From Nannobrachium achirus (taxonomy: Eukaryota > Chordata > Actinopteri > Myctophiformes > Myctophidae): a stretch of DNA of 64,000 bases. A program made the translations under genes and the position numbers. The notes below the pieces were generated by a model, which had not been told where the DNA came from, did no database searches, and saw only the letters and a program-made list of their open reading frames with translations. This document shows positions 1 to 64,000 of the stretch, one piece after another. Where the stretch lies: the NCBI GenBank assembly GCA_963921795.1, contig OY997661.1:34775470-34839469 (forward strand), read 5' to 3'. Position 1 is the first letter of the stretch. Each line of letters starts with the position of its first letter.

Positions 1-60
1 AGGTGTTTTATTTCATCTTTTTCCCCCGGACGGACCACCGAGCTGTGCGTGTTGTTGTTG

Positions 61-179
<119 letters not shown>

Positions 180-2930
180 CGAATGTTTAATCCGAAGGTC
201 TGCCGGCAGACTAGGACTACAAGCAAAAGAGGAGGGGTCTGACAACCTGGGGGTCTTAACAAACCCTGGGGGTAACACTGAGTTCTAAGCCTGGCCGGAA
301 AAGAAAGGGGTTTGGGGGTTGGACGTGGCCTGGCCAGAGTTACGGAGGGGTGTTTTAAGTGCTGACTCAAAGAGAAAACAAAGACAAGAAGCTAAACAAC
401 ACGGTGCATTTGACTATCGACATCGTCGCGAAAAAGAAATAATACGATGACTTGAAACTTTTTTTTTTTGACTGGCAGGGTTGTCGTTTTTTTTGTGAAC
501 CGTCACGGGTTGTTCGTCCAACCTTCGCTGTCACAGAATAATCCCCCTGTTCCACTCGAGGATCTGTAAGAAGTGCCTAAAAGTGATACGACGACGACAA
601 CAACAAATAAGTCCTTGCTATAAAGACCGCGGTAGCGGTCGAAACGTCACGGAAAGCAACGCGGCCGCACTGGGTCGGTTCAGTACGACACGTTGTGTCC
701 CCAAGCTGTGGCCGAAGATTCGTACGAGAGAGAGAGATGTCAAGTTTGATACACACTGTTGTGTTTTTTTGGAAGTTCCGAAACAGAGGTCAATTAAACA
801 TCACGTGTGACTTTGTAACTTGAAGAAGAAGAAAAAAAATCGAATAATAATGAATAAAAATCCCAGACTACACAAAACGACAAATCAAGAATAGCTTTGT
901 AGAATGTTCTTTTTTTTTCGGTGGACTCTTTCACAGTGTACCATTGTTTTTTGTTTTGTTTTGTTTAGTTTCCCCCCTACCATTGGGTTTTACGAGTAGT
1001 TTTTACACGAGGAACGTGAGTGAGAAAAAAAAAGTCAGATAAAAAATGTATTGTGAATGTGAACTGTGTACTGTATGTAATCTCGTATGTGTCGTTCATT
1101 CTCAGAGTTTATATTCACGGTTCTACAGAAATGTATTCAGAGTTATTTAAGACGTTTGTGTTGTGAGTACTATCAAGGTATGTTTGGAGTACAAGCCCCT
1201 TAACCCTCCCCCATCCATCTCCCAAACACAGAACAATATATTTTATTTTTTAATTTTATTATCTTTTTTTTTTTTTTTTTTTCAGTCAAGATCATATAGC
1301 ATGTTATTACACAGTTTTTTAGGTGACCCACCCCTCATATTAATTATTTGCGTTTTATTATGTGTTTTTATGGACGTGTTTTTAACTTGTGATACTAAAC
1401 GGTCTCTTTTTTATTCTTTTTTTTTTCTCCTTCTCTTATGGAAAATTATATTACGTTCATGGTGCTTGATTAACATCGACAATCCACAATGACAGACCTT
1501 TGAGTTAACCACTCCCACCCATGGCCCAAAAAATAATTGAACATTTGATTATTCTTGTTTAGGTTTTTTTTTTTTCTTTTTTTTTTAGATTCAGAAAGTT
1601 TAAAAAAAATGATATTTTTAACAATTTTCTGAAATCTGTAAAGAATTATAAAAACATAGTTGAATGTAAATTCCCTTTTTTAAATGGGTGAAAGTGGTTC
1701 AACCAGCGCATGGAGCACACTTTTTTCCTGACTTTTATTTTGTTTGGTTTCACTTTCGGTTTCATTCTTTCATAATTTTTTACTTTCTTTTCTCATTCAT
1801 TGTAGGTTTTCTTTTTTTTTCTTCTTTTTTTATGTCATGTTTGATCGTGGAAAGTGGTAAAAAAAAATGAAATATATGATTTTGTTGTAATTTATCTTGT
1901 TTTTAATCTCAAGTCGAAGTTTTGTCGGAACGATGTTGTAAACTATTGTATTTTGAGATGAATGTAATTTATTGAGCCGTGCTGCGTACGGCACGGTTGG
2001 TCACTCCCAAGGTTTAACCTGTCAGGTCAGCCAATGAGAAGTCAATCAGGAAGAGAGGGGTGGAGCTTAAACGATAATCCACCAATGGAGAGCCACTGGA
2101 CCGTTCTCGCCTTCTCATCCAATCGGGTTCACGGCGAGTAGAATTGCTTGTGTTGTTGGGAAAAATAAAAAGTTTATTATATACTAGATGACATTTTACC
2201 AAAAAATACTGAGAAAATAGTAAATAAAATTTGAAAAAATATGTACTTTTCACTCTAGCATAATAGTATTTCATAACAATATTAAGTTGTTGCTGTGTGG
2301 CGACCTTAACAGTTGCAATTACTAAAAGTTGGGTATTTTTGTAAATGATGTTACGTTGATTCTTTCTTTTTTGTTCCTTTTCCTAGAACACTGTACACAC
2401 GTTTAGATTGTATCGGAGATGCAAAAACATTTCTTATTACTCACTGAGATTATGACGATGACCTAATATTTTCATTAGTGGAAAACAAGCAGCGTCCAAA
2501 TAGAGCTGTGGACTGTAAAACACTTACATAGAGTTATCAATGTTACATAGATGATATATATATATTAATTAAATCTATAAATTAATAAGTCAGACGTACA
2601 ACTCTTTCCCCCGACAGAGAACTAACTCCCTTTGGTTTTCCACAAGTCTGAGACATTTATTCCAGCCGTATATGTATAGCTAGAGTTAAGGATTGCACTT
2701 TTTTCTTTTTCTTTTCCTTTTTTTTTTGTCATGTTTTAATACGAGATGGGTTTGGGTCTGGGAGTTACTGCTAAATGACCACAGTAAAGCCTGATTGTGA
2801 AGCCTGATTTATGTTTTGTCACGTGCCGCAGTCATGCACCCGAGTCAAGCATCTTTAACCCGTTAAAATTCTACAAATGACTTCTAAATCCTTAACAGTT
2901 TTCTGAAAAAAAAAAACTTGTGTTGCTATA
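180..2930. other. AT-rich non-coding stretch, 3'-UTR-like
   Basis: No convincing coding exon is visible. The sequence is AT-rich, with many T runs and TGTAAAC/TTGTAATTT-type motifs, and is nearly free of the MITEs that fill the rest of the window. It resembles the long distal 3' UTR of a gene to the left. In mammals the upstream neighbour of RAP2A on the same strand is MBNL2, so an mbnl-type 3' UTR is a reasonable but untested inference. Confidence 0.35.
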
Positions 2931-3070
2931 ACTCAGTGGTTCTCAAACCTTGAGAACCACTAGACCCCCAAAACGTGAAGGACCCCCCAAAACGATATAT
3001 GTATTTGGCTGCCAAACCCCATCTCAAAAATATTTTTTTTCCAGGGACCACCAGAAGCTAATATTTAAGT
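2931..3070. repeat. hAT-like MITE fragment
   Basis: Starts with a CAGTGGTTCTCAAAC-type terminus and continues with the dispersed text about 'gaccccc...aaaacgatat...tatttggc' that recurs near 29.27 kb and 42.7 kb (inverted). No matching right end was found, so this is a fragment. Confidence 0.6.
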
Positions 3071-3335
3071 TAGAAATGTTAGCTTAAAAAAAATGGAAGA
3101 TATACAAGCAGATATGCGAATATTTTAATATATATATGGGGATGCTTTCCGGGTTTTAAAGTATTGCACACCAAAGACACCAATCACACACCACAGTTAC
3201 GCACCTACTGTAAGTCATCATGCTGAAAATTACTATAAGCAAGGTAAAGACTAAAGCAGACGGTGAAGAGTGCCTGAAGAACCTAGCGTCAGTCTAAACA
3301 ATGTCCCAATGAATGTGCAATCTGAACATTTAAAC

Positions 3336-3768
3336 TAGTGGTTCTCAACCTTTTTCGGCTGCGACCCCCAAAATAATCATATTTGAACTGGGGACCCCCC
3401 CACCCCCCAACCTGCGCAAGCACTTGGAATTGTAGGAGTTGGCATTACATTTAGTTTGACTCGATCAATTCCATTGTGAAAATAGCCGATCTACATGCTC
3501 ATTGCGAGGCGTTGTGAGCTTGTAGATCTGCTATTTTCACAATTTCTACCTTTAATATTTGACAATTTCACCATTGTTTGACCAGAGGTACTAAAAAGTC
3601 CCTAAATGGTCACTTCAGAAATGTGCAGATACATCTCCAGTATTCACTTATTTACTTATACTGTATGTTGGTCTGTTTACTGCAGAGTGAGAAAACAATG
3701 TTAACATTTAGCTAAACATCTGGGGACCCCCCCAAATAATTTGGGGACCCACAGGTTGAGAACCATTG
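3336..3768. mobile_element. hAT-like MITE with 8-bp TSD (family B)
   Basis: A 433-bp element flanked by perfect 8-bp duplications ATTTAAAC (3328-3335 and 3769-3776). Termini are TAGTGGTTCTCAACCT and, inverted, CAATGGTTCTCAACCT. It has no coding capacity. The palindrome core at 3473-3543 lies inside. Eight-bp TSDs and this terminus type are characteristic of hAT transposons. Confidence 0.88.
3473..3543. repeat. palindrome core, copy 1
   Basis: Two-arm hairpin with outer arms ATTGTGAAAATAGC and GCTATTTTCACAAT. The left arm reads CCGATC and the right arm mirrors CAGATC. It lies inside the family B MITE. Confidence 0.85.
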
Positions 3769-3776
3769 ATTTAAAC

Positions 3777-5266
3777 TACTAGGCTACCGTTTAAACAGTG
3801 AACCTATAGAATCCGTTCAAATACCATCTAATTTGCGATCTTAACATTGTGGTCAAGCCTAAGTAACACCCACAGCCATTGTAGAGCAAAATATACAAAT
3901 AGTTTCCAATTTGTTTGTGTGTTAACTCATCCACTACATTGGACGAGTTTGACGAGCTATAGTTATGGGTCCACTCTGCTTATGACGAATATGACGAGCT
4001 ATCAATTAGCTTTAATAACTATAAAACAAAAAAGTATGATCGCCGATTTGCCGTCCATAGCGCTCTGTGGACCCGCCCTATTCACAAAAAACGGATCTGG
4101 ATGTTCCAGAACGGAAATGGGGGGGCGGGACAACGACGCCTGTATCCTGTCTGCCGAAATGTCATCCGGTTTAATGTTGTGCAACACCAGCGTGGCGCTC
4201 CGTCGGTTTCGCTTTGAGCGATGGAAGGCTGTAGTGCTTTGTTGCTTACCCTGCCTGGATCGTATTGTGAATGCAATCGGTGAACCATCGCGCAATGGAT
4301 TCGCGCGCGCCCACGTTAAAGGTAGGCAAAATCCTGGCGGTGTGGACCCTCAGAAGGGTCTTAAAAATAGCGGTGGGTGAGTTAATAGGCTATTTTGGCG
4401 CACAACACCACTGTGCGCCGATGCATAAGTCAGGCTTGACTCGAAGGATCGGTCACAACCAGCAACAACCCTTAAAGTATGTTTAATTGAGCATCTTGCA
4501 TGGAAAAAGAGAAAATCTTTCTTTTTTTTATTTCTTACTAAACGATAACGTAACTGAATGTTTCTAGTTCTGCCTGAGGAAGTAAAGAAAACCTGAAAAA
4601 AAGTTTTATTTATTCTTTATTTTTTATTTTTTGCAACCCACAATGCCCTGGAATCCTATTGAGATGAAATGTAATAATGTTCTTTTTTTGATACGTGTTG
4701 ACAATGACTGACTGATGGTTAAAAAATATATAAGTAAAAAGAAATGAAATGTAAGCACTTTCTGAGCAGTTGGGCATGTCGAACAGACTCAGCTTATCCA
4801 GACAACATTGCCTTATCTTGAATCCATCGCGCTTAAGGTTTTTACGTTTTTAAAAGAGCTCTTAATACGCATTTATTATTTAACTCAAGACCGTACGACA
4901 ACGACCCATCTATTCTACTGAACACACTTCTCAGTTTCGTTTCAATTTTTTTTTTCCTGTTTTTAAGTTTTTTAGACTTACGTCGCTAGGCCAAAAGGTT
5001 TCGACCAGGGGTCATCAATATGTCCGTACGTGGACAAATGTGTCCGTGTCAAGTTTTAGATTTTCTTTTTTACACCCCATTATAATGTTCTTATTTTGAT
5101 CTCGATTACTGAATGTCAAGTCTCCTGTTTATCTTCAGAATATGTATGACACTGATTTACTATGACACAATGTGTGACACATCATATGAGTCTACTAGTC
5201 CTCAAATGTTTTGTTTGCAAGGATCGGACCGCATTCACGCTGAGAGTGTACAAATGGTCCATTTGG
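3777..5266. other. intergenic, one GC-rich patch
   Basis: Mostly AT-rich and unremarkable. A GC/CpG-richer patch at about 4040-4375 holds open frames on both strands (up to 177 codons, 3847-4380 on +), but I recognise no domain, and overlapping frames on both strands argue for composition rather than coding. It may be a small CpG island or decayed element. Confidence 0.3.
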
Positions 5267-5274
5267 CTCCATTT

Positions 5275-5683
5275 CAGGCACATGCACACATAGACATCAA
5301 AGGGCCCTTTTATCTGTCTGTAAAAAGTGCCCTCTCCAGACCATGAATGCAGTTTTCACTATGGTGAAAGAAATGCAAATGCCCCGTTTCCATGCCATAC
5401 CTGAAGGCAGCATTCAAGAGAATTGTATTGTCCAATCTCTCCTGAACTTGAATGCAGCATCTTATGTTGAAAGAATTGCCCTCTCTGTGTAGAAATCCAT
5501 GCCGTTACACCACATCTCCAGTATTGACTTTGATTATGCTTAGTTCAGTGTGGTATCAAGTACTGAAAATAACCGACCTCCAAGCTCACAACGCGTCGCA
5601 GCGCGGTGCGTTGTATATCTTCACCAAAAGGCCCTTTTAGAAATTTCAGCACCTGCCTCTCTAACATTCTCTTCACGTCCCTG
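5275..5683. mobile_element. hAT-like MITE with 8-bp TSD (family F, copy 1)
   Basis: 409-bp element flanked by perfect 8-bp TSD CTCCATTT (5267-5274, 5684-5691). Left terminus CAGGCACATGCAC, right terminus CACGTCCCTG. The body is shared with the copies at 27100-27536 and 51996-52448. It carries a partial palindrome core at 5562-5618. Confidence 0.88.
5562..5618. repeat. palindrome core, partial copy
   Basis: Left arm is intact (GACCTCCAAGCTCACAACGCG) but the right arm is truncated after GTGCGTTGT. Same internal location as in the two other family F elements. Confidence 0.7.
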
Positions 5684-5691
5684 CTCCATTT

Positions 5692-6648
5692 GTACACTCA
5701 GAGTTGCAGACCTTTTAGGGTCATTCAGGGTTGGCTCTTTATGCGTTTCTGGTAATAATATTGTCCACTCATTTTGTATGTCTGTGGCAAAAAAAAAGAA
5801 AAAATCACCACAAGCCAACATGACGATGAACCCCTGAGCCACCCTGATTCCCAAATGTCCTCGTGTGATTGACGCGATGCCTAATCATTTATCCTCTGTC
5901 GCACGGCGGTGGGACTTGCCCGAAAAGCGATGCAATGCGTCACTTGGTGGAGTATGAATTGAGCTTTAAAAATGGAACCGAATGTCCCTTTAAAAAAAAA
6001 AGAAGAAGAAACTCTGGGCCCATGCAGAATAATCTGGAGTGTTGAATCCGCCACTTTAAACCTAGCATTAACAAAGGCACAAATTCCCGATTGTGCTCGC
6101 AAGATTGGCTACCCGCTGTATGATTTTAAGTACAGGGCTTTAGTGGTCCACTTTTCGAGTTGATACCAATGATACTAATTAAGGCTCTGGTCAAACAGAG
6201 TCAGGGTGCTGTCTGATATTGTGCATTCTGGCTCGCTGGAAACACTCTGCTACACCAGTGGGTCTCAAAGTGTGGTCCAGGACCCTTATGGTTCCTTGGG
6301 GGTTCCAAATGACCCCTTAAAGGGTGTGTTTATTAGTTATGGGTGGTCTGTGAAATAAAAGGTTTGAGAACCACTGCGCTACATGGAATGGAACAGAGCC
6401 TTTATTAATATCATTGGTAACACCTTTGAAGGAAGTGCGAAGACACCTCCATTCAAACAGAAATGGAAAACACCCCAACTTAGAAACATCCCCATTCAGA
6501 AATACCTCCACTGAGGTTAGGTTTAGTTGACACCTCCATTTAGAATAATGGAAGTCAATCTTCTGAATGGCAATGTTTCTGAATGGAGATGTGTAACTCC
6601 CAACTTCTCTCCAATAAGGCTGCTGTGCAGTGTGCATATAGCCTATTG
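5692..6648. other. non-coding, degraded repeats
   Basis: No gene seen. Contains A-rich runs (5785-5805, 5990-6010) and a degraded '...gtggtccaggaccctt...ggttccttggggg...gagaaccactg' MITE-like piece near 6260-6385. Confidence 0.4.
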
Positions 6649-6755
6649 CAGGGTTCCACAATTAGTTTTCCCCAAGGGCCAAATCATGTCTAGGGTACCA
6701 AACCGAGGGCCACAACATTGCAGGGGGCGACGGTGCTACTCAAGCGACAGTTCGG

Positions 6756-7003
6756 ATATCGTCGTTGTCGGGTGAAAATCTTGTATGTCCAAAACCGTTC
6801 GTTTTGCATTTATCATTTTAAAAATGTGAAAACAGACGATCTACAAGCACACAACGCCTCACACCGCGAGGCGTTATGTGCTTGTAGATCTACTGTTTTC
6901 ACTATTTTTGTGCGACGGCTTTGTTTGATGAAGCAGGGCTTGACTTTGTGAAAGAACGTACACATTTTGAGATACGGGTTTTCCACCCAACAATGACGAT
7001 ATA
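6756..7003. mobile_element. nested TIR element (family V)
   Basis: About 248 bp with inverted termini ATATCGTCGTTGTCGGGTG and its imperfect complement CACCCAACAATGACGATAT. The same family recurs near 40.57-40.73, 48.77-48.96 and 49.09-49.57 kb. The palindrome core (6826-6902) is central. Confidence 0.75.
6826..6902. repeat. palindrome core, copy 2
   Basis: Arms GTGAAAACAGACGATCTAC and GTAGATCTACTGTTTTCAC. This is the AAAACAG variant: both arms carry C/G where other copies carry T/A. GCACACA pairs with TATGTGC. Confidence 0.85.
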
Positions 7004-7104
7004 CTAGTGTTGTTGCTGCTCTTATACCACCATTATTACTGGGGTTGGTGGGGGCCAGACAGTAGCTCCCCGCGGGCCGCCTATTGGGGAACCCTGGCAT
7101 ATTG

Positions 7105-7394
7105 CATTATAAAGAACAAAATAAAATAAAATGCTCCGGGTCAAACGACTTCCTTGATAAGGGAGCTACAACGACACTCCAAGTGGATCCAATTTGGATT
7201 TTGCAGTGTTCTAGTTATTTGTTGAATCAAACTTGCGTTTTGTTGTTGACGTATTGATAATTCTGTGATCACAGATTGGATGCCATTTCTTTCCGGACAG
7301 AAACCTGAGATATCTCCATATTTCAACTTCTTTTCATGAATTAACGTTAATCATGCGTTACCATACAATAATAAGAGTATCGAGTATAAGAATT
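7105..7394. other. non-coding, nothing recognised
   Basis: About 290 bp, AT-rich, no repeat or gene recognised. Confidence 0.4.
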
Positions 7395-7471
7395 GTGAAA
7401 ATAGCAGATCTACAAGCTCACATCGGGTCGTGATATGACGCGGTGTGAGCTTGTGGATCAGATATTTTCAC
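7395..7471. repeat. palindrome core, copy 3
   Basis: Outer arms GTGAAAATAG and, imperfectly, ATATTTTCAC. The centre has diverged (CATCGGGTCG...GCGGTG). Confidence 0.8.
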
Positions 7472-8230
7472 TATTGTTCTTTTTTATATAATAAAAAAAA
7501 GGAACGGTTTGGACTTTTCACCTGATAGTGGTGATATCAAAGTGATCCGAATCCTTTGTTTTTTTAACAACCCAAATCCAAATCTTATTGATGTTTAGAA
7601 CTCTTGGGCCCAGGTGAGTGGAAATAAGTTTGTGTAGGAGCAGAGGGTGTCCAGATTGCCATTGACAGCTTTAGCCAGCGGAGGGCACTGTTGTACATTA
7701 AAGGTAATGACTTGTTGTGACTGCTGTGGAATCACTGAAGCAGTAGAAACTAATTTAAACATGACTTGACAAAGAAGACCCTATAGGTTTCTAGTTTCGA
7801 TGTAAACTTTTTATTTCTTTCTTCTTTTTGTTCTTTTCCTTTTTGCATATATTTTGTGCTATTTTATGTTTCTAATAGTCAAATGTTTCTTTGGTTCCAA
7901 CAAGATAGTGTAAAAAATATCTCTATTGAAAGAAAGAAATAAAGAAAATTTAAAGGATGTGTTCCTCATGTTTCTATTTTTGGTGGTCTCTGATTGGGGG
8001 GTTGTGCATGTCATTTGTTTATTTTCTCTGGAATACATTGAGGGCAGGGCAGGACCCAAATTTTCAGTGATGCCGAGATTACCAAAAGAAACACACACAC
8101 ACACAACATAGTCATAATATTGAAATAACAGGATACAAACGAGGTTGTGTAGAAGGTAACTGTCTGGTTCCCAAACCTTTTAGCTCGAGACCAAAACGAG
8201 AAATTAGACGTTTTCCTGGTACCTAGGATA
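7472..8230. other. non-coding, nothing recognised
   Basis: AT-rich, no coding exon. A short (CA)n is at 8089-8105. Confidence 0.4.
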
Positions 8231-8301
8231 GTGAAAATAGCCGATCTACAAGCTCACCGCTTCGTACCCGCATTGTGTACTTGTAAATCAGCTATTTTAA
8301 C
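8231..8301. repeat. palindrome core, copy 4
   Basis: Left arm GTGAAAATAGCCGATCTACAA is intact; the right arm is decayed (TTGTAAATCAGCTATTTTAAC). Confidence 0.75.
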
Positions 8302-8599
8302 TACTTCTTAAACATTAGTTTTTCTAATTTATGGTATTTCTTAGATTTTTCTTTTATTTCATAAAAAAAATATATGCACTTTATATATATATATATATAT
8401 ACTTTTTTTTTTTATAATTAAAAAACAAAATGTAAGAGACTAAAAACAAAGAGAAAATCAGACAGAAAAATCTGTCTGCGACCCATACAACATGGGTCCC
8501 GAACTGGTGGTGTAGGTCAGTGGTTCTCGACCTGTGGGTGGGGAATCGCAGCAGATCTTCTATTTTCAACATATTTATCTGTGGAACAAAGTCACACTC

Positions 8600-8851
8600 G
8601 CTCACGATTCGAACCCAGGTCTCCCGCGTGAAAGTCCAATATCTTAACCATCTGATCCAAAAGGCTATCCCTGTGGACTGAGGGAGATAGACTTTTGAGG
8701 CCATCAGGCTGAGGCAGTGAGTCACTCTAATGTAACGCACAGGATTCGAACCCAGGTCTCCCGCACAGGTCTAACCATTGAGCCAAAGGGACTGAGGGAG
8801 ATCCCAGGCTTTTGAGGCCATCAGGCTGAGGCAGTGAGTCACTCTGCTACA
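8600..8851 (-). repeat. two tandem tRNA-like/LTR-like units
   Basis: Read on the minus strand, two related units (about 8731-8851 and 8600-8733) each run through CTCACTGCCTCAGCCTGATG, CTCAAAAG, a tRNA-like segment (GGTTA...GCGGGAGACCTGGGTTCGAA, the last part like a Pol III B box), and the first ends GCGTTACA. They are homologous to the LTR-like repeats at 9916-10256. No primer-binding site lies between them. Could be a tRNA-derived SINE dimer or degenerate LTRs. Confidence 0.55.
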
Positions 8852-9123
8852 CCAAGATGTAGGCCTGATGTAGGCCATGCTTCAGAGCCCAGACTTCAGC
8901 GTAGAGTTGGGGCGAATCCGATATTTCCGTGACCGTGGAGAGCGGAGGTCCGTTTCTTAGTGGTTTAGTCAAGTAGGCCTATGACGGTTAAATAACAAAT
9001 TGAGCTCCCATGCGGGCAGCCGCTGAAAGTTTGTCTCATTCACTTACTATACACTATTCTATCCACCTCTTTCCGCGGGAATTTACTGGAGAATTGTTTG
9101 CATCACACTTCCAGTTAACAGCA

Positions 9124-9176
9124 GACATGCAAGCTCACGTCGCGTCGCAGATGCAGCCGTTGTGAGCTTGTAGATC
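9124..9176. repeat. palindrome core, copy 5
   Basis: Core arms only: GCAAGCTCACGTCGCG versus GTTGTGAGCTTGTAGATC; the outer AT-rich arms are lost. Confidence 0.7.
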
Positions 9177-9239
9177 ACACTCGACTGCGGTGCCGGAAGC
9201 TCCGTCCAACTTCTGCGCAATGCACGATGGGATGTTGGA

Positions 9240-9430
9240 AAGTTGTGGATAAAGGGAAAAAAATAATCTGCTTGAAGTAGCATGTGAGGGGTCAAACTAG
9301 GGGTTTTTAATTATTCTGAATCAATTGCAAGCATTTGTTTTGCATGAAAAACATTCCTTGGGCTAAAAACGGACCCCAAAAGACTGTGAAAAGTGATGAC
9401 TCATCACTAAACCATAGTATTGTGGAATTC
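9240..9430 (-). repeat. internal fragment of long-TIR element (family J)
   Basis: Matches, in inverted orientation, the interior of the long-TIR element at 39258-39696 (shared text around AAAGTGATGACTCATCACTA and GCAAGCATTTGTTTTGCA). Both terminal repeats are missing. Confidence 0.65.
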
Positions 9431-9915
9431 ACCCCAACTAGCCTACATTACAACAAACTTGGAGTGCTTTGTGCCAAGATGTAGGCCAGATTTATAGGCC
9501 CCGCTCCAGAGCCCGGACAACACCAGTTGTTGGAGCTTATTCAGCTTAGCTCCTTCCAGGAGCACCACTCAAAAATGTAAATACTCAACTTAAGTGCAGA
9601 TACTCAAGACAGGCATCTACAGTAAGTACAGTAGTATACTGTCCACCACTACAAAAGCAGAGATATTTGTGCAGTCAGCAGTATGTTCATATACGAACTA
9701 TGGATATAATGTGTTTCCTTTAAATTAATCTGCAGCGGTGCTCAATGTGAGGTCCTGGGACCCTCAGGGGTCCTCGAGGGGATACCAGGGGTCCACAGAA
9801 GAATTATAGTTCATCTTCACCATACAAGTAAATACAAGAAAAAAAAATACTATTTTGATGTGATCCCGAGATTCCCGACACAGTAAAATATGTTAATATA
9901 TACAGTATATATATA
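9431..9915. other. degraded MITE material
   Basis: Pieces of interspersed elements also seen near 8.86 and 27.0 kb ('gtgccaagatgtagg', 'gagcccggac') and near 29.3 kb. No gene. Confidence 0.4.
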
Positions 9916-10256
9916 TGTGGCGGAGAGAGTCGCAGCCCCAGCCTGAAGCCTCAAAACTCTAGTATCTGCTCTCGTTCCATAGGGATATCCCTTTGGAGTG
10001 ATGGTTAAGGTATTGGACTTTCACGCGGGAGACGCGGATCGCCTCCGTTACATTGGTGCCGTGACCCGGATCCGGGCTTCCCCGTAGGAGGAGGTCAAAG
10101 GGGGGTGAGTGCGGCGGAGAGAGTCGCAGCCCCAGCCTGCAGCATCAAAAGTCTAGTATCTGCTCTCGTTCCATAGAGATATCCCTTTGGAGTGATGGTT
10201 AAGATATTGGACTTGGTTCGAAGCCGGGTGGGGAGGTTCGGATCATCTCCGTTACA
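9916..10256 (+). mobile_element. TRIM-like mini LTR element
   Basis: Two direct repeats (9916-10052 and 10110-10256) begin TG(T/C)GGCGGAGAGAGTC and end CCGTTACA, so each starts TG and ends CA. Between them are only 57 bp: a primer-binding-site-like TGGTGCCGTGACCCGGAT (10054-10071), close to the complement of the tRNA-His 3' end, and a purine tract (about 10097-10109) abutting the second repeat. Four-bp TATA flanks both sides, in a TA-rich target. There is no coding capacity. The repeats themselves contain a tRNA-like segment (GATGGTTAAG.TATTGGACTT). Alternative: a gypsy element reduced by internal deletion. Confidence 0.7.
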
Positions 10257-10449
10257 TATATATCTGTATATATATACAATATTTTTTTAAATTGTGGAAC
10301 CAAATGTTGTATCTTTTACGACTATAGTGTTACAAATGAATAAATAAACACTTTTTACTATAGGACACTGTTTTCCAAAATGAGTCCCTTTTTTATGGGT
10401 TTTCAACTTTTATTGTTTCCTACATTTTGTTTTTAATTATTACTAGAAG

Positions 10450-10474
10450 CTGGGCCGCCCTTCGGGCGGCCCAG
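10450..10474. repeat. GC-rich perfect stem-loop
   Basis: Eleven-bp perfect arms (CTGGGCCGCCC / GGGCGGCCCAG) around a TTC loop, within a wider ACTAGA...TCTAGT setting. It marks the left edge of the CArG-containing array. Confidence 0.8.
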
Positions 10475-10564
10475 CGTCTAGTCGGCGACCTGGCCAACTC
10501 GGAACAATGTAAATAGGGAATGAATGCCCCGCCCTTTAATGCAAACCCCATTATACCTGTTTTC

Positions 10565-11480
10565 ATAGGACCCGTTTTGACCATTTGTCTGCCTGTGTCC
10601 ATTTATGCCCATATATGGAGATATCTGTATCTGTCTGTCTGTCGGTGTCCATTTTATGTCCATATATGGAGATCACTGCAGTTATAGTTCTGGGTCCATT
10701 TTATGCCCATATATGCCCATATATGGAGATATCTGTCTATCTGCGTCCATTTTATGCCCATATATGGAGATCTCTGTATCTGTCTGTCTGTGTCCCTTTT
10801 ATGCCCGTATATGGAGATCTTTGTGATTCTGCATCCATTGTATGCCCATATATGCCATATATGGAGATATATGTTTATCTGCGTCCATTTTATGCCCATA
10901 TATGAGATTTCTGTCGCTTTTTCAAACAGATGGTCAAAACGGGTCCTATGACAACAGGTATAATGGGGTTTGCATTAAAGGGGGAACCGGCACTGTGTCT
11001 GCAACACAGTCGGAGGCACAGACAGATACAGAGATCTCCATAATGGGAATAAAGGGACACAGACAAACAGATGGAGGAGGAGACAAACTTAATGCAAACC
11101 CCATTATACCTGTTGTCATAGGACCCGTTTTGACCATACCGGCACTGTGTCTGCAACACAGTCGGAGGCACAGACAGATACAGAGATCTCCATAATGGGA
11201 ATAAAGGGACACAGACAAACAGATGGAGGAGGAGACAAACTTAATGCAAACCCCATTATACCTGTTGTCATAGGACCCGTTTTGACCATCTGTTTGCCTG
11301 TGTCCATTTATGCCCATATATGGAGATATCTGTATCTGTCTGTCTGCGTCCACTTTATGCCCATATATGGAGATCTTTGACCATCTGTTTGCCTGTGTCC
11401 ATTTATGCCCATATATGGAGATATCTGTATTTGTCTGTCTGCATCCATTTTATGCCCATATATGGAGATCTATGCAGACA
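10565..11480. repeat. array of CCATATATGG-containing repeats
   Basis: Degenerate 45-50 bp units, roughly 'tttatgcccatatatgg' then 'agatctctgt' then (CTGT)n, in direct and partly inverted order, alternating with a unit of about 150 bp that mixes CACAGACAGATACAG with AATGCAAACCCC. I count nine exact CCATATATGG decamers: 10609, 10660, 10717, 10758, 10855, 11314, 11361, 11409 and 11456. CC(A/T)6GG is the CArG consensus for SRF. The array ends about 2 kb upstream of the rap2 start codon. Confidence 0.85.
10987..11290. repeat. 152-bp tandem duplication
   Basis: The text starting CCGGCACTGTGTCTGC at 10987 recurs nearly exactly at 11139 (period 152), including the shared AATGCAAACCCC and ACCCGTTTTGACCAT parts. 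It is a recent duplication within the array. Confidence 0.85.
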
Positions 11481-11499
11481 CAGTGCCAGTTCCAGAAAA

Positions 11500-12235
11500 T
11501 CCTGATGTCAGACATCAGAATCCGAACCTTTCGTGCTGGTTCCAGAAAATCGTGTATCGGGTCGGGTCGAGGCCGAGCACTGCACTACCTGCTGCGGTGG
11601 GGAACGCACGTGCCGAATTTGAAATAGGGAATGAATGCCCCACCCTTTAATGCAAACCCCATGAATGCCCCAGCCTTTAATGCAAACCCCAATATACCTG
11701 TTGTCATAGGACCCGTTTTGACCATCTGTTTGTCTTTGTCCACTTATGCCCATATATGAAGATCTCTGCACACACAGTACCGGTTGCGGAAAACTCTGAT
11801 GTCAGACTTTATGCCCATATCTGGAGAACGCGCGTGCCGATGGGAAGAAGGGTTCTCGAGATACGCGGATTACATACATACATACACATTCACAGAGATT
11901 TTGTGTTGACTCATGTGGCGTACGTGATGTCAGAGCCTTTTATGAAGTGATGTCACAATGACTCAGCGCTTGCGCCGATTTCCTCCGGAACAGCCTGATG
12001 TCAACAATCAGCTCCGCATAAGGAGATTCCGAACGTTTCGCGCCGGTTTCGGAAAACCGCGAGTCGGGTCGGGTCGAGGCCCGGCACTGCACTCCGCGCG
12101 GCGGCGGGGAACGCGCGTGCCGAATCTGAAGCCGGTGGGACGAACGGTTCTCGGGATACGCGGATTACAAACAAACAAACAGACAGACAGAGATTTGTCG
12201 CATTTATAGATAGATAAGATTGTCATGATTTTTTC
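11500..12235 (+). repeat. retroposon 3'-end-like repeat, two copies
   Basis: Two related GC-rich stretches (about 11510-11625 and 12015-12135) share 'ccgaac.tttcg', 'tcgggtcgggtcgagg' and 'aacgc.cgtgccgaat'. The second ends in AAACAAACAAACAGACAGACAG and TATAGATAGATAAGAT, the type of short-repeat tail common at non-LTR retroposon 3' ends. I cannot assign a clade. Confidence 0.5.
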
Positions 12236-12240
12236 AGAGA

Positions 12241-13452
12241 CTATTGATTATTCCTGCATATCCAATAGCCTATACAGAATGTTATTCTTTAACCCTATTG
12301 GAACAGATTTTTGGTGTAATAGTAAGGCTCAGAATCCCAGTACAGGTCAATTCCATCGATCCGTGGAATAGTATAGCCCAGAGCAGTATAATCAGAGAGT
12401 GGTGTCACCGCGGGGTCAGAAACAGCGCTGGTCACGTGGTTCATTGTCACTTTACACCTCATAGACTTCAATGCATTTTGTAAACTTCCGGTTCGCCGTT
12501 TGTCACTATACGCCAATAGATGTGTGCGCAGAAGACCTGGCCCCATGAAGTGAACGGGAGTGACGCAACTCTCCATTCTAGGGCTCTGGTATAGCCTAGC
12601 CAGGATGGTGACGCTTGCCTTCGTGAGCTCGGTTGCGTTCGGGTGAGCGCCGCCGTCCCTTTAAGAGAGTTGACGGCAGCTATTTGGAGTAACAGTCAGT
12701 GAGGGAGAGACTGGATGCTCCCACCATCCTTACGCCGGCTTTCTATCGAGGCGTGGACCCAGACAGACAGCTCTCTCTCCTCTCTTAGCTATAGTCTTCT
12801 AGCATAATAATCCACAGCTCTCACTCTAAAACGCAACGCCAGTCTAGCTGGAGAGGATAGAGAAAACATGACTCCTCCAACTGCTGTCTCATAGCGGCCG
12901 GCTTTTATTTGATCTATATCTCTTCATCAATTATTAAGTATTTTGCCACTCCAGAGGCCGGCGCCGCTTTATTTATTATTATTTCATCGCATCATCATCA
13001 TGGATGATGATGTGTTGGCGGCGGCGGGGGGGAATTGTAACGGTTTCCCGTTGAGAAGAAGAAGATAGCCGTGGCCGATCATTTCTGCACCATCATCATC
13101 AGACAGTGAGTGGACATTCAGTAAAAAAAAAAAAAAATCTCCATCCCTTTTAGGGCTGTGGTACTTTTATTGTCATGCCTGCTGCGGTCTGAGACAGAGA
13201 TAGAGAGAGAGTCAGAGAGACAGAGAGAAGGATCCGAGCCGGTGTGTGTGTGCGTGCGTTGGGTGTGTGTATGCCTGTGCACGCGCACACACGCGCACCG
13301 CGCGTAAATGCACCAAGACTTTCTGTTAATTCTCCTTTTTTTTGCATGAGGAGGAGGAGGAAGGGGGGAATTTAGCCGGGATCGTAGTAGTTTCAAGGAA
13401 GGTGGTGGTGGTGGTGGTTGGGGGTCCGCGGACCACCGCGATCATCATCATC
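12241..13452 (+). promoter_or_regulatory. rap2 5' flank and 5' UTR
   Basis: A CpG-richer, mostly repeat-free stretch directly before the rap2 ATG. It includes purine tracts, (CAT)n and an in-frame open stretch just upstream of the ATG (from 13342) with no family support. The transcription start is not determinable here, and no clean TATA box was seen near the ATG. Confidence 0.5.
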
Positions 13453-13766
13453 ATGCGCGAGTACAAGGTGGTGGTCCTCGGCAGCGGCGGCGTGGGCAAG
13501 TCGGCGCTCACCGTGCAGTTCGTCACGGGCACCTTCATCGAGAAGTACGACCCGACCATCGAGGACTTCTACCGCAAGGAGATCGAGGTGGACTCGTCGC
13601 CCTCCGTGCTGGAGATCCTGGACACGGCGGGCACCGAGCAGTTCGCCTCCATGCGCGACCTGTACATCCGCAACGGCCAGGGCTTCATCCTGGTGTACAG
13701 CCTGGTCAACCAGCAGAGCTTCCAGGACATCAAGCCCATGCGGGACCAGATCATCAGAGTCAAGAG
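13453..13766 (+). CDS. rap2a: Rap2 small GTPase, coding exon 1 (residues 1-105)
   Basis: Ras-family GTPase that cycles between GDP and GTP at membranes and signals through Rap2-specific effectors such as TNIK/MAP4K kinases (family knowledge). The exon encodes [10 protein letters not shown], the P-loop GSGGVGKS (10-17), switch [10 protein letters not shown] (32-40) with Phe39, which separates Rap2 from Rap1, and DTAGTEQF (57-64) with the Rap-typical Thr61. It ends ...QIIRVK plus AG of Arg105 at a GTGAGG donor; exon 2 at 48306 restores AGG. Total product 183 aa, the usual Rap2 length. The ATG at 13453 is chosen because MREYK is the invariant Rap2 N-terminus. IIRVKR matches RAP2A/B rather than RAP2C, and the two-exon structure matches RAP2A, whereas mammalian RAP2B is intronless. 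The exact fish paralogue is uncertain. Confidence 0.96.
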
Positions 13767-13798
13767 GTGAGGGAGTGAGTGAGTGAGTGAGTGGAGAG

Positions 13799-13974
13799 CA
13801 GCGGCGTCAGTTCAGAAAAAGCTAAGGTATGGCAAAATGACAGGTGTCTTGCAAGACACCCAGTCATGTTGCCATACCTTAGCAACAGGCACGGTTACAG
13901 TACACTTTATTATTTTCCCCTGTAGCCAAGGTATGGTAGTTGCCATAGCTTGCCATACCCAATTGATGCCTCTG
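13799..13974. mobile_element. hAT-like MITE next to splice donor (family G)
   Basis: 176-bp element flanked by perfect 8-bp TSD GTGGAGAG (13791-13798, 13975-13982). Termini CAGCGGCGTCA and TGATGCCTCTG. The interior has a palindrome GGTGTCTTGC-AAGACACC. The TSD starts only 24 bp after the rap2 exon 1 donor. A relative is at about 59356-59551. Confidence 0.88.
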
Positions 13975-14041
13975 GTGGAGAGGAGGGCGCGCGCGCGCGG
14001 GTGTGTGTAGTGTGTATGTGTGCGCGTGCATGCGTGCGCGT

Positions 14042-14669
<628 letters not shown>

Positions 14670-14861
14670 TCACACAAACACAAATGAAATTTTGAACTGT
14701 GTGAATCTCTTTCGAAACTGTCAAGTCTCTGATGTGACAGACTTATTCTGTAACTGCAATTAAGTCAAAACTGTGTTGAAATGTTTTCTGTGTCATCTCA
14801 GAGTTAAATTAACACTGCATTTGAAGTGTTAATTGATTTATACTAGGAGCAGTTTACACCT

Positions 14862-15253
14862 ACCAGTAAGACTTCCTAATTGGGAGGTAAGCAACCGTCA
14901 TGTCGCATACACAAACTTTAGAAGGCAATCGTAGCCAATCAGGAGGGAATATGGGAAATGGGACAGATCCATGACTTTAGAGATACTGTGTACCTACCGC
15001 TTTGCGTGATTTTAGGGCGAAATATGTAGGAGCAGTGTCCAAAAATGTGTTGTGCAAAAATCAGCCTGATGGTGGCACTAGAAGAGGGCCATGTGAGAAA
15101 TCAGGGGCGGAGGTTGTGATTTGGCAGCCAAGGAGTGTGTGTGCAAAGTTTGGCATCAATAGGGCCAACGGTGGCAGAGATAAGGGACATACAGACAGAC
15201 TGACTGACTGACGGACTGACAGCGGGTGGAGGTTTTGGTAGTAACTGTGACCT
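14862..15253. repeat. interspersed family E, copy 1
   Basis: Begins TACCAGTAAGACTTCC and ends with stem-loop GTGACC-TGAC-GGTCAC then AAAAAACTAG. Shared with 33226-33557 and, inverted, 34343-34978; the 3' stem recurs at about 50258-50276 and 21.56 kb. Probable non-autonomous mobile element of unknown class. Confidence 0.6.
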
Positions 15254-16348
<1,095 letters not shown>

Positions 16349-16352
16349 CAGC

Positions 16353-16411
<59 letters not shown>
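16349..16411. repeat. (CT)n microsatellite
   Basis: About 60 bp CT repeat. A second CT tract is at 16590-16658. Confidence 0.97.
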
Positions 16412-16417
<6 letters not shown>

Positions 16418-16520
16418 AAGGGCTTTATTGGCATGAGAAAACATACGTTTACGTTGCCAAAGCAGAAGTGTACACAGTACAATGCAATCAATCAATCAAT
16501 ATAATACAATCAAAATAAAG
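16412..16520. repeat. short retroposon-like repeat with (AATC)n
   Basis: Starts CAATTCAAAGGGCTTTATTG and runs through 'gttgccaaagcag' to (AATC)n and AATAAAG. I recognise the opening as a common fish interspersed repeat; the class is uncertain. Confidence 0.5.
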
Positions 16521-16587
16521 TATGTACAATTAAAGGGAGTCAAACAGGCTCTCTCTCACTCTCTGTCTCTCTCTGTTCCTTTGTCTT

Positions 16588-16589
<2 letters not shown>

Positions 16590-16658
<69 letters not shown>
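16590..16658. repeat. (CT)n microsatellite
   Basis: About 68 bp CT repeat. Confidence 0.97.
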
Positions 16659-16662
<4 letters not shown>

Positions 16663-16839
16663 TATGTGTGCTCATCTGGTGTGAATCAGAGTCCAGCTGT
16701 GAGTCTCTCACCTGTCATTCATCAAACCCGGTGACCCCTCCCTCCTCCCTGGGTTTGATGTCCCCTGCTTTGATCACATGACCATTCCATTACTCAACAC
16801 TCTCTCTGTCATTCTAGTGTTTATCAAAATGTAAAATGC

Positions 16840-17900
16840 AACATCTTCACGTCAAGGACCCCCAAATGAATGTGTATTTAGTAGAGCAACCAGACTATTG
16901 TTCTAGCCCATTGTTCATAGTATTCTGGATACACAATCTGATATCATCAGTGATGTCATTGATTCTGAGTGTAGTTGAGTTCAATGGGGGAGTGGTGCTA
17001 GGAGTCCAATGATGTCATCAGTGATGTCACTGATTCTGACTGGTGTAGTTTGTGTTGAGTTATATGGGCGAGGAGTCCAGTGACGTCATCAGTGATGTCA
17101 TCAGTGAAAATTCTACTCGGTCTGTGAGGGCTGTGGGCTGTTCAGAAACCTGTCTGCCAGTGACATCATCGATGGGAATCCAAGCTAACAGAAACTGCAG
17201 GCTTTCTATTCCTGAAAAATATTGTTTAAAAAAAAATCTGCCTAACAATGGTGTGACTGGCAGACAGGTTTTTGAACTGCCCACAGCTCATAAGAGACAC
17301 AGGCCGAGTAGAGAAAAAAGTTGCTATTTTATCTTGAACATTAGTGAGGACAAATTATATGAAGATAGGTTGAAAAGTGGTGAAGTCGTCCATTAAATTA
17401 AACATCATGTAAGTCTATTGAAGATGGGAAAGACCGTGGCCATGCCTCTGGAGAATATTGTGAGCGAAAACACTGTTGATTTTGAGTGTTCCTGCGCTTG
17501 CCATCCTGGTACAATGAAAAGTGGGACCCCTCTCGAATTTTAATAGTAAGATTGGCTAAAATGAACCCGCATAATGGAGTTTTATATGAATTGTACACTA
17601 TGTAAGTACATTCATGGTGTGGAACATAGCTTAGAACCTTGCTATAGTACTGAGTATATGTACCAAGAGTGGAACCCATAACCGGTCTGCTGGAAAACTT
17701 GCCTCGAAGTCCAGTGGCACTCCATGGGTCCCTTTGGCAATCATAATAAGGAGATATTGTGTTGTCATGTGAAGCATGAAGATATTGTGATGTTACGTGA
17801 AGCATGGCAATTATGCAAAAGGTTAAATTAAACTCCTGTAAGTCTTCTATTGGAGCGGTTTGAACTGCTCAAACTGTGGTGATGTCATATTGATGATGAC
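16840..17900. other. non-coding with GATGTCATCAGTGATGTCA repeats and inverted repeats
   Basis: Several GATGTCATCAGTGATGTCA-type short repeats (16950-17110). Inverted arms AAACCTGTCTGCCAGT (about 17138) and ACTGGCAGACAGGTTT (about 17258). The block ending 'ggttgaaaagtggtgaa' recurs at 44.45-44.67 kb (family H). No coding evidence. Confidence 0.5.
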
Positions 17901-18305
17901 ACTCTTGCCAAAAATATAGAGAGGCGGCAGCCTGCGCACATCGGTGTTGTCAGGCATGCACGGCAACCGTTTGTGTTGTGAGTGAGGTCAGACTCAGCAT
18001 CGTATAAAGATTTGAAAATATTTTTGAATTCCACTTCTTTCCACAGAGACCAGAGGATGAGTATAGTGCCATGAGAGAGAAAGGAGAGGATACATACTGT
18101 ACATTTTGTCCATTACCCAACAGAACCTAAAGCTCTGTCCCTATCACAGTCCATGTATAGATGCAGATTTGATGATGAACCGCCACTCCAGGAAGGAGTC
18201 TTCCCAGACTATGGTCTGCTGTTCCGATCCTACATACTTCAGATCTCAATCTAGCCATGATGACTTCTACTGCCAAAAGCCCGTTATGGGCGGCCAAGGT
18301 TTATA
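17900..18305 (+). other. possible 5' region or upstream exon of the zinc-finger gene
   Basis: A TATA-like CGTATAAAG is at 18001, and an acceptor-like TTCTTTCCACAG precedes AGACCAGAGGATGAGTATAG (from about 18048). Frames read MREKGEDTYC (ATG 18071) and, after a frame change, an open run to 18306 with no domain I recognise; stops and frame changes suggest decay. A diverged copy of the same block, again behind an acceptor-like CCTCCAG, is at 23090-23320. Confidence 0.35.
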
Positions 18306-18726
18306 ACATTTATAGCTGTTGCTGGTGCCACCATTGACTTACGTTATGTTTTGATGAGCCCCGCAAGCTTCGTGCGTGTGCACGTGCGTGTCCAGAGAAG
18401 ATTGAGGAGGTACTCCATTTGTTTACAAACGCTCGCGAAACTCGCGGTAAAAAAATCGCGGTAAATTCGCGGTAAAGTGTCGCCGTGAAAACAATCAGCT
18501 CTCTGCCTCCATGGGGCTGTTTTTACCTCATTCTCAGATAAAGCCGTTCTTATGTTTCAAAGTAGAATCTAAAGCCATGTAAAATCCTTCCGTGTGGGGA
18601 GAGACAGGGGGCTTCCTGCCCTGGCTGGGTGACGTAATGGATTCAGGGCATGCAAAGGGAAGCTGCGGTCTCGAAAAGTTAACTATTTGTTGACTCGTCC
18701 CTCGACGATATAACTTCCTGTGGCAG

Positions 18727-19915
18727 GGTGACATCTAGTGGCCATAACTCGTCCCTGAACGCGTTTGGCTCCCCAAGTGTTAATGGACAGATCCCCTCAG
18801 AATCCTTTCAGCAAATCACCAGAATTGTACCCAGCCAGGAGCAAGGAGACACAGATGAACCAATATATTACGGTCATCAAAGGTTTACCAAGACTTTAAA
18901 TCAACCAGAAGAAGTAAAGACACATCTGCTGACTCACATTTGTAAACAGTGTGACAAGAGTTTCAGTCGGTTAAATAACCTGAAGACTCACCAGCGTACA
19001 CACACTGGAGAAAAACCTTTTCACTGTAAAGAGTGTGACAAGAGTTTCAGTCAGTTAGGTGACATGAAGAGTCACCAGCGTGTCCACTCAGGAGAAAAAC
19101 CCTTTCACTGTAAAGAGTGTGACAAGAGTTTCAGTCAGTTATGTAACCTGAAGAGTCACCAGCGTGTCCACTCAGGAGAAAAACCCTTTCACTGTAAAGA
19201 GTGTGACAAGAGTTTCAGTCAGTTATGTAACCTGAAGAGTCACCAGCGTGTCCACTCAGGAGAAAAACCCTTTCACTGTAAAGAGTGTGACAAGAGTTTC
19301 AATCAGTTAGTTCACCTGAAGGGTCACCAACGTATACACACAGGAGAAAAACCGTTTCACTGTAAAGAGTGTGACAAGAGTTTCAGTCAGTTGGATAACC
19401 TGAAGAGTCACCAGCGTATCCACACTGGAGAGAAACATTTCATCTGCAAAGAGTGTGACAAGAGTTTTAGTCGGTCAAATGAACTGAAGATTCACCAGCG
19501 TATCCACACAGGAGAAAAACCTTTTCACTGTGAAGAGTGTGACAAGAGTTTCAGTCAGTTAGGTGACCTGAATCGTCACCAGCGTATCCACACAGGAGAA
19601 AAATCTTTCCACTGTAAAGAGTGTGACAAGAGTTTCAGTCAGGTAGGTGATATGAAGATTCACCAGCGTATCCACACTGGAGAAAAACCTTTCATCTGTA
19701 AAAAGTGTGACAAGAGTTTTAGACGGTTAAATGAACTGAAAGTTCACCAGCGTATCCACACTGGAGATATCCACACTGGAGAAAAACCCTTTTGCTGTAA
19801 ACAGTGTGGCAAGAGTTTCAGTCAGTTAGGTCACCTGAAGAGTCACCAGCTTATACACTTTGAAGAATTGGCCAAGCAAAGCTTGGCCAATGGCAAGATT
19901 TGTGGAGGCACATAA
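18727..19915 (+). CDS. C2H2 zinc-finger protein, terminal coding exon (11 fingers)
   Basis: Likely a nuclear DNA-binding protein. About 75 linker residues precede 11 tandem Cys2-His2 fingers of the type C-x2-C-DKSF...H-x3-H, mostly joined by TGEKPF linkers, ending TAA at 19913. Fingers 3 and 4 are exact 84-bp copies (19100-19183, 19184-19267). The last linker is expanded by a GDIHTGEKP duplication. No ATG occurs in frame upstream of the fingers (the frame opens after a stop at 18680; the open run at 18728 begins GTG), and an acceptor-like TTCCTGTGGCAG ends at 18726, so an upstream exon is probably needed. No KRAB, BTB or SCAN domain is visible. It lies in the rap2 intron on the same strand. 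The reading frame is intact, so it is likely functional or recently so. Fingers are of a lineage-expanded type, so orthology is not assignable. Confidence 0.82.
19100..19267 (+). repeat. exact 84-bp tandem duplication of a zinc finger
   Basis: Two identical 84-bp finger units in a row with no base difference, indicating very recent unequal exchange or ongoing homogenisation. Confidence 0.95.
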
Positions 19916-19960
19916 GTGTGTTCAGACATGATGAAAGAAAAAGAAAAGCAATACTGCTAA

Positions 19961-19966
19961 AATAAA
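19961..19966 (+). terminator. poly(A) signal for the zinc-finger gene
   Basis: AATAAA 46 bp after the stop; a second AATAAA starts at 19980. They overlap the edge of a LINE fragment that lies antisense just downstream. Confidence 0.5.
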
Positions 19967-19991
19967 AAATTCTACATACAATAAAACATAT

Positions 19992-20256
19992 CTATTTTTC
20001 ACGATGAGGGTGAACAACCAACTTGTCATACTTCAAGTAGGCGATGTTTCCTTTCTGACGTTCAGAACAGTTCCTTTCTTTTTTGCCAGACACTTTCAGA
20101 GAAGTCTTTGTTGATATAAAAGTTTGTGCCCTTCAGTTTGTTTGCACGTTTGAAGATTTCTTCCTTGTCTTTGAATCTGAGGATCTTTGCCACTATTGAT
20201 CTCGGGCGTCCTGTAGGATCATATTTACCGACGCGATGAGCTCTCTCAATTTTTCG
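19992..20256 (-). pseudogene. L1-type LINE ORF1 remnant
   Basis: On the minus strand the text reads IERAHRVGKYDPTGRPRS, then IVAKILRFKDKEEIFKRANK, LKGTNFYINKDFSESVWQ, KRKELF and, after a frameshift and stop near 20062, AYLKYDKLVVHPHREK before TAG (19992-19994). This is the RRM/C-terminal region of L1-like ORF1p, the nucleic-acid chaperone of L1 retrotransposons. At least one 1-base frameshift plus an upstream stop make it dead. It starts only 77 bp after the zinc-finger stop codon, in opposite orientation. Confidence 0.8.
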
Positions 20257-20299
20257 ATGAGTTTGGGATCAATTTTAAGATGGTCGGTGAACAGATTTT

Positions 20300-20885
20300 T
20301 TAAGCGGTGAATGCCGCTTCCAAGGAGTGGCTTTGTCTGTCCTGTACATGTTTTTGCCAGACCCATGAAATGGGTAGGCCTACATAAGCAAATGTCTGTC
20401 CGGGTTTTCTATATAAAGGGTATATATGATGATGACATGATGATGACATGCCTACAAAAGGCATGATGTCATAAATGATGATGACAGACAGGGGGTCTGG
20501 CACAACCAGGTTGACCTGGTCTAGTTTTTTTAGGATTCCCATAGATTCTCAAGGAGTGGCTTTGTCTGTCCCGTACATGTCCAGTGCATGCAGAATTGAG
20601 GATTGGTCAAGCTTCACATGACAATTTGGCCCTCCAGACAAAATCATTAATTCATTCAGAATTCATAAAAATATAGAACTAAAGCACATAGAAAGTATAG
20701 ATCTAGAACACAGAATGTATAGATCTAGAACACAGATTTCATAGCTCTAGAACACATAGAATAGAAAATTCACCGCTTCACTTCAAACTGAGGTTTGATT
20801 TTTAACTTTGGTCTCTGCGTCAGACCAAGATTCTGATTTCACATCAGGAATGCCATCAATGATAACATTGCTTCTCCTTAATAAA
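20300..20885. other. non-coding
   Basis: No gene. Two 'gaggattggtcaagcttcacatgacaattcggccctccaga' type stretches recur at 20600 and 22430, and 'agatctagaacacag' is repeated near 20700-20760. Confidence 0.45.
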
Positions 20886-20889
20886 GCGA

Positions 20890-20920
20890 CACGTTGTGAG
20901 CTTGTAGATCTTCTGTTTTC
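20890..20920. repeat. palindrome core, half copy
   Basis: Right arm only: ACACGTTGTGAGCTTGTAG then ATCTTCTGTTTTC. Confidence 0.6.
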
Positions 20921-21009
20921 CTAAAAAAAAAAAATGCAATTCATTAGTCATTACCAGTAAGACGCCTCAGGGTGACATTCGACCTCGCCCTTTTGGCCAG
21001 TGATGTATA

Positions 21010-21400
21010 TCGGACCAGTTACCCATATATGGAGACCCCTGGTACCCATATATGGAGATCTGTATATGTATATGGAGATATGCTGTGAGAGCCCAAACAT
21101 GCTTACCCAGTTATTCGTTATGTGAAAGTCCTATGACGTCTATGACATCTGACATCATAACCTTTTATGCCCATACATGGAGATCCCTGTCTGTAGAACC
21201 AGCCACACAGACAGCTCAGAGGCTGTCTTGGCCATCTGTCTTGGCCATATACAGTACTGTATGGATTCTGTTAGTGTGGTATGTGGCCGATGTGGCCTCC
21301 ATATGGGAATTCCCATATGAAGTCCTGTTATGGGCTTAATATTGATGACATCAGGGAACTCCATATATGGGCATAATAGGGATTCTGTTAGTGTGACATC
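21010..21400. repeat. CArG-containing repeat cluster 2
   Basis: Exact CCATATATGG at 21023, 21046 and 21361, within the same 'tttatgcccat...tggagatc' units as at 10.6 kb, plus degenerate copies. Confidence 0.75.
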
Positions 21401-21559
21401 ACAGTGAAGCCAGAGCGTGATTTCAGAGCGGCAAACCCATTCTGTTAAGAGTGGTTGCCCTGACATCACAGTGACATCTGAGCATGACATCAGAGCAACA
21501 AACCCATAAAACCACAGTGCAGGCGTGACAGACAGACAGAGATAAATACAAAGAAGCTG

Positions 21560-21880
21560 TGACCGTCTCTGCGACCTATGGTCACAATTATTGTGGGCTC
21601 GCTATAAAACATTATAGGTCAAGTTTATTCTCCTAAAAAAATTACCGACAGTACAAAGGCCCTTAGCCAATGAGGAGCAACGTTCTTGGTGACATCACCA
21701 CCAACAGGTGCGACCTGATATAAATAGCAACAACACGTGGGCTAGAGAGTAGAGACCAGTATGTTATATCAGTATTTTTATACCAAAACCTTTTAGACCA
21801 AGGTTATTCTCCTAAAAAAAATTACCGACAGTACAAAGGCTTTACGATTGGCCCTTAGCCAATGAGGAGCAGCCAAAGGG
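21560..21880. repeat. duplicated promoter-like repeat
   Basis: Two related stretches contain 'ttattctcctaaaaaaattaccgacagtacaaagg' and CCTTAGCCAATGAGGAGC (21650-21690 and 21800-21875). The first also has TGATATAAATAGC (TATA-like, about 21717). A related 'agccaatgagagagctgcgttctcggtgacatcacca' is at 30.08 kb. Likely pieces of an interspersed element. Confidence 0.45.
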
Positions 21881-21889
21881 TAGATCTTT

Positions 21890-22290
21890 ATGCCCATACA
21901 TGGTGTTACATGTGAGCCCACGCTGTTTCGTAGGAACAGCATTTCTAGTTATTATTATTGAAGCGGTGAAAACCGCTTCCAATGAGTGGCTTTGTGTGTC
22001 CCACGCCCATATATGGTCATTTCAGTCCAGAATTAACAGGTTTTTTCAAAAACAAAATGTGTGTTTCATGTCCATATATGGTCATCTCAGTCCAGAATGA
22101 ACAGGCTTTTTCAAAAACAAAATGTATGTCACCTCATGTCCATATATGGTCACTCCAGTCCAGAATGAACAGGTTTCTTCTGTCTCGTACGTCCAGAATA
22201 TCAGTCCAGAATGAATAGGCTTTTTCAAAAAGCAAAATGTGTGTCCCATCTCCATATATGGCCATTTCAGTTCAGAATGAATAGGTTTTA
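21890..22290. repeat. CArG-containing repeat cluster 3
   Basis: About 60-70 bp tandem units of CCATATATGGTCAT then TCAGTCCAGAATGAACAGG and TTTTTCAAAAACAAAATGT. Exact CCATATATGG at 22007, 22072, 22140 and 22252. Confidence 0.8.
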
Positions 22291-22388
22291 TCTGTCCTGT
22301 CCTGTCCTGTCCTGTCCTGTCCTGTCCTGTCCTGTCCTGTCCTGTCCCGTCCGTCCGTCCGTCCGTCCGTACGTACGTACGTACGTAT
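22291..22388. repeat. (CCTGT)n-(CCGT)n-(ACGT)n compound satellite
   Basis: Ten or more CCTGT pentamers pass into CCGT and then ACGT tetramers, a stepwise microsatellite. Confidence 0.95.
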
Positions 22389-23785
22389 GTGTGTAGTGTC
22401 CGTCCCGGTCTGATGATTGGATACTTTGAGGATTGGTCAAGCTTCACATGACAATTCGGCCCTCCAGATAAAATCATTAATTCATTCAGAATATAAAGAA
22501 TGTACAGATCACAGAGTTCATAACTCTAGAACACATTGAATAAAAGTTCACCGCTTCACTTCGAACCGAGGTTTGATTTTTATTTTCCTGGATACACACT
22601 CCAGACTGTTAATACACGGGTGACTAACAGGTCATTTTGACCAATTTTGAGATCGCAAAGTGCAATAACTCTCCCCGTGAAGGTCTCAGAAATATCCCCT
22701 TTTCCTAAATACTCAAGACATATGTTCAGGTCTCACCCATTCCTCCCCCTCCCAGAAGCAAGGAGAGAATACACCTTTTGTGCTCCCCATTTGAGAAGTC
22801 AATTGAAATTCTAATTCACATTTGGAAGACAATCGAACCCCCGCTGGCAGCAGGGGAGGAGTTGTTGCTCTCCTGGGCCAAAAGGGAGAGAATTTACTTG
22901 TCAATTTGACTGATAAATGCAGTCAGAGTGGGAGTGATTTTTGTGACTTAAGAAGTCCTGCATTGAGTTCAATGGGGGAGTGGTGCTAGCTCGAGGATTG
23001 GTCGAGCTTCACATGACAGTTAGCTTGCTGCAGATTAAAAGTCACGGCAACCTCTTGAGTCAAAAGGCCCAATAAAATCGCACCCGTGCGAAGTGAGCGG
23101 TGCAAACTAATTCCTGCGCGAATCAGTGTTGATAGGAATGCATGGCAATATTGTTTTTGTTGTGTATGATGTCAGTCTAGAGGTCTGCTCAGACTATATA
23201 AGTCTTTATCGTGATTTCTCATCAGTTAGTTGACCAAGCTACGGATTGTAACTTGTAAGAGTGTCGTAGTGTAATGATAAGTGACCTTATTTACCTCCAG
23301 AGAGGCCAGAAGATGAATATTTTAGTTTTTCAAAGTCTGTTCATTTGTATTTTAAACTTGTATTAGCTCCCTATCATTTATAACCTGTAAGATTTTCCAC
23401 AGTCTGTCTAAAAGTGTGGCTATTTTATAGCTTTTAAGTGATATACATCTAATACAATTTTGAAATTCAAGGTTAGCACCGCTCAATAGTTTTTTATGAC
23501 GTATTTTACGCGGCCTAAACGCGTTATGACGTATTTTACACGGCCTAAACGCGTTCTAAATCAGGGTTAACCAATCGGGTGCCTCTGTGACTATGACATC
23601 ATGGACAGATCAACAGAATCGAAGTGTTTCATTGGTCTAGCGAACTCATGTCATCATCATTTGTGACATCATAGTTTTGGTAAAAAAGCGGTCTATAGGA
23701 GCGGTTAGCACCGCTCAAAAATGTAATAATTATTATTTTCTGAAATACTGCTGTCACTCACAATGCTCACAATCTTCAGAAATAC
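22389..23785. other. non-coding; contains diverged copy of the 17.9-18.06 kb block
   Basis: 23090-23320 parallels 17900-18065 ('tgcgcgaatcagtgttgataggaatgcatggcaa', TATA-like CTATATAAG at about 23195, then CCTCCAG before AGAGGCCAGAAGATGAAT). No zinc fingers follow. The text around 'ttatgacgtattttacgcggcctaaacgcg' is directly duplicated at 23495-23550. Confidence 0.5.
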
Positions 23786-23840
23786 TCTCACAATGTGTCA
23801 CGATGTGATGCATTGTCAGCTTGTGGATCTGCTATTGTCA
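23786..23840. repeat. palindrome core, degenerate copy
   Basis: CTCACAATGTG...GTGATGCATTG..AGCTTGTGGATCTGCTATTGTCA; the left arm is mostly lost. Confidence 0.55.
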
Positions 23841-24880
23841 AAATATTTTTATACATTTCAGTACTTTTACCTTTGGTACTTTAAGTACATTTTGATGCCG
23901 ATCTATATAGCCTACTTTTGCACTCTTACTCAAGTAAGTTTTGAATTACTTTTTTTCTTCCTGTGAATTAGCCTACTCTCCCCGTGGAGACATGGAAACC
24001 ATGGCTTTCTTTTTTCTTTTTCTTCCTCACATTCCTAAGCCAATAATTTGATGACCAGCAGTGGTTCCCTATGATTTGACTTTATTTATTTATTATTATC
24101 CCCATACAGCTTACTGTACAGTCACAGCAGCTACTCTTCCTGGGGTCTATGGAGACACGAAAGACCCTGCTTTGTTCCCTATGGAGACACAAAGAGCCTT
24201 CTCAAATTATTGGCTTAGAAATACGACAAAAAAATGACATTTATCCATGAATTCAATACTCCATGGGGTGAGTGAAAATCACACCCGTGTGAACTGAGCG
24301 GTGGTCGTGGAGGCTGCGCAACAGCAAAACAAATATATAATAATAATAATAATTATAATAAAAAAGTTTTAAAAAAGATTTTTAAAAAATATTAAAAAAA
24401 CATGTGAGAGAGAGAGAGAGCCATCCATCCATCCATGTCACTCAGGCCACCACTGGTATTGCAGTTGATGCTCAGGGCAGACTAGACTCAACAGCACCTC
24501 TCTGGTCACCAGGGGTACTTAGGCTACATACGGACGCACCCACCCACCCACATACATACATACACGGACGGATACACACACGGCCACGCTATGGAGACGG
24601 TGTGACCACCGCTCAAAAAGATAGAAGAAAAGTCATTAGGGGTTGAACTGTCCCTTTAAGTATAACATCTGAGCACTTCTTCCACCACTGAATACAGGCA
24701 CACGCGCACACGCATACTGTACACGCACGCATGTACACACGCACGCACGCACGCACGCACCCTCTGACACCACACACAGTCACACACACACACACACACA
24801 ACACATATCGTCAGCGTGTCCATCCTTAATGAAAAAAAGAAGAAAGGAAAAAAAAAGGGGGGAAAAAAGCAGGCCCCTTA
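23841..24880. other. non-coding with simple repeats
   Basis: (GA)n at 24405, (CCAT)n at 24421, (GCAC)n at about 24725-24760 and (CA)n at 24781. No gene. Confidence 0.5.
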
Positions 24881-25080
24881 GCTTCTGCTCTCCATTAGCG
24901 GGTCAGGCCAGCCTTCTCCCAGTGGTGCTGCTGAGCCAGCAAAGCGTCAACAAAGCCCCACGCTGAGCTACGGTAACTTTGTGCCCACTCACCACAACTT
25001 AATGGGATTGTGCTGGGCTTGTCGGGGGGCCAAGAACACATCAGGCCTCCATTAGCTAAAGTCATATAAAAAAAAAGGCC
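24881..25080. promoter_or_regulatory. candidate conserved non-coding element
   Basis: About 200 bp of balanced-composition, apparently single-copy DNA amid repeats, with homeobox-like cores (CCATTAG, CTTAATGGGATT, CCATTAGCTAAAG). No coding frame. Placement in the rap2 intron would suit an enhancer; this is inference only. Confidence 0.25.
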
Positions 25081-25199
25081 TAATGCCATACCGGACCCCC
25101 CCCCCCCCCCCACACACACACACACACACGCCCCTGGCAAGAGTGTGAGATCGTATAGGTTAGTTATGGTGGCAGACGAGCGAGGCCCCACATATCACC

Positions 25200-25781
25200 T
25201 TCATTGCAGGGAAAGCGGTGTTTTTTTCTAACTTGTTTTCCGCGCTCGAGGCACAACTGTGTCACTGTCTCGAAATAGCGTTTAGCGTGGCATAGGTCAC
25301 AGAGCTCACAAAACAGATGCCAGATTCAAAAAAAGAAAGATATTATGGAATATGCTTCTGTGTTGGGGACCGAGTACTGTCTGATATACAGTTGTAAATA
25401 TTGCATTAATAATGTGTGGTTGTCACGAAATCCCATGGCACACTTGTCCCACTGCATATTTGAGAACTACTACAGTGTGACTGACGCGTTGTGAGCTTGT
25501 CGATCTGCTATCTTTTTGCTATTTTGGAAAATGTGGGGGAAAAACAATGACATTCCCAAGATACACATGCCAGATTCAAAGTGGTTAAAATATATCGAAT
25601 TTGCCTCTGTATTGGGAACTGAGTACCTTCTTAGACTATTTGCCAATTGCTGCTGTAAACATATTTCAATATTGTAAAAAAAAAAAAAAAGATTATAATA
25701 CTGGTGGGTTTAGTGTGTGCCCTCTCAATGTCCAGCCTACACCAGGGGTCTTCAATGTTTTTTCAGGCCAAGGACCCCTTA

Positions 25782-25821
<40 letters not shown>

Positions 25822-27099
25822 AGCAGGGACCCCCACTACTGTATACAAATATTATTTTGGGGTGTCTCGACATGAAAAGGTTGAGAACCATTGGGCTGTA
25901 TGGTACAGAAAAGTAAGAAAAGAAAGTGGTGATTGTACAAAAAAAAGTTATGGAGGTGGTATTATTTTATTTATGTCATGTGCTCCGTCATCAGTTGAAA
26001 GCACGTTGTCAGTGGGTTGGGGCTGTTTCAGCCGGGCCCTCTGCCAAGCTGAAATGGAAGCTGTGCTCCCTCTTCAGTGGTGGAAAAAGTACTCTCATTT
26101 CTTACTTGAGTAAAAGTATCAATGGCTTGAATGGGACATTTTTTATTGAGTTCTCACATAAAGGTGTGACAAAATTGTATTCAAATATATGCAATAAAAG
26201 AAATTAAAGACATACCAAAAAGAAAACAAGAACAAAAACCAGACAAAGGGTGAACAGCTCAATACAATGTTCATAAAATTATCTATACTTATCAATACAC
26301 ACAGTCAATCATTCAGAGTGGTAAAATGCAAAAATTTAACTTTTCCCAATTATGGAATATGGTCGCTTCCTTTGGGCTTGTTTTTTTTAGAACTGGCAGC
26401 TTGCAAAATCTGCCAACACCGCTTGCGGTCAAGATCACACAGAGTAAACCAAACAAACCCTGGTGTGTCGACGGGCTGTTTTTTCAACACAACATCTGGG
26501 GCGTAGTCCCCTCCTCGTAATCTAATGATCTCCTTGCTTGGTGGTTAAAAAAAACAAAACATGTTTGACGGTTTTATCAAGCGTGTTCAAAGCGCTCCGG
26601 AGTCCGGACGGCCTTTCACGCTGCCCTGATGCTGTGTCTAATAACAGGGAGTTCTGGCTCTGTACACGGCCCGCTGACTATGGGAACAGGGTGGGGACTT
26701 TAAAAACTACGTATCCCAGGGGGCCTTTGGGTGGATGGAGGGGCTATAGCTGTGAGAAGAAGAAAAAAGCAACTGCTTTGACCTGAGGAGGTTAGAGTTT
26801 GAAACGAAACAGAATGTTAACAGAAAGGGCTTCACTCGAGTGAATTTGTTGAAGTAGTTGCATAGAATGGGCTGATAATGAAGCTATGTATTAGGGTTGG
26901 CCACAGTGGTGTAGTCTGGAGTGGTGATATTTGAGCGGTGCTCCGGAAAGTAGCTAAGCTCCAACATATGGCTTTGTACGCGGCACAAAAACATGTCCGG
27001 GCCCCCAAAATTGTCCAGGCCCCCAACAATATCCGGACTCTGAAGCGTAGCCTACATCTTGGCACAAAGTGCTCACAGTTTGTTTTCCATGCTCTGAAG
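25200..27099. other. non-coding, MITE fragments
   Basis: Includes a '(GA)n inside a ...gggtcttcaatgttttttcaggccaaggacccc' element (25740-25890; relative at 43165-43260), a family IV left end at about 26079, and poly-A runs. No gene recognised. Confidence 0.45.
25482..25512. repeat. palindrome core, half copy
   Basis: GACGCGTTGTGAGCTTGTCG then ATCTGCTATC; right arm only. Confidence 0.6.
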
Positions 27100-27536
27100 C
27101 AGGCACGTGCACACATAGACATCAAAGGGGGCTTGAGCCCCTGCCCTTTTACCCGTCTGTAAAAAGTGCCCTCTCCAGACCATGAATGCAGTTTTTACTA
27201 TGGTGAAAGAAATGCAAATGCCCTCTTCCCATGCCATACCTGAAGTCAGCATTCAAGAGAATTGCCTAAGTCCAAGTCCAAACTCTCCTGAACTTGAATG
27301 CAGCATCTTATGTTGAAAGAATTGCCCTCACTGTCCAGAAATCCACACCACATCTCCAGCATTGCCTCTTTTATGCTTAGTTTAGTGTGTACCGAAATTA
27401 GCTGACCTCCAAGCTCACAACGCGTTTTGCTGCGACGCGTTGTGAGCTTGGAGGTCTCCTATATTCAATATTTTCACCACAAGGCCATTTATGAAATTTC
27501 AGCCCCTGCCTCTCTAACATTCTCTGCACGTCCCTG
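27100..27536. mobile_element. hAT-like MITE with 8-bp TSD (family F, copy 2)
   Basis: 437 bp, perfect TSD CTCTGAAG (27092-27099, 27537-27544), termini CAGGCACGTGCAC and CACGTCCCTG. It is inserted in another degraded element (26.94-27.09 / 27.55 kb). The palindrome core at 27393-27464 is internal. Confidence 0.9.
27393..27464. repeat. palindrome core, copy 6
   Basis: Perfect 22-bp arms (27404-27425 and 27435-27456) running GACCTCCAAGCTCACAACGC on the left. Both arms carry the CC/GG variant where most copies have TA, so the change is mirrored. Confidence 0.88.
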
Positions 27537-27761
27537 CTCTGAAGCGTGGCCTCCATCTTGGCCCAAAGCGATCAAAGTGTGTTGGGTCCTAACTTTTCCA
27601 AGAAATACTTTGATTTACATAACTATAATATAAGAAAGAAATATAGGATTGTAGAATGCATAATTATATCGGCTCAATCAATATGTGATGGTTGAGAGAC
27701 AAAGACTGTTGTTTAGTCTACCAGCAACTAATATGCTATAACTACAGCAGTATAGGCTGAC

Positions 27762-28153
27762 TAGGGCTGTCACGATTATGACATTTTACATGACGATTAA
27801 CTTTCTCTCAAATAATTGCGATTAACGGTTTAATTGTATTTTTGTCGTTGACAATTACATTTCTGTTTGGCTTTTAGGCTTTGAAGTTACACATGGTAGA
27901 TATGACACATAAGCTAAATATACAAAGAAATTACTTGACATATTTGACAACTTTATACTTAAAAAAAACATTGATAGTGGAAATAGCCGATCTACAAGCT
28001 CACAACGCATCGCGATGCGACGTGTTGTGCGCTTGTGGATCTGCTATTTCCACTATTTTTGACATGGAAACGATTATGACGATTACGAAAAATAATCACG
28101 ATTATGTTAAATAATCACGATTAGACGATTATGTAATAATTGTGACAGCCCTA
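27762..28153. mobile_element. hAT-like MITE with 8-bp TSD (TAGGGCTGTCACG family)
   Basis: 392 bp, perfect TSD AGGCTGAC (27754-27761, 28154-28161). Termini TAGGGCTGTCACGATTAT and its inverted relative ATAATTGTGACAGCCCTA. The palindrome core (27974-28056) lies inside, although the termini are unrelated to families B and F. Confidence 0.9.
27974..28056. repeat. palindrome core, copy 7
   Basis: 83 bp with outer arms ATAGTGGAAATAGC and GCTATTTCCACTAT: the GG/CC variant is mirrored in both arms. The centre is ATCGCGATGCGA. Confidence 0.9.
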
Positions 28154-28204
28154 AGGCTGACCTACTGTTATGCAAAGTAGCCAAAGTAGAAACTAACAGA
28201 CATG

Positions 28205-28805
28205 TTGCCCCCAGTGGTGTAAAGTAATTGAGTACATTTATTTAAGTACTGTACTTAAAGGAATTATATGTAACTTTAAGACTATTAAAAAATGTATATG
28301 TATATACATTTTTAGCAGTCATTTCCCTTCATTAGTAACTATATTATTGTGCTGGGCTGTTTCCTTGTAGAAAGACACATCCCCTGGTTGTATTTCTGTT
28401 CTGTTCCACTCTTTATGTTGACATTAAATGTCAACAGAAATAGTGGAGGGACGTTTTTGTCAGGGGGAGCTCAGCCAGAGCTCTTAATTACTCCCTTGGC
28501 TTTGAACTTCAAGGGGGTTGTACACTTAGGTAATTGATTGGGCCATAAAAGTGTCAAGTCCTCGTTAGTGATCTCTTTAATCAATGAAAGCATCAAAGAC
28601 AACTACCTGTTTGATGCCTGGCATAGAGGGGAGGGGGAGGGGGGAATGTTTTTGTGTACACACAAGCTGGCGTATTCTTCCTATAAGTACAGTTTTGAGA
28701 TAATATCTCAAAACACACATATTATAAAGTTCAAATATTATTTGTACTTTACTTGAGTACTTCCAATTCCCAATACTTTTACTTATACTCCACTACATCT
28801 TAGAT
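28205..28805. other. family IV ends around mostly unique DNA
   Basis: A CAGTGGTGTAAAGTAA-type left end (28213) and related right-end text (28740-28800) bracket about 470 bp with little repeat character, including the palindrome TGACATTAAATGTCA (28419-28433) and TTAATTACTCCC. It is either an insertion inside a MITE or a conserved element; no coding frame is supported. Confidence 0.35.
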
Positions 28806-29126
28806 TCAAATGTTGTATGTTCACAAAACATGTGGTGATGATCGTTGCAGCGGTTTGAGAGACCAGCCCTGGACAATCACACACAACCACAGACCAGACG
28901 GCTCACCTCCTATAGCAGGGCTTCTCTAAGTTGAAGTTGAAGAAGTCCAGGAGTGCCTCAATACTTTGATAATGTTAGGAATGTATCAATGTCACTTCAG
29001 TTTAACCACTTAGACCAGGGGTATAGACCAGTATTATGGCACACACTCATGTGTCAGCAGGGGTGTCGCACCAAATTCTGGGCCCTGGGTACAAGGATTC
29101 ACTCACACATTTTGTGCTTTAACTTT

Positions 29127-29186
29127 TGAAAATTAGCAGATATACAAGCTCACAGCGCTGCAAGCTTGTAGATCTGCTATTTTTTG
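29127..29186. repeat. palindrome core, copy 8
   Basis: GAAAATTAGCAGATATACAAGC paired with GCTTGTAGATCTGCTATTTTTT; a very short centre. Confidence 0.75.
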
Positions 29187-29264
29187 AAAAATCGTGAAAA
29201 TGTGTTTAAGTCTTTGAATATTTCAAATCCTTCTAAGGTTTCTTTGAAAAACCTGTGTTTCTAT

Positions 29265-29420
29265 GTCAGTGGTGCTCAAACTCTTTCATGTTAAAGACCC
29301 CAAAAATGATATGTATTTGGCCACGGACCCCCATCTCAAAATACTTAGTTCCAGGGACCCCTCAGAAGCAATTTTTTAGTTACAAATGTTCACTTAAAAA
29401 TACATTATTTGCACACATTT
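29265..29420. repeat. MITE fragment (GACCCC.AAAATGATATG type)
   Basis: 'ggtgctcaaactctttcatgttaaagacccc' then 'atgatatgtatttggcca'; inverted relative at 42630-42755. Confidence 0.55.
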
Positions 29421-29431
29421 TCACGACTTTT

Positions 29432-29478
29432 CAAAAATAGCAGATCTACAGCTGTGAGCTTGTATATCTTCTCTTTTT
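29432..29478. repeat. palindrome core, copy 9
   Basis: Shortened: AAAAATAGCAGATCTACAGC / GTGAGCTTGTATATCTTCTC. Confidence 0.65.
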
Positions 29479-29499
29479 CAATAGCTAAAGTATAAAATA

Positions 29500-30221
29500 A
29501 TTAAGGCCCCTCCACCTTGGGCCCTAGTAACTCAGTCATTAATTCACAGTATATAGCAGGGGTTTTCAAAGTGGGTGACGGGGAACCCTGGGGTGCCACG
29601 ACGGCAGTCCAGGGGTGCAGCAAGATAATTTGATAATATTTGAAATCTATTTGGACATTTAAAAACTTATTTAGTATCATTTTAAACTTGAAGTACAAAG
29701 TTATTTTCAGTCAGTTCTAACTAAAATTATCTTGCTTTCCTCGCAACATTATTGCTAAAATATGCTATGAATATAAGGTGCTGGGAGTGAAAATTAGGTA
29801 CATAATAATGTAGGGGTGCCTCGGATGAAAAAAATATTTATAGGGGTGCCCCGAGCAAAAAAAGTTTGGGAACCACTGGCCTGGTATACATTATATGGCC
29901 CAAGCGTGTGCCACCAAAACTGAGTAGTGCCGGAAAGATGGAAAGAATAAAGTCGGACATGTACTATAGTCTGGTTCCCCACTAGGGTAACCACTATAAT
30001 TACTTGTGACAGCAGAGCGCACAAGTAGAGTGATGAGTGCTGTCTTTGTGGGTATGTGGCTGACCATACAAAGGCTGGAGCAGCCAATGAGAGAGCTGCG
30101 TTCTCGGTGACATCACCAACGAACAAGTGTTGTCACATCACCCACATACAGACAGAGCTCATCACCCTACCTGTGTGCTCATGTAGGCCATATTTGGCTA
30201 TGAGTGCAGTCTTGTCTAGTT
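29500..30221. other. non-coding, degraded elements
   Basis: A MITE-like unit with ends near 29560 ('aggggttttcaaagtgggtg') and 29880 ('aaaaagtttgggaaccactgg') and a promoter-like repeat block near 30.05-30.13 kb. No gene. Confidence 0.45.
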
Positions 30222-30227
30222 TTTATT
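30222..30227 (-). terminator. possible poly(A) signal for the ACSBG2-like gene
   Basis: AATAAA on the minus strand (TTTATT on +), about 230 bp past the stop codon. Nearest clear candidate; not proven. Confidence 0.4.
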
Positions 30228-30455
30228 AAACACAACCTGGCCAACAGGGGGTACTTTGTTTGGCATCGGCAACTCTTTTTGCCTTGTTTTTTGCCCGCTG
30301 TAAACAACTACTTTTTTTTTTCTTTTCATACTTCTCTGTAACTTTGTAACCTTGACTGCTGTGCTGCCTCTGGGTGACTGATTCACCCCCTTGAGATAAT
30401 AAAGGTATCTAACTCTCCCGTTACCTATTTATAATAAACGCCCCCCAAAATGCCC

Positions 30456-32579
30456 CTACAGCATGCTGCTTTCACTGGGAGCCGTGGGCTTGTCTAGAGT
30501 ACCGGAGGTGGCCTCATTCGGCTTGTAAAAGTTCTCGATCTGGTCCTTGTACATGTCCATGACCACCGGTCTCCTCAGCTTCATGGTGGGACCCAGTTCT
30601 CCCCCGGGGATGGAGAAGTCATGGTCCAGAACGAGCCATTCCTTGACACGGTGGGCGTTGGAGGTGGCGCCTTCGTTGACCCGGGCGACTCCCTCTGCGA
30701 TGGCAGCTTGCACATGCCGGTCCCGGCCACCGGCAATCTGGGAGACGCGCGTGGACTCGCTGCCCAGCTTCCTGCACAGCTCCACCGCCTCGGGCGTCAG
30801 CTCGTCCTCCGGGGTGCCTGTCTCCTCGTTGACCTCGCATTTGACGGTGAGCAGCATGCACAGGAACCTGCGTTTGTCGCCGACAAGCATTGCATTGCTG
30901 ATGAGCGGCACGGCCGCCTTCACAGCATCCTCGACGGGCACTGGAGGGATGTTCTCTCCGCCCGCGGTGATGATCAGCTCCTTGATGCGCCCGGTGATGA
31001 AGAGGAAGCCGTCCTGGTCGCGCACGCCCTGGTCCCCGGAGCGCAGCCAGCCGTCCTCGTCCAGGGCCTCTTCCGTCTTGCCGGGCGCGTTGAGGTAGCC
31101 CATGAAGACGTGCCGGCCCGAGAAGCAGAGCTCGCTCTTGTCCTCGCTGATCTTCGTCCTGCACCCGGGCATCTCCCGCCCGCAGCTGCCCAGTTTGAAG
31201 CCTGCGCCGGGGAGGCAGATGGCGTGTGGCCCCGTGAGTTCGCTCATGCCGAACACGTCGTACACGGGGATGTCCAGGCTGAGGAAGAACCTCTGGGTTC
31301 CCTCGGTGATGGGGGCGGCTCCAGTGTAGCACTTGCTGCAGCGGTCAAGGCCCAGCCTCTTGCGCACCTTCGTGAACACAAGCTTCTTGGCGATGCTCTC
31401 GGCGATGAAGCGGTTGAAGGGCGCACGCCGCGCCGCCTCCTCCGGGCCCAACTCGCCCTTGCGCATCCCCACGCGCTTGGCCCAGGCAGCCACCTTCCTG
31501 CGAACAACGGATGCCTGGGCGCCGGCTGACTTCATCCTCTCCTCCATCTTCTCCCAGACGCGGGGGACGCCCATGAAGAACGAGGGGCGCACTTCCTTCA
31601 GGGTCTCGACCAGGGAGCCCTTGAGGGCGTCTGGCTGCGCGAAGGACACGGCCCCGCCGATCTTCATGGGGTTCCAGATGTCGATCATCTGTGCGGCGAT
31701 GTGGCTGAGGGGGAGGTAGCTGACCATGGACTCCTGGAAGTCGGTGGCGTCCGGCAGATTCACGAAGCATTTCTGGGCGAACGCCGACCACGTCAGGTTG
31801 TCGTGGCTGAGCATGACTCCTTTGGGCTGCCCCGTGGTCCCGGAGGTGTAGATCAGTGTGCAGCACTGGTTGGGCTTCTGGCTGGCGATGACGTCGCTCA
31901 GCGGGTCCTCCGGCTCGCAGCGTCCCAGCTCCATAAAATCCTTCCACGTGTAAAGCTCAAGAGTCGGCTTCTTCTCTATTAGAGCGCCTTCGTCCAGGGC
32001 GCCTATGTACTGGACGACGGCCTTCAGGTGCGGCAGCTGGTCCTGGACCTGGAGGATCTTCTGGAGCTGCTCGCGGTTCTCCACCACGAGCACGTTGGCC
32101 TCGCAGTCTTCCGCCACGTACCGGCACGCCTGGGGGGAGTTGGTGGCGTAGATGCCCGCCGCAAACCCTCCCGCCAGGATGGCGGCGACGTCGGCGATGA
32201 CCCACTCGGGGGAGTTGAATCCCAGGATGCCCACGCCGTGGTAGCGCTCCAGCCCCAACTTAAGGAAGCCCTTGGCCGCCGTACGACAGTCCTCGTAGTA
32301 TTGCGCGTAGCTGAGAGTCAGCCACTGCTCACCGACCTTCCAGCGCAGGGCGGTGTATTCGCCGAAGCGCTGCACGGCTGAGGTGAACATCTCGTGCACG
32401 GTCAACGCCGGCTCGGCGGCCACGCCAGACTCCTCGATTCTCAGCGTCACCTCCTCGCTGCCCTTGGACGTCCAATGGCGCGGCTTCTCTTCCACTGTCG
32501 GTGGAGGCATGGAGTCTGGGTCGTTGACAGTCTCTCCGGGCGAGATGGGTGAGGCCTGTTCAGTAGGTGGTTGTTCCAT
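30456..32579 (-). CDS. acsbg2: ACSBG2-like long-chain acyl-CoA synthetase, intronless (707 aa)
   Basis: Activates long-chain fatty acids to acyl-CoA with ATP and CoA; bubblegum family of the AMP-forming adenylate enzymes. In order: non-conserved N-terminus (1-55); GLERYHGVGILGFNS (110-123); P-loop YTSGTTGQPKGVMLSHDNL (244-262); SYLPLSHIAAQM (287-298); FGMSELTGPH (443-452); adenylate motif WLRSGDQG and FLFITGRIKELIITAGGEN (511-543); C-terminal ELGPTMKL. All signature residues look intact and the length suits the family. The ATG at 32577-32579 has a good context (GCGATGG); two codons upstream only a GTG is in frame. Vertebrate ACSBG genes have many introns, and this frame has none, so it is probably a retrocopy kept under selection. 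It is very GC-rich against an AT-rich setting. It lies antisense inside the rap2 intron. ACSBG1 is an alternative name; similarity looks closer to ACSBG2. Confidence 0.93.
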   Translation of the reverse strand: MEQPPTEQASPISPGETVNDPDSMPPPTVEEKPRHWTSKGSEEVTLRIEESGVAAEPALTVHEMFTSAVQRFGEYTALRWKVGEQWLTLSYAQYYEDCRTAAKGFLKLGLERYHGVGILGFNSPEWVIADVAAILAGGFAAGIYATNSPQACRYVAEDCEANVLVVENREQLQKILQVQDQLPHLKAVVQYIGALDEGALIEKKPTLELYTWKDFMELGRCEPEDPLSDVIASQKPNQCCTLIYTSGTTGQPKGVMLSHDNLTWSAFAQKCFVNLPDATDFQESMVSYLPLSHIAAQMIDIWNPMKIGGAVSFAQPDALKGSLVETLKEVRPSFFMGVPRVWEKMEERMKSAGAQASVVRRKVAAWAKRVGMRKGELGPEEAARRAPFNRFIAESIAKKLVFTKVRKRLGLDRCSKCYTGAAPITEGTQRFFLSLDIPVYDVFGMSELTGPHAICLPGAGFKLGSCGREMPGCRTKISEDKSELCFSGRHVFMGYLNAPGKTEEALDEDGWLRSGDQGVRDQDGFLFITGRIKELIITAGGENIPPVPVEDAVKAAVPLISNAMLVGDKRRFLCMLLTVKCEVNEETGTPEDELTPEAVELCRKLGSESTRVSQIAGGRDRHVQAAIAEGVARVNEGATSNAHRVKEWLVLDHDFSIPGGELGPTMKLRRPVVMDMYKDQIENFYKPNEATSGTLDKPTAPSESSML

Positions 32580-32807
32580 CGCCACGGCTCACACAGTCAC
32601 GTTCAAATTAGCTTATTTGGCTACTTTCACCTACAGGGGATCGCCGGCTTCTCTTTATTGTGCTGCTCGCGAGGTCTCTCGTCTTTTCTCGCTCTGTCGT
32701 GTCTCGCTGTTCAGTTATTGTTCTCTTTTTATGCTATGCTATTCTAATGCACTGATACGTAGGCCTAATATACACTGTATTATGAATTGGAGATGCCAAA
32801 GTCAGTG
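32580..32807 (-). promoter_or_regulatory. 5' flank of the ACSBG2-like gene
   Basis: Repeat-poor stretch between the ATG and the TATA-like box, containing a second A/T element (CATAAAAAG on minus, near 32724-32733). Presumed 5' UTR and core promoter. Confidence 0.4.
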
Positions 32808-32815
32808 CTTATATA
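32808..32815 (-). promoter_or_regulatory. TATA-like box TATATAAG
   Basis: Minus-strand GCTATATAAGCAC about 230 bp upstream of the ACSBG2-like ATG. It would let an intronless copy be transcribed independently of its host gene. Confidence 0.4.
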
Positions 32816-32829
32816 GCAGTGTTCTGACA

Positions 32830-33225
32830 TCACTCTGACATCTGACATCGTTAAATGTCTGAAAATGCACATGGACATGAATCCAACATATATGTGCCAT
32901 TTCAAAACTCACATCCTGCCATTGGCAAGACAGTAGATTTCCAGTGGATTGGCAGAACATTGAGCTTATCAGCTATTCTTGCAATTTTTATGCCCTTCTT
33001 TGACTTCAAAGTTTATATCTACCTATGAAGGTGGATTCTGCTTTTCAATAGGAATGGAGTGGTTTCTTGACATTTATGGGTTTCTATGCTCCATTCTCCA
33101 TAACAAATTGCAAAGCAAAACAGGGAAAGAAACTTGTGGAAAAGATGCATTTGCAGGAAATGTTCAGGAAAAGAGCAGTAAAGCCTTGAAACGGCACATC
33201 TGTATTGGAAGACATAAAATAGAAA
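32830..33225. other. non-coding, nothing recognised
   Basis: AT-rich, no repeats matched elsewhere in the window. Confidence 0.4.
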
Positions 33226-33557
33226 TACCAGTAAGACTCCCTATTCGGGAGATAAGCAACCGTCAGGTCACATGTATACACAAGCTAAATGGGACAGATC
33301 CATGTTGATGACATGACTCTAGAGATACCGCGTATGTGTTTTGCAAGAATCGGCCTCATGGCGGCGCTAGAAGAGGGGAATGTGAGAAACGAGGGGTTGT
33401 GGTTGTGGTTTGGCAGCCAAGGAGTGTGTGTGCAAAGTTTGGCATGGATAGGGGCAACGGTGGGGGAGATATGACTAGGGGAAAAGTGTGACATGACGGA
33501 CAGACTGACTGACAGCCGGTGGAGGTTTTGATAGTAACTGCGACGTGACGGTCGCAA
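33226..33557. repeat. interspersed family E, copy 2
   Basis: TACCAGTAAGACTCCCTATT start and terminal stem GCGACG-TGAC-GGTCGC; interior 'ggagtgtgtgtgcaaagtttggcat' shared with 14862-15253. Confidence 0.65.
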
Positions 33558-33644
33558 TTAACACTGATGAAACAAGTCTATGAAACTAACTATGACATTT
33601 ATGGAAAAGTTTAATCTGCAACACAATATTATACAATATGTTAG

Positions 33645-33663
33645 TGGGGGGGGGGGGGGGGGG
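33645..33663. repeat. poly-G tract
   Basis: About 19 consecutive G, a potential quadruplex or assembly slip site. Confidence 0.8.
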
Positions 33664-33921
33664 GTGGTCCCTCAATTTGGGGATACTTGACACGAAAAGG
33701 TTTGAGAAACCACCGTTTTAGATGGCCTGACATTCTAAAAGAATTGGGCTGCTGTGTAAAAAAGGAAAGAAAGAAAATGCCAAAGAACTTAGTGGTTTAA
33801 TTGTGGGACCAATAAATAAGTAAATAGCCCAGACAGACTCCAAAGACATTCTCCATCTGCTCTGCAGACCCTCTGCTCTTCATCTGTTCCTCTCCGCAAC
33901 GTTTGTGGCAGTGGTGTAAAG

Positions 33922-34337
33922 CAGTGGTTCTCAACCTGTGGACCCCAGGGGGGGTCCCCAGATTGTTTTGTGGGGTCCCCAGATGATTAGCTTAATGTGA
34001 AACATTGTTTTCTCACTCAACAGTAAACAAACCAACATACAGTATAAGTGTACATAGAGGGTATCTGCACATTTCTAAAGTGACACATTAAGGACTAGTA
34101 AGACCCTTTTAATACCTATAAAATAAATAAAATAACATTGGCCATATTGTCAAATATTAGAGGCAGAAATTGTGAAAACAGCCGAACGCCTCGCAACGCG
34201 AGGCTTTGTGAGCATGTAGATCTGCTATTTTTACAATAGAACTGTGTTATACAAAATGTAACGCCTCAACTCTTAGTGCTTGCAGTTAAAATATGATTAT
34301 TTTGGGGGTCGCGGCCTGAAAAGGTTGAGAACCAATG
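33922..34337. mobile_element. hAT-like MITE (family B, copy 2, inverted)
   Basis: Termini CAGTGGTTCTCAACCT and AGGTTGAGAACCAATG. The interior is shared with 3336-3768 and it includes a palindrome core. No clear TSD; the left flank 'gcagtggtgtaaa' is itself a family IV terminus, suggesting nesting. Confidence 0.75.
34169..34237. repeat. palindrome core, copy 10
   Basis: Outer arms ATTGTGAAAACAGCCGA and TCTGCTATTTTTACAAT; the left arm has lost its 'gatctacatgctcac' portion. Confidence 0.75.
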
Positions 34338-34342
34338 TTGTT

Positions 34343-34636
34343 GCGACCGTAGGTCGCAGTTACTTGCACACTATCCAAACCTCCACCGGCTGTCCCTCCG
34401 TCACTCCCTCTGTCACACGTCACACGTCACACTTTTGCCCTGCTCATATCTCTGCAACCGTTGCCCCGATCCATGCCAGATTTTGCACACACACTCCTTG
34501 CCTGCCAAACTACAACCTCCAAGGACCCCCGGAGTTTCGGGGACCCCCAGGTCCCTGGGGGACCCCCAGGTGTAAAAAATTACCAAATGTGCAAAAATGA
34601 CCAAATGACCACCCCAACGGGGCTGCTCTCTCTGTG

Positions 34637-34727
<91 letters not shown>

Positions 34728-34978
34728 CTCTCTCTCTCTCTCAAACATAATGTGTGACCTGCCAAGTGGCAAGGAATGTTGGTCACCCTGCTCCTACAGA
34801 TTTTGCCCTAAAATCATGCACACCAGTACACAGTATCTCTACAGTCATGTAATCACAATGCATCTGTCCCATCTAGCGCCACCATCAGGACGATTTTGCA
34901 CAAACTACTTTTTGGCCTATTTATGGAGATAAGCGACCAACGGTCGCTTATCTCCCGATTAGGGAGTCTTACTGGTAA
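34343..34978. repeat. interspersed family E, copy 3 (inverted), split by simple repeats
   Basis: Starts with stem GCGACC-GTA-GGTCGC and ends in the inverse of TACCAGTAAGACTCCCTAAT, preceded by a strong stem GATAAGCGACCGTTGGTCGCTTATC. It is interrupted by (CA)n at 34640-34724 and (CT)n at 34725-34742. Confidence 0.6.
34640..34742. repeat. (CA)n-(CT)n microsatellite
   Basis: About 85 bp CA followed by 17 bp CT. Confidence 0.97.
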
Positions 34979-35082
34979 ACTATGTAAAGTAACTACCGGT
35001 AAGTGCATTTACTTACTAGTACAGTACTTTTACGCACAGATTGCTTAGTTGGAACTAACTATTGTATAATAGGCAAACATTA

Positions 35083-35120
35083 GCTGAAAATAGCGGGTCC
35101 ACAAGCTCACAAGTCACAAT
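35083..35120. repeat. palindrome core, half copy
   Basis: Left arm only: GAAAATAGCGGGTCCACAAG then CTCACAA. Confidence 0.6.
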
Positions 35121-35204
35121 GTGTCAGGATTTGGTGTATAGAGGGAAACTAGAAAGATGTGTGGTCGCCATGATGCGCGTCACACTTGCAGATTAATCCC
35201 GTCC

Positions 35205-35350
35205 TTGTCCCTTTTATGCCCATATATGGAGATCCCTGATGTCATCAATGTTAAGCCAGTAACTTGGAATGCCCATATATAGACATACAGTGTCAGTCTC
35301 GTGTGGTCTATGACGTCAGACATCTATGATGTCAGTCATCTCCGTATTTG
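35205..35350. repeat. CArG-containing repeat cluster 4
   Basis: Exact CCATATATGG at 35220 plus the degenerate CCATATATAG at 35274, in the same unit context. Confidence 0.65.
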
Positions 35351-35606
35351 GGAAAAGTTACATTTTTCCATTTTCCAAGTCCATAGAGAAAATTAATTCA
35401 CTAATAAATTAATATAAATTACACTATATACAATGTATCTCTTAGCAAAATGCAATAAATTGATTCCCGATGAAGCTGGGAAAGGTTGAATATTTCCATT
35501 TTCCCATTCAAGTCAATAGAGAAAATTAATTCACCAATACATTAATATAAATTAAACTATACAACGTGTCTCTTAGGAAAATGCAAGGAATTTAATCCCG
35601 ATGAGG
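35345..35606. repeat. about 130-bp tandem duplication
   Basis: Two diverged copies of 'tttccattttcc...gagaaaattaattca' through 'ttaatataaatta.actata' to 'aggaaaatgcaa...cccgatga.gc'. Confidence 0.75.
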
Positions 35607-35869
35607 CCGGTCGATTTGACATATGGCCCAAGAACATGCCACCAAAACTGTGGGAGGAGTAGCGTGGCAAATTAAAGTTGCAAAGATGGAAGAAAGTCAG
35701 ACAAGTACTGGTTGTCCGACTGGTTGCCCTGTTAAGGCTTGAATAACCATACTAAGAAAAAAAAGGAAGAAGTTTTGGTTCCAGTCTTTCTTTTCTTTTC
35801 TTTTTTGAGATGGACAGCTTATAAGACAACACGGTGCCATGGCATTGGTCCGACATTTCATTGTTCCGA

Positions 35870-36000
35870 CATCCCATTAGTCAGAATACTATGCCTAAAC
35901 CTAACCCTAACCTCAGTAAAACTACGCCTAAACCTAACCCAAATCCTAACCCTAACCTCAGTAAAACTATGAGTAAACCTAACCCTAAAACTTAACCAAA
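35870..36000. repeat. CCTAAACCTAACCCTAA-rich stretch
   Basis: Degenerate repeats of AAACCTAACCCTAACCTCAG with 'taaaactatg' spacers. Resembles but is not a clean interstitial telomere array. Confidence 0.6.
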
Positions 36001-36436
36001 CTAGGACTAGGACATGCAGGACTTATGGGCAGTCCCTGTACAACACAGTATAGAAAGCAGTATAAATGCAGCCTGTAGTCATTTACATCCTCATCCTCAT
36101 CCTAAAACAAAAATACCACGGAACAGTTCAAATACACAGAAATATACAAATAAAAAACTAGTACAAGTTGCACACAAGTAACTCCTGCGCGTATATGGCC
36201 TCGTGGGACGAAGCTCGGTGTTTGGCACGGCAGCCGTGTGCATGCGTGTGTGATTTGTGCGTTGTGCTACAAACATGTAGCTCAACGCATACATTAAGCA
36301 TATAGCTGTCAAACAATGTGCAATGCTCTCTCTGCTAATTAACAACACATGCTGCACAGCTGGGGGGGAAATGCACACTGGAGAAGATGGGCTTGATGTT
36401 CTCTCGTAATTGGTTTGCGTATGTGGGTATGGTACA

Positions 36437-36546
<110 letters not shown>

Positions 36547-36747
36547 GCACATGTGTATGAACGTACACAGTATGTAGTTGTCGCTGTTGGCCGAAAACCT
36601 TGTATGTCCAAAACCGCTACAGGAAGTGGGAAAACAAGAACCTCCTGTGTTCCAATGGATTCCAATGTAGTTGTTATTAGCTCTGTCTATAAATCCCCAC
36701 AGACAGTCTAAAAAAACACTTTCAAACTGGTCTCCCTCGTTTGGGGC

Positions 36748-36801
36748 GAGCTCACAATACATCGCACCACAATGCGCTGTGAGCTTTTATATCTGATATG
36801 T
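36748..36801. repeat. palindrome core, copy 11
   Basis: GAGCTCACAATACATCGC / GCGCTGTGAGCTTTTATATC; strongly decayed. Confidence 0.6.
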
Positions 36802-37742
36802 TCACTACTCTTAAACTCTTTGAAACAATGAACCACTTAACCACTTAAACCCCAGCACCGGTATTTGTGGGGAAGGTTTTCACAGAACATAGCCGATCGA
36901 CAAGCCTGTGATCCTGTTGATTCAATGAAAAGCTGAGAAAACAGCGAATACGCTGCATAGAGTGGTTAATATACTGTAAGTATAAGTAAACCTGAGTTGG
37001 CTCTGTACTTCATGTGCTCTTGTTTGCTTCGACACCAAATCTCTTGACCGATCGGCTATTTTTGGCCAATGCCCCCTGGAATAGGAATCCCAGGTGGTTT
37101 AAAAGGTAAGGAGTGGACAGCGTGGCGGTTAACCCCTTCAGTCGATGTTTTAAAGCTATACTGTGTAAGTTGCTAAACTAGTGGTCAGTAGCGGTATTGC
37201 TTTTTTCGTCCGTTTTTCGCCCGGAGTCGTCGCGGACCCCCGCCGCGGACCACCGGAGCGGCGCCGCAAACCACCGCGACCGATACAAATCCGTGGAGGG
37301 GTAGAACGCATGGTAGAACGTAATCTTCTGGCCAGGATTTGGGGATTAAGAGGTTAAGAATCCTTCACCATGGTAAACACTGTAGCTGAGCGAGGCTACT
37401 TCCTGAAGACCATGGCAGATAAGCTGTGATTGGCCGGTAGTGTATCATGTGTGTATGATCGGTGATGTGATTGGCCAACGTATACAGATGATGCAGATGA
37501 CGCTATTTTTCCGCGAAAACCGGACCCCGGCAAGGATCATAGAAAACATATAAAGAGAAGGCTTTAGAAGCTGATAATAACGGAGTGGGTGTTCTAAAAC
37601 TTTAGCGATTTAACAGTTAGGACAATTTTAAGATTTGTTTTATAAAAAAAGTTACATGGTATAACTTTAATTAAGCTCTATTATGTATGCATGAATACAT
37701 TGTTATTTTGTCCAATCTGTATTGTAAGGAAAAATAAATACT

Positions 37743-37797
37743 TCAAATAGCCTATCTACATCAACATGTTGTGAGCTTGTAGATCAGCTATTTCAAC
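37743..37797. repeat. palindrome core, copy 12
   Basis: TCAAATAGCCTATCTACA / TGTGAGCTTGTAGATCAGC; short centre. Confidence 0.7.
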
Positions 37798-38225
37798 TAT
37801 TTAACAATGTTTTTCAAAATAGTAAAAAACAGCAAAGGTTTTTAGGTTTATGTTTAGGGATGGACGGAAATAGGGCCCATAATATTTTGACCTGAGAGTC
37901 AAAAATGTTATTTCTCCCCTGAGCAAGCAGGCAGGCCCTGTTAGCTCAGAGGTAAAAATTTCAGCACTTGCGCTGGAAACTCAGGGTAAAACCTCAGGGT
38001 AGAAGAAAGTATAAAATAGGGCAGGGTTTCTCAAAGTGGGTGCTGTAGCATCCTAGGGTGTTTTGACTTCACCCAGGGGTGCCTCAGAATTCTATTTGGA
38101 ATTTATCAATATCGCTTCATTTTAACCCTCGATACTTAGTCAAACGGACGTGAGTTGCATTGTACTTGGTGCACAACTTTTCAATCTACGCCAAATCTCA
38201 CGCTCCAAATCTCACGCTCCAAATC

Positions 38226-38275
38226 TCACGCTCACAACATGACACGTTGTAAGCTTGTAGATCGGCTATTTTGGG
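38226..38275. repeat. palindrome core, half copy
   Basis: ACACGTTGTAAGCTTGTAG then ATCGGCTATTTTGG; the left arm is replaced by a short CTCACGCTCCAAAT repeat. Confidence 0.6.
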
Positions 38276-38438
38276 TGAATGAGGGATGCTGAGAACCTCT
38301 GAAATAGGGCATGAATTTATGAAAACACATAAGAAAAAGACATCCAACATGGAGATACAAGGTTTCAGCCTGACAGAGAGGATGTGTAAGTTTTGTTTGT
38401 GTGCATGTGAGTGTGTCTTGGGTCTTGTGAAAGCTGTG

Positions 38439-38566
<128 letters not shown>

Positions 38567-38686
38567 ACTGGGAACAGAGTTGTAGCGATTTATCACAGCA
38601 GGTAGCCTGATTAAAACCCTGCTAGCTGCGGGCTGCGAGAGAGAGAGAGTGCACGATGTAGAGGCCGTCGTTTTGTGAATCATAAC

Positions 38687-38689
<3 letters not shown>

Positions 38690-38744
<55 letters not shown>
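38690..38744. repeat. (TG)n microsatellite
   Basis: About 55 bp of TG, 130 bp from the previous tract. Confidence 0.97.
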
Positions 38745-38749
<5 letters not shown>

Positions 38750-38943
38750 TTATTACTAAACTTTGTGAGCACCAAAATAAGTAGGCCTATAGTACATTTT
38801 TTGAAATCGATTTGGGATTTGAGTTCTATTTCCCTGGTCCTCCCATGAGAAATCGTTAAAACAGATTTGGGTGGTTAGGCTTACAGTTGGGAAAAGATTC
38901 TAGTTGGGTTTAGGATTAAGATTAGGCATTGAGATTTAGCTGT

Positions 38944-38977
38944 TACCGCGTTGTGAGTTTGTAGATCTGCTATTTCT
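38944..38977. repeat. palindrome core, half copy
   Basis: CCGCGTTGTGAGTTTGTAG then ATCTGCTATTTC. Confidence 0.6.
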
Positions 38978-39257
38978 TGGCATTTTTTTTTTTGGGGGGT
39001 ATTCTAAAATCTGTCTGTGCGTTTGTGTGTGTGTCCGTGCGCGTGCGTGAGCGCGTGTGTGCATGCATGTGTGCGTGTGTGGGTGGGATTGTTGGACCCC
39101 TGTTCTTACCTACCACAGTCAGTTTCTGGGCTATAAAAGCAGAGTTGGTAGCAGCAGCATGCTGTGAGGCTGAGGAGGTGTTTTTTAGCTAACTAGTCCA
39201 TACCCGGTGATGTGTGCACCCAAACTATAAGCTGACTTTTGGGTTTATATGCACTTT

Positions 39258-39696
39258 TAGTGTGGTTGCTTAACCCTGGTAATTGACATTATCGAAACGA
39301 AGCTGATAAAAAGCGCCAAACCTTTTTTGAGGCTTCTTTAGGACCTAACAAAAACACCCAAGAAACTGTGAAAAGTGATGGCTCATCACTAGACCATCGT
39401 TTTGTGGGGCCATTTCTAGCCCAAGGAAAGTTTTTTTTTTTGTGCAAAACAAATGCTTGCAATGGATTCAGAATCATGACAAACCCCTAGTTAGACCCCT
39501 CACATCCTACTTAAAGCAGATTTTTTTCTGGGTATTTTCCACCTGTATAGAAAGTGGATGGGAGCCCAACTTGATATGAATAATTCTATGGGTACTTTTC
39601 AAAATAAAGTTCATCGTTAGGTCCTAAAGAAGCCCCCAGAAAAGTTTGGCGCTTTTATCCGCTTCGTTTCGATAATTTTGTTAAGCCAACCCACTA
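39258..39696. mobile_element. long-TIR MITE (family J)
   Basis: 439 bp with inverted termini of roughly 75-90 bp: TAGTGTGGTTGCTTAAC, ATTATCGAAACGAAGC.GAT, AAAAGCGCCAAAC, GGCTTCTTTAGGACCTAAC, mirrored at the right. The interior holds the palindromic GTGATGGCTCATCAC. No long TSD is evident. A termini-less copy is at 9240-9430. Confidence 0.75.
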
Positions 39697-40005
39697 TTTG
39701 TTCGAGACAGAGAGAGACGAACAGAGAGAGACGGACAGAGAGAGACAGGGACAAACAGAAGACAGAAGAGCCAAGCACATCTGGCTGGACATAATCACTA
39801 ACTGCGGAATATCACTGTTATCTTTGTTGCATTATTGGTTATTCACTTGTTTTCGTTATTAATATAATTATTGTTAGGATGTGTATTATTCATTTGTTGT
39901 CCATGTACTGTACGTATAGTATGCAACGTTATGGTTTGCTTTATGTTATACGGTATGTATGCTTTGGCAATGCAAGACATATTTTATCATGCCAGTAAAG
40001 CTTTT

Positions 40006-40010
<5 letters not shown>

Positions 40011-40069
<59 letters not shown>
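40011..40069. repeat. (GA)n microsatellite
   Basis: About 58 bp; further GA-rich text to 40130 and at 40433-40475. Confidence 0.97.
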
Positions 40070-40073
<4 letters not shown>

Positions 40074-40194
40074 GAGAGAGACAGAGAGGCAGATAGACAG
40101 AGCGAGACAAACAGAAAGATAGACAGAGAGAGGAGGGGGTATAAGAGATGTTATGGACACCCAGCTGTGTGTGTCCCACTGGGTTCACATTCTA

Positions 40195-40432
40195 CCAGTG
40201 GAAGGGACCCTATTTTCAAATGGCCGAATAGGGCTGAAGTGGTTAGTTAGTGTATGTTTTGTAATAATAATCTTCAAAGTAACTAGTAACTGAGGTTTTC
40301 AGATAATTGTAGTGGAGTAAAGGTAGAATATTTGCCTCTAGGAGATGTAGTGGAGTAGAATTGAAAGCATTGGACATTGGAAATCCTCAAGTAAAGTGCA
40401 AATACCCAAAAATATGAGTAAATATACTTAGT
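40195..40432. repeat. family IV MITE, degraded copy
   Basis: 'gtaactagtaactgaggtt...gcctctagg.agatgtagtggagtag...ggaaatcctcaagtaaag' as in 14042-14510. Confidence 0.5.
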
Positions 40433-40569
40433 GAGAGAGACAGAGAGAGAGAGAGAGGGAGAGAGGGAGAGAGGGTGGGGGGGCTGCAGATGACATGTCA
40501 TTTCCGTGTGCATATCTGACCTTAAAACCCAGGAGGGGTGTGTGTGATGTCAGCCTGTATATTTGTCAT

Positions 40570-40735
40570 ATTGTCGTTGTCGGGTGGAAACCTCGTACCA
40601 GTATCTCCAAGTTTCAAATGTGTACATTCTTTCGCAAAGCAAAGCAAGGCCGTCGCACAAAACTAGTGAAAACAGCCGATCGACAAGCACACAACGCCTC
40701 GCGGTGCGAGGTTTTCACCCGACAACGACGATATC
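40570..40735. mobile_element. family V element, internally deleted
   Basis: Termini ATATTGTCGTTGTCGGGTGG and TTCACCCGACAACGACGATAT. Contains the palindrome core at 40666, whose right arm is deleted. Confidence 0.65.
40666..40718. repeat. palindrome core, deletion copy
   Basis: GTGAAAACAGCCGATCGAC through GCCTCGCGGTGCGAGG, then straight to TTTTCAC: the right arm lacks the CGTTGTGTGCTTGTAGATC part. Confidence 0.75.
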
Positions 40736-41596
40736 TACACCGCTAGAAGACAGAGGAGAGGAGAAGGGTTTGATCAATGTCAGAGAGAGCGAGACCCTCG
40801 CTGTTAGAACACAGGAACCGTCTCTCACGGGACGTCCTGTGTGTCTCAGCATGTGGTTGTAATGTACGGTGGAGTCAGTACTCCGCGTTGAAAATGCCAA
40901 TTAAGCTTAAGACAGAAAACAGTTTAAAAATAACCGCAGCCTCTTGAGCGTTTGCGCTTCGGTCTACTTCTCTGGATTATGATCAATGGAGCACTTAGTA
41001 CGACCACCAGCGATGGAAGAAGCACAACATTCTTTTACTTGAATGAAAATAGTGAAAATATCAATACCACAATGTAAAAACACTGTTGCCAGTTAAAGTA
41101 TGGTCGATTCAAAATGTATAGTAAAAGTACAAGACATGCAAGAGGTGGTGCCATAGTTTGGTACTTTTTTTGGTTTTCATGTGTCTAGGAGGTTGACAGT
41201 ATTCCATTTGACCCCTGGTGTAGTTGTTATGAGCAATTTTGTATTCCCTTTGTATTTTGGGTTTCTTCCTCAAAGCTGCCACCTTGTGGGTCAAAAGTGT
41301 CGATCCAAAAACACAGCTAGAGTGACATCATATAATCATATCCTCCCCTAATTACCATTCACCCAACACTGTGGGTGTGGTTAACTTCAGCTGGGTTACA
41401 ACCCATCATGACAACCAGGCATACCTAATGAGCTGGTGGGTGTGGCCACATAAAAACCTAATTTCAACTCTTTCTGTACACTTTTTTGGAAAGAATCTTC
41501 CTCCTAGTATAATCATAATAGCTGATAATCATGTTTTAAAGCAAAGATTGTCCCATCTCATATTTTCAAAATGTATTTAAAAAATAAAGAAAATTC

Positions 41597-41670
41597 TGAA
41601 AATAGCAGATCTCAAGCTCACAACGCGTCACAATGTTGTGCGTTGTGCGCTTGTGGATCGGCTATTTTCA
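41597..41670. repeat. palindrome core, copy 13
   Basis: TGAAAATAGCAGATCTCAAGC / GCGCTTGTGGATCGGCTATTTTCA. Orientation reversed: CAGATC on the left, GATCGG on the right. Confidence 0.82.
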
Positions 41671-41844
41671 AATAGCTGAGAATTATTATATAATATACTA
41701 GGGCTGAATTGTTTTTGAGCGGTGGTCGCACCATCTCCTTAGCGTGACCCTCGTGTGTAGCTATGCGTCTATGCGTGTCTGTAGCCTGGCCTGCAATATC
41801 GCTGGGTGACCAGAGAGGTGCTGTCGAGCAGCCTTGAAATGTAC

Positions 41845-41850
41845 ACGCAT

Positions 41851-41934
<84 letters not shown>
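41845..41934. repeat. (ACGC)n-(AC)n microsatellite
   Basis: Short ACGC run followed by about 62 bp of AC. Confidence 0.96.
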
Positions 41935-41936
<2 letters not shown>

Positions 41937-41989
41937 CCTTGAAATTGATGGACAGCACCGCTCAGTTCACACTGGTGTGATGTTTTTGT

Positions 41990-42175
41990 ATAAATAATCA
42001 AATTCTGAAGTGTATTAACTAAAGCTTTCACATAAAAACAGAGCAATATTTGCCTCTGAGACATAGTGGAGTAGACGTAAAAAGTGTAGAAAATTGGAAA
42101 CACTCCAGTTAAGTGTAAAGGAATGAATACAGCACTTGAGTATACTTGTATGTACTTAGTTACTCTCCGCCACTG
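41990..42175. repeat. family IV MITE, partial copy
   Basis: 'atttgcctctgagacatagtggagtag' to 'gtacttagttactctccgccactgg'. Confidence 0.55.
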
Positions 42176-42475
42176 GCAACAACCCACTGGTGGCGTTTCG
42201 TGCGAGAATCGGCACTCTATAGCATACAGTATGAGCGCAGTGCACTTAAAGGGATTCCAATGCATCAAATGTTTAAATCGCTAAAGATATACAGCCGCGT
42301 CGCCCCTATCATGCACTATAAGCATGTCTTTTGACAGATAAAGAAAAAGCTTTTTCCCTCAAACGCATCGCTGCTGGCGATTCCCATCCACAGGGGCGTC
42401 ACAAGGGGGGGAAAAGTGGGACTGAGTTACTAGGGCCCAAGGTGGAAGGACCTTAATTATCTGATACTTTAGTTA

Positions 42476-42563
42476 TTGAAAAATAGCAAGCTCACAGTAC
42501 AATACAATACAACACAGCGCGGCACCGAGTGCCGCGCTGCGAGCTTGTAGATCTGCTATTTTT
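42476..42563. repeat. palindrome core, copy 14
   Basis: TTGAAAAATAGCAAGCTCACAG / CTGCGAGCTTGTAG...CTATTTTTGAA. The left arm lacks 'agatctac'; the centre is expanded with an ACAATAC repeat. Confidence 0.75.
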
Positions 42564-42830
42564 GAAAAGTCGTGAAATGTGTGCAAATCTTTGACTACTG
42601 TAGCATATATGTATTTTGTAAGCCAACATTTGTGTCTCAAATTTTGCTTCCGGGGGTCACTGGAACTAAATATTTTGACCCGGGGGTCCGTGGCCAAATA
42701 CATATCATTTTGGGGGTCCTTCACATGAAAATGTTTGAGCGCCACTGACATAGAAACATAGGTTTTTAAAAAAAAAACCATAGAAGGATTTGAACTTTGC
42801 AAATTTTCTTGCGCAAATGTTCACGATTCT

Positions 42831-42900
42831 TCAAAAATAGCAGATCTACAAGCTCGCAGCCGCGCTGTGAGCTTGTATGTCTGCTACACGTATTTTTCAA
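42831..42900. repeat. palindrome core, copy 15
   Basis: CAAAAATAGCAGATCTACAAGC / GTGAGCTTGTATGTCTGC then an insertion CACGTA before TTTTTCAA. Confidence 0.75.
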
Positions 42901-43414
42901 TAGTTAAAAGCACAAAATGTGTGAGTGTATCCTTGTACCCATGGCCCAGAATTTGGTGTGACAACCCTGCCCATCCAATCCGCTCTCGGAGGCAGCGTCG
43001 ATACGAGGAGGCTGAAGGGAGAGTAATGGAACACACGGCTGTTGAATAATTGAATAAAGCTAATGTGCCGCTGCTTTCAGAGACAACGGGGGACATCGTG
43101 AATGCTGGGCACAAGCATACAAGTCTGAAGAAGAAAAAAAACACACACACTGTTTTGTGCTAGAGCAGGGGTCTTCAACATTTTCAGGCCAAGGGCCCCA
43201 TAGTTGAGAGAGAGATGAAGCAGGGACCCCCACAACCTTTTCATAGATTCCATATAGTTTCATTGTTTGACAGCACAGTCGTCAGTGTATTTTGGATTCA
43301 TGTCAATTTGTGTTTTCAGATATTTAACCACTTGAACCGTCAATACTTAATAAACGTAACCTTTCACTCTGTACTTAGTCTGCTCTTTGTCTCTCTCTAC
43401 ACCAAAGCTCTTTG

Positions 43415-43489
43415 CCGAAAATAGGCGATCTAAGAGCCTATTGTAGATCGCCTGCGCGCTGCGAGGCGTTGTGAGCTTGTAGATCTGTC
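43415..43489. repeat. palindrome core, rearranged copy
   Basis: AAAATAGGCGATCTAAGAGC, then TTGTAGATCGCC, then GCGAGGCGTTGTGAGCTTGTAG; one extra partial arm. Confidence 0.65.
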
Positions 43490-43871
43490 AGCGGCCCGGC
43501 GCCACCAATCAAAAACGATTGCCGGCGCCAATCAAGCATGGTCTAAGCCTGGGCCCCCCATGCCCAGAATACGGACACTAGGGTTCAAGGGAACAAGACA
43601 TGCTCTATAAAGAGTTTTAATTTCAAAGAGGATTGGTGGCCATTTAATTTGGGACTTCTCGCGTGAGATTCTCCATAAGATACTATCAAGTTAGGACAAC
43701 AACAAGACCAAAGGTAACGGAATGATTCCATGGAACACATGTATCAGGCTAATAGGCCGTGCTATCAGTCATTGTTAAGTGCATGGTGTGGCTGTTCTAT
43801 TGATCGGCTGCTGCATTGCTAGAGAGAGACAAAGTGCTGACTCATGGAGAAAAAAGAAAAACATCTGGCAT

Positions 43872-44714
43872 CAGTGGTGGAAAAAGTATTCACGTTTTTT
43901 AGTTTTTTTTTTTTTTTACTTATAGTAAAAGTATATCAATACTGCAATGAATGAGTCTGTTAGAAGTGAAAGTCTGGAATTCAAAATTCACTTGAGTAAA
44001 AGTACAAAGGTATTGTTATCAAAATGTACTTAAGAAGTACCAAAAGTAGAATGTACTCGTTATGCAGAATGTCCCATTTCACAAGGTTTCAAATGTATGA
44101 ATTTTATACAATCTTATACAGATCTACAAGCTCACATTATACAGATCTACAAGCTCACACTGCATCACATTGTGAGTCTTCGCAACGCATTGTGAGCTTG
44201 TAGATTGGCTATTCTCAAATGGCCGAAATGTATGTAGGGCTGTAGTGGTGGTTAATGTATGTTTTGTAATAATAATCCAAATCTCCAAAGTAACTAGTAA
44301 CCAAAGTTGTCAAATAATTGTACAGTAGTAGAGTAAAAAGTACATTATTTGCCACTGACATGTAGTGAAGTAGGAGTAGGTGTTGGAGTAAAAGTACTGA
44401 AAATCGGAAATACTCCAGTAAAGTAAAAGTACCTCAGAATTGTACTTAAAGGGGCACTCCACCACTTTTCAACCTATGTTCATATAATTGGTCCTCACTC
44501 AAAAATAGCTTTTCTTTTTTTTGATGATGATGTCACAAGACGATGGATTCTGAACTTCCCACAGCTCTCCTAGGAGACTGAGTAGAAAAAAAATTGTGAT
44601 ATTTTATCATGAACATTAGTGAGGACCTATTATATGAAGACAGGTTGAAAAGTGGTGAACTACTCCTTTAAGTACAGTACTTGAGTACATGTACTTAGTG
44701 ACTTTACGCCACTG
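43872..44714. mobile_element. family IV hAT-like element with nested family H
   Basis: 843 bp, flanks TCTGGCAT (43864-43871) and TATGGCAT (44715-44722), a 7/8 duplication. Left end CAGTGGTGGAAAAAGTA, right end GACTTTACGCCACTG. Family H ('aaaggggcactccaccacttttcaacct' to 'aggttgaaaagtggtgaactactcctttaa') is nested at about 44447-44672. Confidence 0.8.
44117..44216. repeat. palindrome core, left arm duplicated
   Basis: TATACAGATCTACAAGCTCAC occurs twice in tandem before the centre and the right arm GCATTGTGAGCTTGTAG. Confidence 0.75.
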
Positions 44715-45107
44715 TATGGCATCATCTCAGCATCTCTGTGCCAAGGAGCAGGCACCATCCCGACACCATCTCTCCACGATTTATTGTCATGCGAATAATT
44801 CGCCATTAACGATTTAATGGATTTTGGCATTGGAACATTGAAGCATAATGAATTTTTAAAAAATGCATCGGCTTGCGAACAAAAAATTGCAAAGGGGCAG
44901 TTATGTTAAATAACTTTAAATTATGCGCAGAAATGATTGGTACCGATAATCAAAATAAGTAACGTACTGTACTATGGCCAAAACAGACCATATAATATTT
45001 TATGCTTTCAAAATCCTATATTATTCAAATTGGATACTGCAATGGTTCCCAAACCTCTCAGGTCGACAACCAAAAGAGATTAGATGTTTGCCCGGGGGCC
45101 CAAACTA

Positions 45108-45174
45108 GTGAAAATAGCAGATCTACAAGCACACTTCGATTTGCGCCGCGCTGCGAACTTGTAGCTATTTTCAC
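45108..45174. repeat. palindrome core, copy 16
   Basis: GTGAAAATAGCAGATCTACAAG / CGAACTTGTAGCTATTTTCAC; 'atctg' is deleted from the right arm. Confidence 0.75.
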
Positions 45175-45239
45175 AACGTATTTTATTTATTTTATGTAAT
45201 TTCTTACATCTGTTTACTTATTCATCTATTATTTATTAT

Positions 45240-45870
45240 TTGAAATGCCCATATATAGGCATGACATGTCACTATGACTCAGACATAACCATAAACAAAC
45301 CTGTTACGCCTATATACAGTATTGACAGAGTTGTCCAGACCCATATCCGACAGCTATGCCATATACAGTATGGTCATATGCATACATAGGACCCACTGAC
45401 TTAAGTTTGCTGTGCATATATGGATGTCAGTTGTCCAGAATCGCTATTTCAACCGATATGCCCATATATGGGTATGAGTATGCCAATATATGGCCATGTA
45501 CTGATGACATTAGGGATCTCCATATATGGTAATAAAAGGGACAAGGACTGACAGATACAGAGATCTCTATATATGGGCATAAAAGGGACGCAGACAGACG
45601 AGTACATCCCATACTCTGAAAAAAAGGACCCATGGCAGGGATGCACCAAGTGGAAAGTCAGTCGGATCATTGGATCTCCAAAAACTATGATAAATCTGCA
45701 AATTCCTATATATGGAATAACCTGGTGTAATCAATATGTCATAAACTGGCCTGGACTCTTTTATTTGGCAATGCATCACACAGAACTCCATGTATGGGCA
45801 TAGAAGGAGCACAAACAGACAGGTACATAAATCTCCACATATGGGCATAAAAGGGACACAGACAGACATC
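45240..45870. repeat. CArG-containing repeat cluster 5
   Basis: Exact CCATATATGG at 45462 and 45520 plus many one-off variants (CTATATATGG, CCATGTATGG, CCACATATGG), with 'gggcataaaagggacacagacagac' units. Confidence 0.7.
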
Positions 45871-46124
45871 CATTTCTTATCTAATATGGGAAATGGTGTC
45901 TGCTCACAGACATACACACACATACACAGTGTTCCCATGAAGATTGGCCAGTGCGGGATGGGACGTACAAACAGACAAAGCCAGGTGTCGGAGCGGTTTG
46001 CACCGCCCAAAAATAACTTCAGGTTTAAATCAAATGCAAAAAAAAAACCCCCCAAAAAACGAAGAAATCACTCCTCAGCCTCACAGCCTGTTGCTACCAG
46101 GTCCGCTGTGGTAGGTAAGAACAG

Positions 46125-46337
46125 GCAGCAGTGGCTCAGGAGGTAGAGCGGCCGCCCAGTTCGATCCCAGGCTCCCCCAGAGTTAGTGTCGAAGTGTCCT
46201 TGAGCAAGAAACTGAACCCCTAATTCCTCTCGATGAGCAGGTTGGCTTGGTTTCCTCTGCCATCCGTGTGTGAATCCGTGGCTGAATGTAATTCACTTTG
46301 TAATCATTGTTATATAAATTCACCATTTACCATTTAA
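46125..46337 (+). mobile_element. tRNA-derived SINE
   Basis: Head GCAGTGGCTCAGGAGGTAGAG (A-box-like) and GTTCGATCCCAGG (B-box-like), then GTCGAAGTGTCCTTGAGCAA and a tail ...TATAAATTCACCATTTACC. I recognise this as a common fish tRNA-derived SINE type. The tRNA-like part has lost some bases between the boxes. Confidence 0.75.
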
Positions 46338-46920
46338 CAGTGTTGATCAACACCATGTCGAGAACCATCAGAGTATTAGATTGACACCGCTGCTAAAACA
46401 TATCATACCTGTCCAAAGGTTTATCATTCTGCTCTCCAACCTGCACTTTAACCTTTAATACTTTTATTTCATGTATATTTTCATTATTATCTATTGTCGT
46501 GTTAGCACAGCAGGGACTCTGTCAGAGCAGTTCAGTGTAGGCGCACCGCAGAGGCTGAAAAGGTCACCACCCAGTCAAAACGTCAGAAAAATATACCAAT
46601 ATGCAGACAATGCAGTGGTCGTGTGAAGTACATTTACTTAAGTATACTAAGTACGCATTGTGAGCTGTGTCATATTTGATTCATAAAAAAAGGATGATGA
46701 GATGTATAAAAGATTTTCAATCTGTCCAAATGGAAACATATTCTCTCAAGTTTTCCTTGTGACATACTGTATCTTGGGGGAAAGATTTAAACAAAAACAA
46801 GAATAAGAACTAATGAAAACTATAACTAGACTGCACTCTGCACTTGTGCACTCGTGGCCATATATGGCCTACTTGTGCGCCAGCAGAGTGTGCAAGTACG
46901 TATGCAGTATGTGGGTGGGC
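46338..46920. other. non-coding; one isolated CArG decamer
   Basis: No gene. Exact CCATATATGG at 46858 sits outside the usual repeat context. Confidence 0.45.
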
Positions 46921-46925
46921 AATTT

Positions 46926-46961
46926 GGCACTCTGCCGAGGTGCCAACCTCGGCAGAGTGCC
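46926..46961. repeat. perfect 16-bp-arm stem-loop
   Basis: GGCACTCTGCCGAGGT / ACCTCGGCAGAGTGCC around GCCA; followed by direct repeats of 'caatggatgttatcatc' (46978-47015). Confidence 0.88.
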
Positions 46962-47041
46962 GATCCAGTTGCTAATCCAATGGATGTTATCATCCATTGG
47001 ATGTTATCATCCAATGGGTTTTCCCATTTGATGATGCAAAC

Positions 47042-47659
47042 TGTTACGACCCTGGGGGTCTTCAGGCATGCTAATGTGTATACTATAGGTAGGCATAACC
47101 CTCTTGGTCCCTGTGAGTCAATGGATCTGAGAGTGGCTGTGTGAGAGAGAGAGCTGAGGGTGTGGCAGAGGTGTGAATGAGTGATTGAGTGAATGATTGT
47201 GAGTAGGTGGCGATTGGTCCAGTGTGGTGCAGAGGGAGTATATAAGAGAGTCTTCAACCAGCAGCAGCGTCCTCTCTCTTTACTCCCAACATGGACTGCC
47301 AGCAACCAACATCTCATGTTCCCTCTGTTGTACTCCTGTATTTACTGATTTAACAGCCGGGTTGATAAGGGTGGGGGGGATCCCTTTTGTTGAGGTCTCT
47401 TTTGATCTTTGTTTCTTGGAGGTAGGAGTTAGTTCATTTCTTGTATTTTGAGTTACTTATGTGGGAGGGAGTTTAGTTAGGGTTATTGTGTAGAGTTTTG
47501 GTTTATTTTCGATACATAATCCCTCACCCTTCAGAAACCTAATGAAAACCCATTGTATGGCTGCAATCCTGCCTTGCTGGTGGTTCATTTGGGAGGTTCC
47601 AAGAGGGGGGTCCACATCGTCATGTTGCCCCCCCAGTTCCCCTAGGCTGGGGTGTAACA
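47042..47659 (+). mobile_element. solo LTR (candidate)
   Basis: 618 bp starting TGTTACGACCC and ending GGGGTGTAACA, a perfect terminal TGTTAC/GTAACA inverted repeat. Contains a promoter-like GAGTATATAAGAGAG (47236-47250) and a downstream G/T-rich region. No convincing 4-5 bp TSD (flanks AAAC and GACA), so the call is tentative. Confidence 0.6.
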
Positions 47660-48201
47660 GACAGACGGACAGATATGCCGCATACAAAATCACCGAAAGC
47701 AGTACTTGCACACTCTGGCATAAGCAATAACCATGTCACCGGGGCGCCTGTATGCGCCTACTGGTCCAGGCGCATACCACTTAGTAAGGGAAAGTTAGCC
47801 GAGTGCTGGACCAATCTGGGAACTAAATCATTACCAATAGCTTTCTTCACAAATGTGTTCATAAAGGTGTCTACTAGAGCCAATCAAAGTTGGGGGTATC
47901 CGGAGGGCCTGGGATTAAAGTGGGAAAGAAATGGCCAATATGAGTGATGAGGTGTATAATAAGGGTATTTTGGGGCTGCTGAATCCATTCCGTAAAAAAA
48001 TTACTCCTTCGATTCCCGATCCGGACGACCTTTGCTGTGTGTCACTCCCCATCTCTCCCCCCATTTCCTGTCAGCCTACTATCCTATCAATAAAGGCATA
48101 AAATCCCTGAAACAAATCTTTAAAATAATCGTGTCACCAACATTTCACTGCTACTTGTACCTGCACGAGCAAGTGACAAATAAATCCCTACCGATGCTTG
48201 A

Positions 48202-48203
<2 letters not shown>
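47660..48203. other. non-coding before rap2 exon 2
   Basis: No recognised element; (CT)n at 48204-48226 and a long pyrimidine-rich tract lead into the exon 2 acceptor. Confidence 0.45.
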
Positions 48204-48232
<29 letters not shown>

Positions 48233-48305
48233 TGTTTCTCCCCCACCCTCCCTTCCACCTCCCTTCCCCAACCCCCTCTCCCTCTCCCTCCCCCCCGGCG
48301 TGCAG

Positions 48306-48543
48306 GTACCAGCAGGTGCCGGTGGTGCTGGTGGGCAACAAGGTGGACCTGGAGGGCGAGCGGGAGGTGTCGCCCTCGGAGGGCCAGGCGCTGGCCGAGG
48401 CATGGGGCTGCCCCTTCCTGGAGACCTCGGCCAAGAGCAAGAGCATGGTGGACGAGCTGTTCACCGAGATGGTGCGGCAGATGGACTTCATCCCGCTGCC
48501 CGACCGCAGCCGGGTCTGCTGCCCCGCCTGCAGCCTGCAATAG
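48306..48543 (+). CDS. rap2a: Rap2 small GTPase, coding exon 2 (residues 105-183)
   Basis: Continues exon 1 in phase (AG|G, then TAC CAG CAG). Carries the guanine-specificity motifs NKVD (116-119) and ETSAK (144-148) and the C-terminus CCPACSLQ. By family knowledge Cys180 of the terminal CSLQ box is prenylated and the preceding Cys176/Cys177 are palmitoylation candidates, anchoring Rap2 to membranes. Human RAP2A ends CCSACNIQ, so the arrangement is conserved while the tail residues differ. TAG at 48541-48543. The acceptor is preceded by an unusually long CT/C-rich tract. The 3' UTR holds a (GA)n and a hAT insertion. Confidence 0.96.
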
Positions 48544-48546
48544 CAG

Positions 48547-48577
<31 letters not shown>

Positions 48578-48621
48578 CCGGGGGAGGGGAGGGCAGTGGT
48601 GGAAGAAGAAGTGCTAATCAC
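48544..48621 (+). other. rap2 3' UTR start with (GA)n
   Basis: Follows the stop; (GA)n at 48547-48573, then the target site of the next element. Confidence 0.6.
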
Positions 48622-48717
48622 CAGGGACGTGCTGGCCATTGGGGAAAAGCGTGAAAACTCCCGAACGGCCCGGTTCATTCCCGGCCGGTCCAGGCTGGCC
48701 ATTTGAAAAATATTAAA

Positions 48718-48723
48718 AATAAA
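48718..48723 (+). terminator. possible poly(A) signal within the hAT insertion
   Basis: AATAAA 175 bp after the rap2 stop, supplied by transposon sequence. If used, it would end the transcript before the hairpin. Confidence 0.3.
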
Positions 48724-48875
48724 ATGTCGGCCTTCGTTCCATTTTGGGGGCTGGGCGGGCCAACACAGTAAATCGTCACTGTCGGGCAGAAACCTTGTAT
48801 CTCCAAGTTTCAAATTTATACATTTTTTCGCAAAGCAAAGCCCTGCTTCATCATATAAGGCCGTTGCACAAAAGT

Positions 48876-48954
48876 AGTGAAAACAGCAGATCTACAAGCA
48901 CACAACGCCTCGCAGTGCGAGGCGTTGTGTGCTTGTAGATCGGCTGTTTTCACT
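48876..48954. repeat. palindrome core, best-preserved copy
   Basis: 79 bp: 39-nt arms around a single G at 48915. The arms begin AGTGAAAACAGC and end ACAACGCCTCGCA; the only arm-to-arm mismatch is A versus C at arm position 13. Confidence 0.95.
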
Positions 48955-49089
48955 AGTTTAAATCATTTTTTAAATGATAAATACAAAACAAACGGTTTTG
49001 GACATACTGTACAATGTTTCCAGGGCCTCTCCAACTCTTTTTCCCGGGCTGAATCAGGGGCCCAGCACGTCCTTGCTAATCACTATTGA

Positions 49090-49570
49090 ATATCGTTATT
49101 GTCAGGGTGGAAACCATGTATGTCCAAAACCGTCCGTTTGTGTTTATCATTTTAAAAATGGTTTAAACTAGTGAAAATAGCCGATCTACATTGTGTGTTT
49201 GTTGATCTGCTATTTTCACTAGTTTTGTATGTCAGTCTTGTATGATGAAACTAGCCTGGCGTTGCTCATACTAATTCCTCACTGCGTATCGGATATTAGT
49301 CTGGACTTGTAAGCAGAACTTTCATTTCCAAGGGGTGGGTTAAAAAAAAAGGCTCTGGACACGATTGGTTAGACCAGACCAATGCTGCTGGGCCCTGATT
49401 GGTTCCCCCAAATTTTGGGGGAGAGGAAATGGATTCACAATTGAGCTGGGTCAGACCCATATTCGCCAAGGGCAGTTTTTTTTTTGCCCAGGCGGATTGG
49501 TCTGGTTCCAGGCTAACCCTAACCAATTTGAAACTTGGAGATGCGTGGTTTCCGCCCGACAGTGACGATA
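49090..49570. mobile_element. family V element, split
   Basis: Starts ATATCGTTATTGTCAGGGTGG and ends CCGCCCGACAGTGACGATAT. Inside are a palindrome core (49167-49223) and an unrelated 49255-49515 segment whose ends ('agcctggcg' and 'ccaggcta') are complementary, i.e. another insertion. Confidence 0.65.
49167..49223. repeat. palindrome core, minimal copy
   Basis: ACTAGTGAAAATAGCCGATC / GATCTGCTATTTTCACTAGT flank a 16-nt centre; the inner GAGCTTG/CAAGCTC part is absent. Confidence 0.82.
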
Positions 49571-51214
49571 TATCTCACCAATATTTGGAGTAACATCATG
49601 GTATGGTAACTACAGAAGCCAAACCTCTACCAAACTGCAATTATACTTTGGATTAACAATGACGGTTTGGCTGAGCTCCATACTATAGGTGAAGAGTTCT
49701 CTTCAAAACACACTCTCTCTGTGTTTTCTTTTGGGGGAAAGACCGTACACCTGAAGTCAATCATTCCATATCACTAAAATGTAGAGGTTGTGTTTGGGTG
49801 AATGTGTTGTTTTGGACTAAATAAGTTACATGTTTTACAACATAAAAAGTGCCATAATGTATTTTTTTCCCTCCAAATGTCACGGCATTGATCATGTTAC
49901 CATAATTCCTTCGAATGCTAGACATATTATGTCATTTCTGGAATTCTTCCGGTGTAGCTCTTTGTGTTTACTGCACGGTCTGTGGTGGGGAATGAAAGCT
50001 GCAATCCACAACGTTTATTCGTTTTGAGCAATCTGTATGGTAGAGTATGTTAATGCAATATCACTAACACAAGTTACACGCCGTAAGGGCGAGAAGCGAT
50101 ACGGCACACACACACACACACACACACTGGCCCATGTGAGTGAGCGAGGTGGCGTATACAGCTGAGACACAGCTGAGAGACACATTGAGTGAAAATCAGC
50201 GGCATATTAGCGTGACTCATGTGAGTGACGGACGTGTGCTGGACGTTTTCATACTAACTGCGACCTGACGGTCGCAACAAGAGTGAGTGGTTGTATTCGG
50301 TGTATCCTCTGTCTAAATGGGCTTTCCATTATGGCTCAACAGTACAAATGAATGGGGCTTGCTTGTGCGGTTCGTATCCTGGGCATAGGGAAATAAAAGT
50401 TACGGATTGCAGCTTTGAAATTAAACTATGTCGGCCTGAAACTGACAGTAGCTCCAACTCTGCTGAGTTTAGCCAAAGCCATTTTGAAATGCACCCAACC
50501 GACAAAGCCACAGTGTTTACTAAGTGACTTTTTTTTTCTTCTTTTTCCTTGAGCATTCACTCTTGCCTGTCTGGATTTTCAAGCAGGTAGTTGCACTTTT
50601 CAGACATTTCAGTTAGTTTTTTTTTGTTTTTTTTATAGATTACCTTGTGCCAGACAAGACCTTATTAATCAAAACAGCAGAGAATATTTCAATGGATGTC
50701 ATATCAGACCAGCTTGGTGGTGGTGGTGGTGGTCTGGCACTCTGGCGCCTCCTGCTGTGTGGAAAGGGGACGTCCTGCTGGAGGAGGCAAGGACAGTTTG
50801 TGGATGGAACTGCAGGCCAAAGTCACTGACTAGAATGTGGAACGTGAGAATGCATTGATGTGCTCTTTAGATAAACTCTTTTTAGAGACGTCGGATAAAG
50901 GCGTCGAAATGCTCATGGCGGAAGATGTGCATGTTTGGTCTGTCTGTCTGTCTGTTGTTCCGGCACAATAGGAACAACACAGCTCACACAAGAAATCAGT
51001 CAACCTATTATACCAACCAAACAAGTAAAAGAAAAAAAAAGAAAGTCAGTCAGTCAATCAATCAATTTATTAATCAGTCAGTCAGCCAAGTAAATTGATG
51101 CAGTGGTTCTCAACATGGGGTCCGGGGACCTCCAGGGGTCCTTGAGGGGGTTGCGTCGGTTCCCCCAGCTACATGAGGAACCGTTTTAAAACAATTGTTT
51201 TTTCCTTGTAGGTT
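49571..51214. other. non-coding, family E 3' stem at 50258
   Basis: (CA)n at 50106-50127; stem GCGACC-TGAC-GGTCGC at 50258-50276; otherwise no recognised gene. Open frames at 50291 and 50647 show no family signature. Confidence 0.45.
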
Positions 51215-51219
51215 ATTTG

Positions 51220-51267
51220 TCACAATACGATGCCTTTGTGTGAGCTTGTAGATTGGGATATTTTCAC
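51220..51267. repeat. palindrome core, degenerate copy
   Basis: CACAATACGATGC / GTGTGAGCTTGTAG then ATTGGGATATTTTCACA, within a '...gttctcaacatggggtcc' MITE (about 51105-51375). Confidence 0.55.
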
Positions 51268-51614
51268 AACAATGTCCCTGGGAGAAAATCTTTTCAGATG
51301 GGGGGCGGGGTTCACGTCCAAATACATATCAGTTTTTGGGGGTCCTCGGCACCAGAATGTTTAATTAAGAACCACTGGATTAACGGAACGATGCACTATA
51401 CGGACACTATAATTGCATCAATCATGATTACAATGCGAGAATGCCTTGCTCTGATGTATGTTATTGTTATCTAACAGGCTGAATAATTTTCTATGTACAC
51501 TTGAGCTATGCTAATAGTGGCCCGAATAGTCAGGAACACTTATTATTTTCAACAATAATAAATCTTTATTGCACAAAACGTGTTTGTGTTTCTTATTTGT
51601 TTTCTGGAGTAGAA

Positions 51615-51889
51615 CCGCTGCTCCTACACTTGGAAAGGAGTCAACTTAGGTGGTTCGGGCATCTATAGTACGGATGCCCCTCGAGCGCCTTCCTAGGAAG
51701 GTCCTCGATGCACGTCCCACTGGGAGGAGACCCCGTGGCAGACCAAAGACCAGATGGAGGGATTATATCTCCAAACTGGCTTGGGAACGCCTCGGTATAC
51801 TCCCTGAGGGAGTGGAGGAAGTTGCTCAGGATAAGGAAATCTGGAGGTCTCAGTTGGAACTGTTACCCCCGCGACCTGATTCCGGATAA
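51615..51889 (+). pseudogene. non-LTR retrotransposon C-terminal remnant
   Basis: Frames read LLLHLERSQLRWFGHL, then after a frameshift near 51663 VRMPLERLPRKVLDARPTG, RRPRGRPKTRWRDYISKLAW, ERLGILPEGVEEVAQD and LLPPRPDSG. This is the familiar tail of fish LINE polyproteins downstream of the reverse transcriptase. The 3' end GGATAAGCGGTTGAAGATGG is followed by (GGAT)n. 5'-truncated and frameshifted, hence dead. Confidence 0.85.
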
Positions 51890-51995
51890 GCGGTTGAAGA
51901 TGGATGGATGGATGGATGAGTGGCAAGGTCGGGGTAGCAGTCAGTAAGGTGCTGGGCTTGCATTTGAGGAGCAAGGTCATGGGTTTGATCCCAGG

Positions 51996-52448
51996 CAGGC
52001 ACGTGCACACATAGACATCAAAGGGGGCTTGAGCCCCTGCCCTTTTATCTGTCTGTAAAAAAACTGCCCTTTCCAAACCATAAATGCAATTTTTACTATG
52101 GTGAAAGAAATGCAAATGCCCTCTTTACATGCCATACCTGAAGGTGGCATTCAATAGAATTGCCTTGTCAAAACGCTCCTGAACTTGAATGCAGCATCTT
52201 ATGTTGAAAGAATTGCCCTCTCTGTGTAGAAATCCATGCCATTACGCCACATCTCCAGTATTCACTAGGTAATGCAGTTCAGTGTGGTTTCACGCACCGA
52301 AAATAGCCGAACTCCAAGCTCACAACGCGTCGCAGTGCAACGCATTGTGAGCTTGGAGGTCTGCTATTTTCAGTGCTTCCACCACCAAAAGGCCCTTTTG
52401 GAAATTCCAGCCCCTCCATGCCTCTCTAACATTCTCTGCACGTCCCTG
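51996..52448. mobile_element. hAT-like MITE (family F, copy 3)
   Basis: 453 bp, flanks ATCCCAGG (51988-51995) and ATCGCAGG (52449-52456). Termini CAGGCACGTGCAC and GCACGTCCCTG. The palindrome core is internal at the same place as in copies 1 and 2. Confidence 0.88.
52294..52376. repeat. palindrome core, copy 17
   Basis: GCACCGAAAATAGCCGAAC / GGTCTGCTATTTTCAGTGC; inner arms CTCCAAGCTCACAACGCG / CGCATTGTGAGCTTGGAG, again the mirrored CC/GG variant. Confidence 0.85.
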
Positions 52449-52740
52449 ATCGCAGGTGTGGCGCTCCACCTCAGCAACCCAACCAACCGACCAGCGTGAC
52501 CTATATGAGACTGACAGCATTAGTGTTGACTCCATTGTAAGAATGTAATACGAAAATGCTCATTCAAACTTAATGGGATATATTCCCAAATGTTTGGAAC
52601 CTATCCCATTGAGATAGAAAGAGCAGCGAGATCAAAGCGTGATGCAACCCTCTTCTTCTACGCCTCTGATACCGACAATAAGCCTTTCCGACATCATTTT
52701 TTACTTATAAGGAACGAGTCAGTGTTTATTGGGTTTAATG

Positions 52741-52770
52741 TGATGTGTTGTGAGCATGCAGATCTGCTTT
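52741..52770. repeat. palindrome core, half copy
   Basis: GTGTTGTGAGCATGCAGATC then TGCT. Confidence 0.5.
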
Positions 52771-53049
52771 CAACAAACTTCTAGTTGCCTACTATACTTA
52801 CAGTAATACATCTAGTAGGACATGTATAAGCAGCTTTTAGCAGCTGTCAAAAATTCCCCTAGGAATTTAGAATTTCAAACTTTGTTAGATGTGTTACTAG
52901 ACACCTTTACAAACACATTGGTGAAGACATTTCTTGGTAAGGAATTTATTCCCAGATCTTAGTAATATCCTCTGAATATGAAGGTCTCCAGTCAACCATA
53001 CAGGGTTGTACAGTGTTTGAACACCAGTCTTAAGGCAAATCTTCAACAT

Positions 53050-53085
53050 GTCACAACTCGTGAGGCGTGAGCTTGTAGGTAGAGG
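53050..53085. repeat. palindrome core, half copy
   Basis: TCACAACTCGTGAGGCGTGA then GCTTGTAGGTAG. Confidence 0.45.
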
Positions 53086-53099
53086 TAGGTAGGTATAAC

Positions 53100-53251
53100 T
53101 AAAATCAATACAGTAAATATAAACTAAATATATAAAATATAGGAAATATAAATAACAATAACAGCAACAAGAACAATAATAATAGTGATGATGATGATGA
53201 TGATGATGATGATAGTAATAGTAATAATAGTGCTATAAAATAGTAGTAGTA

Positions 53252-53284
<33 letters not shown>

Positions 53285-53285
53285 A

Positions 53286-53324
<39 letters not shown>

Positions 53325-53380
53325 GTAATAATAAGGGTAATAATAATAGTAATAATAGGCCTAATAATAATAATGACAAT
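53100..53380. repeat. (GAT)n/(TAG)n/(AAT)n trinucleotide tract
   Basis: Long impure trinucleotide repeat; the open frames here are artefacts. Confidence 0.95.
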
Positions 53381-53529
53381 AACAATATGCCTTATTCCCA
53401 GGGGTTCCAGGCTGTGTGTGCAAACAGCTTGCATGTGAGGCTCGTTAGTCAACAGTATTCTAGATCTATCACTATCATCTGCAGGCCAGGGGATGATTCA
53501 TGATGTTTGTTCTTTGGCCCACACTGTTC

Positions 53530-53830
53530 TGCTTCTTCTATATTGGTGCCAACATTTAACTGCTGATTCCATGGTCTCACACAAACATCAAACCAACATT
53601 TGTCACATTCTGGGCTCCATTAGGGGCCATTAGAGGATGCTGTTTGTAGAGCATGTAAATCTTTCAAATATAAAAGGGGAAAATAATTTTGGATTCCTGG
53701 CAGTTTTGTCCACTCTTAAATGGAAATTAGACTAATTCTGATTTAAATTGCAGTCAGACAGATCACAGATGGCAGGCCTTGGCAGTCTTGATGCCAACTA
53801 AATATAGGAATAAAAAACATTATATCATTT
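53530..53830. promoter_or_regulatory. candidate conserved non-coding element
   Basis: Apparently unique, balanced sequence just upstream of the tRNA, with AT-rich homeobox-like cores (GGAAATTAGACTAATTC) and no coding frame. Conservation cannot be judged here. Confidence 0.25.
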
Positions 53831-53883
53831 TCTCTCTTTGAAACCATTGGTAATATTGACGTTTTTTCTCATTTGCTCCACAA

Positions 53884-53955
53884 GACTCTGTGGCGCAACG
53901 GTAGCGCGTCTGACTCCAGATCAGAAGGTTGCGTGTTCAAATCACGTCAGGGTCA
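53884..53955 (+). tRNA. tRNA-Trp (anticodon CCA)
   Basis: 72 nt. The acceptor stem GACTCTG/CAGGGTC pairs fully with one G-U; A box TGGCGCAACGG; anticodon stem TCTGA/TCAGA with loop CTCCAGA (CCA); B box GTGTTCAAATC. Nearly identical to the vertebrate tRNA-Trp gene apart from the acceptor stem. No encoded CCA. The expected oligo-T terminator is weak: only CTTTA follows within 15 bp. Confidence 0.95.
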
Positions 53956-54343
53956 AATCTTTAATGAGTCAAAGTCAAAAGAATCCCATTGTCAATGACA
54001 CATAATGCATTCATGTGTTTAAAATCCTATTAGTAAACTCCAAAGTCCTAATAATTCAATCAATCAATCAATCAAAAGATACAAAAATAAACTGACAGCA
54101 TGGGCATATTTCTGTCAACAGCACAACAGCGACATCTGCTGTCATGTATTGGAATAAAGATGTATTCCTGTTTTGTTGTTTGTGGTTTGTCTTGGGGCTT
54201 TGGGGGGTCCCCAGCTTTGAAAGAGTGTACAAAGGTAACCAAATCGACCCGTTCGCTTTTTTACTATCCAGTTTAAATTACATCGAGGGTTTTACAGTGT
54301 AGATTACATGAAATTAAATTAAATTAAAGGAGCTAAAAGTCAA

Positions 54344-54456
54344 CCTTTTCTTGAAAAACGGACGCTAAAATAAAAATAATGTTTTAATATTTTTTTTATA
54401 AAATATTTTCGAAACATTGTTTTTATTTTAGTGTCGGTTTTTCAAGAAAAAGTTTA
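54344..54456. repeat. long AT-rich hairpin
   Basis: Arms of about 45-50 bp: CTTTTCTTGAAAAACGGACG and TAAAATAAAAATAATGTTT against the mirrored AAACATTGTTTTTATTTTA and CGGTTTTTCAAGAAAAAG. Few mismatches. Confidence 0.85.
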
Positions 54457-54737
54457 CTATAATGGCCTATATATATATCTCCTTTAAATTAAATGTGTAA
54501 ATCAAGTCATCTGCTCATCTTTATCTATATATAGCACATAAAAACAACAGAAGTTGAACCAAGAAAGTATGACCAGTAACATTAGTATAAGCATCTGGCT
54601 AAATCCGGTGTATTTACATTGCTTTATGTAATGTTCAATTTTTACAACTAGTACTATAACCGGAACGTTTGTGCCATGTACTAGTTCCCACCGACCACCC
54701 GGACGTACATGACAGCAGCACTCCAGTGTACACAGGC

Positions 54738-54761
54738 ATGGCGTCCTTCAGTGGACAGTAA
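54738..54761 (+). other. possible upstream ORF of mrpl39
   Basis: ATG GCG TCC TTC AGT GGA CAG TAA, 62 bp before the mrpl39 ATG. Only relevant if it lies within the transcript. Confidence 0.25.
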
Positions 54762-54823
54762 GATCAGATACTGTAGTGTCTGTGTGTCGTTTTCACTGTG
54801 TTTGTGTGGAATAATAATTCACA

Positions 54824-54860
54824 ATGGCGTGCAGGACCATGTGTCAAGTCCTCCAGAGGC
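54824..54860 (+). CDS. mrpl39: mitochondrial ribosomal protein L39, coding exon 1
   Basis: Encodes MACRTMCQVLQR plus the first base of the next codon, ending at GTAAGT. Short, Arg-containing and lacking acidic residues, as expected for a mitochondrial targeting peptide. The product is a large-subunit mitoribosome protein. It joins exon 2 in phase 1 (C|GT, Arg). The assignment rests mainly on exons 2 and 3; this exon is chosen by its donor, phase and targeting-like character. Confidence 0.75.
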
Positions 54861-55950
54861 GTAAGTAACATGTACTTTAATACAAAGCCCTTCATTTTAT
54901 GATATCATATGAAACACTGGTTAGCAGCTAACAGCTATAGCTCCTCTGACAGACAGTTGGATATGGGTTTGTCCTACGACCTTCTGGTGTTTTGATTTGA
55001 TTGATTGAGGATTTATTAGAAGTTTACATAGGAAAAAGTACAGTTTTATGACAGTACAAATCACTGGTACAAGGTCAACTAAAGGGAGATCCTAGTTTTC
55101 TGCTTATTTACACAGGAACCACTTTATGTATCTCACATTGCAAGACTAACCAGTGGTTAAAACCCTTTTCATATCAAGGTCCATTATTTATTCTGAATTT
55201 GAAGTGTTGAACAGTTATTTATTTAAGCTAGAGGTTCTCAACCAGTTGTCCAGGGACCAGTGGACCACCAGTGGTCCTTGGGTAGCCTTACATTAAGAAG
55301 TATCCTTGAAGTATCCTCTTTCTATATGCAAAGTGTTTGTTTCATAAAAACCCAGCATAGGCATGGGAGGTATTGCAACCCTAGATTCATCAGATTAAAA
55401 AAAAAGTCTAGTGTTGCAATTTGCGGCTAAGGGTCCATTTGGTTACCAACTCTCCATCATTTAGCTGGGCACCACCTGGAACCCATATTTTATTTTTGAG
55501 ATGGGGGTTCGACGGCCAGACACATCTAAATTTGGTGCTCCTTGACATGAAAAAGTTTGAGCATCACTGATACAGAAACATACTTTTTTTCCCTCCAGAA
55601 AACTGTTAAGAATTTGAAAGACATTTGTAGAATGGGTCAAGAGGTTTGGAATAATGGTTAATATTTATGTAGTAGTATTTAATCTAGCCGATGGGACGAT
55701 AATCATTATTATCGTTTATCGTGATAAAAAAAAAGAAAGAAAGAAAAACACTCACAATAATCGTATCGTGGAGATTTATTTTTATTGTGAAATTATCCTC
55801 TGTCATGCACTGCGACTTAGGGATGCCCCGATCAGGGTTTTTTTGCTCCCGATCCGATCAAATATTATTGCTTCCGATTCGATCCCGATCTTTCCCGATC
55901 CGATCTTTTGGCAAGGCATTAAGAAGAAAAAAAAATTCTATTCATTCTAT

Positions 55951-56375
55951 CACTTGGTTCTCAACCTTTTCAGGCCGTGACCCCCAAAATAATCATATTT
56001 TAACTGGGGGCCCCCGACCCTGAAGAGTTGAGGAAGTATATTTTGTATAACACGGTTCTATTGTGAAAATAGCAGATCTACATGCTCACAACGCCTCGCA
56101 ACGCGAGGAGTTGTGAGCATGTAGATCGGCTATTTTCACAATTTCTGGCTTTAATATTTGACAATGTTTAATTTGTCATTTTAGAGGTATTAAAAAGTCC
56201 TTAATTTTTCACTTTCGAAATGTGCAGATACCCTCTATACACTTAAACTTTATGTTGATTTGTTTACTGTTGAGAGAGAAAACAATGTTGCACATTAAGT
56301 TAATCATCTGGGGACCCCCCCAAAATAATGTGAGGACCCCCCTGGGGGTCCCGACCCACAGGTTGAGAACCACTG
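55951..56375. mobile_element. hAT-like MITE (family B, copy 3)
   Basis: Left TTGGTTCTCAACCTTTTC, right AGGTTGAGAACCACTG, interior shared with 3336-3768; no clear TSD. Confidence 0.7.
56060..56142. repeat. palindrome core, copy 18
   Basis: 83 bp, outer arms ATTGTGAAAATAGCAGATC / GATCGGCTATTTTCACAAT; inner arms ACATGCTCACAACGC / GTTGTGAGCATGT: the CATG variant is mirrored. Confidence 0.92.
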
Positions 56376-56895
56376 AGCTAGTTGACAGTGCAGAGAGACA
56401 TAATTGCCTTCCTTTGATCCATTAGCAAGGGGCCAATTACTACTTATTGGCATCAGCTGCCAGCTGGACACAGAGTCTGACACAATCACCTTCCCTCTGC
56501 AGTGCTCTGTCTGTCTCATTTCTCCAAAAGCCCTTGAATATGATTGAAAATGATTAAGGATTACTGTGAGTGATTATGGTAAGCTTACATTTCATATCGC
56601 ATTCACCTTACCTGTAACTTTCAGTACTCCCAGAAAATATAAAAAAAAAAAAAAAAACGATTTTTTTTTTTCCCCCCCGATCTCCGATCTTATAAAAACG
56701 GCCATATCGGCATCCGATCACGTGATCGGGATCGGGCAACACTAACTGCATCAATTGATCACCTTTTATTTGCCGAGCTGCTGCTGCATATCCAGTACCA
56801 CTGTCTTAAACCCTCTAGAATTATTGATAAAATGGACCTGGAAATAAATAACATACTTGATACAGTCTTTTTTTTCTCTCTACCAACTGTTTTAG

Positions 56896-56958
56896 ACAAA
56901 AATAGCCGATCTACAAAAACTCAAAACACGTTCCGAGCTGGTAGATCTGCCATTTTTT
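56896..56958. repeat. palindrome core, copy 19
   Basis: ACAAAAATAGCCGATCTAC / GTAGATCTGCCATTTTTTG; the centre has decayed. Confidence 0.7.
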
Positions 56959-57119
56959 GAGACAAATGTTCCGCCCCAGGATAATGGATGTTGGGGATAT
57001 TTTGATTATCGCGATAATATCTTTAATTGCAATTTCTTTGGTCACAATAACCGTGCCATGACAATTTCACATCAGTCCCATCCCTAATTTCATCACCTTC
57101 TTCCTCCTCTTGTCTCCAG

Positions 57120-57332
57120 GTCTGGCGTCCAGCGTGGCCGCGGCCGCCCCGCGGCCCTCCACGGCGGAGGCGCGCGGCCACCGCAACGCGGTCTTCTCCA
57201 GGGAGCAGGCCAGGCAGCGGGCCCTGTACCCCCGGGTCGAGAAGATCGAGGTGTCCATGCAAGGCGCCGGGCTCCAGGGCACCGTGATGCTCATGAACAA
57301 AGGGATGTCCACCCCGCTCAGCTGTGCCAGGC
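57120..57332 (+). CDS. mrpl39: mitochondrial ribosomal protein L39, coding exon 2
   Basis: 213 bp encoding LASSVAAAAPRPSTAEARG, HRNAVFSREQARQRALYP, RVEKIEVSMQGAGLQGTVML and MNKGMSTPLSCAR, then C of the next codon before GTGAGT. It aligns with the known MRPL39 text 'FNKEKARQ..TPRTEKIEV' and 'MNKNISTPYSCA'. This is the N-terminal TGS-like region related to threonyl-tRNA synthetase. The exon is very GC-rich. Both splice sites are canonical, phase 1 in and phase 1 out. Confidence 0.92.
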
Positions 57333-58509
57333 GTGAGTAACCTCGCGCGACCAGGCTTTCTTGGGGGAAAGCCTGGTGCTCGTTTACTAAACAGGTCATT
57401 CGATCCGGTCTAGACCGGATGGCATCGTAGACATTATGGTACTGGTGGGCGATATGATGATAATTATCGTAGACGATACAATGTGTCCACGATATGCCTT
57501 TTCAGAGATATCGTATATATCGTGATACAATTGAGGGAGCCTTGTAAAAAATCCTGTTGAATCGTTCTCAAACTTTAAAATGCCAAGGTCTCCCCTTAAC
57601 ACTTTGACTGCCACAATGTTAAGGGTTTTAAGGGTATAACCCTTGCCACCATAGACGGCCATTCATTTTTGACGGAATAAATTGAAAATGGTAGGATGTA
57701 CGAAAATTGACAAAAATTTCAGAGAATATAGAGTCGGAACCTTAGCTTTCACCATAAAAATTTCGTCCTGCTGTGGTGTTCTGCTGTGGAGAAACCTGAG
57801 GGAGAGCGAAAGCTGTACAGATGAAAAAGGAGCATCAGAAATTTACTTTCTGAGATAATTGAGGTCAAAGGAAAAAAACTTTCAGAAGCCCTAGAAACAA
57901 ATTGGTAAATGGTACAAGAACACACAGTACCTCTAAATGAAGAACAGGGTACCGGCCATAATGCTGTAAAAAAAAAGTTAAAAAAAAGTTGTACCGTGGT
58001 CTAGTTATAAGGCAGGAAAGTGGAAGAAGCCAGGAGACTGACAGAGGCTCTTTTTTCATCTTCCCAGGATGAAGGAGAGACAGAGTAGAATCCACTGTGT
58101 TTTGACCTGGGATTTTTTATTCAAGCCTTCAGTTAGACATCAGACATCTCAAAAATAAAGATAAAAACTCTGATAAAGATAAAAAAAAAACTTTACATTG
58201 CTGTTTCACTTCAGTATAGTTGTAGATGTGTTCCATTGCAATCATCATTTTAGTCACGTCAAACTAAAACGGTCAAACTACCCTGAGCAATTCAAAGTCA
58301 TAATACATAAAATTAAATAAAAATTGATGTACATTCATATGGAAATGTTTGTATTGACAAAGTCAAGCCAACTGCGACAAACTTCACCATGTTAGAATCC
58401 AGACCAGGCAACTGCAAGTAAGAGTAATTATGAAAAAAAAAACATAATTACCATAAGGTATATATAATTATTTGCTATACATTTTATATACACAGGTACA
58501 TATATTTCC

Positions 58510-58572
58510 AAAATAGCAGATCTACAAGCTCATAGCCCGGCACCGCGCTATGAGCTTGTAGATCTTCCATTT
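58510..58572. repeat. palindrome core, copy 20
   Basis: AAAATAGCAGATCTACAAGC then TCATAGC / GCTATGA then GCTTGTAGATCTTCCATTT; the CATAG/CTATG variant is mirrored. Confidence 0.8.
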
Positions 58573-58584
58573 ACATATGATGCC

Positions 58585-58640
58585 TAATAGCCGATCTACA
58601 AGCTCATAGCCCAGCAAGGCACTATGAGCTTAGTATTTTC
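58585..58640. repeat. palindrome core, copy 21
   Basis: TAATAGCCGATCTACAAGC then TCATAGC / CACTATGAGCTTAGTATTTTC; the CATAG/CTATG variant again, adjacent to copy 20. Confidence 0.75.
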
Positions 58641-58645
58641 ATGGC

Positions 58646-59034
58646 TCTCCTTTTAGTAGACCTTGTACCAGTGAACTGTACCGTCATGAAACTGTACCTT
58701 TTCCTATGCAAACTTCTAATAAAGTCTTCAATCAATCAATCAATCAATCAATCCCTTCTTTGTATTTACCTACTGTATGTTTTTATACTGTTTTTTATTT
58801 CCCCCTTTTTTCCTGACTATATCTACTGCATAGTACTGTGTTCTATCCGTCTGTCATTCAATGTTATATGAGATACTGCAATGGTTTACTATGGAAATAA
58901 GCCTAGTCTTTTCATGGATCTCATGATCTCCTTTTAGTAGACCTTGTACCAGTGAACTGTACCGTCATGAAACTGTACCTTTTCCTATGCAAACTTCTAA
59001 TAAAGTCTTCAATCAATCAATCAATCAATCAATC
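58646..59034. repeat. identical 100-bp direct repeats ending in (AATC)n
   Basis: 58646-58753 and 58927-59034 are near-identical, both ending TAATAAAGTCTTC then (AATC)n. They look like two retroposon 3' tails or a 281-bp duplication. Confidence 0.8.
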
Positions 59035-59355
59035 TCTCTCTCCCCAACTTTCTCTCTTGTATCATGGCAGAGAGAGAGAGAGAGAGAGAGAGAGGGGAAG
59101 AGAGAGAGGAAGAGAGAGAGGAAATCTGAGCAGGCTTAGCAAACAACGTTGGCACCAGGTTACTTTTAGAATAAAACACGATAAAACTATAAAAATACAA
59201 TGAGGATTACCACTGGGATTCTTTTTCGATCTCCATCTCGCTGGATTGGTCAGACTGCGACGTTTGCGAGTGACTTATAGTGGTTGTTTTGCTGGGATGT
59301 GTTTGTTTTGCACTAAATGGAGCATCTGTCCTCCTTTCTCACCAAGCTAAGCTAA

Positions 59356-59551
59356 AGAGGCGTCAATTGGGTATGGCAAGCTATGGCAGCTGCCATACCT
59401 TGGCTACAGGGGGAATATAATAAAATGTACTGTAATCGTGCCTGTTGTCAAGGTATGGTAACATGACTGGTGTCTTGCACGCGAGCCTCGCGCGCGTGAA
59501 AGACACCAGTCATGTTGCCATAACTTAGCTTTTTCTGAACTGACGCCGCTG
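59356..59551. mobile_element. hAT-like MITE (family G, copy 2)
   Basis: Inverted relative of 13799-13974: GAGGCGTCAATTGGGTATGG on the left and CTGACGCCGCTG on the right, AGCTAA on both sides. Central hairpin CATGACTGGTGTCTT / AAGACACCAGTCATG around a CpG-rich GCACGCGAGCCTCGCGCGCG loop. Confidence 0.75.
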
Positions 59552-60180
59552 AGCTAAACGCCCTGCTCAATCGGTGGTCCGCGCGCGGACCACCTGTTGT
59601 GATCCGAGATGAGCATAATCATCTCTCATCTCATGCTTGCTCTCGGAGCGTCGTCGGCGACCCCACAAACACGGCAATACACCACTGTATCAATCAATCA
59701 ATCTAGCAACAACCACTTACTTTATATAGCAGTTCTTTTCGCTGCGACGCCGCGGCTCGGTGGTCCCTGGTGGCCTGGTCGATGAACCATGACGATCCAG
59801 TAAAACTTTTCAGATCACATACGGCTGTAGAAGTAGTCCTCAGTAGTATAGTAAAGCACTAAACTAAACCCCCCCCCAAACACATGCTGCTCCTTCCGTG
59901 AATGCCGTCCATCCAGCAATCCCAGGCCTGGGGAGGACGGTCATGTACCAAATCACCATGGTAACACAAGGTAACACAAGCTGATTGGCCACACAATGGT
60001 AACCATGGTGATTTTAGTCATTCCAGGGCCCAGGACGGCTGAATCCAAGCGTCAGTGATACATATGCTCCTAATCTTGTGTTAATTAAAAAAAAGACATT
60101 CCGGCGTCATATGACGCCGGTGGCAGCGCGGGGGGGGTAAAAACGCGACGTCATATGACCTCCGTGGCGGTCAAAGTGTT

Positions 60181-60232
60181 AACTCTGACAGTATACAAAT
60201 GGAACCAAATCCATTTGTATACTGTCAGAGTT
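60181..60232. repeat. perfect 22-bp-arm palindrome
   Basis: Arms run AACTCTGACAGTATACAAAT plus GG on the left, with an exact mirror on the right around AACCAAAT. The first two bases overlap the piggyBac TTAA. Confidence 0.93.
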
Positions 60233-60421
60233 ACATACTTGTAAAGTTCAATTTAGACCTCCCAAAAGGAACCCAGAGAGTCTAGTTTTTGTCAAGTAAC
60301 TTGAAAAATAACCATAAAAACCAACATGAAAAAGAATCGTGATAACATTGTGTATCGTGATACAGCTTGGAAAAATATCGTGATATTGTATTTTTTCATA
60401 TCGCCCACCCCTACATTATGG

Positions 60422-61530
60422 CAGAAGAAGCGGCGTCGCTTTGTTTTGGTTCCCTGTTTCCCCAATCCCTATTTAAATGCCAGAGAAGTGTAGTCTTTCT
60501 TGCCAGTCGCTGCGAGTTGGACTAAAAGATGGATATACCAAACTTTTCAAAAAATAAGCAAGACTACGCAGCATTAAGGGTTTTATTGGGTAGGTACTAA
60601 AATTATGTCCTTGAGCGCGGGGGAATTGTTTTGGGTTAAAACTGATTCCGGTTTGGCATTTCCTGCCAAAGTGTAGTCTGCTTTGACTACAAAATGACAC
60701 CATCCTCTCCCGACCGGTGATGTTACGAGGTTTTCAATGTAATGGGTCCCGGCCGGGACCCACAGGTGGTCATTCAAATGGGTCCCAGAAAAGTTTTATG
60801 AGTCCTCAATATAAAGTTTACGCGCGCAAAATGGCGTCGGACGTCGGTGGAATCAAAACATTGACGTTTCTATCGCCTGTTTAAGACTTTCTACGTGGAT
60901 TTTATTTGTGTTAACGTAGGGTAAAGTAGGATGCTTTCACCCATGAACAATGGTGGTGTCTGTGGAATTTCTTTTTTTTTTCTTTTACCGCGACGCGGTC
61001 AATTATTTTAACATGGACTCCAATGGAGGCGCATCCCCAGGACCCCAGGACCATGACATGAATGAGTCCCTGGGTGACTTGAATGAGTTTTTGATGCGGG
61101 ATGCGCACGTAATGACATCACTGCCGACTAGGGATGGTGCCCGAAAACCGGGTCCATTACAAACCCGCTTCTGAATTTATCGAGACCCGAGTATCAATAA
61201 GCTTTTGGCTTGTCGAGCCTGTTACCAGGTAAGCATCATAACGTCACGTAATGGGCCGCTATAGGGGGCCGGGACGGGAGGTAGGCTACATTGCGTCATT
61301 GATAGTTGTGTGCTTTGCAAGTGCTTGCCGTGGAACAATGGTTGAATGCGTGAAACACTAAAATGTTTGCGATTAATTAATCACAGAGCCTGTAATTAAT
61401 TAGATTAAAATATTTAATCGCATCCCAGCCCTAGTTACATTTAATAAAAGACAAGGGGAGAGCTAAATGCAACTAGAAATACTGTTCCTTCGAAACAGTG
61501 TGGGCTCGGTTCCAACCCAACAAATAGGAT
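60422..61530. other. non-coding, hAT debris
   Basis: Contains pieces such as TAGGGATGGTGCCCGAAAAC (61129) and GCATCCCAGCCCTAG (61421). No gene supported. Confidence 0.45.
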
Positions 61531-61534
61531 ACTT

Positions 61535-62103
61535 TAAGGTACTGTAAGGTACAGTACCTTACAGTATTGTACTGTACCTTACTATACTGTACTGCACCTT
61601 ACTGTACTGTACTGTACTGTACTGTACTGTAACTTACTGTACTTTACTGTACTCTACTGTACTGTACTTTACTGTATTCTACTGTAACTTACTGTACTTT
61701 ACTGTACTCTACTGTACCTTACTGTACTGTACTCTACTGTACCTTACTGTACTGTACTGTACCTTACTGTACTATACTATACTGTACTCTACTGTACCGT
61801 ACTGTACCTTACTGTACTGTACTCTACTGTACCTTACTATACTGTACTTTACTGTACTCTACTGTACTTTACTGTACTCCACTGTACCTTACTGTACTTT
61901 ATTCTACTTTACTGTACTTTATTGTACTTTACTGTACTCTACTGTACCTTACTGTACTGTATTGTACTTTACTGTACCTTACTGTACTGTACTCTACTGT
62001 ACCTTTCTGTACTGTACCTTTCTGTACCTTACTGTACTTTACTGTACTCTACTGAACCTTACTGTACTTTTACTGTACTCTACTGAACCTTACTGTACTG
62101 TAC
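61535..62103. repeat. TACTG-based minisatellite
   Basis: About 570 bp of imperfect TACTGTAC(C/T)T and TACTGTACTC units, built on a 5-bp TACTG theme with higher-order 15-35 bp periods. Confidence 0.95.
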
Positions 62104-63299
62104 ATATTATATGTGTTCTAGATCTACATTTTTGATTCTGTGTTTGGGAACCAGCAACTGTCAAATGGACTCCAACTGTAGTGGAGTATATTGAGTGCAT
62201 ATACTGTAGGCTAACAATCCCAGATCACATATGTCCTCCACTATGTCTATAACCAAGGCGTTCTTCTATGTGGCCACTCCAGACTGAGGAGTGGAGCATG
62301 GCTTTTATTGTGTTTGTGGATCTGACTTGGAAATGCATTGGTTTTGATATCTCCCTGACAACCAACAACAACCACTAATATGGCTGACTGTCCCTGCGGG
62401 CTCTAGGATATGGCTATGGGATTTACATCCCATCGCCCGGACTTGATTCTTGATCACAGCTGTGTAATCAGTAGAGTGGAGAGGGACATTTATTTATAGT
62501 TTTAACTATAACTATAGTTTTATACATCACACAGCTTAGACATTTGGATCAAATCAGAGAGCAGACCTGTGTGAACGCAATGATATAGATAGCATATCTG
62601 AAGTGTGAACACTGCAGCCACAGCGCCTTAACATAAACATGGGTCTATTATCCTTCTCTCCACTCTGGGGACCCATTGGAAATGCATTGGGTGCTTAAAG
62701 TTAAACATTTTTATTTTTTTATATTTATACTACAAAACATTTCAAAACCAAAAATACAAGCACACTTGTCCTCAGTAAGCTGAACACATAAAAATTTGAA
62801 TGGTGTTGAAAGGTGTAAGCGTTTAAGAGATGAAGCGCGCCAAAGTATTGAGGAGATACTGACTAGTATAGTATAGTATATAAATAATGAAGATAACATA
62901 CGTGTGCTCGCCTTCCAGGCGAGCCCACAATAATGGGTTATATGCAGCACGGCCACGGTTACATGCTCGGGAGGGAACACTTCGACAATGCGGAGGCACT
63001 AATTGTATTGTACATAGTGCATCACATAAGACCCACCCAAGTGCAATAACTTTGAATGTCTGCGACGAGTTGAAACAACGCGTGCGTCACTGCGGTCCAG
63101 CGTCGGCTGTTGCAGCAGCGCGACAACCTTTCTCTTCCACCCAAAGTATGTGGTGCTTGAAAATATGAATGATTCCATTGATAATAATCCGTTTGGGATT
63201 AAAAGCTCGAAATTGGTCGCTAGCATCAGTAGAGAGAGAAGTTGCCACGGGTCGGACTCACTGCTGTGTGTGTGAACATGTCCGCTGTGTTGCCCTCAG
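62104..63299. other. non-coding remainder of mrpl39 intron 2
   Basis: No recognised repeat or gene; a small run of AGTATAGTATAGTATA lies near 62866. Confidence 0.45.
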
Positions 63300-63439
63300 A
63301 CCTGACGGAGTACCACGTGACCACCTCGGCTCTGGCGCTGGTGGACGGAGAGCCCTGGCCCCTTCACCAGCCCCTCACCCACTCCTGCACCCTGTCCCTG
63401 CTCACCTTCAAGGACACTGACCCAATGCTGGTCAACCAG
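63300..63439 (+). CDS. mrpl39: mitochondrial ribosomal protein L39, coding exon 3
   Basis: 140 bp encoding (H)LTEYHVTTSALALVDGEPW, PLHQPLTHSCTLSLLTFKDT and DPMLVNQ, ending in phase 0 at a GTACTG donor. Aligns with MRPL39 'ALVDGQPWDMYKPLTKSC' and 'FLTFKDCDP'. Cumulative coding length is 130 codons of the roughly 335 usual, so the rest lies beyond the window. Confidence 0.93.
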
Positions 63440-63933
63440 GTACTGATCATGGTTTAGTTCTGACTTCGATTTGACTTTTTTTTTACTTTACTTTACTTTG
63501 AATTTTTGAATATCAAATGTCCATATTTCAAAATATTACAATATTACACGAGACCACTCAAAACAAGGATTTATAATAAAAATGTCAACATTCTGAAGTC
63601 AGAGTTGCTTGAAGTCCAGTGGGAAGTTTCCAAAGTCAGTTATGATTTGGGGTGCTATGGGATCTCTGCAATAATCTTTCACACAATATTCGAATTTTTT
63701 CGAGAAGGATCTGTATACTAGTGGTGGCTCGGTATCAACATTTTGTTATCGCGGTTACCGTCCTCCCATTTACCGCCGGTATTGCGGTAATTACCGCACC
63801 CCCGTATCTATTAATTAAGGTTCGGCGATAAGACAAAATATTCCTATCATCTGCCCAAAATTCGTCTCTCCACGGTCCTATAAGCCCGACTGCTCGAGTT
63901 CCCCGTACAGCACAGTGGGTCTGGCTTTTGAAA
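63440..63933. other. start of mrpl39 intron 3, with hAT debris
   Basis: Includes a 'gtggctcggtatcaacattttgttatcgcggttaccg' element start at about 63722. Confidence 0.45.
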
Positions 63934-63998
63934 GTAGCAGATCTACAAGCTCACAACGCGTCACGTTCGCAACGCGTTCTGAGCTTGTAGATCTTTGC
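63934..63998. repeat. palindrome core, copy 22 (window edge)
   Basis: GTAGCAGATCTACAAGCTCAC then AACGCG / CAACGCGTTCTGAGCTTGTAGATC then TTTGC; the window ends here. Confidence 0.82.
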
Positions 63999-64000
63999 AG

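Follow-up and report, generated by a model that had tools for sequence, protein, structure and literature searches.

What carries a short palindrome that recurs about once every 1.7 kb along a 64,000-nucleotide stretch of the Nannobrachium achirus genome (contig OY997661.1; hereafter the window)? A sequence-only reading of this DNA had described the repeat and likened it to a foldback mobile element or a pre-miRNA-like hairpin. Here we ask what the unit is, what lies around it, and whether it moves by itself.

The palindrome is abundant in the window and in the genome

The core 20-mer of the hairpin arm, GATCTACAAGCTCACAACGC, has 41 matches in the window at up to three mismatches, against 0.00 expected (100 shuffles). 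An arm profile finds 36 loci at 10 bits, from 3479 to 63994, and 41 at 6 bits; a Markov control for the full 284 kb of sampled DNA gives 0 and 1 loci, respectively. The earlier total of about 38 copies agrees with the 36 loci, while its division into 27 two-arm and 11 partial copies was somewhat high in two-arm copies: we count 20 by pattern, 20 by profile, and 23 by either, the others having single or weak arms. Measured spacing is about 1.7-1.8 kb, in line with the recurrence already described. About 21 hairpin loci lie within what is presumed to be an intron of a Rap2-like gene. An open reading frame of the window matches fish ACSBG2 proteins at 64-71%.

Genome-wide, exact GATCTACAAGCTCACAACGC has 27,213 + 27,148 occurrences, compared with 0 for a reversed control. 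All 22 of the 10-kb pieces taken outside the window hold at least one locus (range 1 to 20; mean 5.45), and the window is thus ordinary for this genome. Extrapolating from arm-profile loci in these pieces, which were placed at round, non-random coordinates (12 Mb on C1-C20; 25 Mb on C22 and C24), we estimate 0.90 ± 0.16 million hairpin loci in 1.66 Gb. Hairpin arms alone make up 2.3% of the 220 sampled kb. A hairpin 19-mer had 0 matches in viral contigs and 1 in prokaryote genomes, roughly chance level, by our own estimate, for the bases searched.

Further loci (L001-L008) were fetched for holding the arm and are excluded from the copy-number estimate and from the profile, terminus-proximity, and shortened/lengthened counts. 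L001, L003, L005, and L007 are included in the edge, two-arm pattern, flank-cluster, direct-repeat, arm-change, and TSD-class analyses. L008 overlaps L007 and was dropped from all counts; L006 (99% like L005) and L002 (95% like L001 over 1.1 kb) were left out of most, but kept in the common-edge analysis and the two-arm pattern count.

Sequence and fold of the unit

The conserved unit is a near-perfect palindrome of 71-79 bp. What families have in common is AAAATAGC-N-GATCTACAAGCTCACAACGC; the outer arm differs between them, and GTG precedes AAAATAGC in 57 of 305 loosely matched arms. The palindrome of outer and inner arm reported earlier is real, but its outer arm is not fixed. Folding of the 79-bp example (48876-48954) confirms the near-perfect hairpin described earlier, with -68.1 kcal/mol as RNA and -47.1 as DNA (z about -15.6), and none of 200 shuffles is equally stable. 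Loops of 3 nt are commonest (44 of 83 folded two-arm copies).

The hairpin lies inside MITEs of three target-site classes

Paired termini located 32 complete elements of 134-660 bp in five motif classes, 28 of which contain the hairpin. The hairpin-bearing elements span three target-site classes, which we take to be hAT-like (8 bp), TTAA, and TA/TT from class-typical terminal motifs and TSD length, not from transposases. Host elements have the terminal inverted repeats of MITEs, together with class-type TSDs or their remains. Loci in the window are as follows, with strand given where assigned.

3336..3768, +, hAT-like MITE (hAT-a), 433 bp; perfect 8-bp TSD ATTTAAAC; hairpin 3479-3537
6759..6999, +, TA-class MITE, 241 bp; TSD TA/TA; hairpin 6829-6899
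7398..7468, two-arm hairpin, by pattern
8234..8298, two-arm hairpin, by pattern
27395..27465, two-arm hairpin in hAT-like element; terminus CAGGGACGTGCAGAG at 27536 (-)
27980..28050, two-arm hairpin within a repeat, as its right-flank 23-mer occurs 194 times in the genome
29058..29570 (right end approximate), +, hAT-like element with two inverted hairpins, 29130-29183 and 29434-29477; hAT-b terminus CAGGGGTGTCGCACC at 29058
33922..34337, +, hAT-a MITE, 416 bp; TSD decayed (4/8); partial hairpin 34175-34231
40571..40731, +, TA-class MITE, 161 bp; TSD TA/TA; half hairpin 40669-40701
41599..41668, two-arm hairpin, by pattern
42391..42969, hAT-b-type stretch, hairpins 42531-42562 and 42834-42890; terminus CAGGGGCGTCAC at 42391, inverse terminus near 42942
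43166..43494, hAT-d-type stretch, hairpin 43418-43494; terminus CAGGGGTCTTCAAC at 43166, TTAACCACTTGAACC at 43324
48773..49568, +, TA-class stretch, hairpins 48880-48950 (within the reference hairpin 48876..48954) and 49174-49216; inverted termini TCGTCACTGTCGGG at both ends
52300..52370, two-arm hairpin in hAT-like element; terminus CAGGGACGTGCAGAG at 52448 (-)
55952..56375, -, hAT-a MITE, 424 bp; TSD decayed (2/8); intact hairpin 56066-56136
56899..56956, two-arm hairpin; flank clusters 11/12
58510..58614, hairpin and one more arm, by pattern and profile
63935..63994, last two-arm hairpin, at the window edge, by 20-mer matches and profile

Among hAT-a elements, 7 of 10 carry the hairpin, and 62 of 80 TSD letters agree (39.0 when shuffled); six have perfect 8-bp TSDs, five of these being hairpin-bearing. 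The hairpin is present in all four hAT-b elements (24 of 32 letters versus 13.6 shuffled; two perfect TSDs) and all four hAT-d elements (28 of 32 versus 21.3; one perfect). Both TTAA elements carry it and both have identical flanks, TTAA itself being part of the search motif. In the TA class, 11 of 12 elements carry it, five with TA/TA and three with TT/TT, and TSD support is weak (19 of 24 letters versus 15.6 shuffled). The earlier statement that no named element type explains the repeat does not hold, since hAT-like, TTAA-, and TA-class MITEs all carry it.

Flanking sequence is shared with another copy on at least one side for 65 of 82 two-arm copies, in 18 clusters that we grouped into about 8 flank families. 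The other 17 hairpins have no flank partner within the 284-kb sample, and the one examined further is repetitive. The flank-pair count and the direct-repeat scan omit L021:9928, which has a truncated right flank. The position of the hairpin within the element is characteristic of each family. In the three families measured, flanks are 81-94% identical to the family consensus; groupings and orientations for this and the arm-change comparison were set by hand.

These data bear on whether the hairpin is simply the inside of a single ancestral MITE family, with flanks now too diverged to recognize. Several TTAA-type flanks are similar by eye, as that idea would have it, but three TSD classes and unrelated termini contradict it, as do flanks that remain so alike within the measured families, and we regard it as extremely improbable. 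The sequence-only reading would have fallen had the hairpin occurred only as one MITE family's interior at a fixed position; with about 8 flank families and three TSD classes, it does not.

Hairpin edges and empty sites

The main rival to a passive internal module is a palindromic mini-MITE of 71-79 bp, Made1-like and mobile by itself, that inserted into the founder of each larger family and was then co-amplified. The edges of the hairpin are sharp, as this would predict: 198 arms have a common edge, and past that edge their flanks are unrelated. Size and shape also resemble Made1, a MITE of 80 bp, two 37-bp TIRs plus 6 bp (PMC1784062). TA precedes 35 of the 57 GTG-bearing arms, as expected from a TA target, but this is confounded by family, TA context going with family 2 and TT with family 3. 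A direct repeat at the edges is in excess at the best setting, 3 nt (16% of 82 copies versus 4% shuffled); it reads TGA or TCA in family 1, which by eye supplies most of the excess. Against self-mobility, a small-offset scan of the 82 copies found no dominant direct repeat (own TSD) at the edges. An inverted extension is stronger there: the palindrome continues 4-6 nt past the edge with letters that differ by family (z 4.9-6.6 at positions 1-4 and 6).

Insertion of a mini-MITE should also leave a recurring empty site. None common to copies was found among the matches listed for the 284-kb sample or among the 100 listed of 177 collapsed hAT-a copies genome-wide. Those 100 have 90 distinct junctions, the commonest of which (7 copies) lies at a 5-nt repeat; by our reading, three copies lack any hairpin letters, and all three are different. 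A joined-flank search of the sample returned at least 56 spanning matches, many of them self-matches, and the readable related hairpin-less ones are deletion derivatives. One hairpin-less hAT-a element with a perfect TSD (L023:270) was considered as an ancestor and rejected, because its flanks are missing too, indicating a larger deletion. Another (L015:98) retains hairpin scraps. The hairpin-less window element at 55229 is unrelated to the hAT-a family, and L013:8078 is a TA-class element without the hairpin. The hairpin-less related elements examined are deletions.

On these results, we consider the nested mini-MITE possible but doubtful. The suggestion of a foldback mobile element is borne out in that the hairpin lies within mobile elements; of self-movement we see no good sign, with no dominant repeat at the edges and no common empty site among the copies examined.

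Two kinds of ends around one core

We find one two-hairpin core in two settings, bounded by TTAA ends in one and by hAT ends in the other. Taken on the opposite strand, L010:1020-1495 (TTAA ends) gives a 436-bp alignment at 81% with L011:6982-7544, whose ends are hAT. This alignment covers the interior and both hairpins and breaks off 21 and 5 bp beyond them. One element nesting within another, with the outer ends then lost, could give the same picture as an exchange of ends, for which the direct evidence is the single core with two end kinds.

We conclude, with a probability of about 0.6, that the hairpin is a passenger palindrome: an internal module without ends of its own, common to unrelated non-autonomous DNA transposons (MITEs). 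It would multiply whenever a carrier hAT-like, TTAA-, or TA-class MITE is moved by the transposase of its class. Recombination or template switching between copies with the hairpin would be the most likely route of its transfer from one MITE family to another. The findings suggest that tiny DNA elements of unrelated families can have an internal part in common and exchange it.

Arms change together in founders and singly in residents

Pairwise comparison of six family consensuses gives 62 matched two-arm changes, 62 one-arm changes, and 5 others, in 15 non-independent pairs; 36 of the one-arm differences involve the two-copy family 7. When 23 copies are compared with their own consensus, we find 1 matched change, 60 one-arm changes, and 4 others, a within-family count that leans low because some consensuses derive from 2 copies. 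The divergence between family founders is for the most part matched across the two arms, whereas resident copies alter single arms. Covariation between the arms in the alignment is greater than in any of 500 shuffles or any slid register.

Resident hairpins also shrink. In two families, 27% and 24% of hairpin columns are deleted, versus 8% and 10% elsewhere (9 of the 10 elements and 11 of the 12, leaving out window element 55229 and L013:8078), and among 166 loci, 31 two-arm loci are shortened and 2 lengthened. Under the passenger reading, the same foldback copying that transfers the hairpin may keep arms matched in lineages being copied, and residents would then lose the palindrome through one-arm substitutions and deletion. 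Matched founder arms could also reflect selection on active elements. Matched founder changes set against one-arm decay in residents offer a testable signature of foldback copying.

Covariation and a very stable fold might instead point to an RNA-level role, as a pre-miRNA-like or other structured RNA selected for base pairing, and the roughly 21 loci in the presumed Rap2-like intron would be co-transcribed; a single long intron can hold about twenty RNA hairpins. But matched changes separate families, include double transversions, and show few G-U intermediates; residents do not keep the pairing; the commonest loop is only 3 nt; and the sole Rfam match in the window at gathering scores is a tRNA. 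We judge an RNA role very unlikely, and the earlier pre-miRNA-like label is not upheld.

Does the hairpin promote its own spread? It may have been selected because it raises MITE amplification in cis, so that adopting families won. In the Angel model, hairpins reportedly extrude during replication and have been proposed as drivers of MITE bursts; in the Stowaway model, internal sequence is said to enhance transposition. Most termini of the tested classes have a hairpin nearby: an arm lies within 320 bp inward of a terminus motif in 84 of 124 cases and outward in 20 of 124 (random stretches, 15.5%), counting both ends of one element. This enrichment is partly built in, because the motifs were picked from hairpin-bearing families. 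Founders are near-perfect palindromes despite fast loss in residents. Hitchhiking predicts equal abundance. The authors of the coral CMITE study proposed a transposition role for the region shared by those elements (PMC2872659). Cis-amplification is compatible with the passenger reading, and we rate it as possible but rather unlikely. In its fuller form, equally unlikely in our estimate, the hairpin would be a cis-acting plug-in for amplification passing between unrelated transposons, whose adopters out-multiplied others, with foldback copying re-perfecting founders and swapping adjoining ends.

Comparison with known systems

MITE interiors are usually regarded as family-specific leftovers. 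Here several transposon classes share a single palindrome. The hosts described here resemble hAT, TTAA (piggyBac-like), and Tc/mariner-like MITEs, classes characterized by their TIRs and class-type TSDs, and differ in their common internal hairpin, which would not be expected in such unrelated classes. If the hairpin passed between families, modules are exchanged even between superfamilies, and the genome offers a natural experiment on hairpins as a cause of MITE bursts.

Literature searches with the arm sequence returned no paper, and a search on template switching nothing relevant. Searches on hairpins shared within MITEs led to the nearest precedents, Made1, Angel, and the coral CMITEs. Made1 (hsa-mir-548) derives from Hsmar1, has its own ends and 7,850 annotated human copies, and shows hairpins becoming miRNAs (PMC1784062). 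Our hairpin is a near-perfect palindrome of the same size, but we found for it neither ends nor a TSD of its own. Angel elements of zebrafish are teleost DNA elements of high copy number with long inverted repeats able to form a stem-loop (PMC3636048). We liken the two by description; the Angel stem is the element's own inverted repeats (PMC3636048), whereas here the palindrome is an inner part common to many families.

The CMITEs of Acropora corals are about 100 bp long with TTAA TSDs, and their families, with different TIRs, share a conserved 75-base internal region of unknown origin (PMC2872659). The words hairpin and palindrome are absent from the text of that paper. Here too, different TIR families carry one conserved internal region. 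The piece described here is a hairpin, occurs with hAT-like 8-bp and TA/TT TSDs as well as TTAA, and spans three classes (hAT-like, TTAA, and TA), its number being estimated at 0.9 million copies.

Abundance and structure of the hairpin

The sequence-only reading had reported a recurrent hairpin, and this is confirmed: its 20-nt arm has 41 matches in the window with at most 3 mismatches, where 0 are expected. When both arms of 32 full-length copies are combined into a profile, a threshold of 10 bits yields 36 loci in the window and 0 in a Markov control generated for the entire 284-kb sample (the window plus the other sampled loci of this genome). The same profile finds 120 loci in 22 further pieces of this genome, each of 10 kb; scaled to the full 1.66 Gb, this density corresponds to 0.90 million loci (standard error 0.16 million). 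The exact arm 20-mer occurs 54,361 times genome-wide. By these counts, the window is typical.

Across 198 arms, information per position is 0.6–1.9 bits from AAAATAGC through base 16 of GATCTACAAGCTCACA, 0.7–0.9 bits at the next four bases, and at most 0.4 bits outside AAAATAGC, from one base on. The canonical two-arm copy, AAAATAGC to GCTATTTT, is 71 bp, and reaches 77–79 bp once family-specific outer pairs are included. A 79-bp example is predicted to fold into a single stem with a 3-nt loop. The palindrome extends about 4–6 pairs past the common edge (positions 1–4 and 6, z 4.9–6.6; not position 5), with letters that vary by family. This extension is stronger than any direct repeat at the edge; the best of these, 3 nt long, is found in 16% of 82 copies versus 4% when shuffled.

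Host elements

Clustering the 200-bp flanks of the 82 two-arm copies gives 18 clusters. At least one clustered flank is present in 65 of the 82 and none in 17. One of these 17 (window 27980) has a flank 23-mer with 194 occurrences; thus, this hairpin sits in a further repeat. Several families, defined by their flanks, end when read outward in what we take to be familiar terminus types, whose class names we use.

Termini of hairpin-bearing families
Family 1: hAT-like ends CAGGGGCGTCAC...; duplications, e.g., TATATACG
Family 2: termini TCGTCGYTGTCGGGYRGAAACC; flanks TA/TA in 5 of 12, TT/TT in 3 of 12
Family 3: hAT-like element, about 400–440 bp, CAGTGGTTCTCAACC...GGTTGAGAACCACTG; 8-bp duplications
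Family 4: hAT-like element, CAGGGGTCTTCAA...TTGAAGACCCCTG
Family 7: terminus CAGGGACGTGCAGAG

The long form of family 1 carries two hairpins, and the consensus of one is the exact reverse complement of that of the other. The interior of family 4 contains a TTAA-CCACTTGAACC...GGTTCAAGTGG-TTAA stretch surrounding the hairpin. Two of the three family 2 TT cases (L019 and L027) have similar surroundings and may represent one copied insertion.

We find the hairpin, or recognizable parts of it, in 28 of 32 elements located via both termini. Scanning 320 bp from six terminus motifs (124 cases) reveals an arm on the inward side in 84 and on the outward side in 20; by comparison, 15.5% of random stretches of this length hold one. 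Because the motifs were chosen from hairpin-bearing families, this gives the position of the hairpin there, not its presence in all MITEs. The hairpin lies inside elements of three TSD classes, in a place characteristic of each family.

The clearest sign of recombination between ends and interiors is a two-hairpin core in two sampled loci. L010:1020-1495 is flanked on both sides by TTAA, L011:6982-7544 by hAT-like termini, and the core is in opposite orientation in the two. L011 and the other strand of L010 share a 436-bp alignment (81%) that spans both hairpins and the stretch between and ends 21 bp beyond one hairpin and 5 bp beyond the other. At a third locus (L009:6900-6970), the flanks of a single hairpin are both of the outer type, the arrangement expected if an element had lost its interior through recombination between its two hairpins. 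Two stretches of about 2 kb (L005 and L006, about 2 kb apart on C1) are 99% identical, each with the same hairpin, and by sequence are a recent local tandem duplication.

Loss of the hairpin by deletion

No empty site lacking the hairpin was found among the sample matches listed or the 100 listed of 177 collapsed hAT-a copies, which are those genome-wide with 0–30 nt between two flank anchors. Hairpin-less relatives in the sample, among the matches listed, retain scraps of it. The 100 hAT-a copies contain 90 distinct junctions: by exact test, microhomology is seen at 19, a blunt join at 6, and additional altered letters at 65. Seven copies share the commonest junction, at the 5-nt repeat AATAG; three copies, all unlike, have no hairpin letters when read by eye. 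These varied junctions suggest that the hairpin is probably as old as the hAT-a family and was lost through many separate deletions.

In two families, the share of hairpin columns deleted in complete elements is 27% (n = 9) and 24% (n = 11), versus 8% and 10% elsewhere, showing preferential deletion of the hairpin. At 8 bits, 166 loci comprise 42 full-length two-arm, 31 shortened, 2 lengthened, 82 single-armed, and 9 more complex forms. Deletion accounts for the absence of the hairpin in the cases examined.

Paired changes and a possible mechanism

The 32-copy alignment has changes on both sides in 16 of 34 pairs (70 cells). Its covariation, 0.233, exceeds the shuffled value of 0.127 and is reached in 0 of 500 shuffles, although these leave relatedness in. 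When six family consensuses are compared pairwise, changes are matched in both arms in 62 instances, confined to one arm in 62 (36 involving family 7, with two copies), and of other kinds in 5; families 2 and 3 differ by 3 matched and 0 one-arm changes. Within families (23 copies against their own consensus), 1 change is matched, 60 affect one arm, and 4 are of other kinds. The arms change together mainly between founders, the family ancestors. Thus, the restoration of pairing seems to accompany the emergence of founders rather than to occur in resident copies.

Template switching at the foldback, with one arm copied to the other, would explain both founder pairing and the family-specific stem extension. 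Alternatively, the pairing of founder arms might stem from selection on active elements. In the proposed mechanism, hairpin-bearing elements would be moved by the transposase of each class, the hairpin would pass between families via template switching or recombination, and the palindrome would be repaired in lineages being copied.

Other features of the window

13451–13770 and about 48310–48523, + strand: two exons (the first matching Pfam Ras), apparently of one small GTPase gene
18683–19912, + strand: C2H2 zinc-finger ORF, about 11 fingers
30459–32585, − strand: ACSBG2-like acyl-CoA synthetase ORF, uninterrupted, 709 codons
53884–53955, + strand: tRNA-Trp (CCA), Rfam 68.3 bits

We take the GTPase gene to be Rap2-like. 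Joining both exons into one gene would imply an intron of about 34.5 kb with about 21 hairpin loci inside. Both ORFs lie within this presumed intron. The ACSBG2-like ORF (64–71% identity to fish proteins among the matches listed) is apparently intronless, and perhaps a retrocopy. A degenerate TACTG-type tandem repeat at 61548–62135 has long open frames rich in YCTLLYCT.

Comparison with known systems

In the portions of the open-access literature covered, we found no report of a palindromic module common to hAT-like, TTAA, and TA-class elements. In the excerpts available, Made1 is described as a palindromic MITE of 80 bp from which miR-548 arose (PMC1784062), and zebrafish Angel as DNA elements able to form a stem-loop (PMC3636048). 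Coral CMITEs, according to the available part of their description, have TTAA duplications and share 75 bases of conserved internal sequence across families with different TIRs (PMC2872659).
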